Part shown: piece after piece, positions 1 to 64,000 of the stretch
Layout of the letters: each line of letters begins with the position of its first letter
Numbering within the stretch: the first letter of the stretch is position 1
NCBI GenBank assembly: GCA_964019425.1
Contig: OZ025819.1
Coordinates: forward strand, 620,001 to 684,000
Direction: 5' to 3'
Source of the DNA: Flectonema sp. DT1601
Taxonomy: Eukaryota; Euglenozoa; Diplonemea; Diplonemida; Diplonemidae
DNA: 64,000 nucleotides
Program-made: the position numbers and the translations under genes
Notes under the pieces: model-generated
What the model saw: only the letters and a program-made list of their open reading frames with translations
Told to the model about the DNA's origin: nothing
Database searches by the model: none

Positions 1-946
1 TGATAGCTGGAAAAAAGAAAGAAGAAAGCTCCAATACTATACGTGAAGTTAAGCTTTCGCTTTCTTTTATGTTGACCTGAACACACACCTTCCTTGTGTT
101 ATCAATGATTATTTCGGTTTCTGACACGGCGGTGTGACTTGTTTCCCTAATCGTTTAATAAGACTTTTCAATAAAGGTTTTTTTTTTTTTTTTTAATTAT
201 TTTTGGGGTGAAAGATGATCAACAAGATATATTCTGTTTTCGTTTTTTTTTTTTTTTTATATTGCACCGACAAAGTCGGAGAAGAAACTATCCAGGTATT
301 TACTATTATCTATTTGTGCTTTAGTATTGCTGTCTTCGATCAACAAAAATATTATTATAGGTTTATCCGAATGGTTTTTGCTTTTTTAACCTTCGACCGC
401 CTACAACTTGCTATAAAAGAAAAAAAGTCTCACAATTTCCGTTAATTATTTTTTGTTTATAGTAAAGAAGTGGTAGTCTGTATTCCTGTTACAGATGCCA
501 ACGGAATTAGTTTCCCTCGTACAAATGCTACACTGCTATTGCTAGATACTTGCGCCATAAGAAGAAATGATGAATGTGGTGCTTTAAGCTGGTATTGGTG
601 GTTAAGAAATATTAAAAAAGGTTTTTTTTTGTTTTGTTTTGTTTCGTTTACTCTTTTAATGGCACTCGTAGCATAATATTTTTTTTTTTTTTTTGTCCCA
701 TCAAAAGACTTTCTTCGGAAAAGTATTTTTGTGTATTTTTTTTATACTTCCCAGGTAAGTACTTCCGTCTGATGGTTATTCTGACGGCTTGCCCGGGTTG
801 CAACGAGATTTGTTAGATGTCACTGTTTTTTTTTTTTTAAAAATTGCTTTCACTCTTCATTCGAAGTCCCTCACACTTCACCGCAAAGGTTATCAACATT
901 CATAATCAAAGCCATTATTCGTTGTGTTATGATATTTCTTTTTCCG

Positions 947-977
<31 letters not shown>

Positions 978-3900
978 AAGAAATAGTTAGCAGAAGGTTA
1001 TTTTTATTCTGATTTACGACTTTCAACACTTATCGGTATTGGAATTAAAATAACTGATTGACTAAATATTCTAAACGTTATTTATGTCTTTGACTTGAAT
1101 TTCTGAAAAAGTACATGTCTCCAAATCATCGCATCGAAAGAGTGTGTTACAGGAACAACAAAACTTTATAACGAACAATAAACGCGAGTTATAGGTATCA
1201 CTTAGTAGTCGCACACAAGGTAAACGATGTGGGGCCTTAATTTGCGCGCTGGAGTTATTTATTTATACGACTCGCAGCTTTTTCCTGACGTTTCTGACTC
1301 ATCAAATATCAGTCCTGCGATTAGTGTGGATATCGAGTGAACTGTTGATGATCAGAAACTATGCGAGTCAAACTGCCAGTCTGTGATAGTTCATCTTACC
1401 AACATTTATGTTTAATTTGAGTGCTTGTTGTTAACAGTTATTCCTTCCTCTTTTTTTTTCTTTTTTTTTTTTTTTTCCCTCTCATTTAGGAGGTGGATAA
1501 GTCAGAGGCGCCTTTATTTCTTTTTCATTTTTGTGTAACAATGCCCAGGACAACAAGTTGTCCATATGACTGCGGGGGTCGCTGAAGGGACCTCAAGTGT
1601 GCATGAGGGCTAGTCACATTTGATAAATTGAACTAAATTTTTTATGCTTCATTTTTTTTTTTTTTCCCGAGTCCCAAAAGGGTCTTGTGGGCTCCACAGA
1701 AGTAAGCAGACACAACTGTTAAGTTGAGGTGTGTTGGTCAGTTATTGATTGAGTTTCTGACCTCACTGTATCTCAAAACAATGTTGTAGTAAAAATTGTA
1801 AATAGCTTAATTTACGAATTCACTCTTGTTATTATTTTATTCCCAACACTTATCCCTCCCCTCACCTTGTGGCGTTACGGACTAGTTCGTTTCTCAGCAG
1901 AAGCTGTTACCTCCTCTTCGAGTATTGCTGTGTTGAGTTGATTAGTTTGTAATTTCTTTTTTTTTACTCCTGTGTTCAGTGAAGAGGCCTTGTTTTCTAT
2001 TATGCAAAACTCGTTATTTGTATTCTCTGTTGGTAATCAAGTGATCAGCAACAGAAAATTTAGCTTCTCGATAGTCACTACACTAAACTACCCAAATGTA
2101 AAATAGTTATTGATTAGCTGCTAAGTTCAAAATGATGCTGAAACAGTTTTTGTTCAACTTTTTACTTTACCATTCCTTCCCAACACCCCTGAGTGTGCTG
2201 CATGCGACGGATAGTTAAAAGAACAAAGGAGAAGGAAAGAAAAGAGAAGAAATATATATAGGTACTCTTAATAGACTTATCCAATAAAACAACACCCCCG
2301 CAAACAACGCAACCTGCATCTAGCCCGGCTTCACAAAGAGCAGGCTGTTCTTACCCGTCCCACGCAGTGAAATATTTTGCATCCTCGTTTTTGTGGTTAG
2401 CTCTCAATCCAAATTGATCCAAACAATTCAAAAATAATATCGCGGTGAGTCCTTGTTACTTTTGGGTAAGCCTTCGCTACGAACATCCCGAAGCGTCCCC
2501 ACGAGGGCATTAATTAATTAACCTTAAAACAGAACACTAACAATTTGTAATAATTGTTAGTGTTCTGTTTCGTTATTACAAAAACGCTTCATGTTTCATA
2601 AGAAAGCTTACTTGAGATACTCAAGGACTGGGTCCCCTGACATTATTATTAAAGTAAAACTCAAGGAATGGCGATGGATAATTCGTTACTGAGTATTTTA
2701 GTGAATTCGTTTGGGGGGAGTAAGATACAGAATCAATGCTCTTGGCTTCTGGTGTCTTTGAGATCTTCTTTTCTTTCAATTTACTTTTTTTTTTTTTATC
2801 ATTTTCTTTTTTTCATTTTTTGTAATCATTTAATCAAACTTGCAACAAGTTAGAAAGAGTTGTAGACTGTCTCGTGTTTGTATTAGGTTTTTGGTGTAAT
2901 ATTTCTAGCATTTCACAGTTGTGGATATTCGAATTTCAACTTCCTCAACGTAACCAAACCACGCGAGCAATCATGCAAGTACATTCTTTCTCTTATTCTT
3001 TGCTTTTTCTTTGTAGCAGAACGTATTTCGCCAACGTAAACTGGCCTAAGAGTAGCTAAACCTCTGATCAGTGTAGCTTGCGGTGTGGTACCGTTGGCTG
3101 TATTGTAGGCGAGAAGCTTTAGGCATTCTTGTCAGGCACTTCTTAGTGAAAATACTGCGTGAAACTTTGGTGTGGGTGCTCACACTCATTGTAGATTCTG
3201 CTCGATTAGCAAGCCTGATTTGAGCAAGCTCACTGTCAGAATCCTATGGGAAAAAAGAAAACGAAAAAAGAAGAAAAAAAAAAAAAAAAAATGAGTGAGA
3301 GTTATACGAAATTTATAAATCCCGTTAGGAGTCTGAAAAATAAAAGGTTTTTGTTAGTTTTGCACTTGAGTTTGAAAAGAACGGTATTTTCAGAATTTTA
3401 TGTCCCTTTTTGTGATTGGGTAATCAGACTCAGATTTGTCCTTGGCAGGTGGTGCTGTGAAATCGAAAGAACACATGAAATAAGCGGACCTCTGGCAAAT
3501 ATCTTCCTCCGAATTCCGTGTTAGTCGGGTTTAAGGATACCGAACCCTTTGAAAACTGAATTGGTCTACCTCTCCTTTATCGTTTATATTCATGTTCTTT
3601 TAATATTTCACAAGAAGTTAACTGACCGTACAAAAAGAAAAAGGAAATGCAAACAAAATTTAAAAAAAAAAAAAAAATAAAATAAAAAGGGGGTGGGCTG
3701 TTCTTCTTTACACAAGTTGAATGTGCTTTTATTTTTAATTATGTTTCTCTGGATGCTTAAAGAGTTCGTTTGATTTTGTTAAAAGTCAAAGATATCATCT
3801 CCCAACTACTCGTCACAAGTTTTGTTGAACTCACGCGGTTATGAAGTTGTTATTATTTTTCTTCATTTTTACAGTTGAGATTCCCTACTGTTGATATGAT

Positions 3901-3993
3901 GCTAGTTTCTCCCCCCTCAAAAGACTCGTAATCACAGATAGCAATGTGTCTAATTTATATTAATCTCAAAACAGACAAACAAAGTAATATTAA
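1..3993. other. gene-poor, homopolymer-rich region
   Basis: No coding region with recognisable protein content is seen. The open frames here are short, often run through poly-T or poly-A tracts (for example near 180-195, 945-975, 1450-1480, 3270-3290) and encode Phe- or Lys-rich peptides typical of chance. A perfect hairpin lies at 2527-2570. The 3' part must hold the promoter or 5' leader of the transporter gene that starts at 3994. Confidence 0.6.
2527..2570. repeat. perfect 19-bp inverted repeat (hairpin)
   Basis: The arms 2527-2545 and 2552-2570 are exact reverse complements of 19 bp around a 6-nt loop. It lies in intergenic DNA with no neighbouring gene end, so its role is unknown. Similar but shorter hairpins follow two gene ends elsewhere in the window. 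Confidence 0.85.
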
Positions 3994-5454
3994 ATGGCGG
4001 TGGGTCAGAGCGGCTCGGCAGCGGCAGTTTTTAATTTGATAAATGCCATATTGGGTGCTGGAATTATCGCACTGCCATATGCATGGGCCAAAGCTGGGTT
4101 CGTAATGGGATGGATATTATTCATATTTACTGCGATAGTCACAAGTTATACTCTCGAGTTGGTCATTTGGGTTGCTGATCCTCTCTGTCGGAATGGCACA
4201 ATTAATATCGTTGCTTATGAAGAACTGGCTGAAGCAATTCTAGGTATTTGGGGGAGAAGACTTGTTCTAATTGCTCAGTTTCTTTATGCATACGGAATCA
4301 CTGTTAGTTACATTGTGATTATGCATAATGAATTGCCAACAGCATTCGGACAGCTCACTCACTCGGATATCTTTGAAGATAATAAAATATTAGTTGTACT
4401 CATCGCCAGTGTTGGTATTCTGCTTCCGCTGTCATTCTTACGAAGTGTTGCTCCGCTGGCTAAGTTTTCATTCCTTTGCTTCTGCACGGCATTCGTGTTG
4501 ATTGGAATTGTCCTTTATGAACGTCTCATGAACTACTCAGAGCTTTGTCCGGATTTGAACAACAGTCCATTCGCCTACGTACCTGCTGCTCAGGAGGATT
4601 CCAGCGGGTCTGGTCCTGTTGACTGCTCCACCGATTACGGAAATATGGGAAGAATACAAGTACTCGAATTTTACGGAATCTTTGTTTTTACGAAGGCCTG
4701 CCACCACACTGCATTTCCAATCTTCAGGTCGCTTGGTACCAAAGCCGAACCAGTCCGTTGGACGTGGATTGTCCGCATTGCAATCCTTCTGTGTTCTATA
4801 ATCACTTCTGGATGTGCGATGGTCGTCTATTCGACATTCGGTCAGGGAGTACACGCTGACTTCTTTAAGAACTACTGGAAGAAGTCAGTCCCAGTGTCTA
4901 TTGGAAGGTTAATGTTTGCGAGTGTTATTATGTTGGGATTTCCTATTCAGTTGTTTCTCTCAAGAGAAACTCTTCAGATTGTAATTGCTAACTTTATGGA
5001 AGCCAGAGAGAAGAAGAAATACGAACTCATATCAACTGGTTGTGATGTCGAAAGTGTTTCTGATGATGAAGTCATCAACAACGACAGAAGAGGTTCAGCG
5101 ATGGGAAGACGGGGTTCAGCTCTTGACAGACCAGCACTCGATGAAACCGGCAGCGCAGCAGGAGGTGATATTCGTGAAGAGACCTCAGCGTTGTTACATT
5201 ACGGAACAACTCTTTTATTATTCACATCAGTTGTTGGAATTGGGATCTCAACAGACTCTCTCAGCACCGTTCTGTCTCTCGTCGGAGGATTCGACGGTTC
5301 GATAATCGCCTTCTTGCTGCCGGGTCTCATTGGATTCCACTCTGATAAAGTTGGAGTTAAACCCCCAGGTGGTAAGTTCTTAGCAGGTTGTATGGCTGTG
5401 TTTGGTGTAGTCACAATGTTTGTCACTACGATATTTACTTTTGTTAAGGTCTAA
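3994..5454 (+). CDS. SLC38/AVT-like amino acid transporter
   Basis: A 486-aa single-exon gene for a multi-pass amino acid transporter of the AAAP (PF01490) family, likely moving neutral amino acids across the plasma membrane or a vacuolar membrane. The first helix carries the family signature FNLINAILGAGIIALPYA (about residues 14-31). About eleven hydrophobic segments follow. A long hydrophilic loop (roughly residues 340-405) contains two RRGSA motifs that resemble basophilic kinase sites. The start is the ATG directly before MAVGQSG, about 20 nt after an AAACAG that could be a splice acceptor. Family assignment is firm; substrate and membrane are not known. Confidence 0.9.
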   Translation: MAVGQSGSAAAVFNLINAILGAGIIALPYAWAKAGFVMGWILFIFTAIVTSYTLELVIWVADPLCRNGTINIVAYEELAEAILGIWGRRLVLIAQFLYAYGITVSYIVIMHNELPTAFGQLTHSDIFEDNKILVVLIASVGILLPLSFLRSVAPLAKFSFLCFCTAFVLIGIVLYERLMNYSELCPDLNNSPFAYVPAAQEDSSGSGPVDCSTDYGNMGRIQVLEFYGIFVFTKACHHTAFPIFRSLGTKAEPVRWTWIVRIAILLCSIITSGCAMVVYSTFGQGVHADFFKNYWKKSVPVSIGRLMFASVIMLGFPIQLFLSRETLQIVIANFMEAREKKKYELISTGCDVESVSDDEVINNDRRGSAMGRRGSALDRPALDETGSAAGGDIREETSALLHYGTTLLLFTSVVGIGISTDSLSTVLSLVGGFDGSIIAFLLPGLIGFHSDKVGVKPPGGKFLAGCMAVFGVVTMFVTTIFTFVKV

Positions 5455-6735
5455 ACTGATGATACAAATGTACTTCTGTTTAATAAGACTGATCAGCACT
5501 GAGGTAGTATAACTCACGGACAGTCACAGTCTCTGTGTTGTTTTTGACAGTGCTGGTCAACGATTTAAGTTTGCTACTTATCTTTGAAAATTAAGAACTC
5601 AGTTCTTTTGAAATGGACAATGGATAAATCCGATTTATTAATAAATTGGAATATTCCTTAGAACTGATGAACACCAAAGAGAGACAAGTAGTATAAGATT
5701 AGGCCCTGAAAGCCATTCCAGTGTATTATGGAGCAGAACAGTGTGTTCTTATAACTTTTTTTTTATATATATTTTAATTCAGTGCCATTTCAAGTGTATA
5801 TGGAGCAGAACAATGTGTTTTTATGACTTTTTTTTTTTTTTTATATTTTAATTCGGTGCACTTTTTTATAATAAATTCATATTTTATCTTGAAAAGAAAA
5901 TTGTCTTCTCTTTTTTTTTTCTGCTAGTGCCTGTGTCGCAATTCGATTTGTGTGACGGTATTCTAATGTGTCAGCCATCTCTAATACAGCCCTTTTCGAG
6001 CGCATGAGGCTGCAGGCATTGCATACAAAAAGACGACAGGATCATTGACGCCTCATCTATAGACAAGACGTCTTTTGGTTTCTGAGTGAGTTTTTTTTCA
6101 CAAAAATGGATTAGTTTGTAGAACAAGAACGAATAGAAACTTAGCCACCAAATTCGCGTTTCTCGGGATTTTTGATTTCCCTTTTTTGGGGTTTTTAAAT
6201 CTACTCAGTCGGTGGTAGTGCGTGAATTCTTACTGTTGTCTGAAGAGCATAACGAGGTGTGATACACGTTGTTAGAGTACAAGAAGAGTAACAGCGTGAA
6301 GACTATATAACGAGTGCAACCATCTAGGTTGCAGTTGAATTTTATTTTTAAAACCCATAAACGTTTATATTTTAGTTTTCTCATACCTTTTTTTTTTTTT
6401 TTTTTTTTTTTTTCCAAGCCACGTTGTTACAGTAAGAAAAAAAAAAAAAAAGAATAATAGAAAGAAAGGGGGGGGGGAAAAAAAAACGTTTTTTATCATT
6501 GTAGTAAAACATTTCTGTTTGTGTTTCGATCCCCAACAAGAGTTTCTTCAAACCTCTATTTAGAGCCGAAGCTTCTCTTCTGCTTTGGGTGACTTCTGTA
6601 TTACTTTTTATCATCCGCTCCTGTTTGCTACTCATCTTCCTTTTTTTTTTTTTTTTTTTGATTGTTTAGGTTTGAAGTAGATTAATATTATTTTTAAAAA
6701 AAAAAAAAAAATTATTTTCTTTTAATCAGTTTTAG
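5455..6735. other. intergenic region with homopolymers
   Basis: This is the 3' region of the transporter and the leader of the LRRIQ3-like gene. Just after the stop, about 5487-5498 and 5550-5561 form a near-perfect 12-bp inverted repeat around a loop of about 50 nt. An imperfect tandem repeat lies at about 5721-5860. Long T runs occur near 6388-6412 and 6642-6659 and an A run near 6697-6711. No gene is seen. Confidence 0.55.
5721..5860. repeat. imperfect two-unit tandem repeat
   Basis: Two related units of about 70 bp (about 5721-5793 and 5794-5860) share the core ATGGAGCAGAACARTGTGTT, followed by a T run and an ATTTTAATTC stretch. They lie in the 3' flank of the transporter gene. Confidence 0.7.
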
Positions 6736-9700
6736 ATGGAAGTTGGGTATCCATTTGGAGATTTTGTTTACGTATTACATCTGAGTGATAAAGAACACCT
6801 TAAAGAATGGGTTGAGAAACTTCGTGAAGGAGGACAATGGAGAGAGACAGTGACAGTAGCTATCCTTCGAAATATTGGAATGAGGTCAGTGATTGATTAC
6901 TGTTGGATCTTATTGTGTAGCCAATTAGTTTGTTTAGATCTCAGTGGAAATGAAATCGAAAGTATAGATTCGAGGGGATGGAACTTAATGAGTGAGCTTC
7001 GTATTCTTCAACTCCACGATAATTCATTAAAAGATAGCAACTCTGTAGTACAACTTTCAGACTACTTACCAAACATTCAATTAATTACTTTGTGGGGTAA
7101 TCATATTATGTCTTATCGTAAATTATTAATAAATAACTTCCTTTCTCTGAAGGCAGTCGATCTTCATGCCATCAGTGACTCAGAACGGTACTCGCCGCAT
7201 ATTTCGATGCAGCATCACATTACTACGAATTGCCAACCTATTTCTAGTATCTACGAACCGATGAATTGTTTTTTGAGATTTCGAGTTTCTAGGATCACAA
7301 TTAATCTGACTTCTGATCATATTAAGGAACGCGAAGTGAAGGTCTTGTCGCAGGTTGCCGCGACAGTTGCTCACATTCGATCGATCGCTTCCAACTTCAA
7401 TCCGAGTGTTACAATTCAATCACTATGGAGAGGTTATCGTATAAGAAAAAGTTATGCCATGATTATTTGGAAAGAAAGAATGCAAAAACAGATTATTGAA
7501 ATTGAGAAAGAAGAAGAAGAATTTGTTCCAACTCAAGAAGAATCAACTGAGATTAACCACGAAGACTTAAAAAACAGAGGCGTCGAATTAATCCAACGTC
7601 GATGGAAAGTTGTAATGGCAAAGCGAAAGGTTGCTCAACTAATGTGCGTTGTTAATGAGGTGTCGGATGTATTCGTACCACCAAATCAGGTGATTTCTAT
7701 TATGAGACTCATGGAAAGGTTTGTATCTATTCATGAGAATCAAATATTCGAAGTCGGACCTTCTCATTTCCATATCATCCGCCGACACGTAAGTAGTATC
7801 TGTGGATGGGAAGAACAACGAGAAAGAGTGAAACCCTTTATAAATAAAAGTCAGGCAGTATTCTTAACAGCACAACCCCTCGCAATAGAAGTTAACAAAA
7901 GACAAAACAGATGGAATAGTAATCAGCAATATCTTTATCAAGTTGTTCCACTTGATCAGGTTTCACAATTAATAGCAACCGTCACAAAGAGACTTATGAA
8001 ATATAAACAACTCAAAAGTATTCGGTTAACTCTTCTGAGTGTACCCACCAGACATATGGAATGGTTCTTGTGGTCTATTAGGAAATATAATTCTTCTACT
8101 TCTGCTAAGTTGACTCCATACCTGGCTGGTGATTTGGAAAGGATCACTTCAGCAGTTATTATTCAGAAATCTTGGAGAGCATTCAGAGTTCGAAGAGTTT
8201 GGTCTTCTCAACTTGGAATGCAACCATTGAGACAGTTCTGTTCTAATACAATTCAACGAGTATGGAGAGGTATCCTAGCTCGTAAGAGAGCCGCATTTCT
8301 TGGTCACCTCAAGCAACTTATTACTGACGAGCTGTCAACACCTCCATCTCGTGCAGGTACGGAAGTCTTTTTATCCATCTCATCGCTCACACAATTTCGT
8401 GAAGCTCTCAGACTTCAGGAACCGCCTGCAGATGTCCCGCTTGCTTCTTATGATATCAATCCAATTAGTGGAGTTCCTAACAGATTGGTTGGTAAAGAAC
8501 AATTAATATTATCTTCTTGTAGTCGAATGGTAGCCGCTCCTCGTGATGGTGAGTTTATTGGATTCGCACCTGAGGGTACCTGTCAGCTACCTGCCTGGTT
8601 AGTTAGTTGTGGTCGCTTACGATCAGCTATTCGATGTGATAGTGAAGATAGAGTGTCTCTGTTTGATATAATATTTCATGGTGTTCAGATAGCTTATGCG
8701 TCGGTACCGTCTCGTCGGTCATTTTCAACAATCATCCCAAGCCCGCAACTTGATTTCCTTCATTATCATAAATACGGTTTCCTCTGCATGCGCTACGGCA
8801 CTCGCTGTGAAGCTGTTCGTAGAAAGATCCTTTTTGCTGCTCTGACATACGACAGCAACACAGAAACTTTTTTATGTTTCGAACCACCAGAAGTCATAAC
8901 AACTAATGATGCTGCTGAAGCTATTCAGGTTTGTAATCTTATACTGTTAGTTAGTGGGGTGTTGTTGTTGTGAAATCGTTTAAACAAAAAACACAGTTTT
9001 GGTGGTTTCGAATGCGTAAGAGGGCTCATGCCTTGGAATCAATAAGACCTTCTTCATCCGCCATGAGAACAGAAGCTGAGTGTGGAACAGTTGGTTATTC
9101 GAGTCACACTGCGGCAGATTTATTTCCATTTGAAGGAACTGCTTCCACTCCTCTGAAGTCGGCAAACGATGAAGACGACGCCTTGGAAGGTGAGGGTCCG
9201 AAAGTTGTTTTGGATGTCGTTCGAGAGAAACCAACTCTCAGAATTATTCGAGTTGTCCCTCCTCCTCAAATCAAAAGAATGAAAGACTTCAGAACTGTAA
9301 CGGAAACAGTTAGCTTGACTGATGGCAAATCAGAGTTAGAATTAGTTGGCTTACAGCCGAGTGTCACTCTGGACCCGTCCATGTCATCATCGTTAGAAAA
9401 GCAGCTGCGACTTGCTGATAAGGAAACTCTTAAAGAACGAGTGCGGGAATCACGCGAAATTAAATTGAAAGAAAATCAGGACCTCTTCCTTCGTAGAAAG
9501 AACGACTTGTTTCGTACCAGAGCTTGGGATACTCCTGTCCAGGTTCCAATAAATCAAAAGATAATTACAGGTGAAGTTTGTAGAACTTTTATTGAATCAG
9601 AACCTGTTGATGTTAAGATGACGCAGTTGAAACTTTCTGCAGCTCTACAACGGTTCGCTGACCAGGCGAATTGTGTAAACGACGCTGACAGCGGACTTCA

Positions 9701-10922
9701 GAAACCAGACATCGCAATCACTGCTGCAGACATGAAATGGATGACATCAAAAGAACTGACAACACTTTCAGCAGCTAAACTCGCTAAGGAAGCCATCCAA
9801 CTTCAGTCTGATGTCGCCATTCGAAAGCACGCAGCTATCGAGTCTCGCCTTCGTTACCAAAAGACATCTCACGAAACTCGATCAACCCGCGCTTCAAATT
9901 ATAGTAATTATCGTTATGAATGTAACTTCCAACTATCTAAACAGTGGCAGGACAACAACGAAGCAAAGAATGCAGTCAGAGAACGGACGAGAGATAACAA
10001 AGTGAGACTCGAGAGAGTAATTTCTTCTCGAGAACTTGCTGTTGGTTTTGTTCGACAGCAGAATGTGTTGAAGAAGGAACGTCTGGTTCAATCGCTTCAA
10101 AGTCGACATGGCAAACACGACACGGAAACCATTCGAAGAACTCATCAACGTCGACTTGATGCCGTAGCTACGAAGGAACGACTCCGGAAATGGAAAGAAT
10201 CTGAACTGCTGGTGAAGGTCGCTGTCACCGCCTACGGTGCTGCTCGCCAACGTGAAGCTCTTAACTCCCGAAAGGCCGTAGAAGCTTTGAGTCGCAGAAG
10301 TCAATACACTAAAAGGAAGAAGGAACTACAACACGATTCAAAACATTTCCTCGAGAGATTCGAAGCTACCGCCAGCCAACATAACGAGACAGGTATGAAC
10401 TTATTTAATCATTTTGAAGGGAACGGTTCAAGCTAAAAACTCAAAACAGGAAACTACATGAAGCCGATGGAACATTCGATTGGAGATATCGACGAGGAAG
10501 ATATCAGTAGTGAAGTTCGTCAGAATTTAGTTCAAAAAGGAAGAATTGCAGACAGTCGAATAGCAGAAGTTGTCATTCCAACTTACACGGAGGAACGGAC
10601 TTTTGAAATTCACGAACAAGTAGAAGAAGCTGCGGCGCCACTTCCCATGCAGCCAACGCCTCCTCCTTCGCTTTTGGTACCAACGCTGAAGATTCCGTTA
10701 TTCGCTGCTGACTTGCCTGAAGATATACCAATTCCTCCTTCTGTTGGACGTCCGAATACATCTCGGCATCCGAGAGGATCTTGGTTAAATAACACACGTG
10801 TTAAATACCATACTGCAAGGAGACCTGTCACTGCTGCTGTCATCGGGAGAAAGGCAAATGGTCGAATCAGTCCTGTGAGAAAGATATCTCCTCCTTCACG
10901 AGTACGTTCGGCAGCTCAATAG
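6736..10922 (+). CDS. LRRIQ3: LRRIQ3-like leucine-rich repeat / IQ-motif protein
   Basis: Three exons (6736-8928, 8997-10392, 10450-10922) give about 1353 aa. The introns are 68 and 57 nt, start GTTTGT and GTATGA and end CAG. The N-terminal part (about 55-150) holds leucine-rich repeats followed by KAVDLHAISDSE, which matches the KALDHHVISDEE region I recall from animal LRRIQ3. Four IQ motifs follow (near residues 225-245, 283-300, 473-490 and 505-520, for example IQRVWRGILARKR), expected to bind calmodulin. Exon 2 is charged and largely helical, and the C-terminus is Pro/Ser-rich and disordered. LRRIQ3 relatives belong to cilia and flagella. An in-frame TAG sits immediately before the ATG. 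The family call is good; strict orthology is less certain because the protein is about twice the animal length. Confidence 0.8.
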
Positions 10923-11151
10923 CTCTTCTTAGAATCTGTTTTGTTTTACAAGTCTGGTTTTATCAACATTTACCCTCACGTTTATTAACGAGTAACTTTA
11001 ATTTATTTTAGACGACTACTTTTGCCTATCGACAACCTGAATAAATAAATTACTTTTTTACAGCAATACCATCGAATTGGTCAATTCTTTCAACGGATCA
11101 GTTTTATTATTTATTTCGATGACAATCTATTTTGTTAGGATATTCAAAAAG

Positions 11152-12542
11152 ATGGTGAAATCGGCACTCCGAAGACGAGCGTTCGTTCTTGGCGGTGACA
11201 TTACGAAATTCATTGGGAAGGGACATCCTGAATTCGTTAAGGGAAAAGTATCCCTCGAAGACTACATTCACAAAGCTGTGACTGGAGCACTAACGAAAAC
11301 AGGAGTACCTGGAAAAGAAGTTGACAGAGTTTGCATTGGAAACTTCTGTGGTCAGCTTTACAGCAGACAAGGTCATCTTGGTGCAGCAGTTGTTGGATGC
11401 GATGAAGGATTAATCGGTAAGCCAGCACAGCGTTTTGAGGCTGCTTGCGCCTCAGGCGGCATGGCCTTTGAAAATGCCGTGCAGTCGATTGCTGGTATGT
11501 GTTGTTTAGATTTCTTACTAACAATCTTCAGTTATAATTTTCTTACTAAATAATCAAACAGGAGGAAATGATATCGTTTTAGTAGTTGGTGTTGAAGTTC
11601 AAACTACCGCCTCATCGAGAGACAACAGCGACTACTTAGCCACTGCAGCAGATTATCGCAGACAGCGTCCGATCGATGACTTTGTGTGGCCAGCTTTGTT
11701 CGCTGAGAAAGCTGCCGCTTACTTTAAGAAGTACCCAGAAGCAAACAGTGATGATCTCAACTTATTAACAGCAAAGGCGTACCACAACGCTAGTCTTAAT
11801 CCTCTCGCTCACATGAATGAAGTAGGAAAGACAACTACTTTAGAAGATATCAGGAACTCAAAAAACTTTCTCGGAAATGAGAAGCTCAGGAAGCACATCA
11901 CGTTATCGGACTGCAGTCAGGTTTGTTCTTTTGTTCAGTTTCCTTTGAGCATAATAGAACCAATAGAAATGAAATAAAAAACAGGTTTCAGACGGTGCAG
12001 CAGCTGTTGTAGTAGTCAGTGAAGAAGGACTAGTTAAGTTAAGCAGATCGATGGGAGAGTGTATTGAGGTAATGGGAGTAGTGCAGTCGACTGACAGTTT
12101 ATTCGACAGCGGAGATGCAACAGAACTCGCAAACATGAAGAGAGCTGCGAGTAAATTGTACGAAATTACTTCCAGTGGTCCGACAGATTTGAATGTTGTC
12201 GAGTTACACGATTGCTTCACCATGGCAGAAGTTATGATGTATGAGGCTCTGCAACTCGCAGCTCCAGGAAAAGGTTTAGAACTCGCAGCATCCGGTAAGA
12301 CATCCCTCAAGGGTGACATCCCTGTCAATACTGGTGGTGGTCTGGTCGGATTCGGTCATCCTGTCGGTGCCACAGGTGTGAAACAAATATTTGAAATCTA
12401 CCGGCAGCTGAAGGGTCAGTGCGGTGAGTACCAAGTCGAACACAAAGATTTAAAATATGGACTTACAGCGAACATGGGAGGTGACGACAAGACAGCCGTC
12501 GTCTCGCTCTTCAGAAATGTCTCTATGAAGTCTTCCCTCTAA
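11152..12542 (+). CDS. SCP2-type thiolase / acetyl-CoA acyltransferase-like
   Basis: Three exons (11152-11494, 11562-11920, 11985-12542) encode about 419 aa. The introns are 67 and 64 nt. The protein has the thiolase fold of the sterol-carrier-protein-x group: nucleophile region EAACASGGMAF with Cys99, AGGNDIVLVVGVE across the first splice junction, VELHDCF in the SCP2-thiolase position, and GFGHPVGATG near the C-terminus. These enzymes cleave 3-ketoacyl-CoA, usually in peroxisomes or mitochondria. The C-terminus KSSL only weakly resembles a peroxisomal PTS1. No SCP2 sterol-binding domain follows. The chosen start MVKSALRRR fits the family; the frame stays open for 25 codons upstream, but those are hydrophobic and lie before an AG acceptor-like site. 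Confidence 0.88.
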
Positions 12543-12879
12543 ATGAATAACAACTTTCCCTTTTTGTCTATCGTTTTGTTACACCTATTTTTGAGGACTG
12601 TTTAAAGGTTTTCGTTTCTTTTGATTTCTCTGAAATAATCCGAGCGGTGAATTATCGATTCTGATTAAAGTAAGAGACAACCAGTTCTCTTACTTCAGAA
12701 TTATTACTTTGTCGTCTCTTTGTGCTCTGGTGTGTGTTACTTGTTTTTATCAGACAAGCACATGATGAGTTGTTTTTTAGTTCGAGACGTGTAGTGGATG
12801 TATTTATTTTTTTTAAAAAACCACCAATCCAAATTTCTATCTATCACTCCACTCCTTTAAGGTTTGCTTCGACTAAAAG
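12543..12879. other. short intergenic region with 3' hairpin
   Basis: It contains a 10-bp perfect inverted repeat (12668-12677 with 12686-12695, loop 8 nt) about 125 nt after the thiolase stop, then the pyrimidine-rich leader of the EF-hand gene. No gene is seen. Confidence 0.6.
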
Positions 12880-14077
12880 ATGGTCTTATTGGAATCGTGT
12901 TGGAATCGTGAGCTTGGCGACTACCACAATGAAGCGATGTCCTACATGAGCAATACGAAGGATGAGATGGAAACTATTATGTCCTACGTTGAAGAAGTAC
13001 ACAACGATCAAGCAACAGATACCTTCGAGAGCTGTTACTCAGATACCAAGCGCGCTGTTGCTGTCGCAGCCGGACATCGAATCTTCGAAGAAATTGATGC
13101 AAATGGTGACGGGAAGCTTACACTCGATGAGGTTAATAATTTCTTTGATCGGTATGTTGTAATCTGTTGGGTAGTATTATTATATTTTATTGATAGCTCG
13201 TAAATTGATTCACAAAAACAGGAATCCTGATACTTTGAAAAAATTAGCGGAGATTAAAACAGTTAACTTTGAGAACGATTGGTTGCATATGTTAGACATG
13301 TTGGATGAAGATGGCAACAAAAAGGTCGACGCAGATGAGTTTGCGTTCTTTTGGAACAGCAATTCTGTTGGAACCGATGAGGAAGGACGAGGAATCTTCG
13401 CAACGATTGATCAATCAGGAGACGGGGAGCTATCAACACACGAAGTGAAATTATATTTGCAAGCAAACAACGATCTTCGAAAGAAACTCGGACAGGCTAA
13501 GTCTCAGAAGATAAACAGAGAATGGGAAGCATTCTTTTCAATGATGCAGGACGGCACAAGTGGAGAGTTTGACAGAGCACAATTTGCCTCTCTCTGGGCG
13601 GCATCAGGTTTAGGACTGAACGTAACAAAAGATAATAGCTGCCGAAGGCCAATTGAAAAAAATCGAAAAGACAAGAATGAAATTCAGAAAAGACCACCCC
13701 TACGACCCAGCCCTCCTTCTGCTCGTAAGTCGGGAAACCAATTGACAGCTCGAAAGTATGAACAGCGGAGTGGGTATTCTAGCGACACTTATTTATTATT
13801 ATCAACTGCTGACTTAGAGAGGCCTTGCGTAGCCCGAAAAGTCAACTACGCCGATCTTATTTCTGAACAAACTGAGAACCTCCTCCAACGAGACGATTCG
13901 ATCAGCAGCTACAAAGACATGTTACTTAAAGTTGAGGAATATCAAAAACGGGCTCTGAGAATCTTAGAAGCCCACTATGGAGCTCTGGATGCCAACGCGC
14001 GGTGGAAGGCTATTAAAACTACAACAAAACTCCAAAGCAGTCTGCCTCCTATTAAAAAAGAGCCCGCAGCGCAGTAG
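12880..14077 (+). CDS. EF-hand calcium-binding protein
   Basis: Two exons (12880-13151 and 13222-14077, 70-nt intron) encode about 375 aa. Three EF-hand loops are visible: DANGDGKLTLDE, which crosses into helix F just before the splice site, DEDGNKKVDADE and DQSGDGELSTHE. The first and third have good calcium ligands. The middle one has Lys at loop position 6, where Gly is usual. The C-terminal 170 residues are basic and Ser/Pro-rich, with a short helical segment near the end, and match nothing I recognise. It is probably a calcium sensor; its partner is unknown. Confidence 0.85.
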
Positions 14078-14439
14078 TTTTGCTTCCGCTCGGCTTGGTA
14101 CCTGGATTATTGTTCTTGTACAATCGCTACATTTTTGGTTGCCTTTTTTTTTTTTTTTTTTGTCAGTCTCCACACGTGTTTAAATACACGGATATTTCAT
14201 TCTATATTGCTATTTACACCACCTGCTTACAAATGGACGCCTTGCCAAGTACCATTTGTTTGTTACATTTGTAGTATCAACAGTTATGAGTTCTGTATCC
14301 CCTCCCTTGATTTTGCGCTTAGATATAATGTCCAATCGCCCAGCCTGGCGGTGAAGCAATTGATTCTCAACAGTGAGATGTACACCTGAATACGATAACA
14401 ACTTCTTTATTAATTTTATCTTCTCTCAGCTACTTCAAA
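14078..14439. other. intergenic region
   Basis: It holds a T run near 14143-14161 and the leader of the Hsp70-like gene, which ends in a pyrimidine tract and CTCTCAG, a strong acceptor-like site 10 nt before the ATG. No gene is seen. Confidence 0.55.
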
Positions 14440-16291
14440 ATGAAGTACCCGACGCCTCTGTCACTCGGGATTGTGGTGGGCAACACAAACAGCAGCTGTT
14501 CGTACTGGAAAGAGGGAAGTCGCTCTATCGAAGTTTTAATAAATGGAAGGGGAGCGAGATTGACCCGCAGTGCTGCTTACTACATGTCGATGGCTGATAC
14601 ACAACCTCCGCAGTTATTTATAGGTATGTTACATCACGGACAGTACAACACCTTATTATAATCAGTGCAGTCATACAAATACCGAACAGGAGAAGATGCC
14701 CTACTCAGAGAAGGAAGGTTACCGGGAGGTATAATTACTGGACTTCAGAAGTACGTCGGATTGCATCCTCTGGAAGTTGATTTGGATGTGTTGGCTGCTG
14801 AGAAGCCTGGTATTGTTTCTGACAAAACCAACACGCGACTACTTTACCGAACTCGAGTGGGCAGCAAGGAAGGCGAAGTCCAAGTCGAGAAACTGACGAC
14901 TCTTTTGATCGAATCGTTTACCACGCGGTCGTCAGCAGTTTTGGGAGATGTTCCAGTCGGAGGATATGTTCTGGCTATGCCAATTTATTATACACAGCAG
15001 CAGCGGCAATCAGTGCTTCGGTCTGTTTCAGCCTACGCAAGAACGCAACCTGGAGTGGCCGACGATCCTTTTTTACATGCGATTGCAGAACCAATTTGTG
15101 CTGTTTTCGGATCAAGCATCTCACTGAAGGCACCTCCATCAGAAGTCGTTGTCGTTGTTGATGTTGGCGGCAGCAGTACTCTCGTTAGTTTGGTAGAGAT
15201 CTCTCAAAAAGGTGATTTCGAAACCAATATTTCAGTCATCGCTGTTGAGGGTTCGGCATCAATTGGATCGCAAGTAATAAATCAACAGATGACCACTGAG
15301 ATATCTCTGGAGTACGAAAAGACTGCTGGCAAAAAATTGACCTCCCAAACTCACCTAAAACTCGTTGCGTCGAATGTTGAGACTTTGAAGAGAGACGGTC
15401 ATGGCGATGCTTACTTAGATTTGTTCGACAACGACGAGCTGGAGTATTCTGTGTCACAACTTAAGATGTCTGAATTTGCAAAACCAATTACCGACATAAT
15501 CACCAACTCCATAACACAAGCAGCAGAGGTAGCCGGTACGCATTTGTTTCATCCCTTCTTTACTTTCTGAGAGCAACAACCAACAAAACTAACAACAACA
15601 GGTGTTGAGTTGGATAACATCGCTGCTGCGATTGCTGTTGGTGGCGGGGTGAAGTTATCTCCAATACGACAGGCTATTCAAAAGACGATACCCGGATGTG
15701 ATTTAATTCAATCAACAGACATCCCAAGTGACGAACTGCTATGTTGTGGTGCTGGGAAGGTGGCAGAGTTGTTATGCGACAAAGAAAGTGATTCAGAGAT
15801 TGTGTTCGACACCTTCACTTCGATGTCAATTGTACGGAGAGGTCACAACATGTTTGGTGAGAAGCCAGCTTCGATGACGGCTGTTTCGATGTACCAAAAC
15901 AAAACAATTCATCCGATTGCACTAAAGCTGCACGGCGGAGAGTCTGATATAATAGTACCACCTGACACTCCACTTCCTCTTTCTCTTGCGAGATCTTACT
16001 GCTGCCCTTACCGCAGAGCAGAACTTCTCCTAATCGAAATAAGAGCCAAAGAAGATCAACGTGTTGAGGTGACTATTGGCAGCTCAAATGTTACAATACC
16101 CCAACATGCTGAAAGGTTTAAAAGAGACGGGTCAACTCCGAATATCACATTGCGAGTTTCAATTTCAGAGAAAGGAGGAGTAGAGATTTGTACCATCGAC
16201 ACACTTGAAAATGACTTCGTTGTTATGAATGTCGCAGAGTTTCGGAGGTTTCACTCTGTTGGGCAGGCTCAGAAGCAACAACAACCGCAGC

Positions 16292-16322
<31 letters not shown>

Positions 16323-16979
16323 GCAACAGAGTGCAGCGCAACCTGAACAACAAGAATATGATGAACAGACTGCTCGACAACTCGATAATTTGCGAGACCA
16401 TTGGGACGCAATCGTGTGGTTCTTACAGGTATGGCACTCTACTTTATCTTGAGTCTGGTTCTTCTGGAGTAGTAGAAAGTATGAAATCAAATAACAACAC
16501 AGATCCCCAACTTAGTTTCAATGTATGAAATACCAGCCATTCACATGGAGCCGATACAGACAGCACTTGGCACTGTGAAGCAGGTGACTGACGACCCGGA
16601 TGTTCCGAAGAATCTTAATTTAATAAAATCATCAATGAATCGACTTGACGTTGCTTGTGGATTTCCTGTTGGAAAGAATAAGCAAAGGTTTATTGACGTT
16701 GCTTTCGGAACCTGGGTTATGAATGTTGCTCCACAGACTGATGATGTTGAATTACTGAAAGAGGCATTCCGACTCAAAGTTGACGCTACTCACGTTTTAG
16801 ACGATGCTGGTAATACTTTATTACATGAGATCGCACTACATGAATCGACGAATTGTTTTTTTTTTGTAGCACAGGCATGCAGACTCTCGAGCCTCCTCCA
16901 TGTAAAGAATTACGAAGGAAGCACCGCCTTAGATGTGAATGCCGCCTGGTTTCAGACTCAATTAAAAATGTCTGGATAG
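14440..16979 (+). CDS. divergent Hsp70 (HSPA14/Ssz1-like) with polyQ and ankyrin-like end
   Basis: Four exons (14440-14623, 14666-15535, 15602-16428, 16503-16979) join in frame to about 785 aa. The introns are 42, 66 and 74 nt. The ATPase part shows LGIVVGNTNSS at the N-terminus, VVVVVDVGGSSTLVSL as the second phosphate motif and AVGGGVKLSPIR as the adenosine motif. All deviate from canonical Hsp70, as in ribosome-associated HSPA14/Ssz1 types. A beta-rich segment like a substrate-binding domain follows (IHPIALKLHGGES). Then comes a polyglutamine tract, and a C-terminal piece with DAGNTLLHEIALHE and NYEGSTALDV that reads like an ankyrin repeat. The link from exon 3 to exon 4 rests on splice sites and open frame only, so exon 4 could belong to a separate transcript. 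Confidence 0.75.
16276..16329 (+). repeat. CAA/CAG microsatellite coding polyglutamine
   Basis: Eighteen codons, seventeen of them CAA or CAG and one proline, inside the Hsp70-like gene. The tract separates the beta-rich domain from the C-terminal helical/ankyrin-like part. Confidence 0.95.
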
Positions 16980-17178
16980 CTCTATTCGTAACAATTAGAT
17001 GATTAGTTTTGTTTAGTCTGTAGAAGGAATACTCCCTCCAGTTATTATTATCTAAAATGGAGTTTTGTATTTGGCACATACGCTGATCCTCATTCTTTCT
17101 TTGGAGAGAATTATTTAACTCCATTTAATCAAACAGGGAATTTGGCTGATTACTTATGTTTTTACAATTTAGTTTATA

Positions 17179-18363
17179 ATGAGTTTGTTCACGGACGTGA
17201 CTCGTGTACGTGGTGCACTTCGATCATCGGCGTGGTGGCCTCCTCGAAAGCCCCGACGGCAGTGTAATAAAATTAGCGAAAGCAACAAAAATCTTAAGAA
17301 AGAAGTCGCGTCAACAATTGATTGCCGGAATGCAAGCATACTAAAGTTAAAATACAAATTCAGAGAGGCAGATGAAAACAAGTGGCGAAAAGCTGTTGCT
17401 GACTTTAAAGTATTACTTGAAGAGAGTAAGGCAGGCCTTCACTGCAACGTTGCTCTCATCTCAATATTGATGTCTTATAACAAACCTTACATTGCATCAA
17501 GGTTTACTGAAAAACTTGTTAATGATTATAACGACGGCATACTGTACTCGAATCCTTTTATCATTGGCTTACTGATAAACGTTTATAGCAGACAAGATGA
17601 CCTGTTTCAATGTAAATGTGTATTTTCGAAATTTTTAAAATTAAATCTGTCGAAACCAGATGCTGCTCTGTACGTGTGTTTTATTAATGCTTGTGCTCAG
17701 AATAAAGATTTGCATGCTGCAAGGCAAGCATTCGAACAGGTGATACAAGAACAACGATTTAGTGGAAAGCCTCTTAGTCTTTGGAATGCTGGAATACAGA
17801 CACGAATATCTGTTGATGAAGTTAAGGTTTTGATTTGTAAAATGAAAAAAGTAGACAGCTACACTCTGACCGAATTGTTGAAATTGTGCAGAAAACTGAA
17901 AAATGTTTCAGCAGCGGAGGAGTTTTTAAGCGATCCGACACTGAAGAGATTCTTTAAACCCGACATTCATGAAAACGCCTTTCTGTCGGTTATCGAATCT
18001 GTTAGTTTTGAAGATCTCTACGAAAGGTATCTTCAATTGAAAAATCAAAACAGTTTGAGTTACTTCCCCTGCTACATCCTCATAAGAGGAGTTCTTAATG
18101 CTATCGAGTCATCGCAGTCTGATAGTTGTGTAGAACTTCGGGAGACTTATCTCCCAAAAGCAGAGTCAGCATTCTATTACGTGATCGATAACGAAATAAA
18201 TAATTATAAAAATTTTCGTTTGTGGTTAATGATGTTTAAAATTTACTCAAAGTTAGATGTTGAAAAACTACCACAACTTGTTGTGTTAGCGAACAAACAG
18301 GAAATTCCATTGACGAGTCCAACGCTCGTTCCTTACTTACCAACTGCTGTAGTGTTGAGGTAG
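17179..18363 (+). CDS. PPR-like protein, probably organellar
   Basis: A 394-aa single-exon gene. The N-terminus is rich in Arg and Ser with almost no acidic residues (MSLFTDVTRVRGALRSSAWW), as in mitochondrial presequences. The middle has helix pairs with pentatricopeptide spacing, the clearest being ALYVCFINACAQNKDLHAAR followed by QAFEQVI. PPR proteins bind organellar RNA in stabilisation, editing or translation. The repeats are degenerate, so the number cannot be fixed by eye. The ATG lies 6 nt after an ATTTAG acceptor-like site. Confidence 0.65.
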   Translation: MSLFTDVTRVRGALRSSAWWPPRKPRRQCNKISESNKNLKKEVASTIDCRNASILKLKYKFREADENKWRKAVADFKVLLEESKAGLHCNVALISILMSYNKPYIASRFTEKLVNDYNDGILYSNPFIIGLLINVYSRQDDLFQCKCVFSKFLKLNLSKPDAALYVCFINACAQNKDLHAARQAFEQVIQEQRFSGKPLSLWNAGIQTRISVDEVKVLICKMKKVDSYTLTELLKLCRKLKNVSAAEEFLSDPTLKRFFKPDIHENAFLSVIESVSFEDLYERYLQLKNQNSLSYFPCYILIRGVLNAIESSQSDSCVELRETYLPKAESAFYYVIDNEINNYKNFRLWLMMFKIYSKLDVEKLPQLVVLANKQEIPLTSPTLVPYLPTAVVLR

Positions 18364-18662
18364 GTATCAACATGAGGAAGTGTTTTCCTGCTGTTTGTTA
18401 GCGATAGCGCACACCCTTGAGTGTAGTGGACTACCGTGGCTGTAACGAGTAACGGGGAATTAGAGTTACAATGCGTTCCTCTAACTTTACGCAATTGACG
18501 AGGTGCTCAACCGTCTAAAATTTTATTCTTAATTTCTCTTTGAAATAATATTTCCTTCTCATCTTCAGTTGACAAACTCCATCTTGACTTGAGAAGTATT
18601 AGAAGTGAGGAGATTACAACTTGTGATAGCATTTGTTAAGTTTACTTGAATTATCAGTTTAA

Positions 18663-20383
18663 ATGGAAAATCCGAAAGATGTGTCAATTGAGGGCAAGAG
18701 CGCACCCGAAGACCAGGAAGATAACATCAGCATTACTACGGGAGATGCTTTCGGGGGAGGAAAAACGATTTCAATGATGGCGGGTATTTGTTTGTTAGTC
18801 AACAACATCACAGGACCCGGAGTTCCGTCAATCGCAAATATGTTCGCTGAGAGTGGCTGGGTTTTCCCAACATTAACTTTTATAATAATTTGTATATTAA
18901 GTTCTATTAGTACTGGTTTGTTTGTTTTATTTTTCTACTAGCGTGATGGTTAACAAGTAAGTATTTATCGAAAGTAAAAACAGGAATGTACTGCGAAGCA
19001 ATGCGGATGATACCCGGTAATGAACACTTCAGAGGTCGAATTGAATATACATCTATCGTGAAACACTACTTCGGGAAAAGAATGTTTAAGGCTGCACAGA
19101 TTGGCTTAAATGGTGCTTTACAAGCGCTGAATATAATCAGCGTTATTCAGTCTGTGCAAGTTATGGACCAGGCGATTTCAGCAATCTGGGGTAAGTCATG
19201 CGGCTTCAACTTGACTCCGTTTAGTTTGACTGGTGCAGAAGGACCGATGCATGAGAGTACCGAGTTCTGGACCTGCATAGACGCGAACAGTCTTTCGAAT
19301 GGTAACGCTTGGGGATGTCACTGTATTATTAGTATTGGATTTATTATTTGTGTGTTGATAACGATTCCAATTGGTAGATGGAATCTAGATGACAATATGG
19401 TCATCCAAGTTGGTGCCTTCGCTCTCACAATTTTGTGTTGGTTGGTTTGGTTTATCGCCAGCTGCTGGAGTAAGAACTTCACTGCCTATGACGACTGGAA
19501 GATACCTGCAGTAACTGACAGCAGTTATGACTACAGTTCACAGGCTGGTGTGTTGGGAACTATTTTATTTAATTTTGGGTTTGTAACCACCATTCCTTCC
19601 TGGGTGAATGAAAAGCAGCCGCAAGTAAATATAAATAATTCCGTCTGGCTAAGTACCTGGTTGTGTAATGCCATCTTTTTCTGGCTCGGAATTAGCGGAT
19701 GTATGGCCTTCCAACAATTCCTTGCTGGTCCAGCTACGAACAATTGCGCCGGAAGTGACGGCATGTCTGGTGTCTCTTGCGGGCAGAGCATTTTATCAAT
19801 ATTTACCTCTCCGGAACTGATGTCGCACTACCTCCCTTCGATTCACAACAACGGGCCTGCGAACTTTGTTGTTCAGTTGTCTGTTTACCTTTTCCCCATC
19901 GCAGCTGTCCTCTCCAGCATCCCCGTCTTTAGCATCGTCGTAAAGTACAATTGCATTGAGAATGGTTGGAATCAATCGTTTTCGTTCATGTGGGGAGTTG
20001 TATTCCCCTGGGTAATTAGCATTCCGTTATTGTATCAGCCAGGAGCCTTGAATCAATTTATTAGTTACACAAGTTTGATATTTGTAAGCTTCACAGACTT
20101 CATGGTTCCCTGGATGCTGTACTACAAACTTCAGAAAGATAATAACAAAGAAACGATGGAGGATGACAATGAAGCATTAGTTAGTGACGATGTTGAAGAT
20201 TATGAAAGTTTTGGGAACGTTCACTGGGCTATTTCTCCGAAGTTCGGATTTACAAATAAGACGAAAGCTGTTGGAGCAATCTGCTTAGTGATATTGATGG
20301 CAGGTGTTGCCATCGCTGGGACTGTGACGTCGATTCAAACTAGCGCCACCAACAGCTGGGACTGCGCTAACGTTGGCAATTAA
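18663..20383 (+). CDS. AAAP-family amino acid transporter
   Basis: Two exons (18663-18915, 18984-20383, 68-nt intron) encode about 550 aa. After a hydrophilic, acidic N-terminus of about 35 residues the first helix reads ISMMAGICLLVNNITGPGVP, the usual AAAP start. About eleven membrane segments follow. A large extracytoplasmic region between helices contains several Cys (NNCAGSDGMSGVSCGQ), possibly disulfide-bonded. An acidic loop (MEDDNEALVSDDVEDYE) precedes the last helix. It differs clearly from the transporter at 3994, so the two are not a recent duplication. Substrate unknown. Confidence 0.88.
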
Positions 20384-20396
20384 ATGACGCAATCAA

Positions 20397-20426
20397 AATC
20401 TTGAAAACGTTTCTGTTTTCAAGATT
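20397..20426. repeat. 12-bp hairpin just after a stop codon
   Basis: The arms 20397-20408 and 20415-20426 are exact reverse complements around a 6-nt loop, 13 nt after the transporter stop. It could be a 3' UTR structure involved in RNA stability or end formation; no T run follows that would make it a pol III terminator. Confidence 0.75.
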
Positions 20427-21351
20427 CGGGCAGGTTACTGCAACAAGAATCTCAAATATTTGTTTCTTTCGGTCCAACGTACTAATTATTTATTTTATAG
20501 CCTTAAGATGCTACCCATCAGTTTCTTTCTACGTTTGTCTTTCAGCGATAGCTGTCTGCTGTTCCTAATTTCGAACCAATGGTTCGTAACGGAACATAAC
20601 TGTGAAATGCCTTATCCAATTCCAAAGATTTCCTCGTTGAATGATGTTTTTTTAAGTGATAGAAAGCGCGCTTATTCGAGTGTTTGTTTTGTCTTTTTTC
20701 GGATTTCTATTACATTTGAAACCTGTGTGGCATGAGACGTGTTACTGGCAACTTAAAGTAGCCAAGCCTTAGTATTCTTTCCCTGTTCTTGTTAGTTGTT
20801 CGGCAAATTATTACCCGCCCTGACTATCGAGTAGCTCACTTGAAAAATTAAATTGTTTGGACTTTGTTTGTCCTAAGCTAGCATGTTGGTCCTGAAACCC
20901 TTTCTGTACATTATTGAAACTCATCCAGTTAAAAATGGCGCTGTCGATTCCCTGTCCTCTGTTTTGAGGGGCCATCAGAGGTTCACAGCGGAGCTACTCA
21001 TAAAAGTGATGAATCTGAAGGAAGTCGGGATCGCTCGGTACTCAGGTCGTCGCAATCGGAGTCACTTTTGAATTGTTATTCTTCTTTTATTTTCCGTAGC
21101 TCTCCGGTTTGGTTGTTTTGGTTTTCTGCTGATGTTTCCGCTGAGGGAGTTGAAGTCTTTATATAATCCAAAGCCTCTGAGCGTGGATTTATCTTCCTTG
21201 AGTGAAGTTACGATTGCTTTATCAGTAAATGTGAATCTCTCGCATCGAAGTCTTCGGTCTTCTTAAGGCAGAAGAAGATCTTTTTTAAGGAATACAAAAC
21301 TAACTAAGAAAGATGTTACGGGGAATTGTGATTATATTAACGATAATTTAA
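20427..21351. other. intergenic region left of the transposon
   Basis: No protein family is recognised in the short open frames here. The right edge ends in TTAA (21348-21351), the target duplication of the adjacent transposon. Confidence 0.5.
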
Positions 21352-21363
21352 CATCTGAGGATG

Positions 21364-21543
21364 TGCAGAAACCCCCCCCCCAATTTTTACCAGGCTATCC
21401 TGTGGGCACCTAACCCCTAATCCGAGCCCACCACCCCACGAAAATACTATCCAAAAAACTCAAATCCGGTACTGGGGCACCCTTTTACTGCCCACCAGTT
21501 TAAAAATTTCACTTTTTTGACTGTTTCTAGTAACATTTGCCTT
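21364..21543 (+). repeat. left terminal inverted repeat of the TTAA transposon
   Basis: It starts GTGCAGAAACC plus a C run and ends at CATTTGCCTT. It is the reverse complement of 23497-23677 with about two mismatches. Confidence 0.93.
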
Positions 21544-21644
21544 GTAAGCTGTGTAACACTGTGGTAGAAAGTATGTTCATAAATTGTTTTTCCTGAAGGC
21601 GCTCAGAAATTGTATAAAAGAATAGATACAACTTGTACTTATTA

Positions 21645-23462
21645 TTATGCATATTTCAGCTTTTTTCCTTTCAAACTGTGGGGGGGTTCATCCCGCTTAA
21701 GCTTTTTTTTTTTCTTCTCTTTCTCTTGTTTTTCTGATTCCAGTTTCCTGGCCTTTAACTCCCCGAATAAGTTTTGTTTTCTCTCTCTTGCCCGTGCAAG
21801 AGTCCGAGTAAGACTGCCATGCTCTTCAACAGGTTCAGGGGCAGGTTTATCATCATCACTGCTGAGATCATCGTCGTAATGCGGGTCATTCATCGGGAGC
21901 TTGTTGCTAATTTTAGGGACAAAGGTAAGCTTCCTTTGCTTCTCTTTAAGTTGAAGTTCAAAGCAATCCTCAGGATCTGAACCTGAAAGGGGGCTCACAA
22001 AGATCTTATCGTTGATCCTTTGAAAACAGCTGATGGAAGTGATGTCTCGGATGTCATATTCTCCGACCGTAAAGTCTTGTTTGCGGAATCGAGTGTACAA
22101 TGCAGTAGTGTTTGCGATCATAGGCTCGATTGCCGCTTTGACATCTTGGAGCGTACAGATTTTCCGCGACTTGGACGCGAGTGTCAGTGCAGATGTGACA
22201 TTGCCGAAGTGACGGTCACACTCAGACTTGCCATGCCGACCAGGGAAAAAGTTAACCGAGCTGATTAACTTATTCTGCAGAAGAGAACTGATGACGGTTT
22301 TATTCTCAAAGTGTTTACCGGCATCAGCCCAAAAATGAATCATCTTGTCCTTCCCATGCATCAAGAAGAACTTCTTCAGAACCAGATAAGTCACTGCGGC
22401 ACCCTGGTTGATGTGTGGGAGGAGAAAGTCGATATGGTTTCGCTGAACCTCAGTTCCAAGCTGCTCATGTAGTACACATCCAAGTAGACTGTATTTCCCC
22501 TGTTGATAGAAAAGAGAATTTGGCTCTTCTGGCATCAGTGGAAGCTTCCCCTTCTCTTTGTAATCCAGGGTCATAATTATATGATCACCGGGATTAGATG
22601 TGTGTTCGCGATACACCTGACACTGCTCCCTTGCTTCGTCGATGTGGGAATCTATCTCGATAATTCCTTTGATATACTTCTCAGCTTCAGGCTTGTCGCG
22701 CGGTGGAAGGCTGTCCCGCTGATGTAGAAGGCTCCAAAGACCCCACCCATTACGCCGACCAGCATCCCAGATACATGTGGTGAAGACTGAAGACGTTAGG
22801 CGGGCAAGCTTGTTACGGAGACTCTTGCCTGTGAGACAGTAGTTGCACACATCTGTACGGCGTCGTAACTGCTGAAACTCTACTCCACGTAGAGAACGGT
22901 ACTGTGTATATGAGATGGTGTCTTTTAGAGGGGAGTTATCGTAGACTAGTTGATACGAGGTCATCATGTTTTCAACAGTAACTGCCTCTCCCCTTCTTTT
23001 TGATTCGCGGATGAGTTTCTTGCTGGTACTACTAGAGGCCGCAAGGTGTTCATCTCGAACCTGATTTTTCATGTCGGGTGTTACAACTGATGGGCGACCA
23101 CCGACATCCACCACCTTGGCTTTGTTCTTCCATAAATCTTTTCCTACTTTTATCCCAGTCTTGTTCACTTCTGCCATTCCCCAGCCACTGGAACATAGAG
23201 CCTGTAGCAGTGCCCTCTGATGAGGCAGCTCTAGATTCTCGAAAAACTCTGGTAATCCCAAGGGTGTACTTGTTTTGAGCAGCATTGCTCGACCCATCAC
23301 TGCCAGCAAGAGTGACCCAGGATTACCACCCGATATCGTACTCAGCAGTTCTCTCACGGACTGTATTATTCTCCATGTCTCACCATTACTTGTCCTATCA
23401 TTCCAGTTCTCAAAGGAACTCAGAGTTCTAACAAATTTCTGCAATGTAGTTCCTAAGCTCAT
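21645..23462 (-). CDS. putative DDE/D transposase of the TTAA transposon
   Basis: A 605-aa uninterrupted frame. A conserved catalytic core can be proposed from three blocks: IIMTLDYKEKGKLP with Asp300, HFWADAGKHFEN with Asp380, and FFPGRHGKSECDRHFG with Glu414 and Asp416. Their order and spacing fit an RNase H-fold DDE/D transposase, and invariant-looking His, Gly and Cys surround the third block. A CNYC pair (206-209) and a helix-turn-helix-like stretch near 122-145 may bind DNA. The C-terminus is Lys-rich (KKKKKLKRDE), resembling a nuclear localisation signal. I do not recognise the superfamily from the protein alone. The catalytic residues are inferred, not demonstrated. Confidence 0.72.
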   Translation of the reverse strand: MSLGTTLQKFVRTLSSFENWNDRTSNGETWRIIQSVRELLSTISGGNPGSLLLAVMGRAMLLKTSTPLGLPEFFENLELPHQRALLQALCSSGWGMAEVNKTGIKVGKDLWKNKAKVVDVGGRPSVVTPDMKNQVRDEHLAASSSTSKKLIRESKRRGEAVTVENMMTSYQLVYDNSPLKDTISYTQYRSLRGVEFQQLRRRTDVCNYCLTGKSLRNKLARLTSSVFTTCIWDAGRRNGWGLWSLLHQRDSLPPRDKPEAEKYIKGIIEIDSHIDEAREQCQVYREHTSNPGDHIIMTLDYKEKGKLPLMPEEPNSLFYQQGKYSLLGCVLHEQLGTEVQRNHIDFLLPHINQGAAVTYLVLKKFFLMHGKDKMIHFWADAGKHFENKTVISSLLQNKLISSVNFFPGRHGKSECDRHFGNVTSALTLASKSRKICTLQDVKAAIEPMIANTTALYTRFRKQDFTVGEYDIRDITSISCFQRINDKIFVSPLSGSDPEDCFELQLKEKQRKLTFVPKISNKLPMNDPHYDDDLSSDDDKPAPEPVEEHGSLTRTLARARERKQNLFGELKARKLESEKQEKEKKKKKLKRDEPPHSLKGKKLKYA

Positions 23463-23496
23463 TTTTGAGTATTTTAGGGGTAACTAACAGAGGTAT

Positions 23497-23677
23497 AAGG
23501 CAAATGTTACTAGAAACAGTCAAAAAAGTGAAATTTTTAAACTGGTGGGCAGTAAAAGGGTGCCCCAGTACCGGATTTGAGTTTTTTGGATAGTATTTTC
23601 GTGGGGTGGTGGGCTCGGATTGGGTGTTAGGTGCCCACAGGATAGCCTGGTAAAAATTGGGGGGGGGGTTTCTGCAC
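23497..23677 (-). repeat. right terminal inverted repeat of the TTAA transposon
   Basis: Reverse complement of 21364-21543. It lies 34 bp upstream of the transposase start, so it probably contains the transposase promoter. Confidence 0.93.
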
Positions 23678-23801
23678 CGCCTCATCTATTAAAGATACAG
23701 CTATGGCGAATAATTTGGCCTTTCAGGTTTCGAGGGAGCTATTTTTCCTCTCAAAAGATGTTTAAAACACTTATCACTATTCCCAAATCCAGTTTAAATA
23801 A

Positions 23802-24365
23802 ATGCCTCCACTAATCCGAGCACCCCGAGCGTCGTTGTTCTTGTTATACTGGTACTTCACGGAATGTTTTATTAGTTTTATGGCATGGTGGTGGTTCTAC
23901 GACGTGGAAAGAGCCCTTCTCGAAGATACACTCGTTGATTGGCACCTGGCTTGTAATATTATCGGTGCTGTTCTTTATGTATTCGTAGGCAGCGTTTTGA
24001 TGTTTTGGCCGTACCGCTATTACCACCAAATGTTGGACTCGTCTCGTAGGAATCGTATTATGGCTGGAGTGTACACCATATTCTTAGTCAGAGACTTTCC
24101 TTGTTGGTTAATGGAGTTTTGGGTTCTGTGGAAGTATGGATGGATAAGTGTAATTCAGGGTATTTCGGTGATGCTGGCTACTTTTTCATTTGCCTTTGGA
24201 CTTATCATGTGCTGGTTAATCTACACCTGGAAAATCGCTAAGATTCTTGAAAAGCAATTTGGTTCCTCAGAAACTCACGCGGCGGTTGCAACAGCACAAG
24301 GTGCCGCTGGTACAATGGAACACCCACCAACAGGCGCACTGACTCGCTATGCTGCACCTCAATAG
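23802..24365 (+). CDS. four-helix membrane protein, family not recognised
   Basis: A 187-aa single-exon protein with four hydrophobic segments of helix length (about residues 10-32, 48-70, 88-112 and 120-148) and a polar, Ala/Thr-rich cytoplasmic-type tail. Notable residues are the aromatic cluster MAWWWFYDVE after the first helix and RDFPCWLMEFW in the third. The layout recalls tetraspan families such as EXPERA (emopamil-binding) proteins, but I see no diagnostic motif, so no function is assigned. The start lies 9 nt after AATCCAG, an acceptor-like site. It begins 110 bp past the transposon, so the element may have landed in its upstream region. Confidence 0.7.
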   Translation: MPPLIRAPRASLFLLYWYFTECFISFMAWWWFYDVERALLEDTLVDWHLACNIIGAVLYVFVGSVLMFWPYRYYHQMLDSSRRNRIMAGVYTIFLVRDFPCWLMEFWVLWKYGWISVIQGISVMLATFSFAFGLIMCWLIYTWKIAKILEKQFGSSETHAAVATAQGAAGTMEHPPTGALTRYAAPQ

Positions 24366-24732
24366 AAAAAAGGGTATGTTTTTTTTGGTTTTAGCTTTAA
24401 AGAGTCAAACGATTTCTAAGAACGTTTTATGTGATTCAACGAAGTTATCGACTGCAATAAACCAAACACAATCCAGACTTGCACAGTAGAAGACAAACAA
24501 ATTCTGTTTCCCATCGGCGCTTTAATCCGTTCCTTTACTTTTTATTGTTTAAAACAAAGGAAGAATAGACACAACCGTAAATAGATTCCTACCCCCCACT
24601 TTTAGATTTATTGTCACGATAGTTTTTCTGCTTTAGAGTCGTTTGAGTAGCGAAAATAAAAAAGTCAGTTGTAATTATTTTTTTCTCTTTTTTTTTTTTG
24701 CGCAGTATTAGCACAACGACAACTTATCAATA
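24366..24732. other. intergenic region
   Basis: No gene is seen. Its right part is a strong pyrimidine tract ending GCGCAG, an acceptor-like site 27 nt before the next ATG. Confidence 0.5.
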
Positions 24733-25896
24733 ATGACATTCTCGGCTGGCGAAAACGCTGATTTGAACCAGTACTGGTTTAGCAAAAACACTATGGATGC
24801 GTTTGTGAAAGAGATCCAAGCCCAGAGTAAGTTAGGTGTGGCGTTCCTATCAACCCCTTCGCTGTATTTTTCGTTGACTGATGAAAATTTGAGATCGAAA
24901 AGTAAGGTTTTTGAGTTCGACAAACAGTGGAGTAATGATTCGGGATTTGTTTTTTTCGACTACAACAATCCGGAAGCAATAAGCATTGCGTTGTTTGGAC
25001 AATTTGATATGGTTGTAATTGACCCGCCATTCATCACCGAAGAGTGCTGGGAGAAGTACACTCAGACAACGAGGCTGCTTCTCTGCCCAGGCGGGAAGGT
25101 CATTGGAACAACCCTCGTTGAGAATGAAGGATTTATGCACTCGCTACTCGGCTGTAAACCTGTAAAGTTCCAGCCGTCTATTCCAAACCTAGTGTACCAG
25201 TACAATACTTATTGTTCGTTCTCACCAAAGTTTTTGGATGAGATTAATCCGGAAATTGCGATCTCCGATGCTGATCCTGCAAAGCAGATCCAACGAGACC
25301 TCTTGGAATCCCGCGAACAATTCATTTCAATGGCACAAAACAGGACTGGAAGACAAAACGAGGCAATTATCCCACTGGACAGAGTTAGAAAGAACACTTG
25401 GGACAACGTACCAGAAGGGATGAGTGAATTCCCAGTCGGGGGGTTGGCAGAAGTAGCTCCTCCGCAAGACTTTGGGGAAGAATACAACAAATTATTGAAC
25501 TTGAGAACTAAGGTTGGAGAGGTATCGAAAATGATCGACTCGGCAGTGAAGCCGATTGACAAGTTTTGGAGACTTTCTGAGGGAATTGAGAAGAACGCTG
25601 CGGATCCCGTAAAGGTTGACAAGCTACAGTCAGACTTAGAAGCAGCGAAGAAGCTTCACACAGACCAGCTCAAGGATTTACTCAGCTACAAAGAATTCTT
25701 CCCAACAGAAGATGAAGACTCTGTTGGTCGCCTTATCGATGAAGCAATTCAACTTCTGACTGTTGAAACTTCAATTAAGAAGGAACAGTTTCAGAAGATT
25801 GCGCCTGATGTCCAAATGAAATTCAAATCCCCACTTTTCAATAAACAAAAGATGATGTTAGCTGAGCTGAAGGAACTCAAAAAGAAAGCGAAGTAA
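24733..25896 (+). CDS. EEF1AKMT1: EEF1AKMT1-like protein lysine methyltransferase with C-terminal extension
   Basis: A 387-aa single-exon protein. Residues 10-170 follow the EEF1AKMT1/Efm5 (formerly N6AMT2) family: LNQYWFS at the start, FLSTPSLYFSL, VFEFDKQW, FFDYNNPE and the catalytic-type DPPF at 97-100 followed by ITEECWEKY. These S-adenosylmethionine enzymes methylate a lysine of translation elongation factor 1A; they look like adenine-N6 methyltransferases because of the DPPF motif. The family is normally about 215 aa. Here about 170 further residues follow, charged and predicted helical (QSDLEAAKKLHTDQLKDLL), probably a coiled coil for binding a partner or ribosomes. Confidence 0.85.
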   Translation: MTFSAGENADLNQYWFSKNTMDAFVKEIQAQSKLGVAFLSTPSLYFSLTDENLRSKSKVFEFDKQWSNDSGFVFFDYNNPEAISIALFGQFDMVVIDPPFITEECWEKYTQTTRLLLCPGGKVIGTTLVENEGFMHSLLGCKPVKFQPSIPNLVYQYNTYCSFSPKFLDEINPEIAISDADPAKQIQRDLLESREQFISMAQNRTGRQNEAIIPLDRVRKNTWDNVPEGMSEFPVGGLAEVAPPQDFGEEYNKLLNLRTKVGEVSKMIDSAVKPIDKFWRLSEGIEKNAADPVKVDKLQSDLEAAKKLHTDQLKDLLSYKEFFPTEDEDSVGRLIDEAIQLLTVETSIKKEQFQKIAPDVQMKFKSPLFNKQKMMLAELKELKKKAK

Positions 25897-26601
25897 ACAT
25901 TTAATGTTTCTCTTCAACCCTAGCCCCAGCAAATAGAATTAATCAGGTAGAATAGACTCGGTTTATGGTGGTCAGCAAAATCACAATGAACCATTGATTA
26001 AGTTGTTGTTGTTCGAAATTCAACACGACAGAGGAATACCGCAGGTTCCTTGCAGCCTCAATGCGATGCTACCTGTCTGGTGACTTCTTTTTTATTTCTT
26101 AGTTTGAGTTGGAAGACCAACACTATCACCAGTATTTTTAGATTCACTGGTTTTGAGTTCAGTGACATCACTTACTTCACACAGAAAAGTAGCTGAATAG
26201 TTTTACTTAGTTGGCAGGTAAAATGAAAATTGTTAAAATTCTTTCTTTTCTCAGGTTCAGATTGACTCGCCTCGCGGTAGTAGTCTGAAGACTCGTTGTG
26301 CATGTTCATTACACACCCCGCTCGAGGATAAATCTCTTACAGATTCGTCCCGGACCCGTCAGCTGCACACATGCAATGTATTCTGAAAAACCATCACAAA
26401 TTCTTTTGAGAAGCTGCTGCCACAATTTCCCTCTAAAATGACGCGTTATTTGAATGATGAGAAGCAGAAAAAAACTCAGTAATATCGGACTACATTGCGA
26501 GAATATTTCGAAGTTCCAAGTACACAACAAGATGTAGCAGTACTTTGAGATTGCTAGAACCTGTGCAAGCAAAGCAATAAGGAACCATCTGAAAGACGCC
26601 G
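25897..26601. other. convergent strand-switch region, left part
   Basis: This follows the last + strand gene. No gene is recognised. From here to 32106 no host gene is seen; the DNA is mobile-element debris. Confidence 0.5.
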
Positions 26602-27531
26602 CTAAAGGACGAAAACCCCATGCCCACGGGTGTAGTTTTTTGAACTCCCCCCCCCCATCGCATCCAGCAAGATCTTTATCTCTTCTGTGTGGTCCCCTTT
26701 ATCACCGCCCATCTGCTTGGTGAGTAAGGTTTGCCCCTTCCCTTCGGCATGGAACCAATCGATAATGAGCCCGAAATCTTCTCCACAGATTCCGCCTGCT
26801 TGCTGTTGCTTTTCCGTCGCTTCCATGCATGTGGCGGAACCCTCGGCACCGCCAACTAATTCTCCCAAGGGCATTGTATCCGTTGTGACTGTGATTGGTG
26901 TGGAATTTATCTCTCCTGTTTCTCTGTCTGAATTTGCTTCCATCCCCCTTCCGCTGGGGATCCTCGGACTGCGGATTTTATATTGTTGCCCGGGCCTCGA
27001 ACGATCGAAGTTATGCATCTTAGCCTTGTTCGCAGTCGGTCCTTCAATACCTTTTGGGTGCATAAGCCTTGCTGGTTTCCTTAAACACTTCAACCTTGGT
27101 AAGGACAAAGGTTGTCTTGGGAGTACAGTTGTTACTTACAGGGCCCGGCCGGCTGGTCACTTCACGAACCCCTTGCTGAGGCGCTGCAGGAAGCACCGGT
27201 GGTACAGGCTGTGGCCCCTGCGAGGCCTGCTGATGTGGTGTACTTTGAAAATGCTGCTGAAGCTGTTGCTGTAATTGTTGCTGAAGCTGCTGCTGAAACT
27301 GCTGGAACTGATCTTTAATCCCAATTACTTCTTGTTTGAGGATGTTTGTCCCATGCGAACGCACCTCGCTCTCTTGTCGAACTGCAGCATCCGCTTCTGA
27401 CTCTCTTCCCTCGTGCGTGCTATCACGGCAGCTGTGATTCCTGGTTCGATTTCACTAGGAGTGTTAGGAGCTTCTAATACATCTATTTTGATACATCCTG
27501 TTTGCCCCAGTTCCCTAACAGTTTTACTCAT
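26602..27531 (-). mobile_element. fossil retroelement-like remnant, Gln-rich, family unassigned
   Basis: The minus strand carries open segments with a glutamine-rich coiled-coil stretch (about 27240-27310) and a Pro/Gly-rich part, resembling the first reading frame of a retroelement. No reverse transcriptase or terminal repeat is seen. The remnant is broken. The assignment is tentative: it is based on composition, on its place among other mobile-element pieces and on the RNase H fragment on the same strand at 27962-28249. Confidence 0.35.
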
Positions 27532-27924
27532 CTCTTATATTTTGACTATGTAAATATGAGGCATTTCTTTGGCACACGTTCACCCCCACCCTTTCCCACT
27601 AACCCCGGGGAGTTCTAAAATTTGCGGGTGGGATGGCAAATTAAAGATGGCTTAACCATCTTTAGTTTGTGGTGTTCGCAAGACCAAGCAAAAAAGCCCG
27701 ACTTATTGAAAATTGGCGTTGTGGACTTCTGGGAGTATGATGGCATCGGAAAGTATTCATGCCCCAACCTAATCCAATGTGTTTTTCTTGCAGTTCCCCA
27801 TATCGGGATCAAATAAAAAAAAAATCGGGTGCTGAAACCCTCATGAGCATTGGAATTTAATTAAGAAAATATTATCACTTTTACGTGGAGCCAGTGATAT
27901 ACAGTTTCGCCCTTGCAGAATTGG

Positions 27925-27957
27925 AGGATAGTAAGCTTTCTGCTAGCTTACTATCCT
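27925..27957. repeat. 12-bp hairpin
   Basis: The arms 27925-27936 and 27946-27957 are perfect reverse complements around a 9-nt loop, just downstream (on the minus strand) of the RNase H fragment. It might be a remnant of a mobile-element end. Confidence 0.7.
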
Positions 27958-27961
27958 TGAC

Positions 27962-28249
27962 TTATGTGCAAATAGTCGTTGACACCAGCTTGCTCTTAAC
28001 ATCTTTTGAAATTTTTTTCGCCAGTTCATCTGCCTTGTCATGCGGCTCAATCCCCACGTGAGTTGGGATGAATTGAAGGTGTATGAATGAGTCTAATTTT
28101 CTTCTAGTATCGAGAGAGCCTTTCCTCTGAGCCACAATTCCACCACGCAGCCCATCCAGATTGGATTTAGAATCACTGAAGACTCTCGTGATTCCACATC
28201 TGGGACCCAGGACAGAGGTTGCTTTTCCAAATTCCCTAATAAATAACAA
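27962..28249 (-). pseudogene. RNase H fragment, probably from a non-LTR retrotransposon
   Basis: The translated minus strand contains FSDSKSNLDGLRGG, then IHLQFIPTHVGIEPHDKADE and LAKK. This is the RNase H pattern of many LINE-type elements (acidic residue in a DSK block, WxPxHVGI-like block, final Asp in an AD-LAK block). The usual Trp is Phe. No reverse transcriptase is found nearby, so this is only a fragment. Confidence 0.65.
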
Positions 28250-28507
28250 GAAACGGAAACCGAAGGGGAAAAAAAAAAAAAAAAACGGTGACTAAGTGTC
28301 AATTCGATCTGCAAGAATAGCAGTCGAGGGTTCGAAACCCGCAGACGGCGGTTTTTGTTTGGTGCCCGTTTCGGTGGCAAATTACCTAGATGGAATTTTG
28401 ATCAGTGAAATCAGATAGCCTGATTTTCGCACGGGTGAGTGTGCTTACCTAACGAGCGAAGTGTGAGATAAAGAAACAAAGTAAAAACCCACCCACAAGT
28501 GAAAATC
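28250..28507. other. unassigned sequence between element fragments
   Basis: It contains an A run (28268-28285) followed by a stretch with a tRNA B-box-like GGTTCGAAACCC at about 28329. No convincing tRNA fold was found. Confidence 0.4.
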
Positions 28508-29127
28508 GGTATCCGATTTTGCATCTAAAACCGTCGTTTTATTACTCGATATGCTTTGAAAAGAAAGTTTACACCCCGACGTCTACAGGCCACGCTACCC
28601 TGTTGTGAATGTTTGACCCTTTCTCTGTTACAGAAAATCAGGGACACCGATGATACAATTCGCTTTGTACAATGTTCCGCCTTATACAATCATTCCTATC
28701 CTTGCTTTGCTTTATTTCTTTTCACCCGGTGCAATTAACAACGTAAATGCAGCACGGTTCCCGGCAAAACTGCAACCAAGGCAGACGAGGGAAGACAAAG
28801 CTGCTGATGGAAGAGCTGGTATCCGATTTTGCATCTAAAACCGTCGTTTTATTACTCGATATGCTTTGAAAAGAAAGTTTACACCCCGACGTCTACAGGC
28901 CACGCTACCCTGTTGTGAATGTTTGACCCTTTCTCTGTTACAGAAAATCAGGGACACCGATGATACAATTCGCTTTGTACAATGTTCCGCCTTATACAAT
29001 CATTCCTATCCTTGCTTTGCTTTATTTCTTTTCACCCGGTGCAATTAACAACGTAAATGCAGCACGGTTCCCGGCAAAACTGCAACCAAGGCAGACGAGG
29101 GAAGACAAAGCTGCTGATGGAAGAGCT
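28508..29127. repeat. perfect 310-bp tandem duplication
   Basis: 28508-28817 and 28818-29127 appear identical base for base, including two identical 60-residue open frames. A perfect repeat suggests a very recent duplication, or an assembly artefact. The unit matches no gene I recognise and lies in the mobile-element-rich strand-switch region. Confidence 0.9.
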
Positions 29128-29905
29128 GGATCCGCTGTCAATTCCTACTGTGCTGCTTCGGCATATTTGTGCTCTGTAAGTGTGTTGAAAAAGGGATGGT
29201 GAAAAAAGCGATGTTTGGCAAAAGCCAGCAAACCACAGAAAACCCCACCAGCAAAACCCGATGTGCAGGACCCGACCGACATCGAGGCAGGGAACCGTAG
29301 CCGTTACCCTGAATCCCAGTTACGAAAGTTATCACTTTGGCTGACCGTACTGCTGATCTCTTCAAGCTGCGTACATTTTCACTTAACCCTTACACCACCG
29401 TAAGAACCCCCAAAACAACGGGTCCAAAATTTTACTGTTTTTTCAAAAAGAGAAAAGGTACCCCCCCAGAAAACCTATGTACCAAACCGGACACAACTAC
29501 TCCTACGGGTCAATAGCACCTGTCACCCACACACCTAACGGTGCGTACCTTGGTGCGTTGTTGCACATTCAGCAGAACTAACAAAGTCGGCAGTGTCGCA
29601 ATAACGTACTCAACGGTTTCCATTCATAGCAGCTGCATGTTATTCCCTTCCCGTATTTTGAAAGGAATGATGTTTCTGCGCAACATCATGTCAGAGGGAG
29701 CCCAAGTAAAGAGAATGCCAAATCACGGCCGATATTAAATCGAAAAATCAGATTTTTTCCCTGTTTTTTGAGCTTGTAAAAGCCCTCTGTGGTCGCGGAA
29801 AATACACAAACAACCCGCATCATGGCACAGCAGGTTCAGACACACAGGAGGATTACCGCATCGGGGTTGATAAGCTCGAAAAATACAAATAACATCGATC
29901 CCAGA

Positions 29906-30310
29906 TCATGGAACTTCATTAGTAACAGTGCAGCTACTTAGATCAGACCGTGTTGGGCCGGATCTATAAACTTCCACCTCTTTACCCCACCAGCCTGGCA
30001 TACTGGATTTTTGGGAAGTTGGCGGTTTAGGAACATCACAAGGAATTTCGTAGTTTTGGAGAATGTGATACCTTTTGAAATATGGGTAAGCACAAAGCGC
30101 TTGGTTGCATCGCTCACAGTAATCTAGTGATTGTGCGCGCTTTGCGCGAACTGCACACCGACGAGCCTTTTCCATCTTTCCGGGGTAGTGTCCAAAAGCT
30201 GGCTTGAGGCGATCAGGGATTGATACTGATTGTGGAGAAGGCGGTACTGATGGTGTTATTAATAGTGTTGGTGCCGCTCTGGTACGTTTAAATGTACCTA
30301 AGCTGCCCAA
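29906..30310 (-). pseudogene. piggyBac transposase C-terminal remnant
   Basis: It contains FGHYP, then RRCAVRAKRAQSLDYCERC and NQALCAYPYFKRYH, which is the Cys/His-rich DNA-binding tail of piggyBac transposases (C..C...YC..C...LC...F..YH). Some zinc ligands are already lost (for example CAVR where CxxC is usual). Confidence 0.75.
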
Positions 30311-30731
30311 AACAAAGCCAATTTGAAGGATAAGAATCTCTTGCTTCTCCAGCCAGATTCACTACTATCCGTCCAAATTCCACCATGCCCACGTCGCATC
30401 AGGATAAAGGAATTCAAAATACACGTCTCCACTTCGGATCCTCATGCTCGGGAGCAGGTAATATCGCAGAGAAGTGTAAGTTCCTCAGTATTTCGGCAAA
30501 GCGATTACGTGAAAACACTTGCGGAAAGAACAACAGGGGGGTCAACAGCATGTCATTCAAACCCCAGGAATCCCCCAGGTTAGATTTTATTGGGAGGCGC
30601 GCGTCAGTAGTGTTGTGCCAACAAAGGCCCTTCGCTCCTGCGTACTGGTTTTAAATTTTCTTCCCCTCTGTGAGGCATAGACCTCAGAGTTTTTCTTCAT
30701 CAGCTGGAAAACTGACTATCCGAAGAAAAAC

Positions 30732-30959
30732 TCAAAAACCTGCAGCTCCGACTTTCGTGCAACTCCAATCTTTAACGTTTCTTGGAAACGCGTTTTTATT
30801 CTTGGTAACCCTTGTTACCTCCCCTCCCCATTTGGAGTCAGATACTTCGTCAAGTGACGAATCGGAGCACACCGACGATGGATTAACAAATACTGTTGCA
30901 TCCTCATCAGAACTGTGGACCGACATATTTCCCAAGTTGATTTTGGCCAGCTTTAGCAA
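30732..30959 (-). pseudogene. piggyBac transposase N-terminal remnant
   Basis: An acidic, Ser-rich stretch (SVHSSDEDATVF, SVCSDSSLDEVSDS) like the disordered N-terminus of piggyBac transposases. It sits at the correct end of the element relative to the C-terminal remnant. Confidence 0.55.
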
Positions 30960-31135
30960 ATGGAAAATTTACCATTTAATAAAAACTATTGCGGCGCAAC
31001 ACGTAAGGAACATAAAAGACATCGCAATAATACCTCTCCCGTGAAATCGTTGTACTCAGAAATGCAAAATTTTCACTTAGCAAAAAAAAAACTTTTTTCA
31101 GACTGATATATCAGCTCCGGTGGTGTAAGGGTTAA

Positions 31136-32106
31136 GTTGTACATGTGATGCTTAACTTAGCTTTGAAGCAACTAGTAGGTTTCAAGAGTCCTGAATCACT
31201 CCAGTAGCAATTCTGTTGATTATGTTTTTCCTACGGGATGAATAATAAAAAAGTGAAGGGTTTTCCAAATTAGTTATTTACCGTGATCCAACAAACCAAG
31301 TACCAGTTAAGCGGGCGCAAAGAGAACTGCGTGGTTCTTCCCAAGTTTGAGCGTTATTTTTGCTCTCTCATTTCTAGATATGTTAATAAAGGTGCCCTGA
31401 TATGTTAATAAAGGTTTTTAAAATAAATAAAAAAATAATAATAAATAAATAAAAATCACAACTGGAAAGCTTTTACTCGATCGTACAATTCCAGAAGTGG
31501 TTTTTTTTTTTTTTTTCGAAAATTACTGTTTTTCGGATCAGCATTGCAATGTGGTATGTCTCGGTAGTTTTTAAAATAAATAAGATAAAAAAAAGAAATA
31601 AATAAAAACAAATTGGTTTTTTTTTTTTTTTTTTGGTTAAGTTACTCTCAGAAAGTACGGAGAAGGGGGGAAAAAAAACGCCTACCAAACAGTTCACCTT
31701 CAGTGGTTTACAAAAATTACAATGAAGTGGTTTTTTTTTTGTTTTGTTTTTTTTTTTTGAATACAACCTTCCTTACCTATCGGCTAAATAGAATCAAAAA
31801 ATAATAATTTTAACAAAAAAGGGGAAAAAGAAAACCCTCCTCACTCTCCAAATCCTTGTATGGCGTGTACGAAAATTAATCACAACTTTTTTTTCATTCT
31901 TCTCTTTTCTTTTTTTTTTTTTTTTTTTCCTCCTGTAGGAGTACAGGGGTTCCCAACGTATGACATTGACTAAAGGTATTTCCGCCTTCAGATCACATCA
32001 GAGAGCAGCCACTATCATCACCGCCGTGGATTGCTATCCCCTCGGTTGGTAGCGAGTTCGCCTTTGCAACACTTAGTAGTTCATTCTGGTATTGAATTTG
32101 TTGTTG
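31136..32106. other. AT-rich intergenic region, right part of the strand-switch
   Basis: No gene is seen. It has many A and T runs (31500-31516, 31617-31634, 31731-31758, 31910-31928) and a short direct repeat GATATGTTAATAAAGG near 31378 and 31401. The right edge is the 3' flank of the UBL/BAG-like gene. Confidence 0.5.
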
Positions 32107-33676
32107 TTATTGTTGCTTAATACTTGCATCATATACCATAGACTAAAAGTTAGCAGGGTGAGAAGAAGAAGAAAAAAGATACCTGAAGTGATTCTTTACT
32201 CTGTAGGGAGACCTGATACTTCTGAAATAGCAGTTCGAATAGTTTATCTTCCATTCCTTCATGTCCTGCGAGGATGCTGTCAATGGCGGCAAAGTTAGAA
32301 GGGTTATGATGGATGTAAAATAATATTAATTTCGCTCTCCAGACCATTCCTGTGTGCGTTGTTTGTTAGAATGTAATGACGCGCTTAAAAACAAAATAAA
32401 ATAAATAAAAACCCATACCAGCCTTAAGTGCTGCTGCAACATCATCCAACGTGAGTACGAGCTGAGAAGTTGAGTTCTGTTCTGTGGATTCGTTTATTAC
32501 GATATTGGAATTCGTTATGTTTTGGTCATTATGAATATCCGATGAAATATTGTTATTCCGAATTTTTTTATCCGAAACCTTCGAAGGTAGAGTCGATGAC
32601 AAAGAAGACTCAGCAGGAGCTGCTTGCATTCTCGTCAACCCACTCGGAGGTCTCAAGTCTGACAGCAGCACAGCATCAATAGCTGCTGTTGCTGTCTCTA
32701 TTGTCGCAGTGTTAGAATTTAGAAGCCTCATAAGGTCGTCTGATGATCGATGAGATGCTGGCGGTGAAAATGGTAGATTTCCAAAATATAATATAACCTC
32801 CTCAACGGAATTCTGTATAGGCTGTGACTTAATCTTAGGCAGGTACATCAACACGTGTCTACCTGCACCGGAACACATGTCTTCCATCATTGCCAACTCT
32901 ACGGGTGAGTTCGATGATGTGACAGATGCTTCCCAAAGAGCTGCAATTTGCATAGCTGCTCGACACAGTTCCAATTTTGAAGTAATACTTTTGGTGACGA
33001 GTACTTCATATTGGTGTGAAATCTGCTGTAAGAATAACGCCATGGCATTACTAAACTTAAGGTCTGACAGCTGTGCTGGTTGCAATCTCTTTAAAGGATT
33101 CACTCTCTTGGGAGAGGTGGTGTCTGTTGCCGATCCGTCAACTTTATATAAATCCCAACAACGAGTTTGAACTTCGTTTTCCAAAGTCGACAACTGCTCG
33201 ATAAAATGCTGCTTTTGATCAACCGCCCTGATGCACGTTATTTCTTCCCTCAGTAGGTCAATGTTTCTGGTAAGACTTTTAGCCTTCGTTCTCAATAATT
33301 TCAATTTTGTATCTTTCTCTTGAGGAGGCAGATCAGCTGATTGAAAGTCAATCGATTTCAAGATACCATCAAAACTAATGAGACCATCGTTAATCAAGGC
33401 CGTGTAGTATTCAGTCTCTGGTGGTCGAATTGTAAGCTTCAATTCGTCGTCTGGCCTGATCCCCAACTGATCGAATGAAACGAAGTCACTTATCTCAGTA
33501 CCTTTAAATAGTAATTGTTGCTTTTTAGGATCAATCCCAGAGTGGTCTGCTAATTTTGGTTTTAACATCTCAGCAGTTACGAGAGTCATGTCCCCATTTA
33601 TTTCTAATTTGTAGTTTCTGCCAACCTCATTAGTAACCTTTAAGAAGCTTACCTTCTTTCCATTTACGTCGGTCAT
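32107..33676 (-). CDS. ubiquitin-like / BAG-like cochaperone candidate
   Basis: Three exons (33676-32419, 32349-32180, 32142-32107) join in frame to about 487 aa. The introns are 69 and 37 nt, and the last exon is only 36 nt. Residues about 18-85 form a ubiquitin-like domain (LADHSGIDPKKQQLLFKGTE). A helical segment follows (NIDLLREEITCIRAVDQKQH) in the position of the BAG domain of BAG1-type Hsp70 nucleotide-exchange factors. The middle is helical and then Asn/Ser-rich. Exon 2 encodes LILFYIHHNPSNF and GMEDKLFELLFQKY, a variant of a C-terminal helical motif (FY-HNP...EELF--L--KYG) found on many protist proteins. The BAG call is by position and helix pattern only. Confidence 0.7.
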
Positions 33677-34097
33677 GGTTACCTAGTGTGATCCTGGAAT
33701 TAAAAAAACTATTGGGTAATAAAAAGAAAACAAAAAATAAGGTGAAAAATGGAGTAAAAAAAAAGCTTTAAAAAAAAATTAACTGAAAACAAACGTAAAA
33801 GATGCGCAACATGAAACAATGAATCATGGCAAACTTTTATTTGTTCTTGATAAAAAATATTTTTTAAAGCTCGAAGTTATCGTTTAGAGGGGGGTGGAGG
33901 GGATGCTCAGTCAAATCAGTGCAAAACAGTGCAAATACTAAACTATATTGACAACTCGCATGCGCAAGTGAACAACAGGAAATAAAAATAAAAAGAGGAT
34001 TTGTTTGTGCGCCAACTCGGTACAAAATCCTAATAAAGGAATAAGTAAGTTACGCCTCTTCTACCGAACAATAAGTTGTGGGTACAAAAAAGAAGTC

Positions 34098-34128
<31 letters not shown>

Positions 34129-34742
34129 CCTCGCAAAAAAGGGTGTTGTTGCATTCGCACCAAGAAGCGATACAACAACCGCGCGTAGTGAGATAAGTGA
34201 AAACATCGTTTTTTGAAAAACGGATTCAAAATAAGGACAAGATTACCAAATAATATTTAAAAACACAACAAAGAACATGAGCAAGACTGTATCTCAACTC
34301 AAATTTACAACAAGACTTTTTAATGCTCTTGTGATGAAAAAAGGAAAGACAAATTCCCAAAGTTTGGGCGCTGGAGCCACAATCCATCAGAATCTCCCTT
34401 TTCTTATTATTCAACAACAGCATTCTAAAAAGTGTTAGGGTTTGATCTCTCAAAAAAACACCACAGCTGATTGGGCAACCGTTAAATTAGGAAAGACGAA
34501 AACGACGTGAATTTTGACCCAGAAAAAACTTTACAGACAGCCTAACTTTAAATAAGATATTCCCACCAAAAGGATAAGTCTCACACAAAAACGAAAACTA
34601 AAAGAACTGTTCAAAAAGAGTGATCCTGCGGTACAGCACGTCCATCAACCATAACTTGCACGACAATGGTTTCGTACAAAACGTGGAAGCGGAAAAGATC
34701 GCAATTCGAAATAGAAGGAAGAGTGTTCTCCCTCCTTACGTC
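33677..34742. other. intergenic region
   Basis: No gene is seen. It has a long T run at 34099-34128. The part next to 33676 is the leader of the UBL/BAG-like gene with ATTCCAG 17 nt before its ATG. Confidence 0.5.
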
Positions 34743-36578
34743 CTACTTCATTCCCAAGAGACCCTTCCAGTAATCAGTTGCGAAGACCTGGTCAGGGTCG
34801 TACTTCTTCCTCAACTTCATGAAGTTTTTGTATTTTGGGTATCTCTCTTTGAGAAACTTCACCTGCTGTTTGCGGGTATGCTTCTTGTCCTGGTCGTCGT
34901 CATCTCCGTCCTTGTCATCGTTGTCGTCGTCGTCGTCGTCGTCGTCATCTCCGTCGTCAGTGGTGACGCTTCCCGGAGCCGGATGCCACTTTCCCCAATG
35001 CATGCGAGCTGAAGGAATCTTCAACAGCAAGTCCCAGTAAACCTGAAAGAAGTCCTCAGCAGAAGCGTAGAATTGATATTCCCAAAAGAATGGTTCAAAT
35101 CGAATCATATCATGGTCGTGTGCCATAGACATCCAAAATGGAGATGCCTTCGCAGGGTAGTACTCGTGGAAAAACGGCTCTCCTAAGTTCGGGAAGTTCT
35201 TTTCAGCAAAGTGTGCAGCCATTGTGTCGTACACCAGTTCGAGGTCTTCGTATGCAACCCAGAATTCCGAAAACTGCACTCTGAGAAGGTGCGATGCCGG
35301 GTTCAGCCTTACTAACTCCGGGTCCTTTGGGTCGTCGATCGGAAGGGAGACGTGCCAGGTCTCGTTGAACGCGTGGCTCGACAGAGGGACCGCAAAGTTG
35401 ATCAACGTCGAACCGGCGAAACTCATCTCCAACTTCAGCGGAGAGGTGTCGGGAAGTGCTGCCTGCACGTTCAGGTACCACAGAATAGCAGCTCCGCCAA
35501 TCGAAAATGCCGAATCGAAATCCGACTTCTGCGGAGCGTACGTCACGTCCTCGATCGCAACACGCTTTCCGTAGGTCTGTGTCACGACGTTCACCCCCGG
35601 CTGCGCCCACACGAAAGCCCTGAAGTATTCGAAGTTCTCGCACGCGTTCCTCAGTGCTGTTGACGAGCTCAAGTGGCTGTCTGCAAATGGAATAGTCTCC
35701 TCAACTCCCTGAACGTAGAACCTTGCAGGCAGTCTGAACGTAACACGCGTCAGAACTCCAAACATCCCCATCGAAGTTCCCACAGCGTTGAACAGGTCCG
35801 TCCCCGACACAGCAGTTCGGAGCTTACCCTTTCCATCCATGAACTCGATCTTGTCGATGATGTCCGCAGAGGTGTGCTGCAGGGTGCCTCCAGAAGTGCT
35901 AGTGCTAAGGTACCCTCCGACCGTCTGCTCAGACACTCCGCCCGTCATCGGGAACGCGTAGCCGAGGGCATCTATGGTTCGGAATAAAGAATTCTCAGGT
36001 GTTGACATCAAATCAAACCCATCAATCCCGAGAGAGCAACCAGCTCCGACTTCCACAACCAGCTCATCAGGTTGCTGAGAAATAACATTAATACTCTTCA
36101 GGTCCCCCGTCAACTTGATTCTCGTCGTCGTCGTCGGGTCGTCGCCGAAGATCGCCGCCGGCTTCGAATGCTGCGAACCCGCAACTCGCAGCTTCTTCCC
36201 CTGACTCCTGGCGTCCAAGATCGCCTGTCGAAGCTCCGCATCCGTCGACACGTACGAAACTCCGTCGAACGTCGGGAAGTACGGATTGTCCTGCTGCAAT
36301 GCCACCTCTAACTTCACAGCCTCGTCGGCAATCAAAGCTTCGTAAGCATCCCTGTTGGCTTCTGAGATAATTCCGGCATCCAACATCGATAGAGCGGTCG
36401 ACGAAAACGTGTCCTTCACCAGCTCGGGGAAGGGACTCGGAATCGAACCCGCTCCCATAACCAGTTCCGCGGACAGAGTTGCCGAAAGAATAAATAGTGC
36501 TCCCCCCATCGGGTTAGGCATTATTTTTGTGAAGGAATCTGACGAGAAGGAATTACTAAATACGGTTACGTTAATCAT
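34743..36578 (-). CDS. FAD-dependent sugar-1,4-lactone oxidase (ALO/GULO type)
   Basis: A 611-aa single-exon flavoprotein related to D-arabinono-, L-gulono- and L-galactono-lactone oxidases, which make the last step of ascorbate or an analogue. The FAD-binding half has AGSQHSKPA at 132-140 (flavin loop) and GGYLSTSTSGGTLQHTSADI. The C-terminal half has HWGKWHP (527-533), typical of the ALO domain, and ends with DPDQVFATDYWKGLLG. A run of Asp residues (about 541-562) is inserted after HWGKWHP. A hydrophobic stretch at 24-42 could be a signal peptide or anchor; if so, Met20 may be the true start. Its codons are visibly richer in G and C at third positions than its neighbours, which may reflect high expression or transfer. 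Confidence 0.85.
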   Translation of the reverse strand: MINVTVFSNSFSSDSFTKIMPNPMGGALFILSATLSAELVMGAGSIPSPFPELVKDTFSSTALSMLDAGIISEANRDAYEALIADEAVKLEVALQQDNPYFPTFDGVSYVSTDAELRQAILDARSQGKKLRVAGSQHSKPAAIFGDDPTTTTRIKLTGDLKSINVISQQPDELVVEVGAGCSLGIDGFDLMSTPENSLFRTIDALGYAFPMTGGVSEQTVGGYLSTSTSGGTLQHTSADIIDKIEFMDGKGKLRTAVSGTDLFNAVGTSMGMFGVLTRVTFRLPARFYVQGVEETIPFADSHLSSSTALRNACENFEYFRAFVWAQPGVNVVTQTYGKRVAIEDVTYAPQKSDFDSAFSIGGAAILWYLNVQAALPDTSPLKLEMSFAGSTLINFAVPLSSHAFNETWHVSLPIDDPKDPELVRLNPASHLLRVQFSEFWVAYEDLELVYDTMAAHFAEKNFPNLGEPFFHEYYPAKASPFWMSMAHDHDMIRFEPFFWEYQFYASAEDFFQVYWDLLLKIPSARMHWGKWHPAPGSVTTDDGDDDDDDDDDNDDKDGDDDDQDKKHTRKQQVKFLKERYPKYKNFMKLRKKYDPDQVFATDYWKGLLGMK

Positions 36579-38304
36579 AAACTACTTCACTACCTCCGCT
36601 CTGCGCTCAGAGCTGCCTGTTGCTTGAAAAGCGACATTGTGGGCAGCAAAGAAATGAGGGGAAAAGGGGGAAAATTAAATATTTATCAAGTAATTTTAGA
36701 GAAAGGAAAGAGAGCGAGCGAATTGCCAAAAAAATGGTGGTGGTGGTGAGGAAGAAAACCCCATAGACAAACACCAGCGAGTCTCGGGTAATTACCAGTG
36801 AAATAATATAACAGGCACAAATTATATGCCAACTTTAGTTTGTGTTCAGTTTTTTTTTTTGATAAAATTCCATGACAGAGGGTTACCTGTTCAATTTTGT
36901 ATGTAAAATACGAATGTATCATAAACAACATAACGATAATTTAACATTAGTTCTAGATACAGTGACTCCACCAAAGGGGGGCGTATAAACTACAAAAAAA
37001 AAAAAAAAAAAAAAAAAAATGGTACCCTCGCATATATAGTATTTTTCCTCATTTTTTTTTTTCCCTTGCTTTTTTTTTTTTTTTTTATTTCTTTTCTGAG
37101 AAAAGAAGAAAAAAAAAGAAAAAAAAAAAGGGAATAAAAAAAATAGGGAAACAAGAAATAAATTTAAAAAAAAAAAAAAAGGAACACAAAAATGATATGC
37201 TACAATATTTTTTTTTTTTTTTTTTTTTTTATTAATTGACTTCGAAGTGAATGCAGAGCACCTTTACGTAAAAAGTGGGTGAAAAAAGGAACGGGAAGAG
37301 ACTGATATCATATTAAGTTAGAATAAGAAATCGATAGATACAGTAAACGAAAGGGCATCGGTTAACTGCACGGAGCAATAATAATGTGGCCAATTAATAC
37401 AACAAAAAAAAAAAAAAAAGCTGTAGCACATCGTCGATTAGGTAAGATGCTTGACTGCAAGCAAGGAAACAAAAAAAATGGAGGGGGAAAAAGGAAAGTC
37501 AGTCCTTCTTTGATTTGACGGGTAGAAAATTAAAAAAAAAAAAAAAAAAAAAAAAGAAACCACAAACCCGCAAGTGAGGGGTTGAGACAGTTATTTCTTT
37601 ATTTTATTTAATTTTTTTTTCTCTCCCGCGTGAAATTGAATAAATCATTTTTTTTTTTTTAACGACGAACACAAAAAGAACGAATAATAATCATTATTAT
37701 TATCTCCCACAAAAATAAAAAATGAGGGAGAATCGTATCATCGCTAAGTAAAAAACAACAAAAACAACAACACAACAAGAATTATACACGACTGCGCTAA
37801 ACCCGGAAAAGAGGAAAGCAGGCGAGAAACGTTATTTAGAACAGAGCGGGATGGAATACCCCCTGCGTCCAAGATCCTCCTGTCATTGAAAAGGATAGGG
37901 GAAGAAAAAAATAGCAATCGGGAAAATATCCGAGCTAACGATTCACAATAAGTTCATTCTTTTTTTAGGTATCGATAATTATACTTCTTTTTTTTTTTTT
38001 TTTTTTTGTAAATACTTCTACTAAAAAATATTAAAAAATTAGAGAGAAAACTGTTAAAATCCTCCACCTAGTTAGAGGACCTACTAACTCACATTTTTGA
38101 AAAATAATTTTATATAAGATGTCAAGGTTACTGAACAAACAGCTCCGTAGGGTGATTCCGATGGCCTAAATTCCCTTTATACTTGTAAAAGTTAACAGTT
38201 CTTGTTTGGAAAAAAAAGAAGAAATCCAAATTTTTATACATTTGACTCTTACAGTATTCTTTCTTTAATCTTTTTTTGCGTGTTTGTTCGTTTTGTTACT
38301 TCTT
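36579..38304. other. 3' flank of array gene 1; diverged copy of the array spacer
   Basis: No gene. Several blocks match the two array spacers in the same order but with more differences: near 36888-36930, 37420-37455, 37500-37530, and 37690-37965 (which includes TATACACGACTGCGCTAAA and AACAGAGCGGGAT). This makes it the older outer edge of the tandem array. Homopolymer runs are dense at 36990-37230. Confidence 0.65.
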
Positions 38305-41300
38305 TTAAATTCTAATCTCTTCCTGTTTACCATAGTTCTCTCCCATTGGAACGTCACCTTCGGGACCAACAGACGTAACGAAATCCTGAAACGAAACGTT
38401 GTCGCTTTTTTTCTTCATGAGGTACCCACCAACTGCACCACAGATAGCTAGTAATCCTGCAATGGCAACTATTAACCAAATCCACCACTTGCTGTCGCCG
38501 TCTTTCTTATCATCTTCTGAGGCTCCATTCTGACCCTTCTGTTTGTTGTTATTATTTTTAGTTTTAAATGATTTGAACTACTTACTCGCTCATCTCACAC
38601 TAAATAAAAACATACGTAATCACTACTTCCTGAACCATTACTGCTTGTGGATCCCTCGCTGGTACTTCCCTGACTGGATCCTTCGGAATCGGAGCTGAGT
38701 TTGCTGTCGCTATCGCTGGTGGTGCTGTCGCTGGTGCTGCCGCTCATGGCAGTTGAACTTCCTGAGTCTGAGTCCTGTTTTTATTAAATAACAACACAAC
38801 ACAACACAACACAACACAACACAACACAACACAACACAACACAACACAACACAACACAACACAACACAACACAACACAACACAACACAACACAACACAAC
38901 ACAACACAACACAACACAACACAACACAACACAACACAACACAACACAACACAACACAACACAACACAACACAACACAACACAACACAACACAACACAAC
39001 ACAACACAACACAAAACAACGCGAGAGAAATCACAATCAGGAAAGCAACATACCGAAGTTGAACAATTAGCAACACCACCAACCATCTCACCATCCAACA
39101 TCATTCCGTTAACTTCCTTACACTTACAGACAAAGTCATACAATGAACCTGGTGCAGTGTCTGGATCAGTACAAGTCTGAGTATCAATAGGACATGGAGG
39201 TACTCCCATTGGTGGATTGCATTCATCAAACTGACAGCTCATCACTGGACCTCCGACATTCTCAACGTGATCAGCTTCACAAGTACAAACAAAGTCGTTA
39301 TTAACATTGACGTCTGGGTCGCTGCAAATCTGATGAGCTCCACATGGGTCTGAAACACACTCACCAGTCTTATCGCAATCAGCTGCTCCACCGATTTTGA
39401 ATACTCCGTTTGCACAGGTGCACTTGAAGTCATCAAGACTGTTAGCCTGCGGGTTCATATCTGTACAGGTCTCAATAACATTCGGGTGACCACTCCATGC
39501 ACATGGATTCTTAGAGCTACCCTGTTTGCACTCATCACATTCAGACACTGGTCCCCCAACGTTGTGAGCCAATCCGAATGGACAACTGCAGTCGAAGTTC
39601 TTCAGATTGTTTCTATCAAAGTCATTACAGACCTGACCTTCACTACATGGATTAGAAAGACATTCATCAACTCCACAATTAGCTTTAGCACCAGTAGCAG
39701 TTGGTCCATTGTTTGCACAAGAACAGATATAATCATGAAGTACTGTAAGAGATTGATCAGGGTCAACACATTCTTGATCATCACCACATGGTTTGGTATC
39801 ACATTCGTTCTTCGAACAGGTGGCTGGACCATCAACCTTCTTTCTCGATGAATCAGTCTTGCATGAACAAACAAAGTCATGGTGCACATCGGCATTAGTG
39901 TTTGGGTCCACACACATCTGATCATCACCACAAGGCTTTGCATCACACTCATCATCGATACAAGCTTTGACTGCTGCTCCAGTAGACTTCACTCCATTAG
40001 GACAGGTGCAGGTGAAGTCTCCAATCGATGTAAGACTTTTCATAGGATCTTCACAAACCTGTTTCTGTGTAGCATCACAAGGGTTGGCATCGCACTCATC
40101 CTTTGAACAAGTTACCCGCCCATCAACTTTTGTCTTTAAAGGATCAGACTTGCAGGTACAAGAATAGTCGTGAAGAACGTTAGCAGCAGTGTTTGGATCG
40201 GTACAGGTCTGATCGTCGGTTACACAAGGATTGGCAGCACACTCATCGACAACACATTTCGTAACGGCTCCACCAGTTGCCACAACCTTGTTTGGACAGG
40301 TGCAGGTGTAGTCACCGATCGAAGACAACGTTGGACTTGGATCATTGCAAACCTGGTTCTGTGCAGCATCACAAGGGTTGGAAGCACACTCATCTTTTGA
40401 ACAAGTTGCTGCACCATCAACCTTCTTGACCGAGGTGTCAGACTTACAGGTGCAAGTGAAGTCGTGAAGGACGTTTGATGCAGTGTTTGGATCATTACAA
40501 GTCTGATCGTTACCTGTTCCACAAGGATTGGCAGCACATTCATCGACAACACACTTCGTGACGGCTCCACCAGTCGCAACAACCTTGTTTGGACAGGTGC
40601 AAGTGAAGTCCTTAATCGAGGAACGAGTTGGGTTCGGATCATTGCAAACCTGCTTCTGTGCAGCATCACAAGGGTTGGCATCGCACTCGTTCTTTGAACA
40701 GGTGGCTGGTCCGTCAACCTTCACATTTGAGGTGTCAGCCTTGCAAGTACAGGTGAAATCGTGAACTTTGTTAGCAGCAGTGTTAGGATCATTACAAGTC
40801 TGATCGTTACCTGTTCCACAAGGATTGGCAGCACACTCATCGACAACACATTTCGTAACGGCTCCACCAGTTGCCACAACCTTGTTTGGACAGGTGCAAG
40901 TGAAGTCCTTAATCGAAGTTCGACTTGGGTTTGGATCATTGCAAACCTGGTTCTGTGTGGCATCACAAGGGTTGGCATCGCACTCGTTCTTTGAACAAGT
41001 TGCTGCACCATCAACCTTCATAATTGAAGTATCAGACTTACAGGTGCAGGTGAAGTCATGAACCTTGTTAGCAGCAGTGTTTGGATCATTACAAGTCTGA
41101 TCGTTACCTGTTCCACAAGGATTGGCAGCACATTCATCGACAACACATTTCGTAACGGCTCCACCAGTTGCCACAACCTTGTTTGGACAGGTGCAAGTGA
41201 AGTCCTTAACCGAGGAACGAGTTGGGTTCGGATCATTGCAAACTTGGTTCTGTGAGGCATCACAAGGGTTGGCATCGCACTCGTTCTTTGAACAAGTTGC

Positions 41301-44300
41301 TGCACCATCAACCTTCATAATTGAAGTGTCAGCCTTGCAAGTACAGGTGAAGTCGTGAAGGACGTTGGCAGCAGTGTCTGGATCATTACAGGTCTGATCG
41401 TTACCTGTTCCACAAGGTTTGGCAGCACATTCATCGACAACACATTTCGTAACGGCTCCACCAGTTGCCACAACCTTGTTTGGACAGGTGCAAGTGAAGT
41501 CCTTAATCGAGGAACGAGTTGGGTTTGGATCATTGCAAACCTGGTTCTGTGTAGCATCACAAGGGTTGGCATCACACTCGTTCTTTGAACAAGTTGCTGC
41601 CCCATCAACCTTCATAATTGAAGTGTCAGCCTTGCAAGTACAGGTGAAGTCGTGAAGGACGTTAGCAGCAGTGTTTGGATCATTACAAGTCTGATCGTTA
41701 CCTGTTCCACATGGATTGGCAGCACATTCATCGACAACACATTTCGTGACGGCTCCACCAGTTGCCACAACCTTGTTTGGACAGGTGCAGGTGAAGTCCT
41801 TAACCGAGGAACGAGTTGGGTTCGGATCATTGCAAACTTGGTTCTGTGTAGCATCACAAGGGTTGGCATCACACTCGTTCTTTGAACAAGTTGCTGCACC
41901 ATCAACCTTCATAATTGAAGTGTCAGCCTTGCAAGTACAGGTGTAGTCATGCTGGCTAGTGGATGCAGTGTTTGGATCGTTACAAGTCTGGTCCATGTTG
42001 GTACCACAAGGATTCATCAAGACAGAGCACTCATCGATTTCACAAGTAGCTGGAGCACCAGTAGCCTTAGCACCATTGGTACATGAGCAAACAAAGTCTA
42101 ATAAAGAAGCTGGAGTCATAACTGGATCATTACACATCTGACCTGGTCCACAAGGAGCACTGAGACACTCATCTTGAACACAAGTAGCCGCTGATCCTAT
42201 CATGTCTCCGGTCTTTGGAGCTCTGCATTTGCAAGTGAAGTCACCGCTCGACGCAACATCATCATTGGCATCGGTACAGTCTTGACCACTTCCACAAGGG
42301 GAGGCGTCACATTCATTCAACTTGCAAGCAGCTTTCTTACCAGTGGCACTTCCTGTTCCTGTTGTACAGGTACAAATAAAGTCACCACTACCCATGGCAG
42401 TAGTGTCTGGATCATTACAAGTCTGACCAGTACCACAAGGAGTGGTGGCACACTCATCCATCATTCCCATCGAACAGGTGGCTGGCTTTCCAGTCTCGAC
42501 AACATTCTGGTTTGGAGCAGGACAGGTACAAGTGAAGTCACCAGTTGAAGCAGCAGAAGTATTTGGGTCAGCACATGTTTGACTACCACAAGGTGATGTT
42601 GAACACTCATCGTTAACACAGCTAGCAACTGGTCCGTCAACCTTCTTTAAGTTCATATCGTTACTACAAATACATTCGAAGTCATGAAGGGAGTTGGCAG
42701 CTTTGTTTAAATCATTACAAGTCTGACCTGTTCCACAGTTAAATGTTCCGCACTCATCAGTCTCACACTTAGCTGGACCACCAGTTGCCACAACCATGTT
42801 TGCACAGGTGCAGGTGAAGTCGTTCAACGATGACAGGGAGGTGTCTGGATCAGCGCAGGTTTGCATTCCACAAGGGCTCGCGTCACACTCGTCCTTGGTA
42901 CAAGTAGCCGCACCATCAACCTTCATAAGTGAGGTGTCAGACTTACAGGTGCAGGTGAAGTCGTGGAGAACATTGGCAGCGGTGTTTGGATCATTACAGG
43001 TCTGATCGTTACCTGTTCCACAAGGATTGGCAGCACACTCGTCTTCGATACACTTTGTGACGGCTCCACCAGTTGCAACAACCTTGTTTGGGCAGGTGCA
43101 GGTATAGTCACCAATCGAGGATAAAGTTGGACTTGGATCATTGCAAACCTGGTTCTGGGACGCATCGCACGGGTTGGAAGCACACTCATCTTTTGAACAA
43201 GTTGCTGCCCCATCAACCTTCTTGACTGAGGTGTCAGACTTACAGGTGCAAGTGAAGTCGTGAAGGACGTTGGCAGCAGTGTTTGGATCATTACAGGTCT
43301 GATCGTTACCTGTTCCACAAGGATTGGCAGCACACTCGTCTTCGATACACTTTGTGACGGCCCCACCAGTTGCCACAACCTTGTTTGGACAGGTGCAGGT
43401 GTAGTCACCGATCGAGGACAACGTTGGACTTGGATCATTGCAAACCTGGTTCTGTGCAGCGTCACAAGGGTTGGAAGCACACTCATCCTTTGAACAAGTG
43501 GCTGGTCCGTCAACCTTCTTGACCGAGGTGTCAGACTTACAGGTGCAAGTGAAGTCGTGAAGGACGTTGGCAGCAGTGTCTGGATCGTTACAAGTCTGAT
43601 CGTTACCTGTTCCACAAGGATTGGCAGCACACTCGTCTTCGATACACTTTGTGACGGCTCCACCAGTTGCAACAACCTTGTTTGGACAGGTGCAAGTGTA
43701 GTCACCAATCGAGGATAAAGTTGGACTTGGATCATTGCAAACCTGGTTCTGTGCAGCGTCACAAGGGTTGGAAGCACACTCATCTTTTGAACAAGTGGCT
43801 GGTCCGTCAACCTTCTTGACTGAGGTGTCAGACTTACAAGTACAGGTGAAGTCGTGTAGGACGTTTGATGCAGTGTTTGGATCATTACAAGTCTGATCGT
43901 TACCTGTTCCACAAGGTTTGGCAGCACATTCATCAACAACACATTTCGTAACGGATCCACCAGTTGCCACAACCTTGTTTGGACAGGTGCAAGTGTAGTC
44001 ACCGATCGAAGACAACGTTGGACTTGGATCATTGCAAACCTGGTTCTGTGCAGCGTCACAAGGGTTGGAAGCACACTCATCTTTTGAACAAGTGGCTGGT
44101 CCGTCAACCTTCTTGACTGAGGTGTCAGACTTACAAGTACAGGTGAAGTCGTGAAGGACGTTTGAGGCAGTGTTTGGATCATTACAAGTCTGATCGTTAC
44201 CTGTTCCACAAGGTTTGGCAGCACACTCATCAACAACACATTTCGTAACGGCTCCACCAGTTGCCACAACCTTGTTCGGACAGGTGCAGGTGTAGTCACC

Positions 44301-46085
44301 GATCGAAGACAACGTTGGACTTGGATCATTGCAAACCTGGTTCTGTGCAGCGTCACAAGGGTTGGAAGCACACTCATCCTTTGAACAAGTGGCTGGTCCG
44401 TCAACCTTCTTGACTGAGGTGTCAGACTTACAAGTACAGGTGAAGTCGTGAAGGACGTTTGAGGCAGTATTCGGATCATTACAAGTCTGATCGTTACCTG
44501 TTCCACAAGGATTGGCAGCACACTCATCAACAACACATTTCGTAACGGCTCCACCAGTTGCAACAACCTTGTTCGGACAGGTGCAAGTGTAGTCACCGAT
44601 CGAAGACAACGTTGGACTTGGATCATTGCAAACCTGGTTCTGTGCAGCGTCACAAGGGTTGGAAGCACACTCATCTTTTGAACAAGTGGCTGGTCCGTCA
44701 ACCTTCTTGACTGAGGTGTCAGACTTACAGGTGCAAGTGAAGTCGTGAAGGACGTTTGAGGCAGTATTTGGATCATTACAAGTCTGATCGTTACCTGTTC
44801 CACAAGGTTTGGCAGCACACTCATCGACAACACATTTCGTAACGGCTCCACCAGTTGCCACAACCTTGTTTGGACAGGTGCAAGTGAAGTCCTTGACACT
44901 TCCTTGCGTTGGGTTTGGATCATTGCAAACCTGGTTCTGGGCCGCATCACAAGGGTTGGCATCACACTCATTCTTTGAACAGGTTGCTGGACCATCGATC
45001 TTAGTGATAGAAGTGTCTGACTTGCAAGTGCACACGAAATCATGAAGAGAGTTTGCAGCCTCACTTGGATCGTTACAGGTTTGATCGGAACCACACGGAG
45101 TGGAATCGCACTCTTTGGTTTCACAAGTTGCCTGTCCACCAGTTGCAACAATTGAAGAATATTTATCACAAGTACAAGTGTAGTCATTTGTCTTGCTGGT
45201 GTCTGGATCATTACAAGTCTGCTTAGCTCCACAGGGGTTACTGTCGCACTCATTGCTACCACTTGGTGTCATGGTGCATCCGCTTGGGGTTTCACCGTAC
45301 TTCCCGACATTTTTATCGTAGCCGCCACCTTTACCCATACTACCGAAGTTACCAGCACTCTCGTAGTTACAAATCAGGTACACGTTGAGGAACCCACCTC
45401 CTTCAACGTGACACAATCCACATCCTACTTTGGTAGTGTCTTTCCAAACAACTTGAGTCATGTGACCAGTTGTACCACTCTCAGAAGCAGTGTTGTAATC
45501 CCAACATCCTTCTTCACCACAATACCAATTGAAGACACCGTTAGCTGGGTCCCAATTATGTAAGTCAGCATTCCCTCCAACTGATGCTAAGTTTTCACCA
45601 AGTCTTCCCTTTGAGTACTGTGGAGGCTTGTTGTGATCAAGGCTCTGTCTGGAACAAGTTCTCTTAAATCCACTACTCCCTACAGAGTAAGCAGCGATAT
45701 CATTATCGTAAATGAGAGGACAGGCTCCATGTTTGGCACGATACTCATTGTGTTTGGCCACAACACTGTCGATCTGCCACTGCGCAAGAGAAGAGTAGCA
45801 GTCTGTTTTGGTCTTTCCAGTGCAGGAACCAGTCTTTGCAGCAGTCGGTGCCGGCACTGGAGCACCAGGAGGACAAGTGCAATCACATCTTCCGTTGTTG
45901 CAGTTGCTGTAGGTGACAATCTTCGCACATCCATAAGTCTTAGCCATGAGCTTACATGTGTAACCTCCATCACACATATCGCTACAAACTGGACCACTCC
46001 CAACACAAACCGCCTTAGACGAGTCACATTGAGCATTCGAGAGCAAGGCTGCCCCCATGAGGACAGAAAGTTTTAAAAGCTTCAT
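38305..46085 (-). CDS. giant CAP-EGF type I membrane protein, array copy 1 (42 EGF modules)
   Basis: Three exons (46085-39054, 38774-38616, 38538-38305), all phase 0, give about 2474 aa. Order: signal peptide MKLLKLSVLMGAALLSNA, a Cys-rich segment (20-72), and a CAP/SCP domain (about 104-250) with HNEYRAKHGA, GENLA, GHMTQVVWKD and YLICNYES, so all four CAP signatures are present, including His112, Glu164 and His208. From 279 to 2344 there are 42 six-Cys EGF-like modules of 49-50 residues. Exon 2 is a 53-residue Ser/Asp/Gly stalk. Exon 3 gives a charged linker, one helix (about 2415-2438, starting WWIWLIVAIAG) and a 36-residue cytoplasmic tail with PMGENYGK. Likely a cell-surface adhesion or recognition protein. 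The exon 2-3 model is read from splice sites (GTATGT...CAG) and from identical structure in three copies. Confidence 0.9.
38791..39013 (-). repeat. (GTGTT)n microsatellite inside intron 1 of copy 1
   Basis: About 44 units of GTGTT on the coding strand, inside the 279-nt intron 38775-39053. Read as protein it gives Val-Leu-Cys-Cys-Val repeats with no stop in any frame, a composition effect of the 5-bp unit rather than evidence of coding. Confidence 0.95.
39954..41732 (-). repeat. C-terminal EGF dimer block, copy 1 (6 dimers, 1779 bp)
   Basis: Twelve EGF modules alternate between a GTGNDQTCNDPN type and a DATQNQVCNDPN type, forming a 297-bp higher-order unit. The fifth dimer (about 40262-40560) has the sequence type of the other block (SPTLSSIGDYTC), a sign of exchange between blocks. 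Confidence 0.9.
42894..44825 (-). repeat. N-terminal EGF dimer block, copy 1 (13 modules, 1932 bp)
   Basis: Seven B-type (AANPCGTGNDQ) and six A-type (ASNPCDAAQNQ, SPTLSSIGDY) modules alternate. Neighbouring 297-bp units differ by only a few bases, so they were copied recently. Confidence 0.9.
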
Positions 46086-47644
46086 AGTTATCTGTTTTTG
46101 ATAAATAATATTTATTGGGTTGAGAATTAAAAACTAACAAAAGTAAAACCTATCATTTCATTATGATGACTTCCCAATCAATCCACATCAGTTTGTTGTT
46201 TTAAAACCCGCTGCTTGACAAGGAAAGTAATAATCAACCAACAGCAACAACAATAAAAACAATATTTGTTGAACGCAGTTTCTTTTCAAAAAAAAGAAAA
46301 ATGGGAACCCAACGATTGGAACCAGGATTCTTCGTAGGGGTTCTATTGTCCACGTTCACGCTTATTTAAAGTTTGAGAAAAGGTCGTTGAAACGATTCCA
46401 TAAATGTGTGAAGGGAATGAAGGGAATAGAATAAAAAAATAAAATAAAAAAAGTATTAAAATTGAGAGGAAAGGCACTGCCTAATGAACCGAGAACCAGC
46501 TAAGTGGACACTCAAAGAGAAGCTCTTAAGGATTGGAAGGTTGACTTAACTTCTTGCGAAAAGAGTACTTTGTCAGTTCGACATAAATCAAGACTGGATC
46601 AAGACTGGATCAAGAGGTCTGTTGTGTGCAATGCTTCAACTTTGACAAGATCATTAGTAGCGAAGAAAATCAAAGAAAAGGTAATCCCTGTTTTAAAAAA
46701 TAAAAAAAAAAAAAAACTGGCAAAGTTAGTTAGTGAGGAGTACACACTAACAAAAGTGGAACTAGAACACAAAGATGACGATGTGCCTTAGTAGTAGACT
46801 TAATTGATTAGAAGTTGTGAAGAGATATTTTATGAAGAAAAGAATAACTAACCAGATCCGATTTGTACAACCTTATTAAAAATAACTTCATACGAAATTT
46901 GTGGACCTACTTAAACTGAGAAAGCTAAGGGACGTACTGCTTAGTGTTCTTTCTTTGGCTCCCCAGAATACTTGTTAAATGCAAAATAATAAAACGAGTC
47001 AATTTATAAAGGCTGTGGCACATCATCAATCAAAACACATACTCGACCACAAGGGTTTTAACTGTTCGGTTTTGTACGTAAAATATAAAATGTATTGTAT
47101 CATAAACCGCAGGGGGGAAAGGGAATGAAAGGTCAGTCTTTTCTTGATTTGACGGGGAAAAAAAAAAGAAATTAATCTCTGAGAATGCTACAGAGAGATT
47201 TCTCTTAATTTTTTTTTTTTCCCCCCCCGTGTGAAATTGATTAAGTCACTATTTTTTTTTTTTTCTAACGAACGACAAAAAAACGAAAAGAAAAAATAAT
47301 TATTATTATCTCCCACAAAATAAAATTGAGGGAGAATCGTATCATCGTTAAAAAAAAAAAAAACAACAAAAACAACAACACAACAAGAATTATACACGAC
47401 TGCGCTAAAACCGGAAAAGAGGAAAGCAGTCGAGAAAAATTATTTAGAACAGAGCGGGATCGAACCCCCCCTCTGCCTCTAAAATCTTCCTCTTTGAAAA
47501 GGAGAGAGAAAAAAAATATCAATCAGAATAAATCCGAGCTTGCGATTCACAGAAAAGTTCATTTCGGATATGGAGGTACCATACCTTTTTATAATTTTGG
47601 AAGTTTCTTTTTAAACTAAAAAATTAACACGTGAAATAATAATA
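46086..47644. other. array spacer between copies 2 and 1 (left of the pogo insertion)
   Basis: It is nearly identical to 56166-57590 except for one replaced block (about 46691-46960 against 56797-56905) and small indels. On the minus strand the part next to 46085 is the leader of copy 1, ending AAAAACAG six nt before the ATG. A GACTGGATCAA unit is repeated twice here and three times in the other spacer. No convincing gene. Confidence 0.7.
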
Positions 47645-49392
47645 CCGTAATTATAAATATCATGGTGTGTAAAAAGTCTCCAAATCAGCAAAAAATGGCC
47701 AAATCCACCATCTTTATTATATCCAAAGTTTTTTTAGTACAATCATTCACAGAAAACACTTAGCAAAATTCGGATTCCAGAAAAAAAAAAACTTTTTCTT
47801 TTGACTTTGGTACTAAATTATCGACATTTTGAACTGGTTAAAGTTCTACAGGCTGGTCTTGTGTACCAACCTGGTGGGGGATTGATAACTAATGTTGAAG
47901 TTGCTTCCAGATACATATCAGGACAACATATCCACAAATAACGTTGTTGGTAGCTGGTTGCACACCAGTCTTAATGAATGATGTCAAAATTCCTAAAAGC
48001 AGCAAGTAGTAGTCTAGACGAGGCCAACTACAACTAAGGAGTTCTTCTCCAATCGTTGTAATACACTGAGGTATGAGGTGCGGTATTAAGAAACATGAAC
48101 TCATGTTCACAACTACAGACTTCAGGAGCTCGGGTGGATTTGCAGGATTGACAATACCTGCTTTTATAAAACCAGCCATGATAGTATTTTTCGTAATACT
48201 ATCAAGGGCTGTCACTATCCACCCAATTTGCGACTTCGTTTTTGTGAGCTCCTTCATCCATTTTGACATGGGTTCGGATTCAGGAGCTCCCTTTGGACCC
48301 TTCCCTTTCGCAGCGCGCTTTAAAGTTTCTATCAGCTTTTTGCTTTGATTTTTTCAACTTTTCCTCCCGCTTGCGCATCTGCTCTGTCATCCACTCACCA
48401 AGAAAGCTTGATGCTTCTTTGAAGTTGGCCATGACAGTTAGATCCAGCGGCCGGAGATGAGAAGTCCATCCGCCTTGCACCAGCATAACCGTGATATTGG
48501 CTTCTTCAAATCGACAAAGGACTTCTTCAGTTATCTGCCCCCTAAACTGGGCATATACTGCGAGGCCAGGGTGATCCGATTGGAGTGTTTTTTAGTTAGT
48601 TTAGATCCGATTGGAGCGTTTCTTAATAAAGTATGGGATTATTGCTCCAGAAACCTTGACCGAGCTGATAGGAGTTCTGCTTCAGGCGCTACTTTCGCAG
48701 TGGTTCCAAGACGGTACCCAACCCTTCCGTTCCAGGAACTTGTAGGTCCATGTTGCTTGTAGGGAACCGGAATCCACGCGTTCCGGCGTATCACCTGTGC
48801 TTGAAACCAGAGAAGAGAAGCAAACACAGAGCCACCATAGGCACGGATATTCTCAATTAAATCGAGCACCCGCTTCCTCATCAGTGGTTAAGATGGTTGG
48901 TCTCCCAGATTTCACCTGCCCTTCTAGTGGTTCTCCCTTTGTCTTCCTCTTTTGTTCTTCAACCAAGAGCTTCATTGCCCTGCCTGCACTGTTGATCTCT
49001 TCTTATGGTCCGTGTTGAAGTATGCAATCGCCCTTGACACATTGGTGGCAGAGTTCACCATCTCACCAACGTTAAGCAACTCCCCCCTTGACCACTTCTC
49101 ATAGCAGCGAGACGTTTGTGCTCTTTTACCCGCTCCTCTTTCTTTATCAAACCCAGCTCCACCTTGCTTACCGACGTCTTCAGGGGTTCAAAAGGATCCC
49201 GTTTTTTCAAAAAATTCCGCATAGTGTGAAAAATTTCATCCCCAAAAACTACTATTTTACAGTCAAAATGTGTACTTTCATACTTTTTTATAAAAATCCA
49301 CCAAGTTTTTTTTCCGAGAATCCACCATCTTTTTTATATCCAAAGTTGTTATACTCCAAATTTTTTATACACCGTGATATTTATAATTACAG
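47645..49392 (-). mobile_element. pogo-like (Tc1/mariner superfamily) transposon, decayed
   Basis: A 1748-bp element flanked by TA (47643-47644 and 49393-49394). Its terminal inverted repeats read C[CT]GTAATTATAAATATCA from each end and extend for about 38 bp with a few mismatches. A further block, CCACCATCTTT followed by TATATCCAAAGT, recurs near both ends in the same orientation. The homologous position in the other array spacer (about 57590) has no insert, which confirms the boundaries. The transposase is broken. Confidence 0.88.
47889..48881 (-). pseudogene. DDE_1 (pogo-type) transposase remnant
   Basis: Minus-strand segments contain VQGGWTSHLRPLDLTV then MANFKE (the pGG-TS-LQPLD---N--FK block of DDE_1 transposases) and GWIVTALDSITKNTIMAGF then IKAGI (the C-terminal helix ending in F-K-GI). 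Upstream pieces at 48639-48881 fit the catalytic core. The coding sequence no longer forms one frame. N-terminal, HTH-like sequence probably extends to about 49200. Confidence 0.8.
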
Positions 49393-49537
49393 TAATCAAA
49401 AAATAAACTGGTAAATAAACACGAACGATTGACAATTTTGAAGTCATATAAGACACCTGGTGACTGAAATAACAGCCCCGTTTAGATTCTAAGAAATTAT
49501 TGGAAATTATTCTCATTCATTTTATTGTTTGCTCTTA
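49393..49537. other. array spacer, right of the pogo insertion
   Basis: Continues the spacer interrupted by the transposon and matches 57587-57750, ending at the stop codon of copy 2. Confidence 0.8.
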
Positions 49538-52500
49538 TTAAATATTTATTTGTTCTTGTTTACCATAGTTCTCTCCCATTGGAACGTCACCTTCGGGACC
49601 AACAGACGTAACGAAATCCTGAAACGAAACGTTGTCGCTTTTTTTCTTCATGAGGTACCCACCAACTGCACCACAGATAGCTAGTAATCCTGCAATGGCA
49701 ACTATTAACCAAATCCACCACTTGCTGTCGCCGTCTTTCTTTTCATCTTCTGAGGCTCCATTCTGACCCTTCTGTTTGTTGTTATTATTTTTAGTTTTAA
49801 ATGATTTGAACTACTTACTCGCTCATCTCACACTAAATAAAAACATACGTAATCACTACTTCCTGAACCATTACTGCTTGTGGATCCCTCGCTGGTACTT
49901 CCCTGACTGGATCCTTCGGAATCGGAGCTGAGTTTGCTGTCGCTATCGCTGGTGGTGCTGTCGCTGGTGCTACCGCTCATGGCAGTTGAACTTCCTGAGT
50001 CTGAGTCCTGTTTTTATTAAATAACAACACAACTCAACACAACACAACACAACACAACACAACACAACACAACACAACACAACACAACACAACACAACAC
50101 AACACAACACAACACAACACAACACAACACAACACAACACAACACAACACAACACAACACAACACAACACAACACAACACAACACAACACAACACAACAC
50201 AACACAACACAACACAACACAACACAACACAACACAACACAACACAACACAACACAACACAACACAACACAACACAACACAAAACAACGCGAGAGAAATC
50301 ACAATCAGGAAAGCAACATACCGAAGTTGAACAATTAGCAACACCACCAACCATCTCACCATCCAACATCATTCCGTTAACTTCCTTACACTTACAGACA
50401 AAGTCATACAATGAACCTGGTGCAGTGTCTGGATCAGTACAAGTCTGAGTATCAATAGGACATGGAGGTACTCCCATTGGTGGATTGCATTCATCAAACT
50501 GACAGCTCATCACTGGACCTCCGACATTCTCAACGTGATCAGCTTCACAAGTACAAACAAAGTCGTTATTAACATTGACGTCTGGGTCGCTGCAAATCTG
50601 ATGAGCTCCACATGGGTCTGAAACACACTCACCAGTCTTATCGCAATCAGCTGCTCCACCGATTTTGAATACTCCGTTTGCACAGGTGCACTTGAAGTCA
50701 TCAAGACTGTTAGCCTGCGGGTTCATATCTGTACAGGTCTCAATAACATTCGGGTGACCACTCCATGCACATGGATTCTTAGAGCTACCCTGTTTGCACT
50801 CATCACATTCAGACACTGGTCCCCCAACGTTGTGAGCCAATCCGAATGGACAACTGCAGTCGAAGTTCTTCAGATTGTTTCTATCAAAGTCATTACAGAC
50901 CTGACCTTCACTACATGGATTAGAAAGACATTCATCAACTCCACAATTAGCTTTAGCACCAGTAGCAGTTGGTCCATTGTTTGCACAAGAACAGATATAA
51001 TCATGAAGTACTGTAAGAGATTGATCAGGGTCAACACATTCTTGATCATCACCACATGGTTTGGTATCACATTCGTTCTTCGAACAGGTGGCTGGACCAT
51101 CAACCTTCTTTCTCGATGAATCAGTCTTGCATGAACAAACAAAGTCATGGTGCACATCGGCATTAGTGTTTGGGTCCACACACATCTGATCATCACCACA
51201 AGGCTTTGCATCACACTCATCATCGATACAAGCTTTGACTGCTGCTCCAGTAGACTTCACTCCATTAGGACAGGTGCAGGTGAAGTCTCCAATCGATGTA
51301 AGACTCTTCATAGGATCTTCACAAACCTGTTTCTGTGTAGCATCACAAGGGTTGGCATCGCACTCATCCTTTGAACAAGTTACCCGCCCATCAACTTTCG
51401 TCTTTAAAGGATCAGACTTGCAGGTGCAAGAATAGTCGTGAAGAACGTTAGCAGCAGTGTTTGGATCATTACAGGTCTGATCGTCGGTTACACAAGGTTT
51501 GGCAGCACACTCATCGACAACACACTTTGTGACGGCTCCACCAGTAGCAACAACCTTGTTTGGACAGGTGCAAGTGAAGTCCTTAATCGAGGAACGAGTT
51601 GGGTTCGGATCATTGCAAACTTGGTTCTGCGTGGCATCACAAGGGTTGGCATCACACTCGTTCTTTGAACAGGTGGCTGGTCCGTCAACCTTCACATTTG
51701 AGGTGTCAGACTTACAGGTGCAGGTGAAGTCGTGAAGGACGTTGGCAGCAGTGTTCGGATCATTACAGGTCTGATCGTTACCTGTTCCACATGGATTGGC
51801 AGCACACTCATCGACAACACATTTCGTAACGGCTCCACCAGTTGCCACAACCTTGTTTGGACAGGTGCAAGTGAAGTCCTTAATCGAGGAACGAGTTTGA
51901 TTTGGATCATTGCAAACCTGGTTCTGCGTGGCATCACAAGGGTTGGCATCACACTCGTTCTTGGAACAAGTTGCTGGTCCATCAACCTTCATAATTGACA
52001 TGTCAGCCTTGCAAGTACAGGTGAAGTCGTGAAGGACGTTAGCAGCAGTGTTAGGATCATTACAAGTCTGATCGTTACCTGTTCCACAAGGATTGGCAGC
52101 ACATTCATCGACAACACATTTCGTAACGGCTCCACCAGTTGCCACAACCTTGTTTGGACAGGTGCAAGTGAAGTCCTTAACCGAGGAACGAGTTGGGTTC
52201 GGATCATTGCAAACTTGGTTCTGTGTAGCATCACAAGGGTTGGCATCACACTCGTTCTTTGAACAGGTGGCTGGTCCGTCAACCTTCACATTTGAGGTGT
52301 CAGCCTTGCAAGTACAGGTGAAGTCGTGAAGGACGTTGGCAGCAGTGTTTGGATCATTACAGGTCTGATCGTTACCTGTTCCACAAGGATTGGCAGCACA
52401 TTCATCGACAACACATTTCGTAACGGCTCCACCAGTTGCCACAACCTTGTTTGGACAGGTGCAGGTGAAGTCCTTAACCGAGGAACGAGTTGGGTTCGGA

Positions 52501-55500
52501 TCATTGCAAACTTGGTTCTGTGTAGCATCACAAGGGTTGGCATCACACTCGTTCTTTGAACAAGTTGCTGCACCATCAACCTTCATAATTGAAGTGTCAG
52601 CCTTGCAAGTACAGGTGTAGTCATGCTGGCTAGTGGATGCAGTGTTTGGATCGTTACAAGTCTGATCCATGTTGGTACCACAAGGATTCATCAGGACAGA
52701 GCACTCATCGATTTCACAAGTAGCTGGAGCACCAGTAGCCTTAGCACCATTGGTACATGAGCAAACAAAGTCTAATAAAGAAGCTGGAGTCATAACTGGA
52801 TCATTACACATCTGACCTGGTCCACAAGGAGCACTGAGACACTCATCTTGAACACAAGTAGCCGCTGATCCTATCATGTCTCCGGTCTTTGGAGCTCTGC
52901 ATTTGCAAGTGAAGTCACCGCTCGACGCAACATCATCATTGGCATCGGTACAGTCTTGACCACTTCCACAAGGGGAGGCGTCACATTCATTCAACTTGCA
53001 AGCAGCTTTCTTACCAGTGGCACTTCCGGTTCCTGTTGTACAGGTACAAATAAAGTCACCACTACCCATGGCAGTAGTGTCTGGATCATTACAAGTCTGA
53101 CCAGTACCACAAGGAGTGGTGGCACACTCATCCATCATTCCCATCGAACAGGTGGCTGGCTTTCCAGTCTCGACAACATTCTGGTTTGGAGCAGGACAGG
53201 TACAAGTGAAGTCACCAGTTGAAGCAGCAGAAGTATTTGGGTCAGCACATGTTTGACTACCACAAGGTGATGTTGAACACTCATCGTTAACACAGCTAGC
53301 AACTGGTCCGTCAACCTTCTTTAAGTTCATATCGTTACTACAAATACATTCGAAGTCATGAAGGGAGTTGGCAGCTTTGTTTAAATCATTACAAGTCTGA
53401 CCTGTTCCACAGTTAAATGTTCCGCACTCATCAGTCTCACACTTAGCTGGACCACCAGTTGCCACAACCATGTTTGCACAGGTGCAGGTGAAGTCGTTCA
53501 ACGATGACAGGGAGGTGTCTGGATCAGCGCAGGTTTGCATTCCACAAGGGCTCGCGTCACACTCGTCCTTGGTACAAGTAGCCGCACCATCAACCTTCAT
53601 AAGTGAGGTGTCAGACTTACAGGTGCAGGTGAAGTCGTGGAGAACATTGGCAGCGGTGTTTGGATCATTACAGGTCTGATCGTTACCTGTTCCACAAGGA
53701 TTGGCAGCACACTCGTCTTCGATACACTTTGTGACGGCTCCACCAGTTGCAACAACCTTGTTTGGGCAGGTGCAGGTATAGTCACCAATCGAGGATAAAG
53801 TTGGACTTGGATCATTGCAAACCTGGTTCTGGGACGCATCGCACGGGTTGGAAGCACACTCATCTTTTGAACAAGTTGCTGCCCCATCAACCTTCATAAT
53901 TGAGGTGTCAGACTTACAGGTGCAGGTGAAGTCGTGAAGGACGTTTGAGGCAGTATTCGGATCATTACAAGTCTGGTCATTACCTGTTCCACAAGGATTG
54001 GCAGCACACTCGTCGTCAATACACTTTGTGACGGCTCCACCAGTTGCCACAACCTTGTTTGGACAGGTGCAAGTGTAGTCGCTGATCGAAGACAACGTTG
54101 GACTTGGATCATTGCAAACCTGGTTCTGTGCAGCGTCACAAGGGTTGGAAGCACACTCATCCTTTGAACAAGTGGCTGGTCCGTCAACCTTCTTAATTGA
54201 GGTGTCAGACTTACAGGTGCAGGTGAAGTCGTGAAGGACGTTTGATGCAGTGTTTGGATCATTACAAGTCTGGTCGTTACCTGTTCCACATGGATTGGCA
54301 GCACACTCATCGACAACACATTTCGTAACGGCTCCACCAGTTGCAACAACCTTGTTTGGACAGGTGCAAGTGTAGTCACCGATCGAAGACAACGTTGGAC
54401 TTGGATCATTGCAAACCTGGTTCTGTGCAGCGTCACAAGGGTTGGCATCACACTCATCTTTTGAACAAGTGGCTGGTCCGTCAACCTTCTTAATTGAGGT
54501 GTCAGACTTACAGGTGCAAGTGAAGTCGTGAAGGACGTTTGATGCAGTGTTTGGATCACTACAAGTCTGGTCGTTACCTGTTCCACAAGGTTTGGCAGCA
54601 CACTCATCAACAACACATTTCGTAACGGCTCCACCAGTTGCCACAACCTTGTTCGGACAGGTGCAAGTGTAGTCACCGATCGAAGACAACGTTGGACTTG
54701 GATCATTGCAAACCTGGTTCTGTGCAGCGTCACAAGGGTTGGAAGCACACTCATCCTTTGAACAAGTGGCTGGTCCGTCAACCTTCATAATTGAGGTGTC
54801 AGACTTACAGGTGCAGGTGAAGTCGTGAAGGACGTTTGAGGCAGTATTCGGATCATTACAAGTCTGATCGTTACCTGTTCCACAAGGTTTGGCAGCACAC
54901 TCATCGACAACACATTTCGTAACGGCTCCACCAGTTGCAACAACCTTGTTTGGACAGGTGCAAGTGAAGTCCTTGACACTTCCTTGCGTTGGGTTTGGAT
55001 CATTGCAAACCTGGTTCTGGGCGGCATCACAAGGGTTGGCATCACACTCATTCTTTGAACAGGTTGCTGGACCATCAATCTTAGTGATAGAAGTGTCTGA
55101 CTTGCAAGTGCACACGAAATCATGAAGAGAGTTTGCAGCCTCACTTGGATCGTTACAGGTTTGATCGGAACCACACGGAGTGGAATCGCACTCTTTGGTT
55201 TCACAAGTTGCCTGTCCACCAGTTGCAACAATTGAAGAATATTTATCACAAGTACAAGTGTAGTCATTTGTCTTGCTGGTGTCTGGATCATTGCAAGTCT
55301 GCTTAGCTCCACAGGGGTTACTGTCGCACTCATTGCTACCACTTGGTGTCATGGTGCATCCGCTTGGGGTTTCACCGTACTTCCCGACATTTTGATCGAA
55401 GCCGCCACCTTTACCCATACTACCGAAGTTACCAGCACTCTCGTAGTTACAAATCAGGTACACGTTGAGGAACCCGCCTCCTTCAACGTGACACAATCCA

Positions 55501-56165
55501 CATCCTACTTTGGTAGTGTCTTTCCAAACAACTTGAGTCATGTGACCAGTTGTACCACTCTCAGTAGCAGTGTTGTAATTCCAACATCCTTCTTCACTAC
55601 AATACCAACCGATGACACCGTTAGCTGGGTCCCAATTATGTAAGTCAGCATTCCCTCCAACTGATGCTAAGTTTTCACCAAGTCTTCCCTTTGAGTACTG
55701 TGGAGGGTTGTTGTGATTAAGGTCCTGTCTGGAACAAGTTTTCTTAAATCCACTACTCCCTACAGAGTAAGCAGCGATATCATTATCGTAAATGAGAGGA
55801 CAGGCTCCATGTTTGGCACGATACTCATTGTGTTTGGCCACAACACTGTCGATCTGCCACTGCGCAAGAGAAGAGTAGCAGTCTGTTTTGGTCTTTCCAG
55901 TGCAGGAACCAGTCTTTGCAGCAGTCGGTGCCGGCACTGGAGCACCAGGAGGACAAGTGCAATCACATCTTCCGTTGTTGCAGTTGCTGTAGGTGACAAT
56001 CTTCGCGCATCCATAAGTGTTCGCCATGTCCTTACATGTGTAACCTCCATCACACATATCGCTACAAACTGGACCACTCCCAACACAAACCACCTTAGAC
56101 GAGTCACATTGAGCATTCGAGAGCAAGGCTGCCCCCATGAGGACAGAAAGTTTTAAAAGCTTCAT
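49538..56165 (-). CDS. giant CAP-EGF type I membrane protein, array copy 2 (34 EGF modules)
   Basis: Exons 56165-50322, 50007-49849 and 49771-49538 give about 2078 aa. The introns are 314 and 77 nt and all junctions are phase 0. The architecture is the same as copy 1: signal peptide, Cys-rich segment, CAP domain with GENLA and GHMTQVVWKD, EGF modules, Ser-rich stalk, one membrane helix and tail. The CAP part differs from copy 1 by a few residues (for example GVIGWYCSEEGCWNYN against GVFNWYCGEEGCWDYN). There are eight fewer EGF modules, four lost from each of two blocks. The tail ends KQEQINI, against KQEEIRI in copy 1. Confidence 0.9.
50024..50281 (-). repeat. (GTGTT)n microsatellite inside intron 1 of copy 2
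   Basis: About 51 units with one variant unit near the 3' side of the intron (50008-50321, 314 nt). The intron is 35 nt, exactly seven units, longer than in copy 1. Confidence 0.95.
51222..52406 (-). repeat. C-terminal EGF dimer block, copy 2 (4 dimers, 1185 bp)
   Basis: Eight modules. It is 594 bp (two 297-bp dimers) shorter than the same block in copy 1 and lacks the dimer of foreign block type seen there. Confidence 0.9.
53568..54905 (-). repeat. N-terminal EGF dimer block, copy 2 (9 modules, 1338 bp)
   Basis: Five B-type and four A-type modules, 594 bp shorter than in copy 1. Confidence 0.9.
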
Positions 56166-57750
56166 AGTTATCTGTTTTTGATAAATAATATTTATTGGGT
56201 TGAGAATTAAAAACTAACAAAGTAAAACCTATCATTTCATTATGATGACTTCCCAACCAATCCACATCTGTTTGTTGTTTTATTTTTTTGTTTTAAACCC
56301 GCAGCTTGACAAGGAAAGTAAAAATCAACCAACAGCAACAACAACAATAAAAACAATATTTGTTGAACGCAGTTTCTTTTCAAAAAAAAAGAAAATGGGA
56401 ACCCAACGATTGGAACCAGGATTCTTCGTAGGGGTTCTATTGTCCACGTTCACGCTTATTTAAAGTTTGAGAAAAGGTCGTTGAAACGATTCCATAAATG
56501 TGTGAAGGGAATGAAGGGAATAGAATAAAAAAATAAAATAAAAAAAGTATTAAAATTGAGAGGAAAGGCACTGCCTAATGAACCGAGAACCAGCTAAGTG
56601 GACACTCAAAGAGAAGCTCTTAAGGATTGGAAGGTTGACTTAACTTCTTGCGAAAAGAGTACTTTGTCAGTTCGACATAAATCAAGACTGGATCAAGACT
56701 GGATCAAGACTGGATCAAGAGGTCTGTTGTGTGCAATGCTTCAACTTTGACAAGATCATTAGTAGCGAAGAAAATCAAAGAAAAGGTAATCCCTGTTTGT
56801 CTAACTGTGAACCGACTTAAAGATGATAAAGTACTCTCGCGAAGGAGGTTTACGTGTTCTGCAAATATTCTTTTTTCAGCTCTTACAATACTTCTTTCTT
56901 TGTCTCCCCAGAATACTTGTTAAATGCAAAATAATAAAACGAGTCAATTTATAAAGGCTGTGACACATCATCAATCAAAACACATACTCGACCACAAGGG
57001 TTTTAACTGTTCGGTTTTGTACGTAAAATATAAAATGTATTGTATCATAAACCGCAGGGGGGAAAGGGAATGAAAGGTCAGTCTTTTCTTGATTTGACGG
57101 GTAAAAAAAAAAAAAAAAAAAAAAAATTAATCTCTGAGAATGCCGCAGAGATTTCTTCTACATTTTTTTTTTCCCTCCCGCGTGAAATTGATTATGTCAT
57201 TTTTTTTTTTTTCTAACGAACGACAAAAAAACGAAAAAAATAAAAAATAATTATCTCCCACAAAATAAAAATGAGGGAGAATCGTATCATCGTTAAAAAG
57301 AATAAAACAACAAAAACAACAACACAACAAGAATTATACACGACTGCGCTAAAACCGGAAAAGAGGAAAGCAGGCGAGAAAGATTATTTAGAACAGAGCG
57401 GGATCGAACCCCCCCTCTGCCTCTAAAATCCTCCTCTTTGAAAAGGATAGAAAAAAAAAAATAGCAATCGGGAAAATATCCGAGCTAACGATTCACAATA
57501 AGTTCATTTCGGATATGGAGGTACCATACCTTTTTATAATTTTGGAAGTTTCCTTCAAACTAGTAAATTAACACGTGAAATAATAATCAAAAAATAAACT
57601 GGTATGAAGATCTTCCCGAGACGGTAATAAATAAACAACGATTGACAATTTTGAAGTCATATAAGACACCTGGTGACTGAAATAACAGACCCGTTAAGAT
57701 TCTAAGAATTTATTGAACATTATTCTCATTCATTTTATTGTTTGCTCTTA
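56166..57750. other. array spacer between copies 3 and 2
   Basis: Homologous to 46086-47644 plus 49393-49537 but without the pogo insert. Next to 56165 it supplies the leader of copy 2, identical to that of copy 1. A/T runs occur near 57102-57125 and 57200-57212. No convincing gene. Confidence 0.7.
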
Positions 57751-60700
57751 TTAAATTTTTATTTGCTCTTGTTTACCATAGTTCTCTCCCATTGGGACAG
57801 CAGCTGTATCTGGGCCGATAGCAGAAGCAAATTCCTGAAAGGAGACGTTATCGTCTCTTTTCTTCATGAGGTACCCACCAACTGCACCACAGATAGCTAG
57901 TAATCCTGCAATGGCAACTATTAACCAAATCCACCACTTGCTGTCGCCGTCTTTCTTATCATCTTCTGAGGCTCCATTCTGACCCTTCTGTTTGTTGTTA
58001 TTATTTTTAGTTTTAAACGATTTGAACTACTTACTCGCTCATCTCACACTAAATAAAAACATACGTAATCACTACTTCCTGAACCACTACTGCTTGTGGA
58101 TCCCTCGCTGGTACTTCCCTGACTGGATCCTTCGGAATCGGAGCTGAGTTTGCTGTCGCTATCGCTGGTGGTGCTGTCGCTGGTGCTACCGCTCATGGCA
58201 GTTGAACTTCCTGAGTCTGAGTCCTGTTTTTATTAAATAACAACACAACACAACACAACACAACACAACACAACACAACACAACACAACACAACACAACA
58301 CAACACAACACAACACAACACAACACAACACAACACAACACAACACAACACAACACAACACAACACAACACAACACAACACAACACAACACAACACAACA
58401 CAACACAACACAACACAACACAACACAACACAACACAACACAACACAACACAACACAACACAACACAACACAACACAACACAACACAACACAAAACAACG
58501 CGAGAGAAATCACAATCAGGAAAGCAACATACCGAAGTTGAACAATTAGCAACACCACCAACCATCTCACCATCCAACATCATTCCGTTAACTTCCTTAC
58601 ACTTACAGACGAAGTCATACAATGAACCTGGTGCAGTGTCTGGATCAGTACAAGTCTGAGTATCAATAGGACATGGAGGTACTCCCATTGGTGGATTGCA
58701 TTCATCAAACTGACAGCTCATCACTGGACCTCCGACATTCTCAACGTGATCAGCTTCACAAGTACAAACAAAGTCGTTATTAACATTGACGTCTGGGTCG
58801 CTGCAAATCTGATGAGCTCCACATGGGTCTGAAACACACTCACCAGTCTTATCGCAATCAGCTGCTCCACCGATTTTGAATACTCCGTTTGCACAGGTGC
58901 ACTTGAAGTCATCAAGACTGTTAGCCTGCGGGTTCATATCTGTACAGGTCTCAATAACATTCGGGTGACCACTCCATGCACATGGATTCTTAGAGCTACC
59001 CTGTTTGCACTCATCACATTCAGACACTGGTCCCCCAACGTTGTGAGCCAATCCGAATGGACAACTGCAGTCGAAGTTCTTCAGATTGTTTCTATCAAAG
59101 TCATTACAGACCTGACCTTCACTACATGGATTAGAAAGACATTCATCAACTCCACAATTAGCTTTAGCACCAGTAGCAGTTGGTCCATTGTTTGCACAAG
59201 AACAGATATAATCATGAAGTACTGTAAGAGATTGATCAGGGTCAACACATTCTTGATCATCACCACATGGTTTGGTATCACATTCGTTCTTCGAACAGGT
59301 GGCTGGACCATCAACCTTCTTTCTCGATGAATCAGTCTTGCATGAACAAACAAAGTCATGGTGCACATCGGCATTAGTGTTTGGGTCCACACACATCTGA
59401 TCATCACCACAAGGCTTTGCATCACACTCATCATCGATACAAGCTTTGACTGCTGCTCCAGTAGACTTCACTCCATTAGGACAGGTGCAGGTGAAGTCTC
59501 CAATCGATGTAAGACTTTTCATAGGATCTTCACAAACCTGTTTCTGTGTAGCATCACAAGGGTTGGCATCGCACTCATCCTTTGAACAAGTTACCCGCCC
59601 ATCAACTTTTGTCTTTAAAGGATCAGACTTACAGGTGCAAGAATAGTCGTGAAGAACGTTGGCAGCAGTGTTTGGATCGGTACAGGTCTGATCGTCGGTT
59701 ACACAAGGATTGGCAGCACACTCATCGACAACACATTTCGTAACGGCTCCACCAGTTGCCACAACCTTGTTTGGACAGGTGCAGGTGAAGTCCTTAATCG
59801 AGGAACGAGTTGGGTTCGGATCATTGCAAACCTGGTTCTGTGTAGCATCACAAGGGTTGGCATCACACTCGTTCTTTGAACAGGTGGCTGGTCCGTCAAC
59901 CTTCACATTTGAGGTGTCAGCCTTGCAAGTACAGGTGAAGTCGTGAAGGACGTTGGCAGCAGTGTTTGGATCATTACAGGTCTGATCGTTACCTGTTCCA
60001 CAAGGATTGGCAGCACACTCATCGACAACACATTTCGTAACGGCTCCACCAGTAGCAACAACCTTGTTTGGACAGGTGCAGGTGAAGTCCTTAACCGAGG
60101 AACGAGTTGGGTTCGGATCATTGCAAACCTGGTTCTGTGTAGCATCACAAGGGTTGGCATCACACTCGTTCTTTGAACAAGTTGCTGCACCATCAACCTT
60201 CATAATTGAAGTGTCAGCCTTGCAAGTACAGGTGTAGTCATGCTGGCTGGAGGAGGCAGTGTTTGGATCGTTACAAGTCTGATCCATGTTGGTACCACAA
60301 GGATTCATCAAGACAGAGCACTCATCGATTTCACAAGTAGCTGGAGCACCAGTAGCCTTAGCACCATTGGTACATGAGCAAACAAAGTCTAATAAAGAAG
60401 CTGGAGTCATAACCGGATCATTACACATCTGACCTGGTCCACAAGGAGCACTGAGACACTCATCTTGAACACAAGTAGCCGCTGATCCTATCATGTCTCC
60501 GGTCTTTGGAGCTCTGCATTTGCAAGTGAAGTCACCGCTCGACGCAACATCATCATTGGCATCGGTACAGTCTTGACCACTTCCACAAGGGGAGGCGTCA
60601 CATTCATTCAACTTGCAAGCAGCTTTCTTACCAGTGGCACTTCCTGTTCCTGTTGTACAGGTACAAATAAAGTCACCACTACCCATGGCAGTAGTGTCTG

Positions 60701-63188
60701 GATCATTACAAGTCTGACCAGTACCACAAGGAGTGGTGGCACACTCATCCATCATTCCCATCGAACAGGTGGCTGGCTTTCCAGTCTCGACAACATTCTG
60801 GTTTGGAGCAGGACAGGTACAAGTGAAGTCACCAGTTGAAGCAGCAGAAGTATTTGGGTCAGCACATGTTTGACTACCACAAGGTGATGTTGAACACTCA
60901 TCGTTAACACAGCTAGCAACTGGTCCGTCAACCTTCTTTAAGTTCATATCGTTACTACAAATACATTCGAAGTCATGAAGGGAGTTGGCAGCTTTGTTTA
61001 AATCATTACAAGTCTGACCTGTTCCACAGTTAAATGTTCCGCACTCATCAGTCTCACACTTAGCTGGACCACCAGTTGCCACAACCATGTTTGCACAGGT
61101 GCAGGTGAAGTCGTTCAACGATGACAGGGAGGTGTCTGGATCAGCGCAGGTTTGCATTCCACAAGGGCTCGCGTCACACTCGTCCTTGGTACAAGTAGCC
61201 GCACCATCAACCTTCATAAGTGAGGTGTCAGACTTACAGGTGCAGGTGAAGTCGTGAAGGACGTTGGCAGCAGTGTTTGGATCGTTACAGGTCTGATCGT
61301 TACCTGTTCCACAAGGATTGGCAGCACACTCGTCTTCGATACACTTTGTGACGGCTCCACCAGTTGCCACAACCTTGTTTGGACAGGTGCAAGTGTAGTC
61401 ACCAATCGAGGATAACGTTGGACCTGGGTCATTGCAAACCTGGTTCTGGGACGCATCGCACGGGTTGGAAGCACACTCATCTTTTGAACAAGTTGCTGCC
61501 CCATCAACCTTCATAATTGAGGTGTCAGACTTACAGGTGCAAGTGAAGTCGTGAAGGACGTTTGTGGCAGTGTTTGGATCGTTACAAGTCTGGTCGTTAC
61601 CTGTTCCACAAGGATTGGCAGCACACTCATCAACAATACACTTCGTAACGGCTCCACCAGTTGCCACAACCTTGTTTGGACAGGTGCAAGTGTAGTCACC
61701 GATCGAAGACAACGTTGGACTTGGATCATTGCAAACCTGGTTCTGTGCAGCGTCACAAGGGTTGGAAGCACACTCATCTTTTGAACAAGTGGCTGGACCA
61801 TCAACCTTCTTAATTGAGGTGTCAGACTTACAGGTACAGGTGAAGTCGTGAAGGACGTTTGAGGCAGTGTTTGGATCACTACAAGTCTGATCGTTACCTG
61901 TTCCACAAGGTTTGGCAGCACACTCATCAACAATACACTTCGTGACGGCTCCACCAGTTGCCACAACCTTGTTTGGACAGGTGCAAGTGAAGTCCTTGAC
62001 ACTTCCTTGCGTTGGGTTTGGATCATTGCAAACCTGGTTCTGGGCCGCATCACAAGGGTTGGCATCACACTCATTCTTTGAACAGGTTGCTGGACCATCG
62101 ATCTTAGTGATAGAAGTGTCTGACTTGCAAGTGCACACGAAATCATGAAGAGAGTTTGCAGCCTCACTTGGATCGTTACAGGTTTGATCGGAACCACACG
62201 GAGTGGAATCGCACTCTTTGGTTTCACAAGTTGCCTGTCCACCAGTTGCAACAATTGAAGAATATTTATCACAAGTACAAGTGTAGTCATTTGTCTTGCT
62301 GGTGTCTGGATCATTGCAAGTCTGCTTAGCTCCACAGGGGTTACTGTCGCACTCATTGCTACCACTTGGTGTCATGGTGCATCCGCTTGGGGTTTCACCG
62401 TACTTCCCGACATTTTTATCGTAGCCGTCACCTTTACCCATTTTACCGAAGTTACCAGCACTCTCGTAGTTACAAATCAGGTACACGTTGAGGAACCCGC
62501 CTCCTTCAACGTGACACAATCCACATCCTACTTTGGTAGTGTCTTTCCAAACAACTTGAGTCATGTGACCAGTTGTACCACTCTCAGTAGCAGTGTTGTA
62601 ATCCCAACATCCTTCTTCACTACAATACCAACTGATGACACCGTTAGCTGGGTCCCAATTATGTAAGTCAGCATTCCCTCCAACTGATGCTAAGTTTTCA
62701 CCAAGTCTTCCCTTTGAGTACTGTGGAGGCTTGTTGTGATCAAGGTCCTGTCTGGAACAAGTTCTCTTAAATCCACTACTCCCTACAGAGTAAGCAGCGA
62801 TATCATTATCGTAAATGAGAGGACAGGCTCCATGTTCGGCACGATACTCATTGTGTTTGGCCACAACACTGTCGATCTGCCACTGCGCAAGAGAGGAGTA
62901 GCAGTCTGTTTTGGTCTTTCCAGTGCAGGAACCAGTCTTTGCAGCAGTCGGTGCCGGCACTGGAGCACCAGGAGGACAAGTGCAATCACATCTTCCGTTG
63001 TTGCAGTTGCTGTAGGTGACAATCTTCGCACATCCATAAGTGTTCGCCATGTCCTTACATGTGTAACCTCCATCACACATATCGCTACAAACTGGACCAC
63101 TCCCAACACAAACCACCTTAGACGAGTCACATTGAGCATTCGAGAGCAAGGCTGCCCCCATGAGGACAGAAAGTTTTAAAAGCTTCAT
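57751..63188 (-). CDS. giant CAP-EGF type I membrane protein, array copy 3 (26 EGF modules)
   Basis: Exons 63188-58533, 58223-58065 and 57987-57751 give about 1683 aa. The introns are 309 and 77 nt. Domain order is as in copies 1 and 2. It is the shortest copy, with eight fewer EGF modules than copy 2. Its cytoplasmic tail differs sharply from the others over about 25 residues (RDDNVSFQEFASAIGPDTAA against KSDNVSFQDFVTSVGPEGD) although the membrane helix and the final PMGENYGKQE are conserved, and it is one codon longer. Beyond 17-18 nt upstream of the ATG its 5' flank is unlike that of copies 1 and 2, so it may be regulated differently. It lies furthest upstream in transcriptional order. Confidence 0.9.
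58240..58493 (-). repeat. (GTGTT)n microsatellite inside intron 1 of copy 3
   Basis: About 50 uninterrupted units within intron 58224-58532 (309 nt), six units longer than in copy 1. Confidence 0.95.
59433..60023 (-). repeat. C-terminal EGF dimer block, copy 3 (2 dimers, 591 bp)
   Basis: Four modules, 594 bp shorter than in copy 2. Confidence 0.9.
61185..61928 (-). repeat. N-terminal EGF dimer block, copy 3 (5 modules, 744 bp)
   Basis: Three B-type and two A-type modules, 594 bp shorter than in copy 2. Confidence 0.9.
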
Positions 63189-64000
63189 AGTTATCTGTTT
63201 TTAGAGAATTAAGTAAATAGAGTAGAAGTGACAACTCACAACAGGTATAATGTTGTTTAGTTGGAATAGCGTCTGCTAACAATAACCTGTTTCTTGAGAT
63301 CAAATAAAATAATAATTCAGAACAACAAAACAACTTTGAATTAAGAACCTACAACAGATTGGTTAGCAAATAAAAAAAAGGAAGAATACTTTGTTCACTC
63401 AATCAAATCACAGAAAGTATTCTTGCACGAGATCTGTAAAGTTAACATTAGTTGTAAGTCACACAAATAGCTGCTGACTGTCTTGTGTGATGAGACAGTT
63501 TTGATATCTCAACACGATCAGAGTCACAACCCAAGGAACCCTCTGAGGGTGAACAGAATCGATACGTTAGGATTCCCCTGATTAGAGATCCATCAAAAGA
63601 GTTGTATGAGTACTCCGAGTGGTAACTCTACAAAACTAAAGGATGACTGACTAAGAATAGTTTGTTCATATCTTCAACTGAAAGAATTCAGTTTCCTAAA
63701 ACTAATACTGAACTGAATCATTACATTACATTACTTATTGTGTATCACTGATTGAATCAAACCAACATTGGGTAAACAGGGAAGGGGAGGTGAAAAGAAT
63801 ATCAAACTGATGAATAGGACTGCCCATCACCACTATTTTAGAATAGATCTCGACAGAAACGATATTCTTTTTTTTTTTACAAATTTGAATAACACACTCG
63901 AGTTTGTCTGCCGTAATTATCATCATGGAAGTGATGAAGGGCAACTCTTGTGAATAATTCGGAAGCCCATGAAGGGAGGTAACTTGATACTTGTTATTAA
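63189..64000. other. upstream flank of array copy 3
   Basis: Next to the gene, the minus strand reads CTAAAAACAG then ATAACT and ATG, so the acceptor-like site is shared with the other copies, but further upstream the sequence is unique. An 11-bp inverted repeat lies at 63382-63392/63414-63424. No gene is recognised to the window end. Confidence 0.6.

Follow-up and report, generated by a model that had tools for sequence, protein, structure and literature searches.

A tandem trio of CAP-EGF genes

Three adjacent genes on the minus strand occupy positions 38,305 to 63,188 of the window (the whole 64,000-nucleotide stretch of Flectonema sp. DT1601 DNA that was analysed), and all three share one architecture, in which a signal peptide is followed by a CAP domain, an array of EGF-like modules, a Ser-rich stalk, a membrane helix and a tail. 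This common plan, the co-orientation of the genes and their membrane anchor, which is encoded in exon 3, had been put forward in an earlier note on this DNA and were upheld, as were the lengths of the first exons, which read as frames of 7032, 5844 and 4656 nt (genes 1, 2 and 3) with 0 internal stops. These lengths form a ladder of two steps, each of 1188 bp (4 x 297 bp); the genes carry 42, 34 and 26 EGF-like modules, and the fixed parts that were compared have the same lengths in all three. The features are as follows.

39054..46085, minus strand: gene 1 exon 1 (signal peptide, Cys-rich pre-domain, CAP, 42 EGF-like modules), open frame with donor G/GTATG
45363..45758, minus strand: gene 1 CAP domain (Pfam PF00188; CAP fold)
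42459..45254, minus strand: gene 1 N-arm, 19 modules (module parse)
42450..42476, minus strand: gene 1 hinge linker CSMGMMDEC, the array's only 7-residue linker, with invariant Gly
39669..42458, minus strand: gene 1 C-arm, 19 modules (module parse)
39054..39668, minus strand: gene 1 four-module base, adjoining the stalk (module parse)
38775..39053, minus strand: gene 1 intron 1, containing a (GTTGT)n array
38616..38774, minus strand: gene 1 exon 2, Ser-rich stalk
38305..38538, minus strand: gene 1 exon 3, membrane helix WWIWLIVAIAGLLAICGAVGGYLM and 36-residue tail with VSFQDF
50322..56165, minus strand: gene 2 exon 1, CAP and 34 modules (15 + 15 + 4)
53133..55334, minus strand: gene 2 N-arm, 15 modules
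53124..53150, minus strand: gene 2 hinge linker
50937..53132, minus strand: gene 2 C-arm, 15 modules
50322..50936, minus strand: gene 2 four-module base
49849..50007, minus strand: gene 2 exon 2, Ser-rich stalk
49538..49771, minus strand: gene 2 exon 3, membrane helix and tail
58533..63188, minus strand: gene 3 exon 1, CAP and 26 modules (11 + 11 + 4)
60750..62357, minus strand: gene 3 N-arm, 11 modules
60741..60767, minus strand: gene 3 hinge linker
59148..60749, minus strand: gene 3 C-arm, 11 modules
58533..59147, minus strand: gene 3 four-module base
58065..58223, minus strand: gene 3 exon 2, Ser-rich stalk
57751..57987, minus strand: gene 3 exon 3, membrane helix and tail

With introns removed, the predicted proteins of genes 1, 2 and 3 measure 2474, 2078 and 1683 aa, giving steps of 396 and 395 residues, the second being 395 because exon 3 of gene 3 is longer by 3 nt. 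The introns follow the pattern G/GTATG...CAG/ and match the consensus given for diplonemid introns in PMC12621601. A presumed spliced-leader acceptor reads CAG/ATAACTATG. Next to the trio, just outside the window, lies a fourth gene, which is CAP-only (299 aa) and whose position would be 64360-65256. Paralogs on contig C59, which run from CAP to tail in a single open frame, answer the doubt whether splicing joins the CAP exon and the EGF array, as do transcript-derived proteins of other species (P0007, P0019 and P0056), which unite CAP, EGF array, helix and tail.

Domain identity of the head and the modules

The head belongs to the CAP superfamily (CRISP/Antigen 5/PR-1, with yeast Pry1, GAPR-1 and GLIPR1) by PF00188 and by fold: Pfam CAP matches in the trio have E values of 5e-13 to 1e-11, the trio and the CAP-only gene all pass the PF00188 cut-off, and the structures matched by the predicted head are CAP structures, none of whose titles mentions an EGF array. 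For the repeat modules, six-cysteine spacing, a profile match to Notch1 (E 1e-5) and predicted folds agree in supporting an EGF-like identity. Six cysteines, with C-x-C between Cys4 and Cys5, are present in 42/42 and 70/70 modules of the two genes checked, and EGF structures head the fold-match lists of the predicted models, which cover pieces of the array only. No Pfam EGF model matched the trio at E 0.001 or the hinge segment at E 0.01, a search of NCBIfam matched no family, and an Rfam search of the window at gathering scores returned 0 matches. Pfam hits to DUF1353 and VirionAssem_T7, in which no stretch passed alone, were taken as spurious.

The wider family

Related genes form clusters on contigs C59, C24 and C73 and occur singly elsewhere in the genome, and equal steps recur outside the contig of the window trio (C40), in a C59 trio of 38, 42 and 46 modules. 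The counts below cover the 16 genes whose arrays have both a hinge and a base, leaving out C32 (hinge present, base absent), three C73 genes that have 2-3 modules and lack a hinge, and two CAP-only genes. The genome holds 59 CAP places, from which the array counts exclude C3, C4, C5, C8, C19, C31, C39, C52, C68, C74, C76 and C2:284201; the arrays of C28 and C39, among the hinge-bearing matches listed, also stand outside the counts. Seven parsable CAP proteins of other species make up the foreign set, which excludes P0019 (CAP and array, with no hinge of this kind) and four proteins with other heads (P0012, P0002, P0004 and P0016); P0001 and P0055 come from the genome of the trio itself and stand outside this set. 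Pfam matched nothing in the heads of the C36 and C2:53340 genes, and we term these heads PAN-like only because they look like P0016, a protein with a precomputed PF00024 domain.

One hinge divides most arrays into equal arms

Of 544 module boundaries in the 16 arrays, 496 have 4 residues, and every parsed gene (16/16) contains one 7-residue glycine linker, the hinge. Its Gly is invariant in 12/12 aligned sequences, including those of proteins with other heads, and in a six-module model the block holding it has the lowest confidence (69 vs 74-92). In 14/16 genes the number of modules before the hinge (N-arm) equals the number from the hinge to the four-module base (C-arm), with balanced arms ranging from 7+7 to 33+33 modules; arm lengths agree within 0-1 residue in 11/14 of these genes, the remaining three being off by 5, 12 and 26 residues. 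Both unequal genes are among the five of C24 (11/13 and 21/15). The equal steps described by the earlier note are real, but their cause had been missed, since the module parse has both arms changing together around one hinge. The repeat number of a protein array is usually treated as drifting freely; in these genes, two repeat blocks that lie apart are mostly equal in module number over a more than 4-fold size range, at several loci and in several species.

At C30, a prediction recorded before its DNA was fetched, when hinge position and frame length were already known and arm counts were not, was borne out with 21+21+4 modules. Among the foreign CAP proteins, arms are equal in 6/7 (7+7 in five of the seven), the exception being the Diplonema papillatum model P0003. 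Base sizes vary in this set (4, 4, 5, 7, 5, 5 and 2 modules), so that arm equality there depends on a 2-residue linker marking the base start. Proteins with other heads share the hinge, and their arms fall just short of equality unless each kind of head is granted a base of its own.

It is highly improbable that the ladder was produced by assembly collapse or expansion. Module counts were taken from assembled contigs, but arm equality recurs on seven contigs and in proteins of other species, two of them transcript-derived (P0007 and P0056). Moreover, P0001, from an ENA contig of different size, is identical to the C73 frame over its first 1300 residues, and P0055, also from a different-sized ENA contig, has the length and counts of the C24:395158 frame, the smallest member with 7+7+4 modules (a 100-residue stretch was compared), although perhaps neither comes from an independent assembly.

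Selection might also hold the hinge at the mid-height of the rod, as a bend, cleavage point or binding site, with arms that never touch, an account that we consider plausible if unlikely. Within clusters the hinge block shows strong conservation, and other-headed proteins with near-equal arms have it too, both of which speak for this account; yet a mid-height requirement would allow a difference of one or two modules, and the 14 balanced genes show exactly zero.

To compare changes in length with changes in balance, seven disjoint pairs were hand-picked from the gene tree, in which the sum of squares was 1304 for total length and 76 for imbalance (F(7,7) 17.2, p 0.0007), with a sign test of 6/6 and one tie (total and imbalance both 2). 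P-values from a separate null for the arm counts were given no weight, as they disregard kinship and as two genes of odd total had no chance of equality under that null. Zero imbalance was found in just 4/7 of these pairs, which leaves some room for chance and shared ancestry, that is, for a 7+7 ancestor followed by coincidentally equal changes among relatives. The close relationship of genes within one cluster and the five 7+7 foreign proteins point the same way, but nine distinct balanced sizes at seven loci, the F-test and the outcome at C30 argue against this account, and we hold it to be improbable.

Repeat history of the arms

In the C18 gene, N-arm modules 4-8 are repeated as 10-14 at a DNA identity of 98.8%, while C-arm modules 53-58 reappear as 59-64 at 95.6%, with an identical six-module spacing in both arms. 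Best matches between arms are 0.68-0.73 in C18 and C24, and those within arms 0.90-0.96. For C59, best matches inside the C-arm (0.69-0.76) do not exceed the between-arm values, and in C40 and C30 the two arms are similar to each other.

These patterns bear on whether a DNA process, such as recombination or conversion copying repeat number between arms, alters both arms and leaves an equality that has no function. The similar arms of C40 and C30 are what such copying would leave, and an N-arm-type dimer (modules 33-34) is indeed found inside the C-arm of gene 1. However, the arms of C18 and C24 are distinct in sequence and each is homogeneous, so that arm-to-arm copying cannot explain equality there, and we rejected it as a general cause; judged from these identities, exchange between arms appears excluded for C18 and C24 only and is compatible with the data for C59, C40 and C30. 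The single hinge in all 16 genes also counts against a DNA process, and no single event known to us would extend two blocks that lie apart by the same amount. We therefore regard this explanation as rather unlikely.

A 594-bp higher-order unit behind the steps of two was rejected for the N-arm repeats of C40, where identity falls steadily with distance and has no lag-2 peak. The C-arm repeats still allow such a unit (lag 2 0.907 vs lag 1 0.903 in gene 1, n 3 and 4; 0.949 vs 0.926 in gene 2, n 1 and 2).

Heads diverge more than stalks in most gene pairs

In most gene pairs the heads have diverged and the stalks are near-identical. CAP exceeds the hinge region in synonymous divergence in 9/10 C24 pairs, 3/3 C59 pairs and the single long C73 pair, and one C24 pair has a nearly identical head. 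The contrast between head and stalk in amino-acid change is significant. Positive selection on the CAP domain of the trio was considered and set aside, with dN/dS of 1.4-1.7 not significant against neutrality (Fisher p 0.59-0.78). The likeness of the stalks probably stems from gene conversion. Because heads diverge while stalks stay alike, the sequences suggest a recognition role; the surface role proposed by the earlier note fits this pattern, and it is from the pattern that we infer it.

A proposed model of paired arms

The reading that we tentatively prefer, at a little short of an even chance, is that the two arms run alongside each other, either as a hairpin or in an antiparallel pairing, with their counts matched by selection. 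The genes encode type I membrane proteins with a CAP head, probably for recognition, atop a rod of EGF-like modules, in which two arms joined by the Gly-containing hinge are followed by the four-module base, the Ser-rich stalk, the helix and a short conserved tail. In the hairpin version, the head would fold back beside the base within one molecule; alternatively, two molecules would pair antiparallel. A gain or loss of two modules in one arm would be matched in the other by selection, and such matched changes in both arms would give the 26/34/42 and 38/42/46 ladders. The arms would probably be equal in count because they lie side by side, and arm equality thus carries a physical prediction, that of side-by-side arms in register. 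Diverging heads on stalks kept alike by gene conversion would fit a surface recognition or adhesion family. The fuller proposal, which we advance more cautiously, is that these are giant surface receptors in which two EGF arms of matched length make up the rod, folded or dimerised in register about one hinge, and in which the repeat number of the two blocks evolves by a rule of equality across sizes of 7+7 to 33+33.

Relation to known proteins

Literature searches and a word search of a genome paper found no described CAP-EGF family of this kind, as the earlier note had supposed, and literature searches on folded-back or length-matched EGF arms found nothing relevant. The CLEC18-type CAP-EGF-lectin proteins of vertebrates have only few EGF modules. 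A D. papillatum relative (P0003) carries the automatic NCBI name 'Neurogenic locus Notch protein'; it resembles the trio in having CAP, 32 EGF-like modules, hinge, membrane helix and tail, but differs from most members in its 18/12 arms and in an automatic gene model with a multi-pass protein as its N-terminal part.

Notch and other metazoan EGF-array receptors share with the diplonemid proteins a long EGF array and a type I membrane topology. In contrast to Notch, the diplonemid proteins have a CAP head, equal arms around one hinge, no Pfam EGF match, a Cys3-Cys4 loop of 12-14 residues (modules of two genes checked) and a tail of just 36-37 residues after the helix (two genes measured). A Pfam scan of the three trio frames, which end before the stalk, found no Notch LNR or ankyrin match.

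The Chlamydomonas mastigoneme protein MST1, as portrayed in part of the text of PMC11015965, is likewise a Cys-rich rod on a protist cell surface. Its own features, in that part of the text, are a Cys-rich domain of growth-factor-receptor type, Ig-like domains and a polyproline helix, with no CAP named; the trio has no Pfam Ig match, and a Ser-rich stalk stands in place of the polyproline helix. According to the same portion of PMC11015965, MST1 forms an antiparallel homodimer in which one Cys-rich domain contributes its N-half and another its C-half to the contact, a precedent for N-half/C-half pairing in a Cys-rich rod.

Three intact genes with one architecture

The trio of giant CAP-EGF genes stands as the earlier note had described it: all three are intact and lie in the same orientation on the minus strand, their first exons measure 7032, 5844 and 4656 nt, and the identity of the CAP domain is supported by both a Pfam match and a fold match.

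46085-39054, minus strand: gene 1 exon 1, 7032 nt without internal stop
56165-50322, minus strand: gene 2 exon 1, 5844 nt without internal stop
63188-58533, minus strand: gene 3 exon 1, 4656 nt without internal stop
38791-39020, 50024-50288 and 58240-58499: GTTGT arrays in intron 1 of the trio genes

Exon 2 encodes the Ser-rich stalk and exon 3 the membrane helix and short tail, such that removal of both introns yields predicted proteins of 2474, 2078 and 1683 residues. The introns begin at G/GTATG and end in CAG; the diplonemid consensus, as given in section 5 of PMC12621601, is (G)/GTATG in three diplonemids and CAG in four. In all three genes most of intron 1 consists of the pentamer GTTGT, read on the coding strand and repeated 46-53 times; such arrays also occur on C1, C3, C4 and C32 among the matches listed. 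At the start of each trio gene, and of the adjoining CAP-only gene, we found CAG/ATAACTATG, a plausible candidate spliced-leader acceptor. A diplonemid spliced-leader pattern gave 713 genome matches at up to 3 mismatches and 0 with the reversed control. Tandem spliced-leader arrays, among the matches listed, lie at C16:1432445-1446807 (unit ~623 bp) and C20:1248650-1289571 (unit ~610 bp).

Equal arms about a single hinge

The picture drawn in the earlier note holds in part. The most surprising fact, which had gone unnoticed there, is that in most genes two separate repeat blocks match in their number of modules on either side of one glycine hinge. Modules were parsed by their cysteines in the 16 genes that have both hinge and base, giving 544 module boundaries, of which 496 are of 4 residues and 16 each of 2, 5 and 7 residues. 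The 7-residue linker (CSMGMMDEC and similar) occurs once in each of the 16 genes, and a 2-residue linker marks the start of the four-module base. In 14 of the 16, the N-arm has as many modules as the C-arm, which runs from hinge to base; the sole exceptions are C24:388252 (11/13) and C24:417395 (21/15).

Modules per arm in genes with equal arms, by contig (C40 holds the trio)
C40: 11, 15, 19
C59: 17, 19, 21
C30: 21
C73: 9 and 9
C2: 13
C18: 33
C24: 7, 11, 13

Given these equal arms, each 1188 bp step in the window corresponds to two 297-bp units in each arm. The C59 trio forms a second such ladder, with a step of one two-module unit per arm. A divergent member on C32 (C32:45997-49257) has the hinge, with a Pro/Thr-rich stalk replacing the base before the membrane helix.

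A prediction for the C30 gene, made before its DNA was retrieved and with hinge position and frame length already visible in the array list, agreed with the sequence (21+21+4). Among CAP proteins from other species, arms are 7+7 in P0005, P0007, P0008, P0056 and P0058, 9+9 in P0006, and unequal (18/12) in the Diplonema papillatum model P0003, with 4, 4, 7, 5, 5, 5 and 2 base modules, respectively; a hinge of this kind was looked for in P0019 and not found. Across seven disjoint pairs, hand-picked from the tree, total length varied far more than arm imbalance (F(7,7) 17.2, p 0.0007), with zero imbalance in four pairs and imbalance in three, one of these a tie.

Near-equal arms also occur in genes with other heads, which were left out of these counts as their balance depends on where the base is drawn: 15 modules before and 17 after the hinge in a C36 gene and 15 and 18 in C2:53340 (both counted by eye), 11 and 12 in the database proteins P0002 and P0004, and 7 and 8 in P0016. 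The astacin-headed P0012 has 6 and 10.

We propose that module numbers may be equal because the arms lie side by side, in which case their lengths would have to match. This could be achieved by a hairpin within one molecule, which would bring the CAP head next to the base, or by antiparallel pairing of two molecules. Mutation alone is a less likely cause, since in C18 and C24 the arms differ from one another in sequence (best between-arm matches 0.68-0.73) while each is homogeneous inside (0.90-0.96); the argument does not extend to C59, with few repeats in its C-arm, or to C40 and C30, where the two arms resemble one another. In C18, each arm contains a tandem duplication with six-module spacing.

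Shared stalks and diverged heads

Within clusters the stalk is nearly identical and the head has usually diverged. Between trio genes 1 and 2, nonsynonymous differences affect 17/638 sites in CAP and 0/1010 in the compared stalk parts, with no significant difference between CAP and stalk at synonymous sites; dN/dS for the trio CAP, at 1.4-1.7, is not in itself significant for positive selection. Synonymous divergence was higher in CAP than in the hinge region in 9/10 C24 pairs (in one, 74/191 versus 6/198 sites), 3/3 C59 pairs, the one long C73 pair and, by a tiny margin, 3/3 C40 pairs; the tenth C24 pair (395158 and 388252) has almost the same head. This excess in most pairs suggests that gene conversion has acted on the stalk and mostly spared the head. 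The C36 and C2:53340 genes, at C36:193515-199109 and C2:50817-56525, join another, Cys-rich head to the same hinge-bearing array, with similar helix and tail, and the stalk therefore seems common to several heads. Different heads on one stalk would be compatible with a putative role in recognition or adhesion.

A wider family in the genome

Searching the genome (89.5 Mb, 92 contigs) for CAP identified 59 places, in part of which the architecture was read. Among the loci examined, the trio architecture recurs in three genes on C59, five on C24 (with one CAP-only gene), two on C73 (with three genes of 2-3 modules), and single genes on C2, C18, C30 and C32. All three C59 proteins are single open frames from signal peptide and CAP through membrane helix and tail, so that the joining of CAP to the EGF array, which the earlier note had proposed, is borne out independently of predicted splicing. 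The tail motif VSFQDF and its variants are found in C40, C24, C2, C59 and several relatives from other species, but not in all.

Named whole-protein homologs come chiefly from Diplonema papillatum, and the transcript prefixes Rhum and Sspe presumably denote Rhynchopus humris and Sulcionema specki. Our literature searches found no paper describing this CAP-EGF family, and a word search of the main text of the D. papillatum genome paper (PMC10161547) returned neither Notch, adhesion nor CAP domain.

The CAP-only gene near the trio, the fourth of the group, lies outside the window and encodes 299 aa, with a hydrophobic C-terminus that, by eye, looks like a GPI signal. A CAP-only gene lies at the upstream end of both the C40 (L010:357-1256, in the locus near the trio) and C24 (C24:427156-427923) clusters. 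Whereas each trio gene has one CAP domain, C19:627403-646850 and C39:1026114-1027856 hold open frames, 857 to 2296 aa long, that carry several tandem CAP domains with a period of ~680 bp.
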